This document shows, piece after piece, positions 1 through 64,000 of a stretch of DNA of 64,000 bases. Origin of the DNA: Cephalotus follicularis (lineage: Eukaryota; Streptophyta; Magnoliopsida; Oxalidales; Cephalotaceae). The stretch's first letter is position 1. Each line of letters opens with the position of its first letter. The notes beneath the pieces are model-generated. The model did no database searches. It had not been told where the DNA came from and saw nothing but the letters and a program-made list of their open reading frames with translations. Made by a program: the position numbers and the translations under genes. The stretch spans positions 145,776 to 209,775 of the forward strand of contig BDDD01001960.1 in NCBI GenBank assembly GCA_001972305.1, read 5' to 3'.

Positions 1-240
1 ACTTTGTCATTTTCTTCTTAATCTCAGAGTGTCCGTTCGTTGCGCAACACATGGCGCATAAAACGACAAAAATGAGGTAGGCGCCGGCCCTATCCATTCT
101 AAAGTGTCGACAAAGTTAACCTTAACCCCCTGAGCGTTAGGGTCATAATACTGGTCCCTTCAAATATTTGTCAACCAACAAAATAATAGCAACCATATTT
201 CCATAATAACCTTACCAAAATTGCAAAATTTTTCGGTCAT

Positions 241-672
241 TACATTGAGGATTATGCTGACCCTAATTTTCAAACATATATGGATGACTCAAAGTCAACC
301 TCAGGGTTTGTATTCACCTTAAATGGTAGTGCAATGAACTGGAAAAGTTCCAAGCAGCCTATCACTGCAGATTTAGTCACGGAGGCTTAATACATTGCAA
401 CATCAGAAGCTGCCAAGGAAGGTGTATGGATGAAGAAGTCCATCAATGATTTGGGTGTTGTTCCTAACATTGACGGTCCAATATCTTTATATAGTGACAA
501 CAATGGAGCAATAGCTCAAACCAAGGAACCAGGGTCACACTCAAAGTCTAAACACATCCTCAGGCACTTCCACCTTATACGTGAGATTGTTGATCGCGGA
601 GATATAAAAGTGGAGCATGTACGAGGGGAAGACAACACTGCAACCCTCTTACTAAAGCATTATCGAGGGTAG
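241..672 (+). pseudogene. pol: copia RNase H domain relic (copia-1)
   Basis: The translation matches the C-terminal RNase H of copia polyproteins. Visible family words are MDDSKSTSGFVF, MNWKSSKQPIT, LYSDNNGAIAQTKEP and HILRHFHLIREIVDRGDIKV. In the family this domain degrades the RNA strand during reverse transcription. It sits directly upstream of the polypurine tract and LTR, its expected place. The lineage looks close to the Tork/Angela group, but I cannot fix it by eye. Confidence 0.85.
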
Positions 673-733
673 TCTTCGACCAACATCTTACTGCTATGGG
701 TGTAAGACACTGCGGCAATTGGCTTTAGTCCTT

Positions 734-743
734 AGTGGGAGAT
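734..743 (+). other. polypurine tract of copia-1
   Basis: AGTGGGAGAT lies immediately before the LTR start TGCTAGAG. A tract of this kind (AGTGGGAGATTG) is the usual plus-strand primer of plant copia elements. It fixes the LTR start at 744. Confidence 0.7.
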
Positions 744-2403
744 TGCTAGAGATAAAGTCCTACAAGCCAGAATGTCGAGCTTGTATTTACTGTATCTTGT
801 AAATAATGATCTATATTCAATAGAGATGTTTATATTTTATAATTGGCTATGAGTTCATTTAATTGCTTTAATGCATGTTTACTTACTTGAACAAATGAAT
901 GTCCTGGAGTAAGGTTAGAGAACCAACTTCATAATGATATCATGATGAGATAGTTAGAATCTTGGTATACCTTATTTCGAATCTTCCTGGTCATAGGGTT
1001 GACACTCAGGGCATGTGCAATCCGGATAGACAAGCAGGTACTGCTGGATTGGTAAAGCAGAAGGTGACTGATCTCACACTCACTCACATGGTCGATGTTA
1101 TGGCAACGACGAGGGTGCTCATTAACTGATTAACGAGTTCACTAAAGTTGGCTCACAAATAGAATGTCAGTATGGAATTTTACGTGCTTGTCAGACAAAC
1201 TTCTATTTTTATAGTAGTGCAAGTGGTCTTTAGACATGAGCCTTCACTGGATGTCTTGTGTATAGGGAGCTGTGTTTTGCTGATGCTTACATACATGTTC
1301 TATGAAGTGTATACAAGCATAAGTTGGATATAACATGCTTTTGCACGAAGACATGTGAACGTGTAATAATGGATCCACTGCTTCCAGTAAAGGAAGATTA
1401 TGCTCGGGGTGATTTTCTGTAGTAAGCTAGTGCCTGGACATGCTTGCCACAATATCATATGTCTAGTATCGTTGGTGCAATATTAGAGGGGCACCCCTAA
1501 TATTATTTAAGCTGAGGAAAGATAATCACGTTACTAAAGATTAAGTTATTAAGGCATGTCATTATCCGTACCCTAGATATAATCAGAGCATTGTCAGTAG
1601 AGGGACTATACATGCATTTACTCGTAAATAGTGATTCATAGATAATTCATACTACCTGGGGGTCATTATGCATTGCTAGATGTTGATGTCGACCTGTACG
1701 ATGCCCGAGATTAAATTGATAATTAATCTCAGAATAAAAGAATTAAAAGAGTGTTTAATTTGAAAAGTCCTCTAGCGTATTTCCTTTTATGCGATAATAA
1801 ATACCTAATCAAATAATCTCGGGTTCTGCAGTTGAATCCTACGGTCAGCGTAATAGTGAACCCATAGGGTCACACACAATACATGCTGATATTTCCAAAA
1901 CCGTATGAGAGAAAAATTATTAGGATACTTTTCCTAATTTCATTTAATGAGATTGAGTGTGCTTAATGGTTATTAAGCTTGGTTACTAGTTTACTTTAAC
2001 AGATTCAAAGTAAAACATGATAAAGTGACTATATATGTATATAGAAGCCTTGGTTTTCTTTTCTTCTCTTGTCTAGAAACAAAGAGAACAAAACACAAAA
2101 AGCTCTCTTTGTGCTCTCTCAAGGGCCAAAAATTCATAGAAAGAAAAAGGGTTGAAAGAAGCTTTGTTTTGGAGACTAGGAGCTTGATGTGGACATCCTT
2201 GGAGGCTTACCTACTTTGGAAGCTAGAGAACCAACAAGGACCTACCTTGAAGGAAGGAGCCGCCATCTTTTGGTGAGTGATTTCGGCGTCCTGCTTGATG
2301 TTTGTTGTTGTTTTAGTTCTAACTACATGTATGATCAATGATCTTGACATTGGACTTTATGGTTTGCTTTTCATGTGATGATGCCAAAATTTTAGGGTTT
2401 TTG
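744..2403 (+). repeat. LTR of copia-1 (3' copy, interrupted at its right)
   Basis: This non-coding stretch follows the copia-1 polypurine tract and begins TGCTAG. A TATA-like box lies at 2029-2044, followed by a pyrimidine-rich, then AAC-rich stretch suited to a transcription start. A short open frame at 2025-2276 is untranslated leader by position, not a gene. The right end is cut by the insertion of copia-2 at 2404. Its sequence is unlike the copia-2 and copia-3 LTRs. Confidence 0.7.
2029..2044 (+). promoter_or_regulatory. TATA-like box in the copia-1 LTR
   Basis: CTATATATGTATATAG sits about 1.3 kb into the LTR, upstream of a TTTTCTTCTCTTG pyrimidine tract. This is the expected order for an LTR promoter and transcription start. 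Assigned by sequence and position only. Confidence 0.45.
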
Positions 2404-2765
2404 TGTTAGATAGGGTGACCCGACAAACCATTGGATTGAAGTTTTATCAAACATATCAGTATATATATAAAAAGTCTTATTCCAGATATATGACATGTGT
2501 TATTTTATTTATATCATTTATGGCAATATCCCTTGTGTTTTATCATATAATCGAAGTAGTCTATATAAACCTACTTATGCTTGTGATGCCCTGATATAAG
2601 GTTGGATGCCAAGCATGGAGGCAGTGAGATTGGTTACCTTATTCGTTATGTCGAATTAGTTCCAAGTCATAGGTTCACTTTGTGGGAATTAGTGAACCGG
2701 ATAGACCTACGCATATGTTGCTTGTTTTTTGGAATGAGAGGATGGATTCTCTCACTACCATCTGT
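2404..2765 (+). repeat. copia-2 5' LTR, left block
   Basis: It begins TGTTAGATAGGGTGACCCG, like the LTR start of copia-3 at 7510 (TGTTAGATATAGTGACCCG). The two run in parallel as far as ACCATCTGT, where G1 is inserted. The rest of this LTR resumes at 17404. The last five bases (2761-2765, TCTGT) are the left target duplication of G1. Confidence 0.85.
2761..2765. repeat. left target-site duplication of G1 (TCTGT)
   Basis: TCTGT precedes the LTR start TGTCACGCCC at 2766 and recurs at 17399-17403 right after the other end of G1. The undisturbed target is visible in the copia-3 LTR around 7851. Confidence 0.9.
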
Positions 2766-3956
2766 TGTCACGCCCCCGTTTCGGTGAGACAACATTAAAG
2801 CGGTAAAGGCAATTAACATATAATTTCAGCTGATAAAATTTAAACTTTTAAGCAAGATGTCAGTTGCAGAAGCATAAGACTGATAAGCTGAAAACTCGTG
2901 ACGTGCATCCCATACTGCACGCTACTCAAAACAAGTCCGTCATTGTTAAAAGCCCACAAAACGAAGCGTGTTCACAGTACAATATTAAATCCCATCATTA
3001 ACAAAACCATAAGTACGGTACATCAGAAATCCTTTAACAAAACAGTTTATTACAACTTACAAAGTAGAACCAAGAATAATAACAACAGAACGACTTGTTC
3101 TTCGTCCATGCCAGTCCAATCGGTCCACTGCATCAATCTGTAAAGTAGGGGGGGTTAGCCTTTGTCCTCACTCGGCTAAGTCATAGAAGTAGCTCGGGAT
3201 CAACGTTAGATGCATGTCATGTAATGTATGCATAAATGATGCAGTGCAGGAAATACCAGTTTACATATATATATATATATATGAGAAATATATATATTTT
3301 AGCAGTACAGTAAAATAACAGTGGTTACATATATAAGAAAATATATGTATACAAGAACAGTATAGTTGTAACCCGGCCAAGGTTACATCAATAGACACAG
3401 TAATGTCCGAAAAGGACCAACAGGCAGTACAGTATGTCCATAAAGGACCACAACAGTCAGGCAGTATGTGTAACGCCACCAACTCCTGGCCCCATGCCAC
3501 ATTCCCACTTCGGTCCCTACTCCAGGTAACCAAGCGAGGCAACAGTACAGTACAGTGTGTCACCCAGCCAACTCCTGCACGTTATCTTGTCAGCAGAGTA
3601 ACGTGTTTGACATTTGATGTTTACGCATCGACGTCTTCTTCAAAGACGTTGACGTCTTTCCCCCTTTACACAAGGGCGTCGATGTCCTTGCCTGCATCGA
3701 CGTGCATGTGCATGCAGTTACGTGCGCCCCTTTCCTTCAAGGACGTCGATGTGTTTCTAAAGGCGTCGACGCGTTTCCTCCAAAACAGCGTCGTTTCACC
3801 CTTTTAACACTCCTTTAACATTTTTACTCTAAAATTTAACATTATTAGAGTTTGGAAAACATCATCAAATCCTTGGAAATCCATCACTTTATTAATTCCA
3901 CAATAAATACACATTACATTGTGAAATTACAACATAGGAAAATCTCGGGCATTACA
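2766..3956 (-). repeat. G1 3' LTR
   Basis: The plus strand reads TGTCACGCCC at the left and GGGCATTACA at the right. It matches both ends of the LTR at 14688-17398 but is the shorter member of the pair. It contains a block with GTCGAC/GTCGAT-core motifs (about 3625-3770) and a TA dinucleotide run near 3269. Confidence 0.9.
3625..3770. repeat. GTCGA-core motif array in G1 3' LTR
   Basis: Repeated short palindrome-like words such as GCATCGACGTC, AAAGACGTTGACGTCTTT, GGCGTCGATGTCC and GGCGTCGACGCG, spaced mostly about 20 or 30 bp. It matches the array at about 17055-17215 in the other LTR. Confidence 0.75.
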
Positions 3957-3979
3957 TCCACCCCCCCCCCCCCCTTCAA
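3957..3979 (-). other. polypurine tract of G1
   Basis: On the minus strand this is a purine tract containing 14 consecutive G (C at 3961-3974 on the plus strand) ending in GGAT, directly before the 3' LTR. Position and composition are those of a plus-strand priming site. The unusually pure G run may have grown by slippage. Confidence 0.8.
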
Positions 3980-4009
3980 GAAATTTCGTTATCGAAATTT
4001 AAAACAAAA

Positions 4010-5343
4010 CTAGAACAAGTGCGGGTAACGCTCTCGGATATCTTCCTCACGTTCCCAAATTGCTTCATCAGGTCTGTGAAACTGCCATTGAACCTTGACC
4101 AGGGAGATGGCTCGGTTCCTCAAAATTTGCGTCATCCAATCAAGAATCCGCACAGGCAACTCCTCACAAGATAGATCATCCTGTACCAGAACAGTATCAT
4201 AATCCAGGATATGTGACGGGTCCGGGATATATCTACTCAGCATAGATACATGAAAGACGTCATGCACGTTTGACAGTTTAGGAGGTAAGTCAAGCTGGTA
4301 GGCTACCTCCCCAACTCTCTCCAAAATCTCAAAAGGACCAATGTAGCGTGAAGCTAATTTTCCCTTTTTACCAAACCTTTGCACACCCTTCCATGGTGAG
4401 ACCTTTAAGAACACATGATCGCCCACATTGAAGGTCAAAGGCCTCCTTTTAACACTGTCTGCATAGCTCTTCTGCCGGCTCTGAGCAGCAAGCAGCTTCT
4501 TTTTGATCATCCTGATCTTCTCTGAAGTTTCCTCCACTAATTCTGTCCCGAGTAAAGGTCGTTCCCCGACCTCATTCCAACATACAGGAGATCTGCACTT
4601 CCTCCCATACAGTGCTTCAAACGGCGCCATGCCGATACTGGAGTGATAGCTGTTATTATAAGAGAACTCTATCAAAGGAATGTGATCCTCCCAGGTACCA
4701 GCAAAATCAATAATGCAAGCTCGTAGCATATCCTCCAAGGTCTGGATGGTATGCTCAGACTGCCTATCGGTCTGAGGGTGGAAGGCAGTACTCAGGTTCA
4801 GCTTCGTCTCAAAAGCTGTCTGGAACCTCTTCCAAAAGTTGGAAGTGAAGATGGAATCTCTATCATATACAATTCTAACTGGAACACCGTACAGCCTCAC
4901 TATATCCATCACATCAAATGAGATAGCTTGCTCGCAGAATCCGTAACGTGTGTAGGCAGAAAGTGCACTGACTTGGTGACTCTATCCACGATAACCCACA
5001 CGGCGTTGTGACGAATCTGGGTCAAAGGAAAACCCGAAATAAAATCCTTCGTAACGCGTTCCCACTTCCACTCTGGAATCGGTAAAGGTTATAGCAAACC
5101 TGCCGGTCTCTGGTGTTCGGCCTTAGCTGTCTGGAAAGTCAAACACCTTGCCACAAACTCGGCAATCTCTCGTTTCATGTCAGGCCACTAGTAAGTCTTC
5201 TTCATATCTTGATACATTTTAGTGCTACCAGGATGGATAATGTACAGAGATTTATGAGCCCTGTGAAGTAACTCATTCTTCAACCCTGGTTCATTCGGAA
5301 GACACACACGTCCCCGATATCTCAGAATACCATCAGCATGTAC
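4010..5343 (-). pseudogene. pol: G1 integrase core and chromodomain-type tail
   Basis: The 4010-4912 part reads as the end of a gypsy integrase. Visible words are [60 protein letters not shown] and [20 protein letters not shown]. The tail [15 protein letters not shown], after ISLVKVQW, is the chromodomain-like C-terminus of Tekay-type chromoviruses. In that group the domain is thought to guide integration towards heterochromatin. The 4913-5343 part is the decayed integrase N-terminal region (zinc-finger side). Confidence 0.88.
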
Positions 5344-6543
5344 TCAAAAATCGGATTCAGAGTTCAGGTTCTCCCGAATTCGTTGCAACTCCAGATCGTG
5401 TGGTTGTGCATCCCTGATGTGATCCAGTAACATAGGCTGGACCTGCATGTCGGCCACAAAAATCCCCGGTGACTGATTAAATGGAGACCACTCTTGGAAG
5501 TCTTCTAACATCTTCCATTGCGACACCATCGCACTGGCCACCATAGCCATGCCACTCAAGGCATCAGCGACTACATTCGCTTTCCCCGGGTGGTACTGAA
5601 CACTGCAATCATAATCATTAAAGAATTCTACCCACCTGCGTTGTCTCATGTTTAGTGTGTCCTGACAAATCAGGTACCACAGACTCTTATGATCGGTAAA
5701 GATCTCAAACAACGCCCCATAAAGATAGTGCCTCCACTTCTGAAGGGTGAAGACAATAGCTACAAGCTCAAGGTCATGAGTCGGGTAGTTTTCTTCATAC
5801 GGCTTTAGCTTCCTCAAGGCATATGCAATCACTCTGCCTCGTTGCATCAATACATAGCCCAAACCCCTACCTGATGCATCACTGTAGAATGCAAAGCCCT
5901 CATTACCATCAGGTAATGCCAAGACGGGAGCAGAAACTAACCAATCCTTCAGTTCATGGAAACTAGCTTCACAGTCTTCATCACAAACAAAAGGGATCTT
6001 CTTCTGGGTCAGTCTAGTCAAGGGTTCGGCTATCCTTGAAAAGTTCTGGATGAACCTTCTGTAATAGCCAGCCAATCCAAGGAAACTGCGCATCTCCGTC
6101 ATGTTCTTCGGTTGTGGCCAGTCTCGTGCCACTTCAGTCTTTGACGGGTCCACCGTCAAGCCTTCCCCAGATATGATGTGACCGAGAAAGATCACATGAT
6201 CAAGCCAGAACTCAAACTTGCCAAACTTGGCGTACAACCGATGTTCTCTGAGAATTTCCAATACTAGCCTCGGATGATGAGCGTCCTCCTCCTCACTCCT
6301 CGAATATACTAGTATGTCATCAATAAATACCACAACAAACTGGTCCAGGTATGGTCGAAATACGTCATTCATCAATGACATAAAAGCTGCCGGTGCATTC
6401 GTAACACCAAACGGCATCACCAAGAACTCGTAATGACCATACCATGTCCGGAAGGCAGTCTTCTCAATGTCTCCTTCCCTTACTCTCAGTTGGTGATAAC
6501 CTGACCTCAAGTCGAGCTTGGAAAACACCCTTGATCCTTGCAA
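5344..6543 (-). pseudogene. pol: G1 reverse transcriptase palm and RNase H
   Basis: About 400 residues on the minus strand. Visible words are [36 protein letters not shown], the catalytic [21 protein letters not shown], and RNase H words [14 protein letters not shown] and [10 protein letters not shown]. This is the catalytic part of a Ty3/gypsy RT-RNase H. It continues from the protease/RT N-terminal part at 6559-7504. Confidence 0.92.
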
Positions 6544-6558
6544 CTGGTCAAAAAATTC

Positions 6559-7504
6559 CTAGATCTGGGGTAGAGGATATTTGTTCTTGATAGTTGCCTT
6601 GTTCAACGTTCTGTAGTCGATGCAGAGACTCATCGACCCATCCTTTTTCTTGACAAACAGTACAGGCGCACCCCACGGAGAAACACTAGGTCGGATAAAA
6701 CCCTTATCGATCAGATCTTGCAACTGCAATTTTAGTTGCCTCAATTTTGCGGGGGCCATTATATATGGTGCTTTAGAAATAGGATCAGTACCTGGTATAA
6801 GATCGATAACAAACTCCATGTTTCTCTTCGGTGGCAAAGATCCCAAGTCATCGGGAAATACATCTGGAAATTCACACACAACTGGAATTTCCTCCAAGCT
6901 CAAGCCTTTTTCTTTCCTTCGATCAATCACATAGGCTAGATATCCCTCACATCCCTTCTCTAGGTATCTCGATGCTCGAACAAAGGATATGATCGGTGTC
7001 GAGAACCCTTTGTCTCCCTTGAACTGAAAAGTTGTTCCGTCGGACAGACAAAAATCCACAGTTGTATTGTAACAATCCATACGAGCACGGTGTGCTGATA
7101 GCCAATCCATCCCCAATATAACATCGAAGTCACGGATGGGTAGCACTATCAAATCTGCATATAAGGAAATGCCTACAATAGACATCTCACAGCCTCTATA
7201 TACCGAGTCAGTGTACATAGAAGTCCCAGTCGGTGTACTCACATTAAGTATGTATGACATGCAGTCAGGGGCGACATCTAAGCAAGATGCAAAACGTACA
7301 GATATAAAGGAATGTGATGCTCCAGAATCCATCAATACTCTAGCAGAAAAACCATATATATACAGAGTACCTCCAACAACATAGGTCGACTCTGGAACCT
7401 CTGTCTGAGCAAGTACAAAAACTCTACCGTTTGCGATGCCCTTGCCGGTGTCCTTCCTCTGTGACGGTCATGCCGCCGCACCACTACTACTCCCCGGCCC
7501 AGTA
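6559..7504 (-). pseudogene. pol: G1 protease and RT fingers
   Basis: On the minus strand the aspartic protease signature [11 protein letters not shown] is near the upstream end and DVILGMDWL lies inside the protease. It runs into the RT N-terminus with [26 protein letters not shown] and [19 protein letters not shown]. The protease would cut the gag-pol polyprotein. The upstream side ends at the copia-3 insertion. Confidence 0.9.
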
Positions 7505-7509
7505 GGCGC
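7505..7509. repeat. left target-site duplication of copia-3 (GGCGC)
   Basis: GGCGC precedes TGTTAGATAT at 7510 and recurs at 13504-13508 after the element's last bases CCATCA. It shows that copia-3 inserted into G1 between protease and gag. Confidence 0.92.
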
Positions 7510-8915
7510 TGTTAGATATAGTGACCCGACAAGCCATTAGATGGATTGTCAGATTAGATCTTACCATGTATTGAACAATCTTTTTCCTTATATATGATGC
7601 GTGCTAATTTTTTATGGCTATATCACTTGTATTTTATCACATAGTTGAAGTAGTTTAATTACCTACTTATACTAGTGATGCCCTGACATAAGGTTGGATG
7701 CCTGGCATGGAGGTTGTGAGACTGGTTACCTTATTCCTTATGTCAAACTTGTTCCAAGTCATAGGTTCACTTTGTGGGAATTAGTGAACCGGATAGACTT
7801 GCGCGTATGTTGCCTGCTCATGGAATCGGGGGATGGATTCTCTCACTACCATCTGTGTTAGACACTAGGGCAAATACGGGGTGCACACTGGGCGCGTGTA
7901 CACTGAACAGGACCCGCGTAGGAGACACTGTTTGGATAGTCGCTATTCTCGTGTCAGTAGTGACTCCTGCTTCTTACGGTTGTGTATAAGTGATTATCAC
8001 TTAGCGAGTTCTTTAACTCTTCTGATCCTTAGACCTGAGTGACTACTCTATATTGTATGGAGACGGTTATGCTTTGATCTCCACCTTACCCACGTCGATG
8101 TCTTTTAGAAAGCATCGATGTGCTTTAGTGCCACGTTGCATAGGCGTCGACGTCCTTTGGAAGGCGTCGACGTCTTTGAGCAGAACGTGTAACCAGTGCA
8201 CGATCTTACTTCGTGGGCACTACTTCTCTCACATCCTTAGCCGGTTTCTCTTGATTTTACACGTTATGGAAACGTGGGATTCATGGATTCGGACTCCCAG
8301 GGAGTGAAGGCCATGATCCTAAGTGAATGGGAGATTGGGAGAGAGAAATTGAGGCTGGTATTAAGCATTTCTGCAGAAAGAGAGAAGTGAGAAAAAAGTT
8401 GGAGTTTTGTTGGGCAAAAGGCTTCGATTCTCTCTACAGATTGTGTGTTCCCTTCAGTTGAAATACACCAAGCAAGGCTTATCTAGGGTGGATTGATTAT
8501 TGACTTCATTGGTCATAATCAACACTCCTTTTCTAAGCTAAGTGAGTGAGAGAGTGAGTTTAAGTACTTTGATTTTACTGGTTGGATTGCTTGTTGTTCC
8601 TGAGGCTTGGATAACATCAAGGGAATCTACTCAAGCTTGTAGCGGCAAAGAAAGAAGGAGCCTTCACCCACTGGTATAACCTTTGGTCCCTCTTCTTATT
8701 GCCATGCTTGTATGTCACCATTGTTTGCAATGGTGACACCAATTCAATTTAGTTGATGTTGTGGTGATCCATGTGGTCTGTGGATGTGTCATTATGGACT
8801 AGTTTTGTTAAATAGGGTGTTATTCCGCTGCCATGATTGTTGTTTAAAATTTTATTATACACCCTTACACCCTTTGTCCATTTTGACACCGGACTCGGTA
8901 TATCTGATTCCATCA
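7510..8915 (+). repeat. copia-3 5' LTR
   Basis: Begins TGTTAGATATAGTGACCCG and ends GATTCCATCA, directly followed by the primer site. It is related to the copia-2 LTR along most of its length. GTCGAC/GTCGAT-core words lie at about 8095-8180. Confidence 0.9.
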
Positions 8916-8916
8916 G

Positions 8917-8928
8917 TGGTATCAGAGC
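8917..8928 (+). other. primer binding site, copia-3
   Basis: TGGTATCAGAGC, complementary to the 3' end of plant initiator-Met tRNA, lies one base after the 5' LTR. It primes minus-strand DNA synthesis in this family. Confidence 0.92.
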
Positions 8929-9218
8929 GTCCCACATCATCCTTAATGGAATATGTATGCCTTAGATGATGTACCGATTAATAGTTTAATCATTGGATGT
9001 GTTTTTGTGATCAAACTAAATTTTCTAAGTGCCTCAATGAAAATTGCATGAAATTGGATTTCATTGTGTTTTTGTGCTGGGAATGTTGTTTAAATGTGTT
9101 TAGAATTAAGTTTGGAATATGCATAGTGCATTTTGGAATACCAGAATGGTATACCATAGTCTAAACCATTGAATTCAGCATTTTTCAAAATGCATAAAAT
9201 GCCCAGGTGGCTAAAGAC

Positions 9219-9455
9219 GTTGAAGTCTTTGTTAAGACGTCGATGTCATGTCAAATTCCCAGTAAAGACGTCGACGTTCGTGATAGACGTCGATGTGTGG
9301 ATCATACTTTGTGAAACGCGTCGATGTTATTTTTTGTACGTTGACGTCTTTTTCAAATGTTCTTGTGAAACGCATTGATGCTCTGTTTTTGCATCGACGC
9401 CTTGTTCATATTTTTCCAGAAAACACGTCGATGCCTTTGGTAAGGCGTCGACGTC
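9219..9455 (+). repeat. GTCGA-core motif array in the copia-3 leader
   Basis: Ten motifs with core GTCGAC, GTCGAT, GTTGAC or a close variant lie between primer site and gag. Core starts are at 9219, 9239, 9270, 9289, 9320, 9340, 9374, 9393, 9427 and 9447. Steps alternate 20/31/19/31/20/34/19/34/20, so they form pairs one 20-bp step apart with about three helical turns between pairs. Arms are often AAGAC...GTCTTT. Confidence 0.85.
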
Positions 9456-9568
9456 TTTCATAAAAAAAAACTGTTTTTGTATAAAATTGGATTTTATACA
9501 TTTTGGCACTTGGAAGATTAAAATCATTGCTTGATTTAGTGGGAGTTTGGTCAATTAACAATCATTGA

Positions 9569-11350
9569 ATGAAGGGAAAGCTTGGAGCTAGTGGGGGTGT
9601 TGCCAAAGATAGTATGAAGAAGTTAGCTGCTGAAGGTGCCTGTTTCCAGTGCGGTAAAACCGGACACTGGAAAAAGGATTGTCATGTTATTGGTGTTGGA
9701 GTCTCTTCTGATGTTTTGCATGGTGCAAGTACATCAGGTATGTTCATGATTGAACTAAATCTAGCTTTGAATAGTAGTTCTTCATGGGTATTGGATACTG
9801 GATGTGGAACTAACCTTTGCAATTCGTTGCAGGGACTAAGAAAAGTTAGAAAGCTTAGAGCTGGAGACTTGGACTTACGGCTTGGGGATGGATCTAGGAT
9901 CATAGCTGAGGCTGTAGGGATTTATGACATTACTTTATGTAATGGTTATGTATTGACACTTGATCCATGTTATTACATTTCAAACGTTGTAAGGAATATT
10001 ATAAGTGTTTCATACTTATGTAATTTGGGCTTGGAGCTCAGATTTCAAGACATTCAATGTTTTGTTTATTCTGACAATGTTTGTGTCGGTAATGGTTTTA
10101 TCGACACTGGATTATATGTCTTAAATACTACACAATCCAAAGTCCTATCCATAGAGCAAAGTAATAAGAAAAGACAAAGAGAAACTGAGTTAAATAAAAC
10201 CTATACCTGGCATTATAGACTTGGTCATCTTAGTGATGCGAGACTATCACAGTTGGTTAAGGATGATCTCCTTGATATCCAGGACTTAGAGTCCTATCCA
10301 ACTTGTGAATCCTGTTTATTGGGAAAGATGACCAAATCACACTTCTCTGGTCAAGGAGAAAGGGCTGTGGACTTACTGGGCTTAGTCCATAATGACGTAT
10401 GTGGTCCTATGTCAGTCAGTGCGCGAGGTGGTTATGTCTACTTCATAACCTTTACCGATGATTTATCTAGGTATGGTTATGTGTATCTGATGAAACACAA
10501 GTCAGAATCCTTTGAGAAATTTAAGGAGTTCAGACTTGAAGTAGAAAAACACACAGGAAAATCCATTAAAATACTTCAGTCGGATCGAGGTGGAGAATAC
10601 CTGTCAGCTGAATTCCTCGGTTATCTTAGAGATAATGGAATTCTATCTCAGTGGACTCCTCCAGGAACACCACAGCATAATGGTGTGTCCGAAAGGAGGA
10701 ATCGGACTTTGTTAGACATGGTTCGATCGATGATGTCTTTTGCTGACCTTCCTACCTATCTCTGGGGTTATGCCCTAGACACAGCTGCTTATATCTTGAA
10801 TCAGATTCCTTCAAAATCTGTGCCTTCTACTCCGTACCAGGTATGGTCTGGGAAGAAACCCAGCCTAAACCATTTGAAGGTTTGGGGCTGTCCTGCTTAT
10901 GTCAAGAGGCTTGACGCAGATAAGCTGGAAGCGCGGTCGGACCATTGCAGGTTTTTGGGGTAACCTAAAGAGACTAAAGGATACTACTTCTACCACCCTA
11001 GCGAACAAAAGATATTTGTTTCGCGAAATGTTGTGTTTCTAGAGAAGGAATACCTTCTTGAAGGAAACAGTGGGAGTAAGGTGGAACTCAAGGAGTTGCC
11101 ACAGGTAGAAACCACATAGGAGATGGAGGAGTTCGAGGTTAGACCTTCAACAGACACAGCTGAGATTAGATCTCAGGCTGAGAATGGTTCTCAGTTTGGC
11201 AGAGCTCCTTTGAGGAGATCAGGCAGAATCCCATTAGCACCTGAGAGGAATGGTTTCCTCATTGATGGTACTGATGAGATAAACGTCATTGAAGATGACG
11301 AGCCTGCCAGCTATTCAGAGGCAGTGCAAGGCACTGAATCTGAAGCATAG
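9569..11350 (+). pseudogene. pol: copia-3 gag end, protease and integrase
   Basis: The frame opening at 9569 shows the gag zinc knuckle CFQCGKTGHWKKDC. It is followed by the protease word WVLDTGCGTNLCN, the integrase HHCC region (HYRLGHLSDARL ... CESCLLGKM) and the DDE core. The core has HNDVCGPMS, FITFTDDLSRYGYVYL, LQSDRGGEYLS and PPGTPQHNGVSERRNR. Downstream to 11350 is the integrase tail and linker, with PLRRSGRIPLAPERNGFL typical of copia elements just before RT. Most of gag upstream of the knuckle is not seen. Confidence 0.9.
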
Positions 11351-11359
11351 CTAGGAGCC

Positions 11360-12052
11360 ATGAAATCCGAGATGGATTCCATGTACTCCAACCAAGTGTG
11401 GAATTCGGTTGAAGCACCCAAAGGCATAGTGCCTATTGGCTGCAAATGGATCTTCAAGAAGAAGATGAATGCAGATGTAAAGATCGAGACTTATAAAGCT
11501 CGATTAGTGGCGAAAGGGTATAGGCAACGACCTGGAGTCGACTATAATGACACTTTCTCACCTGTCACCATGCTTAAATCTATTAGGATTTTGCTTGCTA
11601 TTGCCGCTCATTATGATTATGAGATATGGCAAATGGATGTCAAGACGGCACTTTTAAATGGGCGTCTTGAAGAGGACATTTATATGTCCCAACCCGAGGG
11701 GTTTACATCTTCCGAGCACCTGCACATGGTGTGCAAGCTCGACCGGTCCATCTGTGGACTAAAGCAAGCATCTCGTAGATGGAATCTACGTTTTGATGAA
11801 GCTGTCAAAGCTTTTGAATTCGTTAAAAATGTGGATGAGCCATGTGTTTATCGAAAGCAAGAGGGTCCTAGTATCACTTTCTTAGTGCTATATGTAGATG
11901 ACATCCTGCTCATTGGGAATGATGTAGGGATGTTGCAGTCTGCAAAGATATGGCTAACTAAGAATTTTTCCATGAAAGATTTGGGAGAAGCCACCTATAT
12001 ACTGGGTATTAGGATCTTCAGGGATAGATCCAATAGGTTGCTGCGAAGGTGA
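11360..12052 (+). pseudogene. pol: copia-3 reverse transcriptase
   Basis: About 230 residues of copia RT. Visible words are GCKWIFKKKMNADVKIETYK, ARLVAKGYRQRPGVDYNDTF, QMDVKTALLNGRLEEDIYM, CKLDRSICGLKQASRRWN and the catalytic LYVDDILLIGND. The frame runs into the 3' LTR without a recognisable RNase H. Confidence 0.92.
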
Positions 12053-13503
12053 TCGGCCCTATTATGGTCTGATTATACTTTGGACTTATGAAATCCTTGG
12101 CCAAGGTTGAGGGAGACTGGAAATTAGATTTCTGGAGAGTTTATCAAAGGTCCTAGTAATGATCAGGTATTTTAGCCATTGAGGTACTATCTAGGGTTGA
12201 CACATATCCTTACCCTAGACCTCAATCGGGCCAAGTATGACAAGGGATTATAGTGCACGCGAACTGACGACTTAGAAAATCTGGGTTATTGAGGTGTGGG
12301 GAAAATTAATTAGATTAATTTTTCATCTGGATAATATTAGATATTATTCTGAGAGCATTTAAATGGTCGAGGACCATTTAGAATGGCTAAACCGGACCCG
12401 AGGGGTATTTCGGTAATTTATGAACACCTCTCGTTCTAACCAAGATTTTAAAGGGTCCCTGCCTTATAATGATTAGATCTTTAATATATTGGACATATTA
12501 AGTCTTTGTGTCAAATATCGGTTGTGTGGATTTTGCATTTTGTGGAAACACATATGCTTGATCTTACTTAACCAATGTTTGAAAGTTATAATCACTAAAA
12601 GAGTTAGACTCTTTATGCTTGTCTGGCCAGAAGGCGTCGATGTCTTTTAGAAAGACGTCGATGCTTTTCTCTGATAAAGACGTCGATGTCTATTAGAAAG
12701 CATCGATGTGCTTTAGTGCCACGTTGCATAGGCGTCGACGTCCTTTGGAAGGCGTCGACGTCTTTGAGCAGAACGTGCAACCAGTGCACGATCTCACTTC
12801 GTGGGCACTACTTCTCTCATATCCTTAGTCGGTTTCTCTTGATTTTACACGTTATGGAAACGTGGGATTCATTGCTTCGGACTCCCAGGGAGTGAAGGCC
12901 ATGATCCTAAGTGAATGGGAGATTGGGAGAGAGAAATTGAGGCTGGTATTAAGCATTTCTACAGAAAGAGAGAAGTGAGAAAAAAGTTGGAGTTTTGCTG
13001 GGCAAGAGGCTTCGATTCTCTCTGCAGATTGTGTGTTCCCGTCAGTTGAAATACACCAAGCAAGGCTTATCTAGGGTGGATTGATTATTGACTTCATTGG
13101 TCATAATCAATACTCCTTTTCTATGCTAAGTGAGAGAGAGAGTGAGTTCAAGTACTTTGATTTTACTGGTTGGATTGCTTGATGTTCCTGAGGCTTGGAT
13201 AACATCAAGGGAATCTACTCAAGCTTGTAGCAGCAAAGAAAGAAGGAGCCTTCACCCACTAGTATAACCTTTGGTCCCTCTTTTTCTTACCATGCTTGTG
13301 TGTCACCATTGTTTGCAATGGTGACACCAATTCAATTTTGTTGATGTTGTTGTAATCCATGTGGTCTGTGGACGTGTCATTATGGACTAGTTTTGTTAAA
13401 TAGGGTGTTATTCCACTGCCATGATTGTTGTTTAAAATTTTATTCTACACCCTTACACCCTTTGTCCATTTTGACACCGGACTCAGTATATCCAATTCCA
13501 TCA
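12053..13503 (+). repeat. copia-3 3' LTR
   Basis: From about 12053 the sequence matches copia-2 LTR sequence around 17747 (GATCGGCCCTATTATGGTCT). From 12676 it matches the 5' LTR of copia-3 nearly base for base to the final CCATCA. GTCGA-core words occur at about 12636-12770. It is followed at once by the target duplication GGCGC. Confidence 0.88.
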
Positions 13504-13508
13504 GGCGC
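13504..13508. repeat. right target-site duplication of copia-3 (GGCGC)
   Basis: Direct repeat of 7505-7509. G1 gag sequence resumes immediately after it. Confidence 0.92.
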
Positions 13509-14587
13509 TGTAGCAGAACTCTTCAGATAGTCCTTCACTGAATGACCAGGTTCCCCGCACCTCAGGCACCAACCATTGAACCTCCAGCAATCTTTTTGTT
13601 GGTGGCCTGTACGACCACAATAATAGCAACCTCTGATTTAGCATTACTCCCCTGGCTGGGAGTACCCTGTGAAGCTGTCTGCTGAGACTTGTTCTTAGGC
13701 GACTTCGTCGGAGAACCACCATCTTGCTATTTCGACGATGCCGGTCGGGACTGTGTAGGACTCTGTTTACTCTGCTGTGTGCGAGCTCTCTCAGCCCGGT
13801 CTTCGCTGGATATCGTCTCCAACAGTCTTGCTTTCTGAGCAACCTCCAAAAAATTCCCCAGTTCCATAGTTCTAATTCTTGATCGATGATCCGGTCGCAG
13901 ACCTCTCAGGAATCTCCGAATCTTCTTCTCCTCATCAGCTACTAGATAGGGTGAATGTCTGGACAGCTCCATGAACCTTGCTTGATACTTAGCCACAGTC
14001 ATCTCTCCCTGTCGTAACTCCAAGAGCTCCGTCTCTCGTCGCTCTTGCTCAATACGCGGAACATAAGTCTCCAAGAACTCCGTCTGGAATCTGTTCCAAG
14101 TGCTATCCAGTCTCTGTGATTCCCATTTTGCCTTAACCATTTCCCACCAATGAGTGGCCTCACCCCATAGGCGGTACACTGCAAACTTCAGCTTTTGAGT
14201 GTCAGTACAGTCCATCACTTAAAAGATTTTCTCCAGGTCCTGCAGCCATCTGTCAGCAACAGTAGCATCAAGTTCCCCCTGAAAACTGGGTGGATTCAGC
14301 CTCATGAACTTTTCAATGTCCCTTCCAAACTGGTTATTATCCTCTCCTAGGTAGTGATCGGGAACTCTATGTTACGGTCGAGCTTGCGCGTAGTACTGGC
14401 GCATCTCCTCCGCATTAGCCCTATTAAAGGCCATCTGTTGCTGAAAATAGTCCGCAATTCGGGCCATCGGATCTCTGTCATCTTGGGGAATATTCATCCC
14501 TTGCGGAACGTTCGCTTCCTCAGGGGCATTAGCTCCAATAGCCCTAGCCCTAGCACGTGTTCTCCTTCGGTCCATTGGTCCATATAA
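13509..14587 (-). pseudogene. gag: G1 gag (capsid domain and zinc knuckles)
   Basis: On the minus strand the N-terminal part (14372-14575) reads MDRRRTRARARAIGANAPEE. The capsid part (13727-14218) has LKFAVYRLWGEATHWWEM, RFQTEFLETYVP and RFMELSRHSPYLV, the gypsy Retrotrans_gag pattern. Two zinc knuckles (CYYCGRTGHQQKDC and CLRCGEPGHSVKDY) lie at about 13520-13640. Gag would form the particle and bind the RNA. The coding sequence is broken. Confidence 0.87.
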
Positions 14588-14671
14588 GAAGGTTGATGGT
14601 TAGTCACGACTTTAGGAAAACAATTCATTAATTGCCAAGCAAAGTATCCTAGCTAAGCATATATGGAATAT

Positions 14672-14683
14672 GCTCTAATACCA
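14672..14683 (-). other. primer binding site, G1
   Basis: The minus strand reads TGGTATTAGAGC, one change from the initiator-Met tRNA complement, four bases from the 5' LTR edge at 14688. Confidence 0.88.
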
Positions 14684-15977
14684 TGCTTGTCACGCCCCCG
14701 TTTCAGTGAGACAACATTAAAGCGGTAAAGGCAATTAACATATAATTTCAGTTAATAAAATTTAAACATTTAAGCAAGATTTCAGTTGCGGAAGTATAAG
14801 ATTGATAAGCTGAAAACTCGTAACGTGCATCCCATACTGCACGGTACTCAAAACAAGTCCGTCATTGTTAAAAGCCCACAAAACGGAGCGTGTTCACAGT
14901 ACAATATTAAATCCCATCATTAACAAAACCATAAGTACGGTACATCAGAAATCCTTTAACAAAACAGTTTATTACAAATTAGAAAGTAGAACCAAGAACA
15001 ATAACAACATAACGACTTGTTCTTCGTCCATGCCAGTCCAATCGGTCCACTGCATCAATCTGTAAAGTAGGGGGGTTAGCCTTTGTCCTCACTCGGCTAA
15101 GCCATAAAAGTAGCTCGGGATCAACGTTAGATGCATGTCATGTAATGTATGCATAAATGATGCAATGCAGGAAATACCAGTTTATATATATATATTTTCG
15201 CAGTACAGTAAAATAACAGTGGTTACATATATAAGAAAATATATGTATACAAGAACAGTACAGTTGTAACCCGGCCAAGGTTACATCAACAGGCATAGTA
15301 ATGTCCAAAAAGGACCAACAAGCAGTACAGTATGTCCACAAAGGACCACAACAGTCAGGAAGTATGTGTAACGCCACCAACTCCTGGCCCCACGCTACAC
15401 TCCCACTTCGGTCCCTACTCCAGGCAACCAAGCAAGGCAACAGTACAGTACAGTGAGTCACCGAGCCAACTCCTGGCCCCTAGGTCAACCCTACCACTAG
15501 CCGGCGCTGGCAGCCTCCGCCATGCAACCAGTGGCTCAAGCACAACCACATAGAAATTCACAGAGCAAACAGTGAATCAAACAGTAAACAGTGCAGTAAC
15601 AGTACATTGGTAATCATTTAGATCGACAACAGACAGTTCATTTTCAAATATTTCTGGAAGTAGTAAATATTTGAAATATGTATTTTCAGTAGTAGAAATA
15701 CTTTTGAACAATTCAGTAGTGTAAATCGCTTTCCAGTTCGTTCGAAAATACGTTATTAATAAATACATATTTTCATACTCAAAATAGTGCATTCTGAGTT
15801 CACATATGCATTTCTAAATATCATAACTTTAGAAATCATATACGATTTACAAATAGTGGACAAACAAGCAGTAAACAGTGTATATGCGATGCATACAAAT
15901 ACTCAAATGCACCCTAACAGGAATCGGGATCGTTTTGCATCGTTAGATAAGGAAACCTCCAAACAGTACCAAAAGAC

Positions 15978-16300
15978 GCCGATGTCTATTAAAAGGCGTC
16001 GATGTCTTTATCCATCAATGTCGATGTCCAAGTCCTTAGTGTCAATGTTTCCTACTGTTTAAAGATGTCAATGTCCATTTTATACGCATCGATGCTCAAG
16101 GTCTAGAACCTTAAAACGTCGACGTATTGCTTATGGAGTCGACGCGTTAGGGTAGGAACCCTAGGCGTTGACGTGTTATACGTCAAAACCCAAACAGATA
16201 GCCTAACGCGTCGATGTCTTTCCAAAGACGTCGATCTGTTTCACATCAGTAACCAAGCAAATAACCCAAAGACGTCGATGTAATTAAAAGGCGTCGATGT
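15978..16300. repeat. GTCGA-core motif array in G1 5' LTR (inner array)
   Basis: Thirteen or so motifs, e.g. AAAGGCGTCGATGTCTTT and AACGCGTCGATGTCTTT. Core starts include 15978, 15998, 16020, 16041, 16067, 16088, 16118, 16138, 16167, 16210, 16230, 16274 and 16293. Most steps are 19-22 bp, with others near 30 or 43. In element orientation the array spans about +1.10 to +1.42 kb of the LTR. Confidence 0.85.
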
Positions 16301-17054
16301 TTTTCAAGCAGCAGTCGTCTTCTTCCTCACGACATAACAGACAGTAGCCATTACAACTCATATACATGCAAAATGACATGTAATCAAGGCAGTAAACCAA
16401 CATGCAGATACATGTCACATATCTATCATAACATGGCATTAATCCAGGGAGCAAAATCAATTCAGTATTCATGCAATTTATACCCAAAATCATAGTCCAT
16501 GCATGAACATTCATCTCAAGATTACAGTTATGGCTTCCCCTACCTTTTGTTCCAAGTTAGAAACTGGAAAGTCCACCTCTTTGCATTCCAAACCGGTCAC
16601 AGCAGCTCCAAGAATCGTCCCGTTGCTTCTAGCCCACGAGCTCTAAGTCCCAAGCTCCAAATTGCTCAACAATGGTGGTTTGGGCCTCTTTCCTTAACTT
16701 TCTGTTTTCTTACTCTCACTGTTTCTTTTGTGTTTTCCTTTCCCTTATTTTCTCTTTGCTCGTTTTGGGTAGAGAAGGGTGTTTTATGTTGGTTGGAGTT
16801 TGTTTCCTTCTGCACCAATGCCAGAATCCCCTCTTCTTCACACCCTCCCCACACCTGGTTGCATGGCGCACCAAGTGTCTCCCCTTTGCTGCCAAGGCCC
16901 ATGCATGCTCTCACATGCCTTCCCATTTCTGCCAGTTCAGTCCTAGCAGTGCAGGGTACCATATTGCATGCTTAACACGTCTTGATCTGCATGTTAAATG
17001 CGTGGATAAAGCCCCCTTGCACGTTATCTTGTCAGCAGAGTAACGTGTTTGACA

Positions 17055-17215
17055 TTCGATGTTTATGCATCGACGTCTTCTTCAAAGACGTCGATGTCTT
17101 TCCCCCTTTACATGAGGGCGTCGATGTCCTTGCCTGTATTGACGTGCGTGTGCATGCAGTTACGTGCGCCCCTTTGCTTCCAGGACGTCGATGTGTTTCT
17201 AAAGGCGTCGACGCG
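17055..17215. repeat. GTCGA-core motif array in G1 5' LTR (outer array)
   Basis: Motifs include AAAGACGTCGATGTCTTT (core at 17090), GGCGTCGATGTCC (17120), GGACGTCGATGTG (17187) and GGCGTCGACGCG (17207). It lies at about +0.18 to +0.34 kb of the LTR in element orientation and matches the array in the 3' LTR. Confidence 0.8.
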
Positions 17216-17398
17216 TTTCCTCCAAAACAGCGTCGTTTCACCCTTTTAACATTCCTTTAACATTTTTACTCTAAAATTTAACATTATTAGAGTTTGGAAA
17301 ACATCATCAAAGCCTTGGAAATCCATCACTTTATTAATTCCACAATAAAGACACATTACATTGTGAAATTACAACATAGGAAAATCTTGGGCGTTACA

Positions 17399-17403
17399 TC
17401 TGT
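17399..17403. repeat. right target-site duplication of G1 (TCTGT)
   Basis: Direct repeat of 2761-2765. The copia-2 LTR resumes at 17404 with GTTGGGACACTAGGGC, which matches the copia-3 LTR at about 7856. Confidence 0.9.
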
Positions 17404-19277
17404 GTTGGGACACTAGGGCAAATACGGGGTGTGCGCTAGGAGTGTGTACACTGAACAGGACCCGCGTGGGAGACACTATTTGGATAGTCGCTATTCTCAT
17501 GTCAGTAGTGACTCCTACTTGTTATGGTTGTGTATAAGTGCTAGTCACTTAGCGAGCTAACAAACTCGTCTGGTCCTTAGACCTGAGCGACTGCTATATA
17601 TTATATGGAGATGGTTATGCTTTGATCTCCACCTTACCCAGTTCTTACGCAGGGCTGACAATGAAGTGGTCTTTGGGTATGATCTAATCTATGCGAATAT
17701 AAGCGAGTGCACAATATGGGATTGCCACACCTGAGCGAAGGTGATCGGCCCTATTATGGTCTGATTGTACTTTAGACTTATGAAATCCTCGGCCAAGGTT
17801 GAGGTGAACTGGAAATTAGATTTCTGGAGAGTCTACCAAAGGTCCTAGTAATAATCAGATATTTTAGCCATTGAGGTATTATCTAGGGTTGACACGTATC
17901 CTTACCCTAGACCTCAATCGGGGCCAAGTATGATAAGGGATTATAGTATGCGCGAACCGATGACTTAAAAAGTCTCGCATTACGGCGGTATGTGATAAAT
18001 TATGAGAAAATTAATTAGATTAATTTTTCATCTAGATAATATTTGATATTATTTTGGGAGCATTTAAATAGGTCTGGGACTATTTAGAATGGCTTAACCG
18101 AACCCTAGGGGTATTTTGGTAATTTATGAACACCACCGATTTTAAGCGAGATTTTAAAGGGTCCCTGTCCGATAATGATTTGTTCATGAATATGTTGGAC
18201 ATATTTAAGCCTTGGTGACAATTATAAAATCAAATATTGGTTAGGTGGATTTTGCGAATTGTGCCATCATTAAATGGTGACACATTTGCTTAATCTTATT
18301 TAATTAATATTCGAGGGGATATGCAGCATCACTTAAATAGGTAGGACCTTTATATGATGTAGTGGATAAGTTCCCGGTGAAGTAAACATGTGTTATATAA
18401 AGAATGAGTTGGACTCATTTTTGACATATGCAAAGACTAGCCAGTCTAAGCGTCTACGTCTTTTTGAAAAGGCATTGACGCTTAACCATGTCAAAGCACC
18501 GATGCTTAGTGCCCGAAATTTGGGCGCGCGATCTCTCTCCCACTCCCAACGTTTTTCACTTCTTAGAAAGTGGAAGGGAGCACATCAGGATCATGGGTAC
18601 ATGTTTCCTTAGAGGAAGCGACATGATCAATGAGTGCATGAGTGGGTGCGACTAGAGAGTGTGTGTGTGTGAAATCGGACAGCATAAAAACAAAGGAAAA
18701 TATTGCAGAGGGATGTGTGATTTTGTAATACACTGCTTGGCAAGTTCTCTGCACATATTCCTTCACTGATTTGTTCACCAAGCTTGGAGCTAACCTAGAG
18801 TGGATTGTTATTGAAAACCTTGTCTAGATCAATGCATCCTTGGTGAGCATAGTGAGAGAGTGCTGAGTGTGACATTATAGAGTGAGAGAACAAGGACTAT
18901 TTTTTTCTTGTCGGTTGCTGGCGTTTTTCAACCAGGTCCTTGGAGCAGTAGCTGAGAACTAAAAGCTTGGAGAACCAACGTGAGTCTACCCAAGCTTGTA
19001 CCGACAAAGACGAAGGAGCCATCACCATACAGTTTGACTTCCTTATCTCTCTCTATGTCGCCATGTTTGTGCATCACATTTGCATGTATGTGTGATGTAA
19101 TTAAAGTATGACATGATATGGTGTTCCTTGTGAATTGCGCATTCCCTGAATTGGACCATGTTTTTGGTGTTAGAGGTTTTATATTCCACTGCCTATTCAT
19201 CAGAAAAAGTTTTATTTGCACAAATAACACCCTTTGGTTCGATTCCCGTTTGCGGGGATTATGTACCATTCCCAACA
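17404..19277 (+). repeat. copia-2 5' LTR, right block
   Basis: Continues the LTR begun at 2404. It parallels copia-3 LTR sequence (GACACTAGGGCAAATACGGG) and ends TTCCCAACA before a primer site. Together with the left block the LTR is about 2.2 kb, long for a copia element. GTCGA-like words lie at about 18450-18510. No gene is seen. Confidence 0.85.
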
Positions 19278-19290
19278 GTGATATCAGAGT
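19278..19290 (+). other. primer binding site, copia-2
   Basis: GTGATATCAGAGT after the LTR end is a slightly diverged form of the initiator-Met tRNA complement. It is aligned with the copia-3 site at 8916. Confidence 0.8.
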
Positions 19291-21132
19291 CAACCATATC
19301 ATCCATAGTTGAATTTTGATGCCTAGGATAATGACTAATTGAATGTTTAATTAGTGGTTATGTTTGTATGGTTGAAATCATCCTCTAAGTGCCTAAGTGT
19401 AATCTTGATGTTTGTAAGTTTTTGAATGAAATTGAATTTCGTTTTGTGATATTGTCCTGGGGATGGTATTACAATATGTTTTGACTTATGTTTAGAACCT
19501 GCATAGTGTAGTTTGGATTGCCAAACTTTTGCATATTGCAGAAATTTGGAATGCCAAAGTTCAAACAATGAAAAACTGTAGATATGTGGCATGGTGTCGA
19601 CCTGTATGGGGTTTAAGCGTCGAAGTTTACTATTGAAGTGTCGATGCTTACCTCGATGTTTTATGTTTTAGCACTGAAGGCTGTGTTAATCGTTGACGTT
19701 TTGTAATAAACTGTCGACACTTAGGCACTATGCATTAATATTTTTCTTTAAAGCGTTGACGCTATTAGCAAAAGAGTTGACGCTTTTAGGTAAAGCGTCG
19801 ACACTTGCCTAAGCACTGAAACAGATGTTAAACGTTGACGAATATGGTCGACGCCTAGGACGTTGGACATTTAGCGTCGACGCCTATCCATAGTGTCGAT
19901 GCTCAAACTTTATATATATATATATTGCACAGTTTGTAAACATTTGTAATTTTTGCATTCAGCCACTTAGAGGATAATAATCATTGCTTGATTTAGTAGG
20001 AGTATGACCTATAAACAATCTATAATATTAAATTTTTTTAATTGGTTATTATGAGAGGAATTTGTGTATTGTTTTGAAGTTATATTAGATATGGTTTACT
20101 ACTCTTATGCACAATGGATGGCCTATAAGGACAAGACGTAGTTTTGGTTTTCTTTTGTGGATGATTTAATCTATTATTTATTAATGGTCTGTAATTAGGT
20201 GCTTGCGTGCACCATTTATTTTTCCTCTTATGTATTTTCTTCTTTAAATATTTTATATGTAATTTTCATTTGAAATGTAAAAGTTCCTTTTGTAAAGGAA
20301 GAACTTGCAAGGAGAAATGGAGGAGAGGAGAAAAGAAGTACAAGACCATTGAAGGCCATAAATGCATGATTACGAATGTAATAGATTTAATCATAACACC
20401 TATGAAGACCAAGTAGTGACTTTGGGCTCAAGTCATTACTTATAGTGATGTCCTTGCCATTCCATTGATTTATTTTAAAAATAAATCCAAGGTGCATAAG
20501 ATGGATAGTCCAAATACACGTCATGCACGCAAAGCTGTAATTAATTGTAATTGGGTAATGAAACCAATGAATTAATTAAATGTCTTGGTAAATTAAAATT
20601 TGAGACCGCAAATTCCCTCAATTAAATAATAAGTCTGAACGTAGGAACCCATAGGGTGGTTCCCCGTGGCCTTCCACAATTTTTGTTGAGTGGTGTACCT
20701 GGGTTATTTGTTTGTCATGCCCTAACTAAGGCCAGTAACCTATGGGACGCTATGTTAACGTCGGTGTTGGGCACCGCAAAGGGTGGCTATGTTTTAGCAC
20801 TTGGACACGCCTACGTGTGGGTGTTAAAACTAGTGCATTCCAATGAAGATTATGGGTTTTTGACTTATCATGATTCTAATGGTTTTTTATGCCTAAGCTA
20901 AGGCCATATTGAATCTAAGACCAAATTGTATGATTGGATCCTGTATTGGATACAAATCGGCAAGATAGCCTACCCATTGGATATATTATGATTTGTTATG
21001 CTCTAGCTGAGGTCATAATATGATTGTGATGGATTCCAATTCCCACTAGGAAGTTGGACTTCTCGAGTTCCATATGGGGGTATGGGATACGATTAGAATA
21101 GTAGGAGGAACCATAAGCACTAAAGACCAAGT
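19291..21132 (+). other. copia-2 untranslated leader (before S1)
   Basis: No coding sequence is recognised. The first part parallels the copia-3 leader (CATCATCC..., then AATCATTGCTTGATTTAGT at about 19977). An array of GTCGA-core motifs lies at 19596-19900, followed by an AT run (19912-19925). The stretch 20040-21132 is AT-rich and unassigned; by position it is leader upstream of gag. Confidence 0.65.
19596..19900 (+). repeat. GTCGA-core motif array in the copia-2 leader
   Basis: Motifs such as AAAGCGTCGACACTT, AAAGCGTTGACGC, GGTCGACGCC and AGCGTCGACGCC. Core starts include 19596, 19619, 19640, 19692, 19713, 19755, 19776, 19797, 19876 and 19895. Steps of 21 recur, with 40-42 where one step is skipped. 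It occupies the same leader position as the copia-3 array but has AAGCG rather than AAGAC arms. Confidence 0.8.
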
Positions 21133-21137
21133 GTTAT
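21133..21137. repeat. left target-site duplication of S1 (GTTAT)
   Basis: GTTAT directly precedes TGTAACGCCC and recurs at 23678-23682. Confidence 0.9.
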
Positions 21138-21302
21138 TGTAACGCCCGAAAATTTAATTTCATGTATTATTGTAATCCTCGATGTAATCTTTACCTTGAA
21201 TTAATAAAAGCCAAATTTCCTGGTTGATGTCTTGAATTCAAGTTAACTTAGAGCATTTGGAGGTATGATTCTAAGTATAATTGTGGGGATTTTTGGCCTG
21301 GA

Positions 21303-21452
21303 CAGCCAACTGGTGAGATATACCAGCCGACTATTGGACTAAAGGGAGAGGCAGTCGACTGGCGTGAGGAACCAGTCGACTGGACAACTGTCATGACACT
21401 TGGAAACAGACTACCAGGCGAGGCAGTCAACTGCCAGGGAAAGGCAGCCGAC
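21303..21452 (+). repeat. CAGTCGACTG array 1 in S1
   Basis: Cores start at 21305, 21326, 21354, 21375, 21426 and 21447, giving steps of 21, 28, 21, 51 and 21. Motifs are CAGTCGACTG or CAGCCGACT-like variants. It lies at about +0.17 to +0.31 kb of the LTR, upstream of the TATA-like box. Confidence 0.85.
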
Positions 21453-21530
21453 TGGATCGTGCCCTGTTTTATCTGCATGTGACGAGATCACATGCAGCCC
21501 TTGATAAGACAACTTGCAGGTGCCATCTGA

Positions 21531-21540
21531 TCATAAATAG
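21531..21540 (+). promoter_or_regulatory. TATA-like box in S1
   Basis: TCATAAATAG lies about 390 bp into the LTR. Nearby GA-rich leader-like sequence follows at 21580 onward. Assigned by motif only. Confidence 0.35.
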
Positions 21541-22283
21541 AACGTGTTGGGCATGCACCATCACGTTAGGACCTGCAAAGACAGAGAGGAAGAGAAAGGG
21601 GGACATATGGGTGACCATGCATGTGATGGTAAGAGAGGAAGCTCTTAATGCCATGCAAAAGGGGTTGAAGGAAAAGACTACATAAAAATGCTTCCTGCCT
21701 TCGTCTCTCTCACCCTACAATCTGATAAGAAAGAACCAGAGAGATTGAGAGCCAAGACAATGAGAATTTGAGTGAGAAATAGTGAGGAGGTGAGAGGATC
21801 CTCCATTGTTAAAGCTTGGAGCTTGGATTGAAGCTGCTGGACGGTTCTTGGAGTTACTGGGAAGCTCAAGGATTCTGGAAAGGAGACACAAAGAGGTGGA
21901 CTTTCGATTTCTAACTTGAAATCAAAGGTAGGGGTAGTGGTAGAAAATGTTATGCATGCAATTTGAGTTTAAGTGAAATGATGTTATAAATGGATGGTGT
22001 AATAGTTGGCTATGGATTCTGTGTTAGTGTTATGGTTACTGACTAATGAATAACCTAACATGCATATTGGATTTTGGATGGAGTTTTGGTTGGCTTTCAT
22101 GCAATGCCATGTTTGGTTGTCATTTGAATAATGATGAAAACGGAGAATAATGCATGAATTGAGTTGTGTTTTGGACCAATGTATGATTATGGATGATATT
22201 CTGAGGTTTGAATACGTGTGAATAAGTTCAGTTGCTTGATTGGATGAATTAACAGTGAGTTATTGTCACTGTCCAGCCAAGAG

Positions 22284-22499
22284 CAGCCGACTGCTTAATT
22301 AAAGCAGTCGACTACTCAAATATCCAGTCGACTGGCAAGTAATAACAGTCGACTGCGCATGCAATGTTACCCAGAACAGTCGACTGTCGAAGGAAGGCAG
22401 TCGACTGCCTGGTACTCGTGATGAACAAGTCGACTGCTTGGGAAGAGCAGTCCATTGACTCAAGGATCCAGCCGACTGTTATGGAAAAACAGTCGACTG
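22284..22499 (+). repeat. CAGTCGACTG array 2 in S1
   Basis: Motif starts are 22284, 22305, 22325, 22346, 22377, 22398, 22427, 22448 (degenerate), 22469 and 22490. Steps are 21, 20, 21, 31, 21, 29, 21, 21 and 21. Most copies are the perfect palindrome CAGTCGACTG or the CAGCCGACTG variant. It lies at about +1.15 to +1.36 kb of the LTR, the same offset as the inner G1 array and the X and Y arrays. Confidence 0.92.
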
Positions 22500-23677
22500 T
22501 TACAGCAGAAATGGGACTTTTAGAGAAGGAGATAAGCCTAGGTTAATTACCAACAACCCTAGGTGCATTCTGAGCATATGTTTGCATTATTACTGTGAAT
22601 TACATTATGGTTGATTATAAAAGTGTTAACCATTTTGAAAAGCTTGCATGATTACTCTAATCATTTTTGTACGAAAATGTATATTTACCAACATATGATT
22701 TTATATATTTTCAAACTGACTGGGGTAAGTATTTTCCAATGACTAAGAAATGTCTTAAAGGGTTGATTATACAACCAAATGTATTGTTTTAAGTTTTATA
22801 ACTTATTACAACTTGTGAACGGAGTAATATATTTTAAACAAATATATTTGATCAACTAATTATATTTTATTGCTTGAAATGTACTGTGCAATGCTTGTGC
22901 CTGTTTACTGCTCAGCCGCTGTGCTGGTTACTGCTGTTGGTTTAGTCGCCGTGCTAAGCAACTTACGGAGGGCTTGCTCCAAAATCGTTCGCAAATGGGG
23001 ATGGAGTGAGAGTGCTTGACGTTGGGGCCAGGAGGTGGCGACGATCAGGACAACTGGACTGTCTAGTTCCTTTTGGAACATTTTACTGCTTGTGTTGAGA
23101 AAACTTATGAGTTATACCTGTACTGTGAGCATGCATATATTTTTCTATATGTATATACGGAGATATATTTCTGTGAAAACTACATGTCATGTTGCATCAT
23201 AATGCATTCATTCATGATACGCATTACTTTGACCTTAAACTGTATTCATAAACTTTTCTACTTAGCCGAGTGAGGACAAAGGCTAACCCCTACTGTAACA
23301 GATTGATGGAGTGGTTTGTGAGATGGAGCACGCTTGGAGACTTAAAGAGAAGACCGTGTAGTTTCTCTTACTTTTATGTACTGGATTATGGAACAATGAT
23401 TTCGTAATTTGGATTTTTGTCACTTGGGTTATTCTCGTACTGTATTATTTCACGCTCCGTTTATGGGCGATCGACAATATTGTTGGGTTTGTTATAAACT
23501 TGTTGGGCATCACGTAGTATGGGATGCGTGATGTATGTTTAAATTCGGCTCAATTATGTTATTGCTTCCGCTACTGAAGGTTTTTATTTATTGGTAATTT
23601 TGCATGAGCTGGATTATTTTATGTTGATTGCCTTACCACTTCACATGTTGTCTTAAAATGGAAAACGGGGTGTGACA

Positions 23678-23682
23678 GTTAT
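23678..23682. repeat. right target-site duplication of S1 (GTTAT)
   Basis: Direct repeat of 21133-21137; copia-2 leader resumes after it. Confidence 0.9.
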
Positions 23683-23752
23683 GGTTGTCATATATTAAAA
23701 TTGGAATAAAGGCTAACTCAATTTTATATTTCCTTATCTAGGTTTCTATAAA

Positions 23753-24376
23753 ATGGCTTTACAATCTGGTATGTCCTGCATTCTAGATAACAACAAATTA
23801 AAAGGCCCAAACTTCATCGATTGGCAGCATAACCTCAAATTCATCCTAACGGCCAATAAATTGGCATATGTGATGAAATGGGGGCCTCCATCACTAGGTG
23901 ATGATCCTACGCCTGATAAGTGCGATCGTTTGGCCATGTGGCTGGAGGATGACGAGCAGGCTCGGTGTTTAGCCCTTTTAGGGATGACGCTGGAGCTGTA
24001 ACGCAAGTACGAGAAGATGGAGACCTTATCCGCTATGCTTCTCGATCTCTAGTAGATGTACAGGAATGAGTCTAGGACTCAGAGGTTTAATCTCTCATGC
24101 AAACTCTTCAAGGCACAGATGTTAGAGGGAGTTTCGGTTCATGATCATGTACTGGAGATGATAGACATGATTGAGCAGCTTTCTCAATTAGGTTTTGTCA
24201 TGGATCACAATCTATATATATATATTATCCTTACATCTCTCCCTCAATCATTCTCACTGTTCATGGAGAATTTTCACATGAACAAGATAGAAGTGACACT
24301 CAATGAGTTAGTTTCTATGTTGAGGACAGCAGACGTTGACTTTGACTCTGAGAAGTCAAAGATCCTATCCCAGGAG
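23753..24376 (+). pseudogene. gag: copia-2 gag relic
   Basis: The frame from 23753 reads MALQSGMSCILDNNKLKGPN, then FIDWQHNLKFILTANKLAYV. This is the N-terminus of plant copia gag (UBN2/DUF4219 type). Further words RFNLSCKLFKAQMLEGVSV, LPQSFSLFMENFHMNK and LNELVSMLRTAD follow from 24056. Gag would form the particle. The sequence is broken and is interrupted by G2 at 24377; a further piece lies beyond G2 at 39677. Confidence 0.88.
24372..24376. repeat. left target-site duplication of G2 (AGGAG)
   Basis: AGGAG precedes TGTAATGCCC and recurs at 39672-39676. Confidence 0.92.
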
Positions 24377-24701
24377 TGTAATGCCCGGAATTTTATTATA
24401 TAAAAGACTGAGCTTTGGACTGGACCGAATGTGGACCGAAATTGTTTAAAGGAGAAGAGAATGGAAAATGGGCCCAAAATATGATACTACTATTGGGCTT
24501 TAAATAAATAAATGGTATTTGGGCCTAATATATATTTTGATATTGCTTTTTGGGCTTGGAAGTGTGATTATTGGTATTGGGCTGATTTATGGTGGAATAG
24601 AGAAAGGAAATGTTGGGCTAATCACTTTAACACCACAAGGCCCGAATTAGTAAGCAAAATAGTAGAAATGCCCAGCATGTTCTGGAGTCTTCCATTGGTA
24701 A

Positions 24702-24711
24702 CTATAAATAG
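24702..24711 (+). promoter_or_regulatory. TATA box, G2 5' LTR
   Basis: CTATAAATAG is close to the plant TATA consensus (TATAAATA), 325 bp into the LTR. The same box is kept in the 3' LTR (34048-34057). Confidence 0.65.
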
Positions 24712-25079
24712 AAAGGAGGAGTGAGTGGTAATGGCTACTGATATTTTTAGCAGAGTAAGAGATAAGGGGAAATGAGGAAGGAATGGCCAGTGAGCAAAAG
24801 AAGAAGAAGCAATGGGGGAAAGGAGCTCTCTTGAGACAAAGGAGCATTTAAAACTGATGAGCAAGGGAAATGAAGGCATGATCAGACTCCCGAGGACGTC
24901 CAGGTAGGATCTACTTCCTACTCAGTGCTTTATTTCTTATGGTACTGTTGTTGCTTGTATTGATTGTGGTAATGATAGAAGGGCGAATGAGTAGAATGGG
25001 GGGGTTATGATTCTAGAATTAATATATACCTACTGACTTCATGCACCCAACCAAGCCGTGGTGTTCCATGCATTGCCAT

Positions 25080-26460
25080 GTTCTACCTCCTGAGCGTATG
25101 TGTCGAAGCACGAGAATGTGAGAGGATGCACCTTGGCACCATGTGCACTAACTGTGCGTCCTTCCATATAACGTCCGAGCAAGGCATGGTACCGAACAAC
25201 CACATGCCATGAGCCAAGTAGCTATGGCGTGAACTTACTGAATTCCCCAGTGAAATGTCGAGCTCCCCATTTTGCATGCCTGTGTCCCCAAGCATGTAGC
25301 GCCATGCATATGAGCATGGAAATGGAAAGTGTCGAGCTCGCCGAACTCCCACAACGAGCTGCCGAGGTGCCGAGGTGCACAAGTGTCGAGCTAGCTATGT
25401 GCCTAGGTACGGTGGTCATGAGCGGGCTGACTACTGACCCGACATGCTAGTAATACCAAAGCGTCAGAGGTGCCTTGTGCCTACATGACCATGTACCGAG
25501 GACACACTATATGGAGCCACTGCCCGAGCTTCCATGGTGTGCCCGAGCTGCCAGCTGCCGAGGTACCAAACTCCAATGCACTTCTCTTCCATACGCCGAG
25601 GTGAAGAGATCCCAACGGAAATGTTGCTAAGCACTTCTACGTGAACACCACGAGCATGCAAGGTGTAGAGTCTTAAACCACCATGCATTGTACATGCCGA
25701 GGAGCCATCGCTAGTAGACACACATGCGTCCTGTCCACTGCAAACGCCGAGGAGCCACGCTCTGAGATGCCTTGCTTTCTAGGCATGCATTGTTCAGCAC
25801 TCATGCGCTGAGCTCCCCATGCATGCAACCTCAGCGTGCAACGTGGGCTCCCAACCTCTGCCATCGCCATTCTATACGCCCAAGCACCTCTGTCGAGCTC
25901 CACTGTAAAAGTGCCCGAGCTCCATGTAAGCACTGGAGGTGTCGTGGTCATGCCCAAGGTGACATGCACGAGCTACCAAGGCGCCGAGGAGCACAAGTGC
26001 CGAGCTCCATGCCCGAGCACGATACCTTCTAAGCCCCACCTCCAGTATTCAAGCACGGCAGTCATGGCAGAGGTGCCATACATGCCATGCACTGCACTAC
26101 CTGAGCTCACCAAGTGTACATTCCAAAGTATGCTTTCGTGCACTGTGGATGCGTTCTGAGCTCCCGTCCAACGCCGAGCTTGTCCTTTGCCATGCATGCC
26201 ACAACACCGATCTCGTCCTCTGCCTTGCACCCAGGCTCTCCCTGCATACGTTATCAGCAGGCAATATCGACTGCCAAGGTTCTCCAAGCATGGTATCCAT
26301 GCGTCATGCACTCAACCTCTCCTCTACCCAGCGCCCAATGCATGCAGGCCTCCTCTGCCATGCTTTCCGAGTAGGCCGTGTACCTTAGCTTCTCACGGGT
26401 GCGCTTCGTCCAGAGCCTGCAAACAGTGTGCCCGATGTATTGCCCTACATGCCTCAGTTA
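25080..26460 (+). repeat. GC-rich CCGAG-word block, G2 5' LTR
   Basis: A block of higher GC than its surroundings with dozens of short related words: GTCGAGCTC, GCCCGAGCT, TGCCGAGGTG, GCCGAGGAGC. Spacing is irregular. The same block lies in the 3' LTR (about 34430-35760). Confidence 0.7.
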
Positions 26461-26744
26461 TAAGGAAAGGAAGTGATGCTACAGTGGAGGATTATAATAT
26501 GTGATAAGTGCAGCTTTTATATAAATGATAAATGCAGATTTTATATAAATGATAAATGCAGATTTTAAATGATAAGTGCAGTAAATAGAAATGAATAAAG
26601 GATAAGTATAACTAATGAAAGGAAGATGTTAGTGTTATTGATAAATGTAATGAATGTAGTATAGTATAAAAGGCAGACCCTACAGTGAATGGAAATGTAG
26701 TGATGGTATAATGTATTGTACTGTTAATGTAGCGTACTGTGCCT

Positions 26745-26938
26745 GATCACCAATTGAGATGAGCTAACTGATCACCGATTGAGATGAGCTGTCAGATCAC
26801 CGATTGAGATGAGCCGGCAAGGCTATCTTTGAGATGAGCCTATGGGATCACCGAGATAGCCCTATGGATCACCGACCGAGATGAGCCGGCGGATCACCAA
26901 TTGAGATGAGCTGACTGATCACCGACCGAGATGAGCCA
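26745..26938 (+). repeat. 25-bp tandem repeat, G2 5' LTR
   Basis: Units of the type GATCACCGATTGAGATGAGC plus five variable bases start at 26745, 26770, 26795, 26846, 26867, 26892 and 26917. Steps are mostly 25. An array of the same kind is at about 36041-36234 in the 3' LTR. Confidence 0.9.
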
Positions 26939-27241
26939 CACTGACTGTAACTATTAATGTTGTTATTGTATAGTGTACTGAATGACTGTTACTGATACCG
27001 TATAATGTTTATGTTCCTCTCCTCTGCCTTTAACGTCTAGAGTGCGAATATTGCTCTTCCTAAAGCCGAGGAACCCAAGGAACCGGTCTGCATAAAATAT
27101 AATGTTGCCTTCCGTCCTGGCTTCTCTGCCTTGACGTCTGGAGTACGTTATCGCTCCTCCTTAAGTGGGGGATGCCGAGGAAGGATTTATAATGAACCGC
27201 ACCGTCATCAACTGTCATTGATTTTTTATTGATTGGACTGA

Positions 27242-27246
27242 AGTGT
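27242..27246. repeat. left target-site duplication of S2 (AGTGT)
   Basis: AGTGT before TGTAAGGACC; repeated at 29436-29440. The empty site is visible in the G2 3' LTR at about 39180. Confidence 0.92.
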
Positions 27247-29435
27247 TGTAAGGACCCAAATTTCTATGTAAGATATTAAATATGATTTCTATTGTGTATA
27301 TTGGCAGATAGTTTAAGGGACCCGTAGTATGACCCTACGCTCGGGGAGTACGGGGGTTCCGCTCCCCGGTGAGCAGATGGGGGGTCCCGCTGCCCGAACA
27401 ACAGGCGGGGGTTCAGGGGGCAGCGCCCCTAGAAGAAAATTTTTTGTAGCTAAGTGATGAGAAGAAAACTGTCTAAAGCGCCGACAGTTACACTTAAAGC
27501 GTCGACGCTTTAGGTGAGAGTCGACCTCCTAATTTTGAACGTCGACGCGTTGAAGTTATATGTGTCAGCTGACTCAAAGCGTCGACGCTTTGTGATAAAG
27601 CGTCAGCGCTTTAGTCGGGATAGAGGTGAAAAAGTCAGGTAAAACCCTTAAGCGCCGACGCTTAGAAGAAACGGTCGACGCTTTAAGCTGCAGACAAAGG
27701 TAAAATCTGACTTTTTGGCATTTTGTAAGTAAAATTCTTTAAGTGGGGACACGTGGCAGGCTAGGGGAAGATGCTAAAAGGTATTATCTGGGGATCTAAC
27801 AAGTGCAACACTTGGATTGGTTGAATTCTTGTCACATGGGAGAGAATTAAATGTGTGAGAGGGGGGAAGAAACTTACCCAAGAAGCCATCTCTCTATTTA
27901 ATGGCAAAGGGTGATGAACTAGTCAATTTGAGCTGAGAAAGAGAGTAATCCTGCAGAGTGTGAAGTGTAGAACTTGTGGAAAGCAATAGAGAAAGGAATT
28001 ATAAAGCTAAGGTAAGGAAATTTTATACCCACTATTGTTAAAACTTCCCCTGTTTTGCTCTTAAGTATGCAGCAGATTGTTCAATCGATAACTTGTTCAA
28101 TTCTCAATGGATTTTCGAATGGTTTCCTGTTATGGAAACTTTAAGATGTCTTATTTAAATGTTATGCTTTTCAGGTTTCAAGATTTTATCGTTTTCTTGA
28201 TGGAAATCCAAGTTTTAAACTGCTGTTCAGGCACTGTTCTATTCCTGGATTATGCAGTAGCTTATTTAAATCATATCTCACTCGTTTCTCGATGAAAAAT
28301 TAAATGGATGGATGTTTTGAAAACCTTAAGATGTCCTATTTAACTGTTATGTTTTATGAATCTCGAAATTATGTCGAATTCTTGATGAAAATCAAGGATT
28401 CATTTTACTGCTCAGACCCTGTTTCCTTAAGAAATCAGCCACTTTCAAAAATTTGTAGAGGATTCAATTCTCAACCAATTGTTGTGATCTCGAGCTTTAT
28501 GAACTTGTAATGATGTCTACTTTAATGTTCATGTTTTAAGTTTTTACTGAAAATGCCTAATTCTATATGAATTACTAGCTTTCGCAAAGTGATGCAAAAC
28601 TGATTTTTATGAACCATTTGAGTCAATACTCAAATGAAAGAAAAGTTTATGGATTGTGAAAGAAATGTTATGAAATGATTTTTATGGTTACTTTGAGCTG
28701 ATCACTCAAAGTAAAATGATGAATGAACCGCCCTTGGATTGCGATCTTCCAAGGGGAATGGAGCGGAAGTGCTCAATGTTAATGGAGCCGAGCGTGCTCA
28801 CGGACATGCATGTGATGTAAGGATAGTAATCGGGGAGTGCACAATGCCCCGGTGAAGTGGTGTAAAGGGGTTCATTAAGGTTTTTATGATTTTCATGTTT
28901 ACGAAATGATCTAGTTATGATATTAACTAGAAAAGTGATATGTTTTATGAAATGTTTTGGTCATATATGTTGACTAGAAAATTGTTATGATAAAATGTGT
29001 TTAAACACTTTACTGAGTTGTTTTGAGCTCATTCCTTTCAATGTTGTTTTCAAATAAAATGTTTTCAGGAAAGGAATGAATGGAGATTGCAAGCTTGATG
29101 GAGCTTTTAAGGAGTTTTTGAGAAATAAAAGCTATGCGGTGATATTCGCATTATGTTTTGTAATAAGAATAATGTTTTCCGCTGTAATACGTGTTTATGT
29201 AATAGTGATCCTGTGTAATGTAACCAACGATATGGTTAAGACACCTTCATGTAGAATGATTATGTATAAAGTTTGAAATTTAAGGTTATGTACGCTTTTG
29301 CAAGACGTGAATTTATGATGTTATGTAATTTTAGAAAAGAGTACCAAAGGATATAACGTTTCACACCCAACGTAGCGCAACTGATCTTCGTAGTTCGCTT
29401 TGAGCTTAAGGTGGACTCGGGTCGGGGTCGCTACA
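27247..29435 (+). mobile_element. solo LTR S2 (gypsy), 2189 bp
   Basis: Begins TGTAAGGACC, ends GGTCGCTACA, flanked by AGTGT, and absent from the matching site in the other G2 LTR. It carries an AAGCGTCGACGCTT array (27475-27680), a GC hairpin (GGGGGCAGCGCCCCT, 27417-27431) and a TATTTAATGG TATA-like site at about 27893. No internal region or gene; short frames at 28107-28510 and 29076-29276 are LTR sequence. Confidence 0.92.
27475..27680 (+). repeat. AAGCGTCGACGCTT array in S2
   Basis: Core starts at 27480, 27501, 27520, 27541, 27581, 27602, 27654 and 27674. Steps are 21, 19, 21, 40, 21, 52 and 20. The best copies are the full palindrome AAAGCGTCGACGCTTT. It lies at about +0.23 to +0.43 kb of the LTR, upstream of a TATA-like site. 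Confidence 0.88.
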
Positions 29436-29440
29436 AGTGT
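29436..29440. repeat. right target-site duplication of S2 (AGTGT)
   Basis: Direct repeat of 27242-27246; G2 LTR resumes with ACACTGAATCGACT. Confidence 0.92.
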
Positions 29441-29930
29441 ACACTGAATCGACTCACTGATAGTTACTTCTTATTGATTGTACTGCATTATACTGCATCC
29501 CTCATTTGCATTGCATATGCTTGCTGCATCTGCATTTCATAATGCATGGTGGTAGTTCCTACACGACCAGTGGTCGCTGACCCATTACATTTTAATGTAA
29601 TGGGTCAGGTACAGGTGGAGCTTCAAAGCAAGCTGAGGATTGAAGCCCCGGGTGAGTCTCCTCCCTTTCATTGCAGTTCGATGACCCATGAGCATAAGGG
29701 TATTGTATTTTTGTTTTATGACCTGCCGGCTTGTGGCAGAGCTATATGTTTCACTGTATTATATAACATTGGGTTTTATCCACGTGAGAAATGTTTTATT
29801 GGACTGTTCTGCATGCCTTACTATATTGTTTAAATGTTTTTAATTTATGCTGAAATCAGTAAATGATTGATACTGTTATAGCGCGTCAAACCTTGGGGGT
29901 TGACCCTTGGGGTTTGGGGCGTTACAGACT

Positions 29931-29943
29931 TGGTATCAGAGCC
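29931..29943 (+). other. primer binding site, G2
   Basis: TGGTATCAGAGCC, four bases after the LTR end GTTACA, complementary to initiator-Met tRNA. Confidence 0.92.
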
Positions 29944-30790
29944 GTGGTTCTCCTATTCTGGATACTCCAGTAAGGAGTTATTGGCTTATAAAGTTACTGT
30001 ATGTGGACAAACGAGTGGATATTAACCCTTTGAAGTTATACAAAAGGTGAAATTAGACGGTCGTCGAAATGGAACTGCATGAGGAGCAAGAACTGAGACG
30101 TCGAATGGACATATTCGAAGTCTGAGAGATGTAGAAGAAGTGAATGTTACCCAAGAAATGGTAGCTGGGTCCACGATGTATGAAATGGACAAGTGACTGA
30201 TTTAATGAACTGGAATGGATAAGTGACTGATTAAATGATTGATTGAGTGGATGGTTTAATAGATACTAAGCTAGAACCCTCGGGGACTAGCTAATGAGCA
30301 ATTGGGTAAATGATTGATTGCATAATGGATTGACGGAATGAAGGACTGAATGTATGAGTGCATAATGAATGATTGAATGTAGGAATGATTGATTGGACGA
30401 CTAAGTGAATAAATGACTAATTAAAAAGGGGACGCGATAAATACTTGTATATATACTGGTATGGGACAGTATATATATATTTAGTCAACCACTAGATGTT
30501 ATCTATTTATGTATATGTTGGAATGGGACGACATATATATATATATATCTAGTCAGGTTATAGATTCCCGATAGAATGCTAAGATAGTGGAATGAGACCG
30601 AATGGACTAAGAATGAATGGATTACGATTGAATGCACTGTTATTGAATGGATTGTGAATAAACGAATTGAATGATTACTGATTGTACGGTCACGAAATGA
30701 TTATGGAATTATAGGCTATTTGCACGTAATGCGTACGTGGACTGGGACAGGAAGGTGTGACCTTCAATGTACCAGAGTAGTTTCCGTTCC
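29944..30790 (+). other. G2 internal leader/gag region, unrecognised
   Basis: No gag domain can be read. From about 30170 to 30700 the sequence is low-complexity, built of GAATGA/TGATTGA-like words with two TA runs. Two copies of a roughly 50-bp word group containing GGGACAGTA or a variant lie at about 30450-30560. Confidence 0.5.
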
Positions 30791-33300
30791 AGCCCTGGAA
30801 TGCTAACCGAACCAAATAATGTCTACTATGAAGACTCATAGACTCTTAAGCCAAAGTTGTAATACTTTCCTGGCACATGTTATGGACAGTAGCAGATGAG
30901 TACCGAAATTTGAGGATGTCACGGTAATTAGTGAATACCCGGACGTGATCCAGGAAACTAACGTCTCTACTTCCTGATAGAGATGTAGAGTTTTCTACAA
31001 ACTTGATACCAGAACAACACCTATATCGAGAGCTCCCCATCGAATGGCTCCCCCTAAATTGAAGGAATTAAATGTGAAATTGCTGGGGTTACTCGATAAA
31101 TGTTTCACCTGACCGAGTATTTCTCCATGTGAAGCATCGACCTTCTTTGTTAAAAAGAAGGATGGATCGTTACGAATAGGCACTGATTATCGGTAACTCA
31201 ATAAAGTGACTGTTAAGAAAAAATATTCACTACCGCATATCGATGAGTCATTTGATCAACTGAGGGTGTCAATGGTGTTCTCAGAGCTAGAGAGTCGGAT
31301 ATCATCAGCTCAGAATCCAGAAGAAAGTTATTCTGAAGATGGTTTTTAGATCACGATAGGGACATTGTGGTAATCCCGTTCGGGTGACCAATGCCTTGCT
31401 ACATTTATGAGTTTGATGAATCAAGTGTGCAATCCATATCTTTATTGCTTTACCGTAATCCTTATTAATGATATCCTGGTGTACTTAATGATAATGAAAG
31501 ATCCCGGAGAACATCTACACTTGACATCGCAAACTCTCAGGGATTGTCGGCTATAGGCCAAGGTCCGTGAGTGAAAACTCTGATTGCCAGAGGTGGCCTT
31601 TCTGGGACATATCATATCCAGTGCCAGATTGTCAAGTGGACCCTCCAAAGACTGAAGCGGTTAAAGCCTGGAAATGGCCAATGAATGCGACGGAGGTCCG
31701 AGGGCCGATGCGTCTATGGTGTCGCGTGTGGCTCTCCACTGGCAATGATAAACATAACAACCAAGCGCCAGTATGCACCGAGCGTTTCTCTGCCATGCAT
31801 GCAGAGCCTATGTCCCGAGCTTCCAACCCAGGCATTCGAGGACACAACGGTGAAGTGCACCGTAACTCCCTTGCATAAGAACTCTCCTCTGCAACAAATG
31901 GCGTATAGCGCCGAGGATGAACATCCAATGTCCTAAGCATAGCTTAGTACTGAGCACTGTCCAGAGCTATGCTAGGCATCCCGAGCGCTTCACATTGTGA
32001 GTGTGCAGCGCCGAGATTTCCTCTGGCAACTACAAATTCCCCCTACTGTGCGTGCTATAATCCTAATATTGCCTTGCATGCATGCCCAATAATGTGAACG
32101 GAGCTTCCAGGAGCTCAAACATTGTTTGACTTTTGCGCCTATCTTGGCTTTCTAGAAGGCAGTGAAGGTTTAGTGATGCATCACGCAGTGGCTTGAGTTG
32201 TGTCTTGATGCAAAAATGGAAAGGTGACCATATACGCTTCACAGAGTTACCCAATGACTATAATTATGAACCTAGTACCATCCAGGCGAAGGTAATGTTG
32301 TGACAAACGTACTAAGTCGCCATTTAGCCTGCTTAATGAGTTCTCGTATATAGGAACGCCAATATTATTGGAAAACTCAATTTACGGATGGCATGCTGCT
32401 TAAGGCTACAATGAATGATCAAGGTGAATGGAAATGTGTTTCTGGATTCCTGGTGATGAATTAATAAGATCCCGAGGCAGAGATTGTATCCTTTATATAA
32501 TTAAAGGATGAACTGTTGACATACGCTTACCGCTCCAGATTTTCAGAGCATCTGACGATTAGCAAGATGTACTGGGATCTGAAGCTTATTTTAGTTGAAT
32601 GATATGAAGAAAGAGTATGCACCATTACCACGGGCTTGCCTTACCTCTCAACTTACGGGATCGATACTTATCTTGGAAGGTAAAGTGTATACCGTGAATC
32701 AGAGTAGTACAATGGGAAGCGGCTTGGTTTACCAAGAACAATAACTAAACCGAATGTTACATGAATAATTGCTGATCGCTTCTCTAAAAAGTGTTATTCT
32801 CTCTACGATCAAAACCATCTACCCTCTTGAACGGATAACAGCCTTGTACATTGCAGAGAATGTAAGGCTTCACGGAGTACTGATCCACATAAGGTTTGGC
32901 AGGGACTCTCGTTGTTACGTTCCGATTCTGAGAAAATTACAACCCACTCTTGGTACCTGACAGTATTCCAACACTATTTTCCATCCCCACGCTGATAATC
33001 AGTCTAAAGGAACCCCATTGTATTAGTTCAAAGTGGGTAAACGGAGTCTTTTGGGACCAAACTTGGCACCAGAAACTATGAAGAGGGGCTAAATAATTAA
33101 GAAAAAGGCTGTTACCGATCCGAAATAGAGCAAAAAAGTTATGCAGACTACCGCATAAGAAAACTGGAAAGTACAATGGGAGATCAGGAAGGCCGGGAAA
33201 TTCCCTATTGGCCTCTGATTTCATATCGGGGTGTGAAATGGAAGCATGATAATGAAAATGGTGGGCGAAGTTGATGGAATTTTTGGCAATGAGTCGGTAA
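30791..33300 (+). pseudogene. pol: G2 pol relic (RT, RNase H, integrase traces)
   Basis: Traces of gypsy pol appear in order on the plus strand. They are an RT start (MAPPKLKELNVKLLG and [17 protein letters not shown], about 31040-31200), an RT/RNase H connection (VDPPKTEAVKAWKWP-like, about 31635), an RNase H end (YHPGEGNVVTNVLSRH, about 32275) and an integrase core (ENVRLHGVLIHIRFGRDSR, about 32850). Homology is clear but decay is far beyond that of the LTR pair. A GC-rich patch (about 31690-32060) inside it resembles the CCGAG block of the LTR. Confidence 0.75.
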
Positions 33301-33721
33301 TAGACCCACATTTTCTGGAATCAGTAAATGAATTTAATGTATTGTATTGATGAAATGGTAATGGACAGTGACATAATTGTTGTGAATTGTATGGTTATGG
33401 GCCGGATGGCCCTGCATATGATACGAATGATTGGAGAATGAACTGTTATAAAGTGTATCGCCAAGGACTGTACTGTTACTGAATCATATGTCTGGGTGGT
33501 ATGTGTGGCTAACTATCTATATATGTTGGTTCGGGACAGTAGACGTATTTAGTTAGCCTCTAGATGATCACCAGAAGGATGAAATAACATGATGCGAGTA
33601 TATCGTTAATGTTACAGTGATTCCATGGAAGTGTATGAGCGCAACGAAAGCGTAGAAATGACCTAAGGGTGATGTATCCTCACCTGTTTTACCCTAGAAT
33701 CTCGGGACGAGATTCTTCTAA

Positions 33722-33733
33722 GGGCGGGAGGAT
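33722..33733 (+). other. polypurine tract, G2
   Basis: GGGCGGGAGGAT directly precedes the 3' LTR start TGTAATGCC. It is preserved despite the decay of pol, as expected if cis-acting sites were under selection. Confidence 0.85.
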
Positions 33734-34047
33734 TGTAATGCCTGGAATTTCATTATATAAAAGACTGACCTTTGGACTGAACCGAAATTGTTTAAAGGAG
33801 AAGAGAATGGAAAATGGGCCTAAAATATGATGCTGTTATTGGGCTTTAAATAAATAAATGGTATTTGGGCCTAATATATATTTTGATATTGCTTTTCGGG
33901 CTTGGAAGTGTGATTATTGGTATTGGGCTGATTTATGGTGGAATAGAGAAAGGAAATGTTGGGCTAATCACTTTAACACCACCAAGCCCGAATTAGTAAG
34001 GAAAATGGTAGAAATGCCCTGCATGTTCTGGAGCCTTCCATTGGTAA

Positions 34048-34057
34048 CTATAAATAG
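34048..34057 (+). promoter_or_regulatory. TATA box, G2 3' LTR
   Basis: CTATAAATAG, the same as in the 5' LTR, followed by the same GAAAGGAGGAGTGAGTGG sequence. Confidence 0.6.
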
Positions 34058-36040
34058 AAAGGAGGAGTGAGTGGTAATGGCTGCTAATATTTTTAGCAGA
34101 GTAAGAGATAAGAAGAAATGAGGAAGGAATGGCCAGTGAGAAGAAGAAGAAGAAGCAACGGGAGAATGGAGCTCTTTGGAGACAAAGGAGCATTTAAAAC
34201 TGACGAGCAAGGAAAATGAAGGCAAGATCAGACTCCCGAGGACGTCCAGGTAGGATCTACTTCCTACTCAGTGCTTTATTTCTTATGGTACGGTTGTTGC
34301 TTGTATTGATTGTGGTAATGATAGAAGGGTGAATGAGTAGAATGGGGGGTTATGATTCTAGCATTAATATATACCTACTGACTTCATGCACCCAACCAAG
34401 TCGTGGTATTCCATGCGTTGCCATGTTCTACCTCCTGAGCGTATGTCTCCAAGCACGAGAATGTGAGAGGATGCACCTTGGCACCATGTGCACTAACTGT
34501 GCGTCCTTCCATATAACGTCCGAGCAAGGCATGGTACCGAACACCCACATGCCATGAGCCAAGTGGCTATGGCGTGAACTTACTGAATTCCCCAGTGGAA
34601 TGATGACGTCCCCATTTTACATGCATGCGTCCCCAAGCATGTAGCGCCATGCATCTAAGCATGGAAATGGAAAGTACCATCGAACTCCCACACCCGAGTT
34701 GCATAGGTGCTGAGGTGCACAAGTGTCAAGCTAGCTATATGCCTAGGTGCGGTGGTCATGCACCGGGGTGACCACTGGGCCGACATGCCAGTAATGCCAA
34801 AGCGTCAGAGGTGCCTTTTGCCTCGATGACCATGTACCGAGGACACACTATGTGGAGCCACTGCCCGAGCTTCCATGGTGTGCCCGAGCTGCCAGCTGCC
34901 GAGGTACCAAACTCCAGTGCTCTTCTCTGCCTTGCGCCGAGGTGAAGAGCTCCCCGCAGAAATGGTTCTAAGCACAGCTGCGTGAACACCACGAGCATGC
35001 AAGGTGTAGCGTCTTAACCCACCATGCATTGTACATGGCGAGGAGCCATCGCCAGCGGACACACATGCATCCTATCCACTGCAAATGCCGAGGAGCCACG
35101 TGCTGAGATGCCTTGCTTTCTAGGCATGCATTGTTCGGCACTCATGCGCTAAGCTCCCTGACCTCAGTGTGGAACGTGGGCTCCCAACCACTGTCATCGC
35201 CATTCTATACGCCCGAGCACCTCTGTCGAGCTCCACTGTCAAAGCGCCCGAGCTCCATGTAACCACCAGAGGTGCTGTGGTCATGCCCGAGATGCTAAGG
35301 AGCCGAGGAGCACAAGCGCTGAGCTCCATGCCCGAGCACGATACCTACTAAGCCCCACCTCCAGTATTCGAGCACGGCAGTCACGGCAGAGGTGCCATGC
35401 ATGCCATGCACTGCACTACCTGAGCTCACCAAGTGTACATTCCAAAGTATGCTTTCGTGCACTGTGCATACGTTCTGATATCCCATCCAACGCCGAGCTT
35501 GTCCTCTGCCATGCATGCCACAGCGCCGATCTCTTCCTCTGGAATGCGCCCAGGCTCTCCCTGCATACGTTATCAGTAGGCAATATCGACTGCCAAGGCT
35601 CTCAAAGCATGGTATCCATGCGTCATGCACTCAACCTCTCCTCTACCCAGTGCCCAATGTATGCGGGCCTCCTCTGCCGTGCTTTCCGAGCAGGCCGTGC
35701 ACCTGAGCTTCTCACGGGTGTGCTTCGTCCAATCCCTGCAAATAGTGTGCCCGACGTATTACCCTGCGTGCCTCAGTTATAAGGAAAGGAAGTGATGCTA
35801 CAGTGGAGGAGGATTATAATATGTGATAAGTGCAGATTTTATATAAATGATAAGTGCAGATTTTAATGATAAGTGCAGTAAATAGAATTGAATAAAGGAT
35901 AAGTATAAGTAATGAAAGGAAGATGTTAGAGTTAATTATAAATGTAATGAATGTACTATAGTATAAAAGGCAGACCCTACAGTGAATGGAAATGTAGCGA
36001 TAGTATAATGTATTGTACTGTTAATGTAGCGTACTGTGCC

Positions 36041-36234
36041 TGATCACCAATTGAGATGAGCTGACTGATCACCGATTGAGATGAGCCATCATATCACTGA
36101 TTGAGATGAGCCGGCATGGCTATCTTTGAGATGAGCCTATGGGATCACCGAGATAGCCCTATGGATCACCGACCGAGATGAGCCGTCAGATCACCAATTG
36201 AGATGAGCCGACTGATCACTGACCGAGATGAGCC
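36041..36234 (+). repeat. 25-bp tandem repeat, G2 3' LTR
   Basis: Counterpart of 26745-26938, with GATCACCGATTGAGATGAGC-type units. Confidence 0.88.
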
Positions 36235-36477
36235 ACACTGACTGTTACTGTTAATATTATTATCGTATAGTGTACTGAATGACTATTACCGATACCGTAT
36301 AATGTTTATGTTCCTCTCCTCTGCCTGTAACGTCTACAGCGCGAATATTGCTCTTCCTAAAGCCAAGGAACCCGAGGAACTGGTCTGCCTAAAATATAAT
36401 GTTCCCTTCCATCCCGACTTCTCTTCCTTGACGTCTGGAGTACGTTATCGCTCCTCCTTAAGTGAGGAATGCCGAGG

Positions 36478-36482
36478 AAGGA
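36478..36482. repeat. left target-site duplication of S3 (AAGGA)
   Basis: AAGGA before TGTAATACCCC and again at 39119-39123. The empty site is intact in the G2 5' LTR at about 27180. Confidence 0.92.
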
Positions 36483-39118
36483 TGTAATACCCCGTTCGTT
36501 CACGTGCATATTTCGGATTTTAAATTTGATTTATTGGTTGTGTTGGCGTATTTTGTTTTGGCATAATGTGTTCTTTGGGTTATGTGGATTTAAACTTAGG
36601 GCTTTTATTTTATTAGGATATGATTGTTGGAAAAAACAAAAATTTATTGTTTTGTACTTTAAAATCACTTTTTAAAATTTTAATATGGTTGGTGAATATT
36701 AATTTGAATTTTGGGCTGTGGGATATTGGTTGGGCTATGTACGTGAATAAGTAAAATTAATTGAATTATATTTCGTATAAATATTAAATCGGTTTTTATT
36801 ATTAATGCGGTAAAATTGTTTTAATTGGAAAACAAATCCTTTTTATTTTGGGCTTTCATATTTATTAGGGTATGAATTTATTATTTTGTTATATGGTTGG
36901 CCTATTTTATAATTTTTGGGCTTTTATGACTTAGGCTAAATAATACCATCTTTGGGCTTTTGCTAAATTATTGGAATAGGGATTATGGGAAAGATAAAAA
37001 TCAATTGTTTGAATTATAAATTAGTTTAATTATTAATATGGCAAAAGTGTATTATATTGGAAATAAAATAAATGAATTATGGCAATTTTATCTTGTTTCT
37101 ATTTTCTTCCCTCACTTTCCCATTTTTCTTCCTTCTTCCTCCCCAAAACTGATTTTCTTCCTTCTTTATCACCCTCAAATCCCGAAATTATGCCCCATTT
37201 CCACATTATATCAGAATTTGGATTCCTTTTTGGCCTATCTTGACCTAAATTGCCTTATTTCTTGGTTATATATGATATACGCTCTTTGTTTGTGCCTCCA
37301 TTGTGTCATTGTGCCTAAGACTCGAACCTGCAAGATTAGAATTCGTTTTGTTCTCCTTTGATCATCATACCATGTTTGTTTTACTCTACTGATATGGTTT
37401 AGCATTGAATTTTTGTTTACAATATCCAATGCATGTTCATATAGGTTGCTAGTGTGTTTTCTTGTTAATTTTTGCCATGTATGTTTGGTTAATGTTTCTG
37501 AGATTCTTAGCAAGCCTTGAAGTGTCTAGTAATGGTTATAAACAGATTATGAAACTAGAAATTGGTAATGGTAAAAAGATAGTTTTACTCATGATAGTTT
37601 TACTTTATGAATAACGTACGAATTTTCTGTTCCTTAGCTGTCTGTTTATCAAACTAAAACCAGTTGTATTCTATGATCTCGTTTTATAGATTTGATTATG
37701 TTTTATATGTTACGTAAATAAATTGGTTTTTGATATCTTATGAAATTAAACGTTCCCAACTATATTTTTATGTTAAGATACGTTTCGATATATTATGAAA
37801 TGATCATCTCTTTACAGTGGAAAATAAATGAGTTGATACTACGTAATGATTTTTGCTATGTCTAGAAAATGTTAGAAAACGTGTATACATTTTTAAATTG
37901 ATTTTAAAAATAAAACGATGTTTTTGAAATAAAGATATACAAAGAGATATTTCCTACCTATGGAGGTACCATAGGCACGTCGTGGGCCTGGCATGGGGAC
38001 GGGACACTTCCGTAGCAGTGTGATTCGACTACGGCGTCTCTCTTTGTTTTGAATAAATCCCATGAGGTGGATTTATGGATCCGATATGTGTGATAGAGGC
38101 GTATGGGTATACTCTAGTTTTTGATATGTTAAGGATTCAGATTTTGGGGATTGATTGTGTAGTGCCGTACACGTCCTTCCGTTTGGCATGTGGGCCTCGC
38201 GAACCCCGTGCAACTTCACATATGTGTATGCGCTTTGGATCTCGGTAATGAGATTTTGGAATCGGATAAGTCTCTGTTATATGTTGGGATCTCTATGATG
38301 AGATTATGAAATCGGATAAGTTTTTATTTTGAAATCTTTAACTTGATTGACGTTAAAGTAATTTGAACGTTTAATATGGATATTGTTGTTTTTCATTTTG
38401 AATATTTTTTTGGGATTTTGAACTTAGCTTATGTTTTTAAAATTGAATAACGCTTTCAAAATTTGATTTTCGTTTTGAATTGATTGTATACTTACCCTCG
38501 CTTTTGAAAATAATGTTAATTTGTTTTATGCATAAAGTATATGATATCTAAAGATTCAGGTATTTTCTATCTTTTAAATTATCGTTTTATGTTTTATGAT
38601 TCTATATCCGTACTGAGGTTTGCTCAGCCGCGTTTTTGTTTCCATGCGGCAGGTATTCTGGGACAACATCCGGGAAATGTGTGATGAGCGAGATGTCACC
38701 TATGATAAGGATCACGTATGAGATGGAATCGTTTATGTTTAGTTAGTTTATGGTCATTTTTGGACCCCTATTCGAACTATGTTATGCCTTTTAGTTTATG
38801 ACTTTGAATTATGTTTAAGCTTGGGTTTATGTTTAAGTTTCGTATTATGAATAAAGTTTTAGACCATGTTTTTAGATTTTGGAATAAAGTTGCTAGACCA
38901 TTATTAGATTATAATTGTTACGTCTAGACCATCACGCAAATTGATTTAAAGATGAGTTAATAACTTGATAGAAAGAATAAAGGCAAGCCTTGATTTATAG
39001 TTAAATAAGAATACATGCTATGTTATAATTTGATAAAATTGATCTATGCTATAAGATCAGTTATGAATAGTTTAGGATTAGGACACGTGACAACTCCCTC
39101 CGAATCGGGGGTGTTACA
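36483..39118 (+). mobile_element. solo LTR S3 (gypsy, related to X/Y), 2636 bp
   Basis: Begins TGTAATACCCC, ends GGGGGTGTTACA, flanked by AAGGA. It shares TTTGCTCAGCCGCGTTTTTG, followed by a CATGCGGCAGG word (about 38628-38655), with LTRs X and Y, which lie in the opposite orientation. Unlike them it shows no GTCGAC array. AT-rich; no gene is seen. A frame at 37038-37361 is chance. Confidence 0.9.
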
Positions 39119-39123
39119 AAGGA
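39119..39123. repeat. right target-site duplication of S3 (AAGGA)
   Basis: Direct repeat of 36478-36482. Confidence 0.92.
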
Positions 39124-39671
39124 TTTATAATCAACCGCACCATCATCGACTGTCATTGATTGTTTATTGATTGGACTGAAGTGTACACTGAATCGACTGC
39201 ACTGATAGTTACTGCTTATTGACTGTACGACATTATACTGCATCCCTCATTCGCATTGCATATGCTTGCTGCATCAGCATTTCACAATGCATGGTGGTAG
39301 TTCCTACACGACCAGTGGTCGCTGACCCATTGCATTTTAATGTAATGGGTCAGGTACAGGTGGAGCTTCGCAGCATGCTGAGGATTGAAGCCCCGGGTGT
39401 GTCTCCTCCCTTTCATTGCAGTTCGATGACCCAGGAGCATCAGGATATTGTATTTTTGTTTTGTGACCTGTCGGCTTGTGGCAGAGCTATATGTTTCACT
39501 GTATTGTATAACATTGGGTTTTATCCTCGTGAGAAATGTTTTATTGGACTGTTCCGCATGCATTACTATATTGTTTAAATGTTTCTAATTTTCACTAAAA
39601 TCAGTAAATGATTGATACTGTTATAGCGCGTCAAACCTTGGGGGTTGACCCTTGGGGGTTGGGGTGTTACA

Positions 39672-39676
39672 AGGAG
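39672..39676. repeat. right target-site duplication of G2 (AGGAG)
   Basis: Direct repeat of 24372-24376, after which copia-2 sequence resumes. Confidence 0.92.
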
Positions 39677-39732
39677 GGCAAGCTTGGAGCTAGTGAGGGC
39701 ATTGCCAAGAATCGTATGAAGCAGTTGGCGGC
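39677..39732 (+). pseudogene. gag: copia-2 gag fragment beyond G2
   Basis: A short stretch reading GKLGASEGIAKNRMKQLAA, matching GKLGASGGVAKDSMKKLAA in front of the zinc knuckle of copia-3. It is the part of copia-2 on the far side of G2. It ends abruptly at the start of the Tat-like LTR (TGTTCACC, 39733). Confidence 0.88.
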
Positions 39733-41136
39733 TGTTCACCTAAAAAGAATGTTTAAAATTTATAGCCGCAAGTGCCCGGATCATGTAGTAACGGGTCGAA
39801 CGCTAGGAAACAAGTTAAACTAATTATAATATATTCAACTTAGGCGAAGTATACCACATTTGAGATAAACTATTAAAAACTACTCCTAATTATGAAAAAA
39901 TAATAAAACAATTGAAAACAGGTAGGAAATAAATAAAATAAAACAATAGACTAAAATAAAATAAAATAAAATAACATGTGCAAATTAAAACTAATGAAAG
40001 CAATATATAAAACTAAAGAAAATATAGAATGAAAAATCAGTTTTAGGGTATAGAAACTCACCATAGATTGTATTGAACAATTCACTTTAATTAAACGACC
40101 ATACCTTGAAAACCAATGGCAGCTAGGTCGATACAGAGTGCAGCTGTGATGAGAAATCGTATAAATAGTCATGCTATGTCTTACGAAGTGTCAATTTTAA
40201 TCAGACAAACTGTATGAATAGTCATGCTAGGTCTATACGGAGTGTGTTTGGCGTGGCAAACCGTATAAGTAGATTCCCTTGATCGCATTCAACACCATTC
40301 ATTCAGCAACTTTTATATTCATCGACAAGATGTTTGTGGATTTTAATCAGACAGACAAAGTGCGTGTGAAGACGAAAAATTGAAGAACAAATAAAATATT
40401 CGTAAATTTTTATTGATGGAATTAAAACAATAATAATCTAAGCTTTATTCTAAAAACTTTAAGAAACTAATTACTAAACATTAAGAAAACTAAACTAAAA
40501 ATTGATAAAGAAAATAAGAAGAGAATCGAATACTGTATTTTTTTCTACTGCCTCTTCTGCCGCACTACACTGTTTTGTGCCTTATATATACACATAGCCG
40601 ACACATACTAAAACCAATTCATCATATATTAAAACAATTGTCCACTTGTAAAAAGCAATAAAAAATGGGCAGTTTTTTTCTTTGTCTATTGGCTGCATGG
40701 GCTAACGTATTGCATGGCGCACTTGTTGGTTGGAATGGATTTTGTTGCATGCATGGGTTGAAGATGTTTGCATGCATGGCCTTCTGCACATGGATGTTGG
40801 ACGTTTTAGAACTTTGATGCGCTGCATGGGCTTTGGCGTTGAAGACGTGATGAATGCATGCGGGGGGCTTGATGGTGCGCATGTTGGCTTTGATGCTTGC
40901 ATGGATGGCGTCATGTCGAATTGAGGCTTGAAGACGTGCATTCATGGGCTGATTGTATGTGCTGCTGCAAAGAATCGAGTATATGGAGATGACATCATGA
41001 TGACGTCATCGTTTCAAATGATTCAATGTTGGTTTTCTTGAAATATCTCTTCATCGGAGTTTCAGAATGAATCAGCCCAAGAACTAAAAGTGCTCTAAAT
41101 AATTTTATGAACAAAATTAGTCCAATATTCAATATC

Positions 41137-41141
41137 TTCTG
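41137..41141. repeat. left target-site duplication of LTR X (TTCTG)
   Basis: TTCTG before TGTAACACCC; repeated at 43899-43903, and again at 54319-54323 in the duplicated unit. Confidence 0.92.
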
Positions 41142-42518
41142 TGTAACACCCCCGGACGGCGAGAGTCGTCACAGGTCATAATACAGAACATATCATAACA
41201 TATCTGAACATAAACATATCAGCCAAAAACGTGGCGGTCATAGCATAACTGAAAACTTAAAAACTTGACAATTTCTGAAAACTTAAATATTTTCCAGTTT
41301 AAAACTAAAACATATGTATCTTATTGTTCATGACAACTAAACAGAAAACATAATGGGATCACACTCCTAGGGATCCAAGACTTAAGGTGGTCATCTCTCA
41401 TTCACATATTCCCCCGCTGCTCCTGATAACCTGCCGCATGGAAAACAAAAACGCAGCTGAGCAAACCTCAGTATGGATAAGAGAATTAAAACGGTAAACG
41501 ATAAATTTTAAAAGTAGTGAGATTTCAATAAAAATTCATAACAGAAATCTTAAGCAATTAAAAACAATTAAATATTCGTAAAGTCACATTTGTACTTTCA
41601 TAAAAATCCATCTAACTTTCAAAACATTTCAAAACATCACATCACGATTCATAAGTCATACTGAGTCACAGACATATCACATAACATATATTTGGCAAGG
41701 GAGGCGCTAATTCCACATGCCCACTAGAATTGAAGTGTACGGCACTACACAAGTCAATTCTCACATATCACATATCATATACTAGAATCGATTCATACGC
41801 CTCTATCACATGACGGATCCATAAATCAACCTCATGGGATTTATTCATAACATTCAGAGACGCCGTAGACTAATCACACCGCTACGGAAGTGTCATGTCC
41901 CCGTGCCAGGCCTACGACATGCCTATGGTACGCCCCATACGTGGGTACAATACTCAGTATTCAATCATTTTGAAAACATTGATTTATCAAAATCAATTTA
42001 AAACACATAAATATGCTTCCACAAAACATATTTGAAAGTCGTTCACAACAATATCATAACGTACATTTCATAGTCAAAACATCAACTCATTTATTTTTCG
42101 TAATAAAGAGATGATCATTTCGTAACATATCATAACGTATCGTAGCATAAAAATAAAGTCAGGAACATTTAAATTCATAAAATGTCAAAAACCAACTTTA
42201 TTTTCGAAACATATCATAAAACATAACCAAGTCTATAAAACGAGAACATAGAATAAAACTGATTTTAGTTCGATAATTAGATAGCCAAGGAACAGCAGAA
42301 ATCCGTACCTTATGCGTTCACAAAACTCTTACGAAAAGATTGTTCACTCCACTCCCTTTGAAGCACAACAATCTAAAAGACACCCAAAACCATACATATA
42401 GGGTCTAAGAAACATTAGAGACATTAAATAGACTTATATCAGTGGTTGGAAAAGACTCGGATCGATTCGAGGAACAAACGAATCAAAACAGTTGAAAACA
42501 ACACTTTTCTGGGCAAAA

Positions 42519-42766
42519 CAGTCGACTGTTACAGAGCACCAGCCGACTGGGGAAGCTTGGCAGTCGACTAATCTCAAGGGCCAGCCGACTACACAAACCA
42601 GAATGCAGGCAGTTGACTGTCACATAGATCCAGTGGACTGTGCATAACAAGGCAGTCGACTTGTTCAGCGGGCAGTCGACTACACAACACAAGGCAGTCG
42701 ACTGTGTTCATATGGTAGTCGACTACTCATCCAATCCAGCCGACTGTCCACAAGAATAGCCGATTG
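42519..42766 (-). repeat. CAGTCGACTG array in LTR X
   Basis: Twelve motifs start at 42519, 42540, 42561, 42582, 42610, 42631, 42653, 42673, 42694, 42716, 42737 and 42757. Steps are 21, 21, 21, 28, 21, 22, 20, 21, 22, 21 and 20. Most are CAGTCGACTG, CAGCCGACTG or CAGTCGACTA. Duplicated at 52941-53188. Confidence 0.95.
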
Positions 42767-43565
42767 TTCTGGACGACAGAACAGCAGCAACACGACATTT
42801 TTATGCAGAACCCGGTTTAATTGATTACAACATTAAACCAGAGACACAAGGACATAAACATATGACTTTATCTGACATTTGGATGTCAAAGAAACACATA
42901 ATCGACATAGAACAAGATGAACAGTGACTAAACTTCAAGAGAAATCAAGAAGAACATTTACATGTGCATACAAATATATCCAGATTCCTGTCCGTTATCA
43001 TTTGCAGACTTTTAAAAACCAGATTATGACAAGTCTAGGTGTATAAAACATGCTGACAGTCTTGGTAACATAATGACAGAACATATTGACAGGGATGGAA
43101 ATCAAGAGACACTCACAAAGCAAAACTGAAATTATAACAATGAATGAGTAACCATCACAGTAAGAATTACTGACCTGTAATGGTGTTGAAGACAATGAAA
43201 CAGTAGAGGGAACACAACAACACAATCAGAATCGGCTGTACACAAATACAAAAGAGAAGAGAACAAATATATATCTCAAAACTTGTCAAGGAAAGTGTAA
43301 CTGAAAGACAACTAATGACATCAACAAACCTGATACTGATGAATAACGAATCAACACAAGAACACAGCAATTCCAACCTGTAGTTTCGGCAGTGAAAGAC
43401 AATGGAACAACGGATGACATACACACAAAGACAAAGCACTCTTAAACGGGAAGAAGAAGAGTGAATAGGGGGAAAGATAAGGAAATGAATGGGACAAAAT
43501 CAGATTAATAAGGAAAGAAGAAGATTGTTAACGTGTGAAATTGATGAGGGGAGGAGAGAGTTAGG

Positions 43566-43630
43566 GAGAAAGAAAGGGAAGAAAGAAAGGAAAGAAAGAA
43601 AAGAAGGAAGAAAAGAAAAACGAAAAGAAC
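43566..43630. repeat. GA-rich microsatellite in LTR X
   Basis: GAAAGAAAGG-type purine run; pyrimidine-rich on the sense strand. Similar tracts are at 46465-46525, 53998-54065 and 57085-57140 in the related LTRs. Confidence 0.85.
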
Positions 43631-43898
43631 TAAAATAAATAAAATGAAATGAAATAAAAGGATTTTAAAACGAAAATGAATTGTTTTAATAAAATAAATT
43701 TTTTGATTAACTAAGATAAAAACCCCAAACCCAACATTTCATTAACACATCCAAAATTTGGACTGGTATCAGTCAGCCCAAATCACATAGGCCTAAAACA
43801 TAGGGCAACCGAACTTTTAAAATTAAAAAAAATTAAAAGCCCAAAAACAAACACATAAAAAAGTCCGTAAAACACATACGAACAAGCAGGGTATTACA

Positions 43899-43903
43899 TT
43901 CTG
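43899..43903. repeat. right target-site duplication of LTR X (TTCTG)
   Basis: Direct repeat of 41137-41141; Tat-like LTR sequence resumes after it. Confidence 0.92.
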
Positions 43904-44127
43904 AGCCTTAAATTTTGACTTCTCTCGCTTAAGTGGGTACACTCTTTAACTGATCTTTGACTTTAAACCACTTTAACTCAAAAAGTAGCGTTTTAACTTC
44001 ATTTTCTCTTATTCTACAATAATAGACATAATACCTGAAAATCAAATAAACACACAACAGTAGTCTATTCCAAGAATAAATATATTACAAATAGATCATT
44101 AAAAATAACACATTTTTATGCTAAACA

Positions 44128-44287
44128 AATACCCTCATACTTAAACGTTGCTTGTCCTCAAGCAAACAAAATGGAAAGCTAACACAAAAAAAAAAAACAA
44201 AAACAAACCAAATACTAAAAACAAGAAGACACAAATAAAAACCTAACTAACTGTCGTAGGAATCACGATTGCATTTAGCATATGCAA
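44128..44287 (-). other. 3' internal end of the Tat-like element, with PPT and hairpin
   Basis: The minus strand reads a purine-rich AAGTATGAGGGTATT just before the LTR. Upstream of it is TTGCTTGAGGACAAGCAA, an 18-base inverted repeat (stem 7, loop 4; 44148-44165). A GAGGACAA-type word beside the PPT is a familiar feature of plant Tat/Athila elements. Interrupted at 44288 by the Y-type LTR. A second copy lies at about 54545-54704. Confidence 0.6.
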
Positions 44288-46799
44288 TGTAACACCCCCG
44301 GATGGCGGGAGTCGTCACAGGTCATAATACAGAATCTATCATAACATAACATATCTGAACATAAACATAACATATCAGCCAAAAACGTGGCGGCGATAGC
44401 ATAACTGAAAACTTAAAAAAACTCAACAATTTCTGAAAACTTAAACATATTCTAGTTCAAAACTAAAACATATGTATCTTATTGTTCATGACCACTTAAA
44501 CAGAAAACATAACGGGATCACACTCATAGGGATCCAAAATATAAAGTGGTCATCTCTCGTTCACACATTCCCCCGCTGCTCCTGATAACCTGCCGCATGG
44601 AAAACAAAAACGCGTCTGAGCAAACGTCAATACGGATAAGGAAAGAAAAAGCAGTAAACGATAAGTTTAAAAGCAGTAAGATTTCAATAAAATTCATAAC
44701 AGAAATCTTAAGCAATTAAAAACAATTAAACATTCATAAAGTCACATTTGTACTTTCATAAAATCCATATAAGTTTCGAAACATTTCAAAACATCATATC
44801 ACGATTCATAAGTCATACTGAGCCACATACATATCACAGAACATATATTTGGCAAGGGAGGCGCTAATTCCAGATGCCCACTAGAATTGAAGTGTACGGC
44901 ACTACACAAGTCAATTCTCACATATCACATATCATATACTATAATCGATTCATACGCCTCTATCATACATAGCGGATCCATAAATCCACCTCATGGGATT
45001 TATTCATAACACTCAGAGACGCCGTAGACTAATCACACCGCTACGGAAGTGTCATGTCCTGTGATAAAGAGATGATCATATCGTAACGTATCTTAGCATA
45101 AAATAAAGTCAGGAACATTTAAATTCATAAAATGTCAAAACCAACTTTATTTCAGAAACATATCATAAAACATAACCAAGTCTATAAAACGAGAACATAG
45201 AATAAAACTGATTTTAGTTCAATAATCATATACCCAAGGAACGGTAGAAATCCGTACCTTTTTTGCGTTCACAAAACTCTAACGAAAAGATTGTCCACTC
45301 AACTCCCTTTGAAGCACAACAATATAAAAGCCACCTAAAACCATTCATATAAGGGTCTAAGAAACACTAAAGACATTAAATAGACTTATTACAGTGTTTA
45401 GAAAACACCTGAATTGATTCGGAGAACAAACAGAGCAAAACAGTTGAAAACAGAAATTTTTCTTGGCAAAACAGCTAGCTGTCACAGGGCTCCATTTGGC
45501 TGTTTAACCTTGGCAGCCGACTGTTAAACAGGGACAGCTGGCTACTCAATAGAAACAGCCGACTTCTTTCATATGGCAGCCGACTGCTCATCCAAACCAG
45601 CCGACTGTTAAAAAAAAATAGCCAGCCGTTCTGGACGATAGAACAGTAGAAATTCGACATTTTCAACACAAAAACTGCCCAAACATGAATTACATCATAC
45701 CATAGACTTATGAACATATACATGAGACATTATATGACATTTAGACAGTGTAAAAACATAGAATTGACATATCTTATGAGACTAGTGACTAAAATCATAG
45801 GAGACCAAAGTAAACCCTAAACACATGCCTACATTTTATGATTCAATTTTACTGTCAAAAGTCATATTCAGTTGTTAAGATCACATTACAACCTGTCTAT
45901 GATGTTTAAAACATACTGACAGACTTAGGAACACAATGACATAACACAATAAGGCAGTAATTCAAAACTTCATAGCCAAGAGGACATAAGATTGAATTTA
46001 TAACATTGTAGCTAACAATCACAGTAGGAAACGAAATAACTAACCTTCAATGGTTTAATAGATACTGTAATGGCAGGAAGAACACCACAAAGCAGTTGTA
46101 AAATGGCTGAACAACAGGAAATCAAAGGAAGAAAACAACACAACTCAAAGCTTGCCAAAGAAATATGATCAAAAGACAACAAAAGACAACGACCAAACCT
46201 GATTTTGATGAAGAACAAAACAATCACAAGAACACAGCAATTCCCACTTGCAACTTCGGCAGTGACAGGCAGAGGAATTTTGGATGACATTCACACAATG
46301 ACGGAAGCATTCTGAAACGGGAAATGTAGAGAGAATTGAGGGAAGGATAATGAATTTGGAAACATAATCTGATCACATAAGGAAGAATAGAAGATTTTCA
46401 GGCAATAAGAATGGAAAATAATATTGAAAACGTGTAGAAATAATGAGGGGAGGAGAGTGTTACGGGAGAAGAGAAGAAAGGAAAGAAAGAAAGAAAGAAA
46501 GAAAGAAAATGAAAGAAAAGAAAATGAAAGAAAATAAATTAAAATGAAATAAATGAAATGTTTTAATAATGTTAAGAATTATAAAATAAAATAAAGTTTT
46601 GGTAAAATAAAATTTATAAATATAAGCCCAACCCACATTGCATTAACATATCAAAATTTTAGGCTGGTATCAAACAACCCAAATCACATAAACCCAAAAC
46701 AAAAGGGCAACCGGACTTTAAAATTAAACAAAATTAAAAATCCCGAAAGCAAACACATAAAAAATCCGTAAAACACATACGAACAAGCAGGGTATTAGA
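44288..46799 (-). repeat. Y-type 3' LTR of G3, unit A
   Basis: Plus-strand start TGTAACACCCCCGGATGG; its end is at GGGTATTA before the polypurine tract. It is related to X but clearly a separate subfamily. It contains a seven-site array at exact 21-bp spacing (45472-45607). Shorter than its unit B partner (54705-57417). Confidence 0.88.
45472..45607 (-). repeat. exact 21-bp motif array in Y-type LTR, unit A
   Basis: Ten-base motifs begin at 45472, 45493, 45514, 45535, 45556, 45577 and 45598, every step exactly 21. Forms are CAGCTAGCTG, CAGCCGACTG, CAGCTGGCTA and similar, a more diverged version of CAGTCGACTG. The minus-strand frame over it shows a seven-residue period, a by-product of the spacing. 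Confidence 0.95.
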
Positions 46800-46816
46800 T
46801 CCAACCCCCCTAAAAA
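46800..46816 (-). other. polypurine tract, G3 unit A
   Basis: The minus strand reads TTTAGGGGGGTTGGA directly before the 3' LTR. The unit B equivalent is at 57418-57430. Confidence 0.7.
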
Positions 46817-46834
46817 AAAGATTTCATCCCGAAA

Positions 46835-47896
46835 TCACAAACATAAACATACCTCAAACAAACAAGTGCGGATACCGCTCCCGAATATGCTCCTCCAGCT
46901 CCCAGTAGCCTCACGTTCGGGGTGATTCCTCCACAGAACTTTCACAAAAGAAACGGTCTTGCTACGTGTCACCCGTTCCTGTCGCTCCAGAATAGCCTCG
47001 GCCTCCTCGTCGCAAGATAGATCTTCCCGAATACTATCCAACGGATAGTGAACCACATGTAGCGGATGATGCTGATAACCTCTCAGCAAAGACACGTGGA
47101 ACACGTTATGGACGTGTGCTAACTGCGGAGGCAAAGATAACCGATAAGCAACCGCGCCTATCTTCTCCAGAACTTCAAAAGGCCCGATATACCGTGGACT
47201 CAACTCTCCCTTCAGCCCAAAACGTCAGACTCCCTTCCAAGGTGAAAATTTCAAGAACACATGTTTACCTACCTTAAACTCCAAATCCCTCCGACGTTTG
47301 TCCGTGTAACTCTTCTGTCGAGATTGAGCTGCCTTCAATCTCTCCCTTGCTATAGCCACTTTCTCCGTAGTGATCTGCACTAGTTCGGGTCCCTCGTTAA
47401 CTCGCTTTCCAACCTCATCCCAACATGTCAGAGCTCGACACTTCCTCCCATAAAGAGCTTCAAACGGAGCCATACCGATACTAGCGTGCCAACTGTTATT
47501 GTATGCAAACTCCACCAAGCTCAAATATTCGTCCCAGTTTCCAGTCCACTCCAAAGCACAAGACCTCAACATATCCTCCAAGGTCTGTATGGTCCTTTCA
47601 GTCTGCTCATCTGTCTTTGGATGGAAAGCTGTATTGTAACTGAACCTAGTACCCCATGCCTTCTGAAACCCTTTCCAAGACCGTGTAGTGAAACGAGAGT
47701 CCCTATCCGAAACAATGGATACCGGAGTCCCGTGTAGTCTCACTATCTCCTGCTGAAACACATCAGCCAAACGATCAACATAGAAGTCCTCTCGGATAGC
47801 TAAAAAGTGAGCTGATTTAGTCAATCGATCCACTACTACCAAGATAGCATCGTTCTTTCTGAAAGTTCTCAGCAAACCCGTAACAAAGTCCATCAA
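46835..47896 (-). pseudogene. pol: G3 integrase core and chromodomain tail, unit A
   Basis: 47225-47896 shows [58 protein letters not shown] and [19 protein letters not shown]. 46835-47203 continues with [20 protein letters not shown] and the tail [20 protein letters not shown], a chromodomain-like region. Integrase inserts the DNA copy; the tail is the targeting module of chromoviruses. Confidence 0.9.
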
Positions 47897-47971
47897 AATG
47901 CTTTACCATTTCCATACCGGGACTTCCAAGGGCTGTAACAAACCACTAGCACGCTGGTGCTCAATCTTTAC

Positions 47972-48721
47972 CTACTGACAGATCAAACACTTCCCAACAT
48001 AGTCCGCTACATCCCTTTTCATTCCATTCCACCAGAAGTTCTTCTGCAAGTCCCTATACATTTTCGTAGAACTCGGATGTATAGAAAATGGAGAATTGTA
48101 TACATCTGACAAAACAACATCTCTGATAGAAGAATCCGACGGAACGCACAACCGATTACCCAGCCATATCACACCATGCTCATCCATACGAAACTCTGAT
48201 TGCTTACCCTTTTCAACATTCTGGACTAAGGCCCAAAGCTCACCATCATCACTCTGAGCTGTCTTAATTCGAGATATTAGAGTAGGCTCAAGATTCATTG
48301 CAGCAACACAACCTTCAAAACCCCGAATATACAGATGCAAATCCATCCGCTCCATATCAGCTATCAACTGCGGCTGAGTAAGCAAAGCCGCTACACTCCC
48401 AAAACTCTTCCGACTAAGAGCATCAGCTACCACATTTGCTTTACCAGGATGGTACTGAATATTTAGATCATAGTCTTTCAGAAGTTCCAACCACCTTCTC
48501 TGACGCATGTTCACCTCCTTCTGCGTAAAGATATACTTGAGACTCTTATGATCGGTAAAGACATCACAAGTTTCTCCGTACAAGTAGTGCCTCCAGATCT
48601 TCAAGGCAAACACTACTGCTGCTAACTCGAGATCATGTGTAGGATAGTTTACCTCATAAGGCTTCAACTGTCTTGAAGCATAAGCTATCACATGACCGTG
48701 CTGCATCAAAACACACTGCAA
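47972..48721 (-). pseudogene. pol: G3 RNase H and integrase N-terminus, unit A
   Basis: Words [52 protein letters not shown], and the integrase zinc-binding side [29 protein letters not shown]. Order and content are those of Tekay-type gypsy pol. Confidence 0.92.
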
Positions 48722-48951
48722 ACCCTTCTTAGAAGCATCGCTTTAAATCTGGTATCCACCCGACCCAGATGGTAAACGAAGGATCGGTGCTGATACAAGA
48801 CCATTCTTCAGTTTCTCAAAACTTGCTTCACGCTCTTCATTCCATTCAAACTTAGCTCCTTTCCTCATAAGCTGAGTTAGTGGTAAGGCTATAGAGGAAA
48901 ACCTTCCACAAACCGCCTATAGTATCCAGCTAAGCCCAAAAAGCTCCTAAC

Positions 48952-49995
48952 TTACGTCACTGTGGTAGGTCTCGGCCATTTAGTAATAGCCTCAACTTTA
49001 GCAGGATCCACACTAATCCCTTCAGCTGTAACCACATGACCCAAAAACGCCACCTGTTCCAACCAGAACTCACACTTTGAAAACTTCGCGTATAACTGAT
49101 TCTTCCTTAGAATACTCAACACTACACGAAGCTGTTCTTCATGTTCTTCCTTTGACTTGGAATACACGAGGATGTCATCTATGAACACAATCACAAACTG
49201 ATCCAAGTACTCATGAAATACCCTATTCATCAAATCCATGAAAACTGTCGGTGCATTAGTGAGTCCGAAAGGCATCACCAAAAACTCATAATGCCCATAC
49301 CGAGTACGAAAAGTAGTTTTAGGCACATCTTCATCCTTTATCCGAAGCTGATGATATCCCGATCTCAAATCGATCTTAGAGAAATACCGAGCACTCTGGA
49401 GTTGATCAAACAAGTCATAAATCCTAGGTAGCAGGTATTTATTCAGAACAGTAATCCGATTCAACTCTCTGTAGTCTATGCATAGCCTCATAGACCCGTC
49501 TTTCTTCTTCACAAAAAGAACCGGAGCACCCCACGGCGAAACACTAGGCCGAATGAAACCCAAATCCAACAGCTCTTGCAACTGTTCCTTCAACTCTTGC
49601 AGTTCCAACGGTGCCATTCTGTAAGGTGCCATAGATAAAGGTGCCGCTCCAGGAATGAGTTCGATGGTAAACTCTACTTCCCGTTGCGGTGGCAAACCCG
49701 GTAACTCCTCCGGAAACACATCAGAAAATTCTCTAACCACAGGATAGTCTTCAAGGCGAGGCTCAACCTTTGAGACATCCTTCACAACAGCTAAGAAACC
49801 TTCAGCGCCCTTAGCCACCAACTTCCTAGTCTTCAGAGTAGAGATAAATTTCACTTCTTTTCTTGGTTGTGAACCCTGATAAATAAAATCAGGACTGTTC
49901 ACATCCCCAAAGAGAACCCTCCGAGCGTAGCAATCAATCGTAGCCCGATAACAATCCAACCAGTTCATACCCATAATCATATCGAAGTCATACAT
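48952..49995 (-). pseudogene. pol: G3 protease end and reverse transcriptase, unit A
   Basis: Begins in the protease ([18 protein letters not shown]), then [70 protein letters not shown] and the catalytic [15 protein letters not shown]. It is very close to its unit B copy (59663-60739). Confidence 0.93.
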
Positions 49996-50019
49996 ATCGA
50001 TAGGAAGTAGATCCGTATC

Positions 50020-51395
50020 TCAAATCTGATCATCAAAAACAAGAGGACAAGCATAAAAACACTCAGATATCACAATAGAAGAACCCGTAGGGGTCGAAAG
50101 AACCAAAGCCGGATTAAGCAATTGTGAAGACATCCTAAGATGCCGAACAATAGACCTCGCTACAACCGAGTGGGTTGATCCAGTATCATACAAAACATAA
50201 GCCCTACGGTTACCAACAGAAATAAAGCCTGAAACAGTACCTGGTGCATTAGCAGCCTGCTGAGTCATGATAGCAAAGACACGACCTCCCACGTTGCACT
50301 GTCGATGATCTGCATTGTTCTTCTTCCTTTCCTTCGCACGAGGGTCAGGATAATCCTTCACGAAATGCCCTTTCTGACCACATACAAAACAGGCCCCGAT
50401 AGCCTTGTAGCACACTCCCACAGGATGCTGTCTACCGCAAACATCACACTTGGCAATCTGGACATCCGCAGCTCCCTGTGTCTGCCTTAGATCATTACCG
50501 GGATGTTGCTGTCCCCGGTTATCATTCCTCCTTTCTCGCTTGCCATTTCTATTCTTATTATTTTGTCCAGAACCTTGCCTTTGAGAATCCCCTATGTTTC
50601 TCTTCATGTCACTTTCCTGACGAGCTGCCTGGAAATCTAACCTTTCCAGTTCTATGTTCTTTGCCGCATTTGCCACTTCAGAAACATCAGCATACCTGGT
50701 GTTGATCAGTTTACCCCAGAGCTGATAGTGTAACTTCCACTTGAACTTTTCTGCCTGCTCCAATGTTGTCGCTGCCGCGGACCCAGCAAAACCAGTAAGC
50801 CTAGTGAATCGGGTCAGAAACTTCATGACTGACTCTCCATCCTTCTGTCTGGTATTGATGAACTCCCTGGCGTAAGGCTCCTTATAAGCAGCAGGAAAGT
50901 ACTGCTGATAAAAGACTTTGCAAAACTCGGACCAGGTTAACGTCTCCGCATAGTTTCCACCCTTAGCCAAATCCACCGCCTTCCACCATTTCTGAGCATC
51001 ACCCTCAAGCTTGTAAATAGCTAACTTAACCTTCTGCTCGTCACTACAGCCAAGCACCTCAAAGATCTTGTCCATCTGAGCAATCCAGTGCTCAGCCTCC
51101 ACAGGAGTCACGGCTGAGCTGAAAGACTGCGGTCTCTGCTTCTGGAACCGCTCTAGCCAGATATAAGTAGGTGTGTTAGTCCTGTCCCCAGCTTCTCTTC
51201 CCAACTGAACATCAGCTGGAGCATCCTCCTCAACGACCGGCTCCCACGACCCTGATCCTGATTCTGGTCACCCAACACGCGTCGTACATCCTGAGCGATT
51301 GCCTGACGCACTAACTCCTCCATAGTAGGCTCATTTCTGACTTCCTGAGCCTCAACGGGTGCAGTCGTCTGAGCAGCGTTCCTTGTACGTGCCAT
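50020..51395 (-). pseudogene. gag: G3 gag and protease start, unit A
   Basis: Starts MARTRNAAQTTAPVEAQEV near 51395. Capsid words WIAQMDKIFEVLGCSDEQKV, LEGDAQKWWKAV, FCKVFYQQYFP and KDGESVMKFLTRFTRLTGFA follow. The basic linker and zinc knuckle (CDVCGRQHPVGVC, CFVCGQKGHFVKDY) come next, then the protease word VLYDTGSTHSVV. This is the gypsy gag layout of Tekay-type elements. Confidence 0.92.
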
Positions 51396-51548
51396 CTACG
51401 AAAAGGCACCCAGAACATAAAACATCACAAAGAACAAAAACCGAAGCAGAAACATATCATAAAACCATAACGGAAAAGCCTAACCCAGTGTCTACCCAAT
51501 CTCACAGGTCAAACCTAGTTAGGTCTTTGAAGGAAACAAAACCTATTT

Positions 51549-51559
51549 CTCTGATACCA
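51549..51559 (-). other. primer binding site, G3
   Basis: The minus strand reads TGGTATCAGAG, five bases from the 5' LTR edge at 51565; initiator-Met tRNA type. Confidence 0.9.
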
Positions 51560-51564
51560 CAATC

Positions 51565-54318
51565 TGTAACACCCCAGGACGACGGGAGTCATCACAGGTC
51601 ATAATACAGAACATATCATAACATATCTGAACATAAACATATCAGCCAAAAACATGGCGGTCATAGCATAACTGAAAACTTAAAAACTTAACAATTTCTG
51701 AAAACTTAAACATTTTCCAGTTCAAAACTAAAACATATGTATCTTATTGTTCATGAAACCTAAACAGAAAACATAATGGGATCACACTCCTAGGGATCCA
51801 AGACTTAAGGTGGTCATCTCTCATTCACACATTCCCCCGCTGCTCCTGCTAACCTGTCGCATGGAAAACAAAAACGCGGCTGAGCAAACCTCAGTACGGA
51901 TAAGAGAATTAAAAAGGTAAACGATAAATTTTAAAAGCAGTGAGATTTCAATAAAAATTCATAACAGAAATCTTAAGCAATTAAAAACAATTAAATATTC
52001 GTAAAGTCACATTTGTACTTTCATAAAAATCCATCTAACTTCTGAAACATTTCAAAACATCATATCACGATTCTTAAGTCATACTGAGCCACATACATAT
52101 CCCATAACATATATTTGGCAAGGGAGGCGCTAATTCCACATACCCACTAGAATTGAAGTGTACGGCACTACACAAGTCAATTCTAACATATCACATGTCA
52201 TATACTAGAATCGATTCATACGCCTCTATCACATAGCGGATCCATAAATCCACCTCATGGGATTTATTCAAAACATTCAGAGACGCCGTAGACTAATCAC
52301 ACCGCTACGGAAGTGTCATGTCCCCGTGCCAGCCTACGACGTGCCTATGGTACGCCCCATACGTGGGTACAATACTCAGTATTCAATCATTTTGAAAACA
52401 TTGATTTATCAAAATCAATTTAAAACACATAAATATGCTTCCACAAAACATATTTGAAAGTCATTCACAACGATATCATAACGTACATTTCATAGTCAAA
52501 ACATCAACTCATTTATTTTTCGTAATAAAGAGATGATCATATCGTAACATATCATAACGTATCGTAGCATAAAAAAAAGTCAGGAACATTTAAATTCATA
52601 AAATGTCAAAAACCAACTTTATTTCCGAAACATATCATAAAACATAACCAAGTCTATAAAATTAGAACATAGAATAAAACTGATTTTAGTTCGATAATCA
52701 GATAGGCAAGGAACAGTAGAAATCCGTACCTTATGCGTTCACAAAACTCTTACGAAAAGATTGTTCACTCGACTCCCTTTGAAGCACAACAATCTAAAAG
52801 ACACCCAAAACCATACATATAAGGGTCTAAGAAACATTAGAGACATTAAATAGACTTATATCAGTGGTTGGAAAAGACCCGGATAGATTCGAGGAACAAA
52901 CGAATCAAAACAGTTGAAAACAACACTTTTCTGGGGAAAACAGTCGACTGTTACAGAGCACCAGCCGACTGGGGAAGCTTGGCAGTCGACTAATCACAAG
53001 GGCCAGTCGACTACAAAAACCAGAATGCAGGCAGTCGACTGTGACATAGATCCAGTCGACTGTGCATAGAAAGGCAGTCGACTTGTTCATCGGGCAGTCG
53101 ACTACACAACACAAGGCAGTCGACTGTGTTCATATGGCAGTCAACTACTCATCCAATCCAGCCGACTGTCCACAAGAACAGCCGATTGTTCTGGACGACA
53201 GAACAACAGCAACACCAATTTTTTATGCAGAAACCAGTTTAATTGATTACAACATTAAACCAGAGACACAAGGGCATAAACATATGACTTTATCTGACAT
53301 TTGGATGTCAAAGAAACACAGAATCGACATAGAACGAGATGAATGGTGACTTAACTTCAAGAGAAAGCAAGAAGAACATTTACATGTGCATACAAATATA
53401 TCCAGATTCCTGTCCGTTACCATTTGCAGACTCTTAAAAACCAGATTATGACAAGTCTAGGTGTATAAAAAATGCTGACAGTCTTAGTAACACAGTGATA
53501 GAACATATTGACAGGGATTGAAATCAAGAGACACTCACAATGCAAAACTGAAATTATAACAATGAATGAGTAACCATCACAACAAGAATTACTGACCTGT
53601 AATGGTGTTGAAGACAATGAAATAGTAGAGGGAACACTACAACACAATCACAATCGGCTGTACACAAATACAAAAAAGAAGAGAACAAATATATATCTCA
53701 AAACTTGTCAAGGAAAGTGTAACCGAAAGACGACTAATGACATCAACAAACCTGATACTGATGAATAACGAATCAACACAAGAACACAGCAATTCCAACC
53801 TGCAGTTTCGGCAGTGAAAGGCAATGGAACAATGGATGACATACACACAAAGACAAAGCACTCTTAAACGGGAAGAAGAAGAGTGAATAGGGGGAAAAAT
53901 AAGGAAATTAGTGGGACAAAATTAGATTAATAAGGAAAGAAGAAGATTGTTAACGTGTGAAATTGATGAAGGGAGGAGAGAGTTCGGGAGAAAGAGAGGG
54001 AAGAAAGAAAGGAAAGAAAGAAAAGAAGGAAGAAAAGAAAAAGGAAAAGAAGGAAAAGAAGTAAAATAAATGAAATAAAAGGATTTTAAAATAAAAATGA
54101 ATTGTTTTAATAAAATAAATTTTTTGATTAACTAAGATAAAAACCCCAAACCCAACATTTCATTAACACATCCAAAATTCGGACTGGTATCAGTCAGCCC
54201 AAATCACATAGGCCTAAAACATAGGGCAACCGGACTTTTAAAATTAACAAAATTAAAAGCCCGAAAACAAACACATAAAAAAATCCGTAAAACACATACG
54301 AACAAACAGGGTATTACA
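51565..54318 (-). repeat. 5' LTR of G3 unit A / first LTR of unit B (X type)
   Basis: TGTAACACCCC to GGGTATTACA, matching LTR X (41142-43898) including the TTCTG that follows (54319-54323). It serves both as the 5' LTR of G3 and as the start of the second duplicated unit, so the crossover that made the duplication should lie inside it. It contains the array at 52941-53188. Confidence 0.88.
52941..53188 (-). repeat. CAGTCGACTG array, X-type LTR in unit B
   Basis: Copy of 42519-42766. More of its sites keep the perfect palindrome (e.g. CAGTCGACTG where unit A has CAGTGGACTG), so it probably lies closer to the original state. Confidence 0.92.
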
Positions 54319-54323
54319 TTCTG

Positions 54324-54704
54324 AGACTTAAATTTTGACTTCTCTCGCTTAAGTGGGTACACTCTTTAACTGATCTTTGACTTTAAACCACTTTAACTCG
54401 AAAAGTAGCGTTTTAACTTCATTTTCTCTTATTCCACAATAATAGACATAATTCCTGAAAATGAAATAAATACACAACAGTAGTCTATTCCAAGAATATA
54501 TATAACAAATAGATCATTAAAAATAACACATTTTTATGCTAAACAAATACCATCATACTTAAACGTTGCTTGTCCTCAAGCAAACAAAATGGAAAGCTAA
54601 CACAAACACAAAAACAAAATCAAACCAGATACTAAAAACAAGAAAACATAAATAAAAACCTAACTCACTTTCGTAGGAATCACGATTGCATTTAGCATAT
54701 GCAA
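54324..54704 (-). repeat. Tat-like LTR/internal scrap, unit B copy
   Basis: Copy of 43904-44287, with the same PPT-side hairpin word (TTGCTTGTCCTCAAGCAA at about 54565) and the same TGCAA before the Y-type LTR. Confidence 0.85.
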
Positions 54705-57417
54705 TGTAACACTCCCGGACGGCGGGAGTCGTCACAGGTCATAATAAAGAATCTATCATAACATAACATATCTGAACATAAACATAACACATCAGCCAAA
54801 AATGTGGCGGTGATAACATAACTGAAAACTTAAAAAACTCAACAATTTCTGAAAACTTAAACATATTCCAGCTCAAAACTAAAACATATGTATCTTATTG
54901 TTCATGACCACTTAAACAGAAAACATAACGGGATCACACTCCTAGGGATCCAAAATATAAGGTGGTCATCTCACGTTCACACATTCCCCTGCTGCTCCTG
55001 ATAACCTGCCGCATGGAAAACAAAAACGCGTCTGAGCAAACCTCAGTACGGATAAGGAAAGAAAAAGCAGTAAACGATAAGTTTAAAAGCAGTAAGATTT
55101 CAATAAAATTCATAACATAAATCTTAAGCAATTAAAAACAATTAAACATTTGTAAAGTCACATTTGTACTTTCATAAAATCCATATAACTTTCGAAACAT
55201 TTCAAAACATCATATCATGATTCATAAGTCATACTGAGCCACATACATATCACAGAACATATATTTGGCAAGGGAGGCGCTAATTCCACATGCCCACTAG
55301 AATTGAAGTGTACGGCACTACACAAATCAATTCTCACATATCACATATCATATCACATATCATATACTAGAATCGATTCATACGCCTCTATCATACATAG
55401 CGGATCCATAAATCCACCTCATGGGATTTATTCATAACACTCAGAGACGCCGTAGACTAATCACACCGCTACGGAAGTGTCATGTCCCCGTGCCAGGCCT
55501 ACGACATGCCTATGGTATGCCCCATAGGTGGGTACAATACTCAGTATTCAATCATTTCGAAAACATTGATTTATCAAAATCAATTTAAAACACATAAATA
55601 TGCTTCCACAAAACTTATTTGAAAGTCGTTCACAGCGATATCATAACGTACATTTCATAGTCAAAACATCAACTCATTTATTTTTGTGATAAAGAGATGA
55701 TCATATCGTAACGTATCTTAGCATAAAATAAAGTCAGGAACATTTAAATTCATAAAATGTCAAAACCAACTTTATTTCAGAAACATATCATAAAACATAA
55801 CCAAGTCTATAAAACGAGAACATAGAATAAAACTGATTTTAGTTCGATAATCAGATAGCCAAGGAACGGTAGAAAACCGCACCTGTTTGCGTTCACAAAA
55901 CTCTTACGAAAAGATTGTTCACTCAACTACCTTTGAAGCACAACAATCTTAAATCCACCCAAAACCATTCATATAAGGGTCTAAGAAACATTAAAGACAT
56001 TAAATAGACTTATTACAGTGTTTAGAAAAGACCCGAATTGATTCGGAGAACAAACGAAGCAAAACAGTTGAAAATAGAAATTTTTCTGGGCAAAATAGCC
56101 AGCTGTCACAGGGCTCCAGTTGGCTGTTTAACCTTGGCAGCTGACTGTTAAACAGGGCCAGCTGGCTACTTAGAAACAGTCGACTGCTTTCATATGGCAG
56201 CTGACTGCTCATCCAAACCAGCCGACTATTAAAAAAAAACAGCCAGCTATTCTGGACGACAGAACAACAGAAATTCGACATTTTCAACACAAAAACTGCC
56301 CAAACATGAATTACATCATACCATAGACTTATGAACATATACATGAGACATTATATGACATTTAGACAGTGTAAAAACATAGAATCAATATATCTTATGA
56401 GACCAGTTACTAAAATCATAGGAGACCAAAGTAAACTCTAAACACATGCCTACATTTTATGATTCAATTTTACTGTCAAAAGTCATATTCAGTTGTTAAG
56501 ATCACATTACAACCTGTCTATGATGTTAAAACATACCGACAGACTTAGGAACACAATGACAAAACACAATAAGGAAGGAATTCAAAACTTCATAGCCAAG
56601 AGGACATAAGACTGAATTTATAACATTGTAGCTAACCATCACAGTAGGAAACGAAATAACTAACCTTCAATGGTTAATAGATACTGTAATGGCAGGAAGA
56701 ACACCACAAAGCAGTTGTAAAACGACAGAACAACAGGAAATCAAAGGAAGAAAACAACACAACTCAAAGCTTGCCAAAGAAATATGATCAAAAGACAACA
56801 AAAGACAATGACCAAACCTGATATTGATGAAGAACAAAACAATCACAAGAACACAGCAATTCCCACTTGCAACTTCGGCAGTGACAGGCAGAGGAATTTC
56901 GGATGACATTCAGACAATGACGGAAGCATTCTGAAATGGGAAAAGAAGAGAGAATTGAGGGAAGGATAATGAATTTAGAAACATAATCTGATCCCATAAG
57001 GAAGAATAGAAGATTTTCAGGCAATAAGAATGGAAAATAATATTGAAAACGTGTAGAAATAATGAGGGGAGGAGAGTGTTACGAGAGAAGAGAAGAAAGG
57101 AAAGAAAGAAAGAAAGAAAGAAAGAAAAGGAAAAAAAGAAAATGAAAGAAAATAAATTAAAATGAAATAAATGAAATGTTTTAATAATGTTAAGAATTAT
57201 AAAATAAAATAAAGTTTTGATAAAATAAAATTTATAAATATAAGCCCAACCCACATTGCATTAACATATCAAAATTTTAGGCCGGTATCAAACAGCCCAA
57301 ATCACATAAACCCAAAACAAAAGGGCAACCAGACTTTAAAATTAAACAAATTTAAAAAGCCCGAAAGCAAACACATAAAAAATCTGTAAAACACATACGA
57401 ACAAGCAGGGTATTACA
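54705..57417 (-). repeat. Y-type 3' LTR, unit B
   Basis: TGTAACACTCCCGGACGG to GGGTATTACA, the fuller copy of 44288-46799. Its motif array starts at 56096, 56117, 56138, 56159, 56177, 56198 and 56219, again 21-bp steps apart from one of 18. Confidence 0.88.
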
Positions 57418-60400
57418 TCCACCCACCTAAACAAAAGGTTTCATCCCGAAATCACAAACATAAACATACCTCAAACAGACAAGTGCGGATACCGCTCCCG
57501 AATATTCTCCTCCAGCTCCCAAGTAGCCTCACGTTCGGGGTGATTCCTCCACAGAACTTTCACAAATGAAACGGTCTTGCTACGTGTCACCCGTTCCTGT
57601 CGATCCAGAATAGCCTCGGCCTCTTCGTCACAAGATAGATCTTCCCGAATACTATCCAACGGATAGTGAACCACATGTAGGGGATGATGCTGATAACCTC
57701 TCAACAAAGACACGTGGAACACGTTATAGACGTGTGCTAACTGCGGAGGCAAAGCTAACCGATAAGCAACCGCGCCTATCTTCTCCAGTTTTTCAACAGG
57801 CCCGATATACCGTGGACTCAACTTTCCCTTCAGCCCAAAACGTCGGACTCCTTTCCAAGGTGAAACTTTCAAGAACACGTGTTCACCTACCTTAAACTCG
57901 AAATCCCTCCGATGTCTGTCAGCGTAACTCTTCTATCGAGATTGAGGTGCCTTCAATCTCTCCCTTGCTATAGCCACTTTCTCCGTAGTGATCTGCACTA
58001 GTTCGGGTCCCTCGATAACTCGATCTCCAACCTCATCCCAACATCTCGGAGCTCGACACTTCCTCCCATAAAGAGATTCAAACGGAGCCATACCGATACT
58101 AGCGTGCCAACTGTTATTGTAGGCAAACTCCACCAAGCTCAAATATTCATCCCAGTTTCCCATCCACTCCAAAGCACAAGACCTAACCATATCCTCCAAG
58201 GTCTGTATGGTCCGTTCAGTCTGCCCATCTGTCTGTGGATGGAAAGCTGTACTGTAACTGAGCCTAATACCCCAAGCCTTCTGAAACCCTTTCCAAGACC
58301 GTGAAGTGAAACGAGGGTCCCTATCCGAAACAATTGATACTGGAGTCCCGTGTAGTCTCACTATCTCCTACTGACACGCCTCAGCCAAGCGAACAACAGA
58401 GAAGTCCTCTCGGATAGCTAAAAAGTGAGCCGATTTAGTCAATCGATCCACTACTACCAAGATAGCATCATTCTTTCTGAAGGTTCTTGGCAAACCCGTA
58501 ACAATGTCAATCGAAATGCTTTCCCATTTCCATACCGGGACTTCCAAGGGCTGTAACAAACCACTAGCACGCTGGTGCTCAATCTTTACCTACTGACAGA
58601 TATAACACTTCCCAACATATTCCTCTACATCCCTTTTCATTCCATTCCACCAGAAGTTCTTCTTCAAGTCCCTATACATTTTCGTAGAACCCGGATGTAT
58701 AGAAAATGGAGAACTGTGTGCCTCTGACAAAACAGCATCTCTGATAGAAGAATCTGACGGAACGCACAACCGATTACCCAGCCATATCACACCATGCTCA
58801 TCCATACAAAACTCCGATTGCTTACCCTTTTCAACATTCTGCACTAAGGCCCAAAGCTCACCATCATCACTCTGAGCTGTCTTAATCCGATATATAAGAG
58901 TAGGCTCAAGATTCATTGCAGCAACACAACCTTCAGAACCCCAAATATACAACTGTAAATCCATCCGCTCCATATCAGCTATCAACTGCGGCTGAGTAAG
59001 CAAAGCCGCTACACTCCCAGAACTCTTCCGACTAAGAGCATCAGCTACCATATTTACTTTACTAGGATGGTACTGAATATTTAGATCATAGTCTTTCAGA
59101 AGTTCCAACCACCTTCTCTGACGCATGTTCAACTCCTTCTGCGTAAAGATATACTTGAGACTCTTATGATCGGTAAAGACGTCACAAGTTTCTCCGTACA
59201 AGTAGTGCCTCCAGATCTTCAAGGCAAACACTACTGCTGCTAACTCGAGATCATGTGTAGGATAGTTTACCTCATAAGGCTTCAACTGTCTTGAAGCATA
59301 AGCTATCACATGACCGTGCTGCATCAAAACACACCCCAAAGCATCGCTGTAAATCTGGTATCCACCCGACCCAGATGGTAAACGAAGGATCGGTGCTGAT
59401 ACAAGACCATTCTTCAGTTTCTCAAAACTTGCTTCACGTTCTTCATTCCATTCAAACTTAGCTCCTTTCCTCATAAGCTGAGTTAGTGGTAAGGCTATAG
59501 CGGAAAACCTTCCACAAATCGCCTATAGTATCCAGCTAAGCCCAAAAAGCTCCTAACTTCCGTCACTGTGGTAGGTCCCGACCATTTAGTAATAGCCTCA
59601 ACTTTAGCAGGATCCACACTAATCCCTTCAGCTGTAACCACATGACCCAAAAACGCCACTTGTTACAACCAGAACTCACACTTTGAAAACTTTGCGTATA
59701 ACTGATTCTTCCTTAGAATACTCAACACTGCACGAAGCTGTTTTTCATGTTCTTCCTTCGACTTGGAATACACAAGGATGTCATCTATGAACACAATCAC
59801 AAACTGATCCAAGTACTCATGAAACACCCTATTCATCAGATCCATGAAAACTGCCAGTGCATTAGTGAGTCCGAAAGGCATCACCAAAAACTCATAATGC
59901 TCATACCGAGTACGGAAAGCAGTTTTAGGCACATCTTCATGCTTTATCCGAAGCTGATGATATCCCGATCTCAAATCGATCTTATAGAAATACCGAGCAC
60001 CCTGGAGTTGATCAAACAAGTCATAAGTCCTAGGTAGCGGGTATTTATTCCGAATAGTAATCTGATTCAACTCTCTGTAGTCTATGCATAGCCTCATAGA
60101 CCCGTCTTTCTTCTTCACAAAAAGAACCGGAGCACCCCACGGTGAAACACTAGGCCGAATGAAACCCCGATCCAACAACTCTTGCAACTGTTCCTTCAAC
60201 TCTGGCAGTTCCAACGGTGCCATTCTGTAAGGTGTCTTAGATAAAGGTGCCACTCCAGGAATGAGTTCGATGGTAAACTCTACTTCCCGTTGCGGTGGCA
60301 AACCCGGTAACTCCTCCGGAAACACATCAGAAAATTCTCTAACCACAGGATAGTCTTCAAGGCGAGGCTCAACCTTTGATACATCCTTCACAACAGCTAA

Positions 60401-61312
60401 GAAACCTTCAGCGCCCTTAGACACCAACTTCCTAGCCTTCAGAGCAGAGATAACTTTCACTTCTTTTCTTGGCTGTGAACCCTGATAAATAAAATCAGGA
60501 CTGTTCACATCCCCAAAGAGAACCCTTCGAGCGTAGCAATCAATCGTAGCCCGATGATGATCCAACCAGTTCATACCCAGAATCATATTGAAGTCATACA
60601 TATCGATAGGAAGTAGATCCGCATCTCGAATCCGATCATCGAAAACAAGAGGACATGCATAAAAACACTCAGATATCACAACAGAAGAACCCGTAGGGGT
60701 CGAAAGAACTAAAGCCGGATTAAGAAATTTTGAAGACATCCCAAGATGCCGAACAAAAGACCTCTCTATAACCGAATGGGTCGATCAAGTATCATACAAA
60801 ACATAAGCCCTATGGTTACCAACAGAAATAAAGCCCGAAACAGTACCTGGTGCATTAGCAGCCTGCTGAGTCATGATAGCAAAGACACAACCTCCCACAT
60901 TGCGCTGTCCATGATCTGCATTGTTCCTCTTCCTTTCTTTTGCACGAGGGTCAGGACAATCCTTCAGGAAATGCCCTTTCTGACCACATACAAAACAGGC
61001 CCTGATAGCCTTTTAGCACACTCCCACAGGATGCTGTCTACCGCAAACATCACACTTGGCAATCTGGACATCCGCAGCTCCCTGTGTCTGCCTTTGATCA
61101 TTACTGGGATGTTGCTGTCCTCGGTTATCATTCCTCCTTCCTCGCTTGCCATTTCTATTCTTATTATTTTGTCCAGAACCTTGCCCTTGAGAATCCTCTC
61201 TGTTTCTCTTCCTATCACTTTCCTGATGAGCTGCTTGGAAATCTAACCTTTCCAGTTCTATGTTCTTTGCCGCATTTGCCACTTCAGAAACATCAGCAAA
61301 CCTGGTGTTGGA
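57418..61312 (-). mobile_element. pol: G3-type gypsy internal region, unit B
   Basis: Order on the minus strand: gag (60746-61312), protease/RT (59663-60739), RNase H and integrase N-terminus (58590-59474), integrase core (57933-58559), chromodomain tail (57471-57878, ending [18 protein letters not shown]). Words match unit A closely ([47 protein letters not shown]). Gag retains CDVCGRQHPVGVC. It is broken, and the gag side ends at the 61313 junction, so the primer site and own 5' LTR are not in the window. Confidence 0.9.
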
Positions 61313-61600
61313 TCCATTGAGAGAGAATTATGTTATCTCTCAGATAACCCAAGAATTCAACAGATAGGCATTTGCTTTCCCGATCAGAGCGTAATGCTCT
61401 AATGGGTTTACCCGATTGCATTTCTATTTCATATCTAAATCCCTTAACAATTTCAAAGGATTCAGATTTGTCTTTCACCCAAAACACTTACCGAAACGTG
61501 ACAAATCACAGGTGAAGGTAATGAAGTAGTGAAAACCTTCACATGCATTGCCTGACATTATACCACAATCGTCAAGAAGCTTAAAGTGACTTCCCTGATG
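61313..61600 (-). pseudogene. copia integrase scrap
   Basis: The minus strand carries traces of copia integrase (FITFT, KSESFEIVKGF, IRALRSDRESKCLSVEFLGY, LRDNIILSQW). They match copia-3 integrase words LQSDRGGEYLSAEFLGYLRD and NGILSQW. No LTR or rest of an element is attached. It lies between two truncated gypsy gag regions and may be filler from break repair or the remnant of an older copia element. Confidence 0.82.
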
Positions 61601-61605
61601 TGACA

Positions 61606-63110
61606 ACCTCTCTTGGTGCCTCAATCGAGAGCCACGACCTCGTCTCCTCTATTGAGATCTACAAGACTGTCCTTCTGACCTTGGGGGACCGGATGAAATA
61701 CCGATGCTTTGAAGAGATCCACCCTGACTCGGGCTGCTTCTGTTCTTCGACCTTTGGGGTTTATTACTGCTCACAGAACTTCTTCCTGTAGAGACTGGTC
61801 TCCTGTTATTGGCCTGAATCCTCAAGTTACGTAGTTCCTCAGCCACCGCCTCAATATCTCGGGCTCTGCTAGCCAACTCAACAAAGGATCTCAGTCATAA
61901 GGGCACTAGCCTCTGTCTGATGTCAGGTCTAAGCCCACCAAAAATTTCTTGGCCTTACTTGTTCTAGTGCCAACCATATGAGGAGCTATCCTTGAAAATT
62001 CCATGAATTTGGCCTCATACTTGGCCACCGTCTTGTTACCTTGGGTTAAAGCAAGAAATTCAGCTTCCCTCTGATCAAGTTCAGCCTCAGGATAGTACTG
62101 CTCATTAAACTCTATTCTAAACATGTCCCATGAATTGGGTACCCCCGATTTTTCGCAGGTGGCTGCAACCATTCTCCATCAATGTTCTGCTTTGCCCTGT
62201 AACATATAGATGGCAAAGACAACCTTCTCAGAGTCTGAACATCCCAAGACACTGAAAATTTTCTCCATCTCCATGAGCCATCTCTCAGCGGCATTAGAAT
62301 CAGGATCCCACGTGAATTTTGGAGGATTTAACCTCAGAAATATCACCAAAGGGTCTTCTCTGGGTGTAGGCAGATCAACAGATCTTCTTATGGTTTCTGT
62401 ATGCCTAGCTGGTCTTACAGCTGGGGTTTTCTCTGGTTCCTCTGCTGCACGCCTATCCAGTCTTGTAGCTGGGCGTTTCAACTATGGCCGCTTGCCACTA
62501 TATTAACTCATTCATGCGGTTCATCACATCATACCAGGTGGCTGCAACCATTCTCCAGCAATGTTCTGCTTCGCCCTGTAACATATAGATGGCGAAGACA
62601 ACCTTCTCAGAGTCTGAACATCCCAAGACACTGAAAATTTTCTCCATCTCCATGAGCCATCTCTTAGCGGCATTAGAATCAGGATCCCACGTGAATTTTG
62701 GAGGATTTAACCTCAGAAATCTCACCAAAGGGTCTTCTCTGGGTGTAGGAAGATCAATAGATCTTCTTGTGGTTTCTGTATGCCTAGCTGGTCATACAGC
62801 TGCGGTTTTCTCTGGTTCCACTGTTGCATGCCTATCCGGTCTTGTAGCTGGTTGTTTCAACTATGGCCGCTTGCCACTATATTAACTCATTCATTTGGTT
62901 CATCACATCATACATCTTTATCAGGAAACCTCTAGGTTCCCTTCGGCCATGAATGATAAATTCTGTTTCTTGGCCCACATTCTGATCCTCTTGTTCTTCA
63001 ACATCTCTATTGGCTCGAGTACATCTAGTTGACGACCCTGCCTTATCCTTTCTTGCAGTTCCTCTGTGACGACCATCCATATCTACCTTGTATAGGAAAA
63101 GAAGGGTCAA
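61606..63110 (-). pseudogene. gag: G4 gag relic
   Basis: N-terminal side near 63080 reads MDGRHRGTARKDKAGSS. The capsid part shows NPPKFTWDPDSNAAERWLME, VLGCSDSEKVVFAIYMLQG and FRIEFNEQYYPEAELDQREA, then RFMEFSRIAPHMV-like KFMEFSRIAPHMV. The serine-rich tail (GRSSVSSNKPQRSKNRSSPS) lies near 61700-61790. This is the Retrotrans_gag pattern. Confidence 0.85.
62156..62913. repeat. 379-bp tandem duplication in G4 gag
   Basis: 62156-62534 and 62535-62913 are head-to-tail copies of identical length with no indel. Both begin CAGGTGGCTGCAACCATTCT and end CATCACATCATAC. By hand count they differ at about 19 sites (about 5%). Confidence 0.93.
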
Positions 63111-63221
63111 TATCTATTTATCATATCCGCAGCTTCAAAATAATTGAATTCAATCAATAATCACTTTCACATCAATCAATTCCAAGCCAAGGATCCTATA
63201 TTGGCATAGCCAACATAGCGT

Positions 63222-63234
63222 GGCTCTGATACCA
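63222..63234 (-). other. primer binding site, G4
   Basis: The minus strand reads TGGTATCAGAGCC, three bases from the LTR edge (TGTCACGCCC on the plus strand at 63238). Confidence 0.92.
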
Positions 63235-63237
63235 AAC

Positions 63238-63922
63238 TGTCACGCCCTAAACCTTGGGGAGGATCCCATGGTCTGACACGTGGCATGCCGTCCATACCAT
63301 TCATTTCCATCATCCAAAATATGAAACAATTTAAAACTTTAGATTAAATCAATTTCATACCATGACCAAAAGATTCTACGGCCATAAAAATACAATTCCA
63401 TACCCATTCAACGTCCATATCATTCCAAAACCATTTCGGTGAATATGTGAGCTCTTCTAGGCCTCCTCTGCTGAGGTGGCAGACCATAGGACATTCCCTA
63501 TCAATCAATACCATCTTAGGATGCATATGAACTCTCCTCAGCCTCCTCTACTGAGGTAGATCAAACTAGAGTTATACTCATAAGTAGAGCAGAGAAGGTG
63601 AATATTCACTTGGTCAGACCATCCATAACGCTAGTCTCTATAGGCAGCGATAACAATACAATCATAATCAATACACATACATACACAACCCATATACATA
63701 TACATATATCTGCTTACAATCAATAGCCATACACAATGAATAGTCATTTCAATCAATAGCCCTCACGGTCGTATCAGTTGGTGACCTTCATGGTATCTCA
63801 TTTAGTGGCTTCACGATCATATCAATTAGCGGTGACCTCTACGATCATCTCCCATGGTGGTGACCTTTTCGGTCATCTATATCGGTGGTGACCTGCATGG
63901 TCATCTCTACCAGTGGTGACCT
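63238..63922 (-). repeat. G4 5' LTR (to a probable copia insertion)
   Basis: Plus-strand start TGTCACGCCCTAAACC, the same terminal word as G1. No gene; the frame at 63344-63526 is LTR sequence. It ends in a 28-bp tandem repeat (63780-63921), then meets TGTTAGATTAGGG. Confidence 0.8.
63780..63921. repeat. 28-bp tandem repeat in G4 LTR
   Basis: GGTGACC-led units (e.g. GGTGACCTCTACGATCATCT) start at 63780, 63831, 63859, 63887 and 63915. The last steps are exactly 28. Confidence 0.88.
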
Positions 63923-64000
63923 TGTTAGATTAGGGTGTCCCTGCAAGCCACGAGAAGGCTGCAGACATATGTTCTCAGCATATGACACACTCTTGAATCG
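63923..64000 (+). repeat. possible copia LTR start at the right edge
   Basis: TGTTAGATTAGGGTGTCCC, followed by TGCAAGCCACGAG, resembles the LTR starts of copia-2 and copia-3 (TGTTAGATAGGGTGACCCG, then ACAAACCATTGG or ACAAGCCATTAG). Only 78 bases are visible, so this is tentative. Confidence 0.4.

Follow-up and report, generated by a model that had tools for sequence, protein, structure and literature searches.

Arrays of GTCGAC-core palindromes in the LTRs and leaders of gypsy-type and copia retrotransposons of Cephalotus follicularis

What are rows of short palindromes, built around one core, doing in the LTRs and leaders of retrotransposons from two superfamilies lying on the same stretch of plant DNA? 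The stretch (the window) is 64,000 nt of the Cephalotus follicularis genome, and an original prediction, made from its letters, had proposed that the palindromes form binding-site arrays. Our answer is that the arrays are regularly spaced dyads with a common core and family-specific arms, and that there are roughly even odds (a probability of about 0.5) that they are cis-regulatory arrays for host dimeric DNA-binding factors.

Dyads on a 21-bp lattice

GTCGAC occurs 48 times in the window, and 44 of these copies fall inside 15 intervals, 3,065 bases together, that we assign to LTRs or leaders. With second copies masked, 36 remain in 48,627 bases, against a mean of 4.3 and a maximum of 11 in 200 dinucleotide shuffles. 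Pairs 19-22 bp apart number 11 under the same masking and 0 in every one of the shuffles; GTCGAC is the top hexamer for such pairs, low-complexity hexamers counted too. The arrays of GTCGAC-core palindromes are real. When the core is allowed to be degenerate, distances peak at 21, 42, 63 and 84. A profile search adds decayed sites and brings the count to 89 sites in 11 arrays; the weak hits at 19837, 27523 and 45498 are retained among them, and those at 23057 (S1), 27552 (S2) and 42762 (X) are omitted as outlying or overlapping. The arrays, their second copies and the two solo LTRs are as follows.

3610-3790, minus strand: G1 left LTR, copy of array a
8085-8185, plus strand: copia A 5' LTR, what is left of the 3' LTR's array
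9205-9470, plus strand: copia A leader array, 10 sites forming five pairs 19-20 bp apart, class I arms
12620-12770, plus strand: copia A 3' LTR array, 6 sites, class I arms
15960-16330, minus strand: G1 right LTR array b, 11 sites, class I arms
17060-17220, minus strand: G1 (gypsy) right LTR array a, 5 sites, class I arms (half-site GACGTCTTT)
18440-18520, plus strand: copia B LTR, three decayed sites (18447-18508)
19585-19910, plus strand: copia B leader array, 12 sites, class II arms (GACGCTTA)
21138-23677, plus strand: solo LTR S1, target site duplication GTTAT
21295-21465, plus strand: S1 array a, 6 sites, class III arms (GACTG)
22275-22510, plus strand: S1 array b, 10 sites, class III arms
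27247-29435, plus strand: solo LTR S2, inside LTR-A, target site duplication AGTGT
27470-27690, plus strand: S2 array, 8 sites, class II arms (GACGCTTTA)
42510-42775, minus strand: LTR X array, 11 sites, class III arms
45465-45620, minus strand: LTR Y array, 7 sites, partly decayed, class III, all 6 of 6 steps exactly 21 bp
52932-53197, minus strand: X array, second copy
56130-56240, minus strand: Y array, second copy (partial)

Among the 78 steps between profile-found sites, 52 measure 19-23 bp, 13 measure 28-34, 4 measure 40-44, 3 measure 50-54 and 6 are of other lengths. These counts correct the predicted step classes. The proposal that the sites share one face of the helix applies to the 21/42 class, to which we confine it because no significant phase near 10.5 bp is seen in the remaining steps (p 0.44 for 19 steps; p 0.94 for 22). 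Sequence information is concentrated no farther than about 8 bp from the dyad, the spacers lying mostly near background, with identity between the spacers of adjacent sites at 0.17-0.46, so the sequence between sites is unconserved, as had been said of it. Profiles made from one element detect the arrays of others, and coding DNA scores near background. Taken together, the spacers, the information profile and the cross-element profiles bear out the view of binding-site-like arrays, in copia and gypsy elements alike, rather than simple tandem repeats; tandem duplication as a full account is rejected, the spacers being at or near background identity. For the information, phase (19 steps), covariation (p 0.006-0.009) and arm and spacer analyses, sites less than 12 bp apart were merged to the better dyad, a small bias towards symmetry.

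Unrelated elements, shared arms

G1 and the X/Y elements have Retrotrans_gag, RVP_2 and RVT_1 domains, that is, not a copia-type pol. A chromodomain lies at the integrase end of the internal region beside the second Y copy (57471-57932), and none was detected in G1 at 4010-4981. Because S1 and S2 are both solo LTRs, we can only infer their gypsy nature, from their LTR ends and, for S1, also from homology with G1. G1 and S1 are distant relatives with common LTR blocks, and both arrays sit at matching positions in the two. Only array a of G1 had been listed before. The right LTR (about 2.7 kb) also holds array b; the left LTR is without that stretch, which we read as a deletion because a block inside it aligns with S1. 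In both G1 and S1 array b is preceded upstream by a sequence resembling a splice donor, AAG|GTAGGGG. X and Y are relatives too, a mosaic of about 71% and about 91% identity, suggestive of LTR segments having been exchanged. Inside the X array and its copy TRF finds a 42-bp unit. Arrays are absent from LTR-A (first 2.9 kb scanned) and from S3, an X-like solo LTR.

Copia A (the prediction's copia-3) has GAG-pre-integrase, rve and RVT_2 domains at 9569-10963 and 11351-12052, a copia-type pol. It and copia B (copia-2) are relatives with leader flanks in common. Their leader arrays had been called correctly, and the LTRs of both have sites as well: copia A carries 6 sites in its LTR and 10 in its leader, copia B 3 and 12. 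As for promoters, S1 has a TATA-like CATAAATA at 393, about 70 bp downstream of array a, so its first array precedes the box; S2 has TATTTAA at 648; no TATA box was found between G1 array a and position 919, or in the copia A LTR.

The arms fall into three classes: class I is common to G1 and copia A, class II (GACGCTT) to S2 and copia B, and class III to S1, X and Y, the very groupings first proposed. That several different LTR families are involved also holds, though G1-S1, X-Y and copia A-copia B are related pairs. Kinship and arms part company: the homologous LTRs of G1 and S1 have matching arrays with different arms, and so, among relatives, do the copia A and copia B leaders. Within an element, the arms of its two arrays agree (r 0.95 in G1, 0.95 in copia A, 0.89 in S1). 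Between superfamilies, G1 and the copia A leader reach r 0.96 (permutation p 0.0002-0.0004, the tested pairs having been chosen after the matrix was seen). Class I and class II profiles match each other's arrays, so that the two are best seen as related, without a sharp boundary between them, and the copia B LTR sites score nearly equally with both. GCCGAC is a common core variant; GTCGAT, which is asymmetric, lies on the sense strand in copia A and on the antisense strand in G1, and we count such cores, in both orientations to transcription, in favour of DNA sites. Across four pairs of duplicate copies, 8 of 138 core positions have changed, as have 7 of 227 in the arms and 14 of 209 in the spacers, counts that give no clear sign of constraint on the sites.

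Proposed host-factor sites and the alternatives

Each site spans about 16 bp as a dyad whose GTCGAC-like core is fixed and whose arms vary by family. If the arrays are cis-regulatory, a dimeric-type DNA-binding protein, probably of the host, would occupy neighbouring sites two helical turns apart, and the bound factor may drive the element's transcription or protect it from silencing. Where an element has two arrays, the early part of the LTR holds one and the other follows downstream, in the LTR or the leader; in G1, S1 and copia A the arms of both arrays are the same, and a single putative factor would suffice for the two. Each arm class would have its own putative factor, and the sharing of arms between gypsy and copia is what one would expect of a host factor. 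Within arrays, the left arm covaries with the right (GTAGTCGACTAC beside CAGTCGACTG, for instance), at p 0.006-0.009 with the copia B LTR left out and p 0.059 with refined sites. This counts against binding sites, because simple consensus binding would not require covariation. Weighing against them as well are the steps that lack helical phase, the RNA folding described below, the changes between duplicate copies and the overlap of classes I and II.

The covariation is what would be expected if the palindromes perfect themselves, hairpin-templated correction during replication or reverse transcription making and repairing the dyads, with small RNA targeting as a by-product. Small RNAs of maize Sireviruses do concentrate on such regions, as far as the available text of those papers goes (PMC10760457, PMC5311732). 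We think this very unlikely: it leaves the common core across families and the 21-bp step unexplained, and its chief support slips to the p of 0.059 just given. Somewhat less improbable, though still a poor bet, is that one ancestral array spread by common ancestry and LTR recombination and persists without current function. The common blocks of G1 and S1, the kinship of X and Y with a mosaic that suggests segment exchange, the similar copia leader flanks and the mutual matching of class I and II profiles all fit such descent. Against it, arms differ in homologous pairs yet agree in unrelated elements, spacer identity is at or near background, and families keep the site pattern even though the rest of their LTR is for the most part unalignable.

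The alternative we take most seriously, while judging it unlikely, places the function in RNA: the palindromes would be hairpins, or the leader and U3 copies would pair, for dimerisation, packaging or circularisation. The geometry suits it, a 16-nt site with a 4-5 nt gap making stem and loop and giving the 20-21 step, and most arrays fold far better than shuffles. In the folding set (ten arrays, both strands, copia B LTR left out) all beat their shuffles, with z from -2.5 to -9.9 against 1.0 to -2.6 for five control stretches, palindromes folding well by construction. Among copia arrays, complementarity is higher between adjacent partners than between random site pairs of the same array (12.12 vs 11.50, p 0.033; leaders only, p 0.022), sense-strand broken pairs are 33 G-U vs 13 A-C, and the copia A leader is laid out in pairs. 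The gypsy-type arrays go the other way, with no adjacent-partner complementarity (p 0.78) and 29 G-U vs 55 A-C, and pooled partner tests give p 0.25-0.36. The subset p values are nominal, without multiple-testing correction, from sites that are non-independent within an array. Rfam gave no match at its gathering score. The RNA idea, part of the original prediction, has weak support in copia arrays and is disfavoured in gypsy-type ones, and element-specific pairing does not predict arms shared between superfamilies.

Returning to the proposed host-factor sites, the arms invite a further, tentative step, which we consider possible rather than probable: that unrelated retrotransposons of one genome track the same host DNA-binding specificities, core and 21-bp lattice staying fixed while the arms of both arrays change together and converge between unrelated elements. 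Elements that follow or evade host factors of a family that is itself diversifying would be expected to behave in this way. Homologues with the same array and different arms, alongside unrelated elements with the same arms, make such tracking by plant retrotransposons testable, and the arm sequences could be used directly as baits for the putative factor.

Relation to known systems

CBF/DREB proteins are only a lead as candidate readers of the arrays. Barley CBFs accept GTCGAC; to our knowledge the CRT/DRE site requires neither palindromic arms of 4-8 bp nor a 21-bp step. In the available text, the CRT/DRE site of CBF/DREB proteins is A/GCCGAC, which overlaps the GCCGAC variant of our arrays (PMC4552142). 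Among viral contigs, a G1 RT query gave no match and a copia RT query six pattern matches, none confirmed. The array pattern itself matched three: CAGTCGACTG-type pairs 21 bp apart occur twice in L001 and once in L003, and L002 has a similar pair. We treat these contigs as unrelated; phage operators would be our guess. Among the matches listed for CAGTCGACTG in the literature, no title concerned retrotransposons, and among those listed for palindromic LTR motifs, as far as their text was available, no paper dealt with such arrays in chromoviruses.

ONSEN offers a parallel, its LTR having clustered sites for a host stress factor; in the text available these are heat-shock motifs of the form nGAAn, the LTR has no CG sites, and there is no arrangement as dyads with a 21-bp step (PMC3907296). 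Maize Copia elements likewise have a palindrome, CACCGGACNNNGTCCGGTG, in LTR cis-regions, and it is also the commonest structured-region motif of Helitrons, a precedent for sharing between TE orders. Its core differs from ours, and concerted arm change in homologous arrays is not described in the part of that paper at hand (PMC10760457).

The closest known counterparts are the repeated-motif (RM) boxes of Sirevirus LTRs, so the earlier statement that no name was known for this architecture is not supported. As the available text of Bousios et al. (2010) has it, each element carries at least 8 short dyad-symmetric boxes, mostly in the upper half of the LTR, CpG-rich, with family-specific arms and upstream of the TATA box; a regulatory role was proposed, and the boxes were presented as Sirevirus-specific, with a CGG-CCG core in all but Tnd-1 (PMC2829016). 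Our arrays have a similar LTR position, and at least eight dyad-symmetric sites occur in 6 of 7 elements (G1 16, S1 16, S2 8, X 11, copia A 16, copia B 15; Y has 7), or in 4 of 7 counting the LTR alone. CpG observed/expected is 1.46-1.88 in the G1, S2 and copia arrays against 0.28-0.63 in flanks, and 0.58-0.91 in the S1, X and Y arrays, X falling below its own flanks. The Vitis box CGGTCGACCG and the Tnd-1 box ACAATCGATTGT even share the TCGA centre (PMC2829016). The differences, within the same available text, are these: all our arrays have the GTCGAC core and not CGG-CCG; leader arrays are present and arms are common to two superfamilies, unlike the Sirevirus boxes; no 21-bp box step is given there, the sole "21 bp" being an integrase signal (PMC2829016). 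The carriers differ as well: gypsy elements of chromovirus type, and copia elements outside the Sireviruses. Sirevirus genomes are large, at about 10 kb; copia A, with a truncated 5' LTR and perhaps an incomplete gag, extends over about 5.4 kb (8092-13504). The Sirevirus 5' LTR/PBS consensus, CA-ATTGG-TATCAGAGC in the text available (PMC2829016), is found in neither copia, their junctions reading CA-G-TGGTATCAGAGC in A and CA-G-TGATATCAGAGTC in B. A cis-architecture published as Sirevirus-specific thus extends to chromoviruses and other copia elements, and the new part is the pattern of arms, which cuts across copia and gypsy.

Nested elements and their arrays

LTR retrotransposons nested in one another fill the window, and rows of short palindromic sites (dyads) with a GTCGAC-like core sit in several of their LTRs and leaders.

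Elements carrying arrays
G1, minus strand: gypsy element with protease, RT, RNase H and gag domains; right LTR complete (about 2.7 kb), left LTR shorter; flanked by TCTGT repeats
copia A (copia-3 of the original prediction): nested inside G1
copia B (copia-2 of the original prediction), about 17.7-20 kb: after copia A
S1, 21138-23677: solo LTR, repeat GTTAT
S2, 27247-29435: solo LTR, repeat AGTGT
X and Y: LTRs of about 2.5-2.8 kb, two copies each, within a 10.4-kb duplicated arrangement

S2 is called gypsy-type, an assignment made by its LTR ends only. The internal region adjoining X and Y carries a chromodomain gene, and together the three make up the tandem arrangement at 41142-61310, with copies about 95% identical. 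The X and Y sequences form a mosaic: identity between them is about 71% in the array-bearing part and 91% beyond it, which suggests that the array-bearing part was exchanged. In copia A (stretch 8917-9640) the leader array sits where gag would be expected; since the zinc knuckle is found close to where the ORF begins, gag may have been shortened or lost. Two further features of the window are LTR-A, which is without a GTCGAC array but at 26743-26936 and 36040-36234 has GATCACC and GATGAGC units in an imperfect repeat of 25 bp, and a 379-bp unit directly duplicated at 62156-62913 (95% identity).

A non-random architecture of sites

GTCGAC ranks first among all hexamers, occurring 36 times in 48,627 de-duplicated bases (200 shuffles: mean 4.3, maximum 11). 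Eleven pairs lie 19-22 bp apart, a spacing that the shuffles never produced, and of the 48 copies counted over the entire window, 44 are inside 15 array stretches totalling 3,065 bases. We also built half-site profiles from one element and applied them to another, with the expectation taken from 30 shuffles. The copia A profile found 16 matches in the G1 LTR (0.4 expected) and the G1 profile 10 in the copia A leader (0.1); S2 found 11 in the copia B leader (0.1), X found 17 in S1 (0.7) and S1 found 12 in X (0.4). On three coding stretches each profile gave 0-4 matches against 0.3-2.6 expected, and on the array-free LTRs S3 (a solo LTR) and LTR-A, 0-2. The arrays are a real, non-random cis-architecture, and the refined set holds 89 sites in 11 arrays.

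Information is concentrated about 8 bp either side of the dyad, with columns farther out mostly near background; choosing sites for their core inflates the columns there and leaves the arms (the outer bases) unaffected. Spacers of neighbouring sites are 0.17-0.46 identical. In the refined set 52 of 78 steps measure 19-23 bp, and the six steps of the Y array are each exactly 21 bp. The original prediction placed the sites on one face of the helix. That argument draws on the 21/42 class; steps outside it show no significant helical phase (p 0.44; second test p 0.94), and a 16-bp site with a 4-5 bp gap, when packed, also yields a step of 20-21. Changes between duplicate copies (core 8 of 138 positions, arm 7 of 227, spacer 14 of 209) do not settle whether the sites are constrained.

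Arms and ancestry

Arm classes
Class I: GACGTCTTT; G1 arrays a and b, copia A LTR and leader; r 0.95-0.96 among one another
Class II: GACGCTT(T)A; S2 and copia B leader; r 0.93
Class III: GACTG; S1 arrays a and b, X, Y; r 0.76-0.93

Class I is related to class II (r 0.46-0.61), and their profiles cross-match: for example, class II finds 14-15 sites in the G1 LTR, class I finds 7-9 in the copia B leader. Neither is related to class III (r -0.26 to 0.30), whose profiles find 0-2 matches in elements of the other two classes.

What is new is how these arms are distributed, as seen in a few elements of one window. Two blocks of the G1 LTR can be aligned with the S1 LTR (127 bp at 71%, 296 bp at 67%). 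In each LTR one array precedes the blocks, about 190-330 from the LTR start, and the other falls between them, at about 1100-1400. Despite this homology the arms differ in both arrays, class I in G1 and class III in S1. The copia A and B leaders likewise align on both flanks of their arrays (8910-9143 with 19272-19523; 9476-9563 with 19933-20020), and still the arms are class I in copia A and class II in copia B. This change is demonstrated for the copia B leader only, because the two profiles give similar scores to the three decayed sites in its LTR. Across superfamilies, the arms of the gypsy element G1 agree with copia A (r 0.96, p 0.0002-0.0004) and those of S2 with copia B (r 0.93, p 0.0002), the p values coming from permuting five arm columns and four bases for pairs chosen after viewing the matrix.

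A block conserved between the otherwise diverged LTRs of G1 (sense 754-867, window about 16534-16647) and S1 (21815-21937) ends near a splice-donor-like AAG|GTAGGGG; in S2 a comparable position carries AAG|GTAAGG. In both G1 and S1, array b follows downstream of the block, within a candidate leader intron.

DNA or RNA, and known relatives

A function at the DNA level would fit the fixed core, the common 21-bp step and the sharing between superfamilies, as well as asymmetric cores lying in either orientation relative to transcription. That the palindromes work as RNA structures we consider unlikely. All 10 tested arrays are predicted to fold better than shuffles, whichever strand is taken (z -2.5 to -9.9), but five controls reach z 1.0 to -2.6, and the weakest arrays overlap them. 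Copia arrays show partner complementarity (p 0.033; leaders p 0.022) and a sense-strand excess of G-U over A-C (33 to 13), whereas in gypsy-type arrays the G-U to A-C count is 29 to 55. The gypsy-type arrays also have no partner-specific complementarity (p 0.78), which favours a DNA-level role, and the pooled partner tests give p 0.25-0.36. Within-array arm covariation reaches p 0.006-0.009 with core-selected sites versus 0.059 with refined ones.

A AGTCGACTG/CAGTCGACA pair with a 21-bp separation also occurs in viral contigs, at two places in one (L001:5240-5290 and L001:11100-11150) and again in L003:12670-12720; it is perhaps a phage operator, alike by chance or convergence. Among the matches listed in a search confined to a single open library, none described arrays of this kind in chromoviruses. 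The architecture, for which the original prediction knew no name, does have a counterpart. Extracts of PMC2829016 describe palindromic repeated motifs in the LTRs of 13 Sirevirus elements: family-specific dyads, eight or more copies of them and most in the upper LTR half, with CpG islands and a TATA box downstream. A regulatory role is proposed there, and classic copia elements are reported to lack the motifs. From maize, extracts of PMC10760457 and PMC5311732 report that such palindromic regions attract small RNAs and that one such palindrome is common to Helitrons. The Sirevirus LTR/PBS junction test came out negative for both copia A and copia B; in kind, the window's arrays match the Sirevirus motifs as those extracts describe them.
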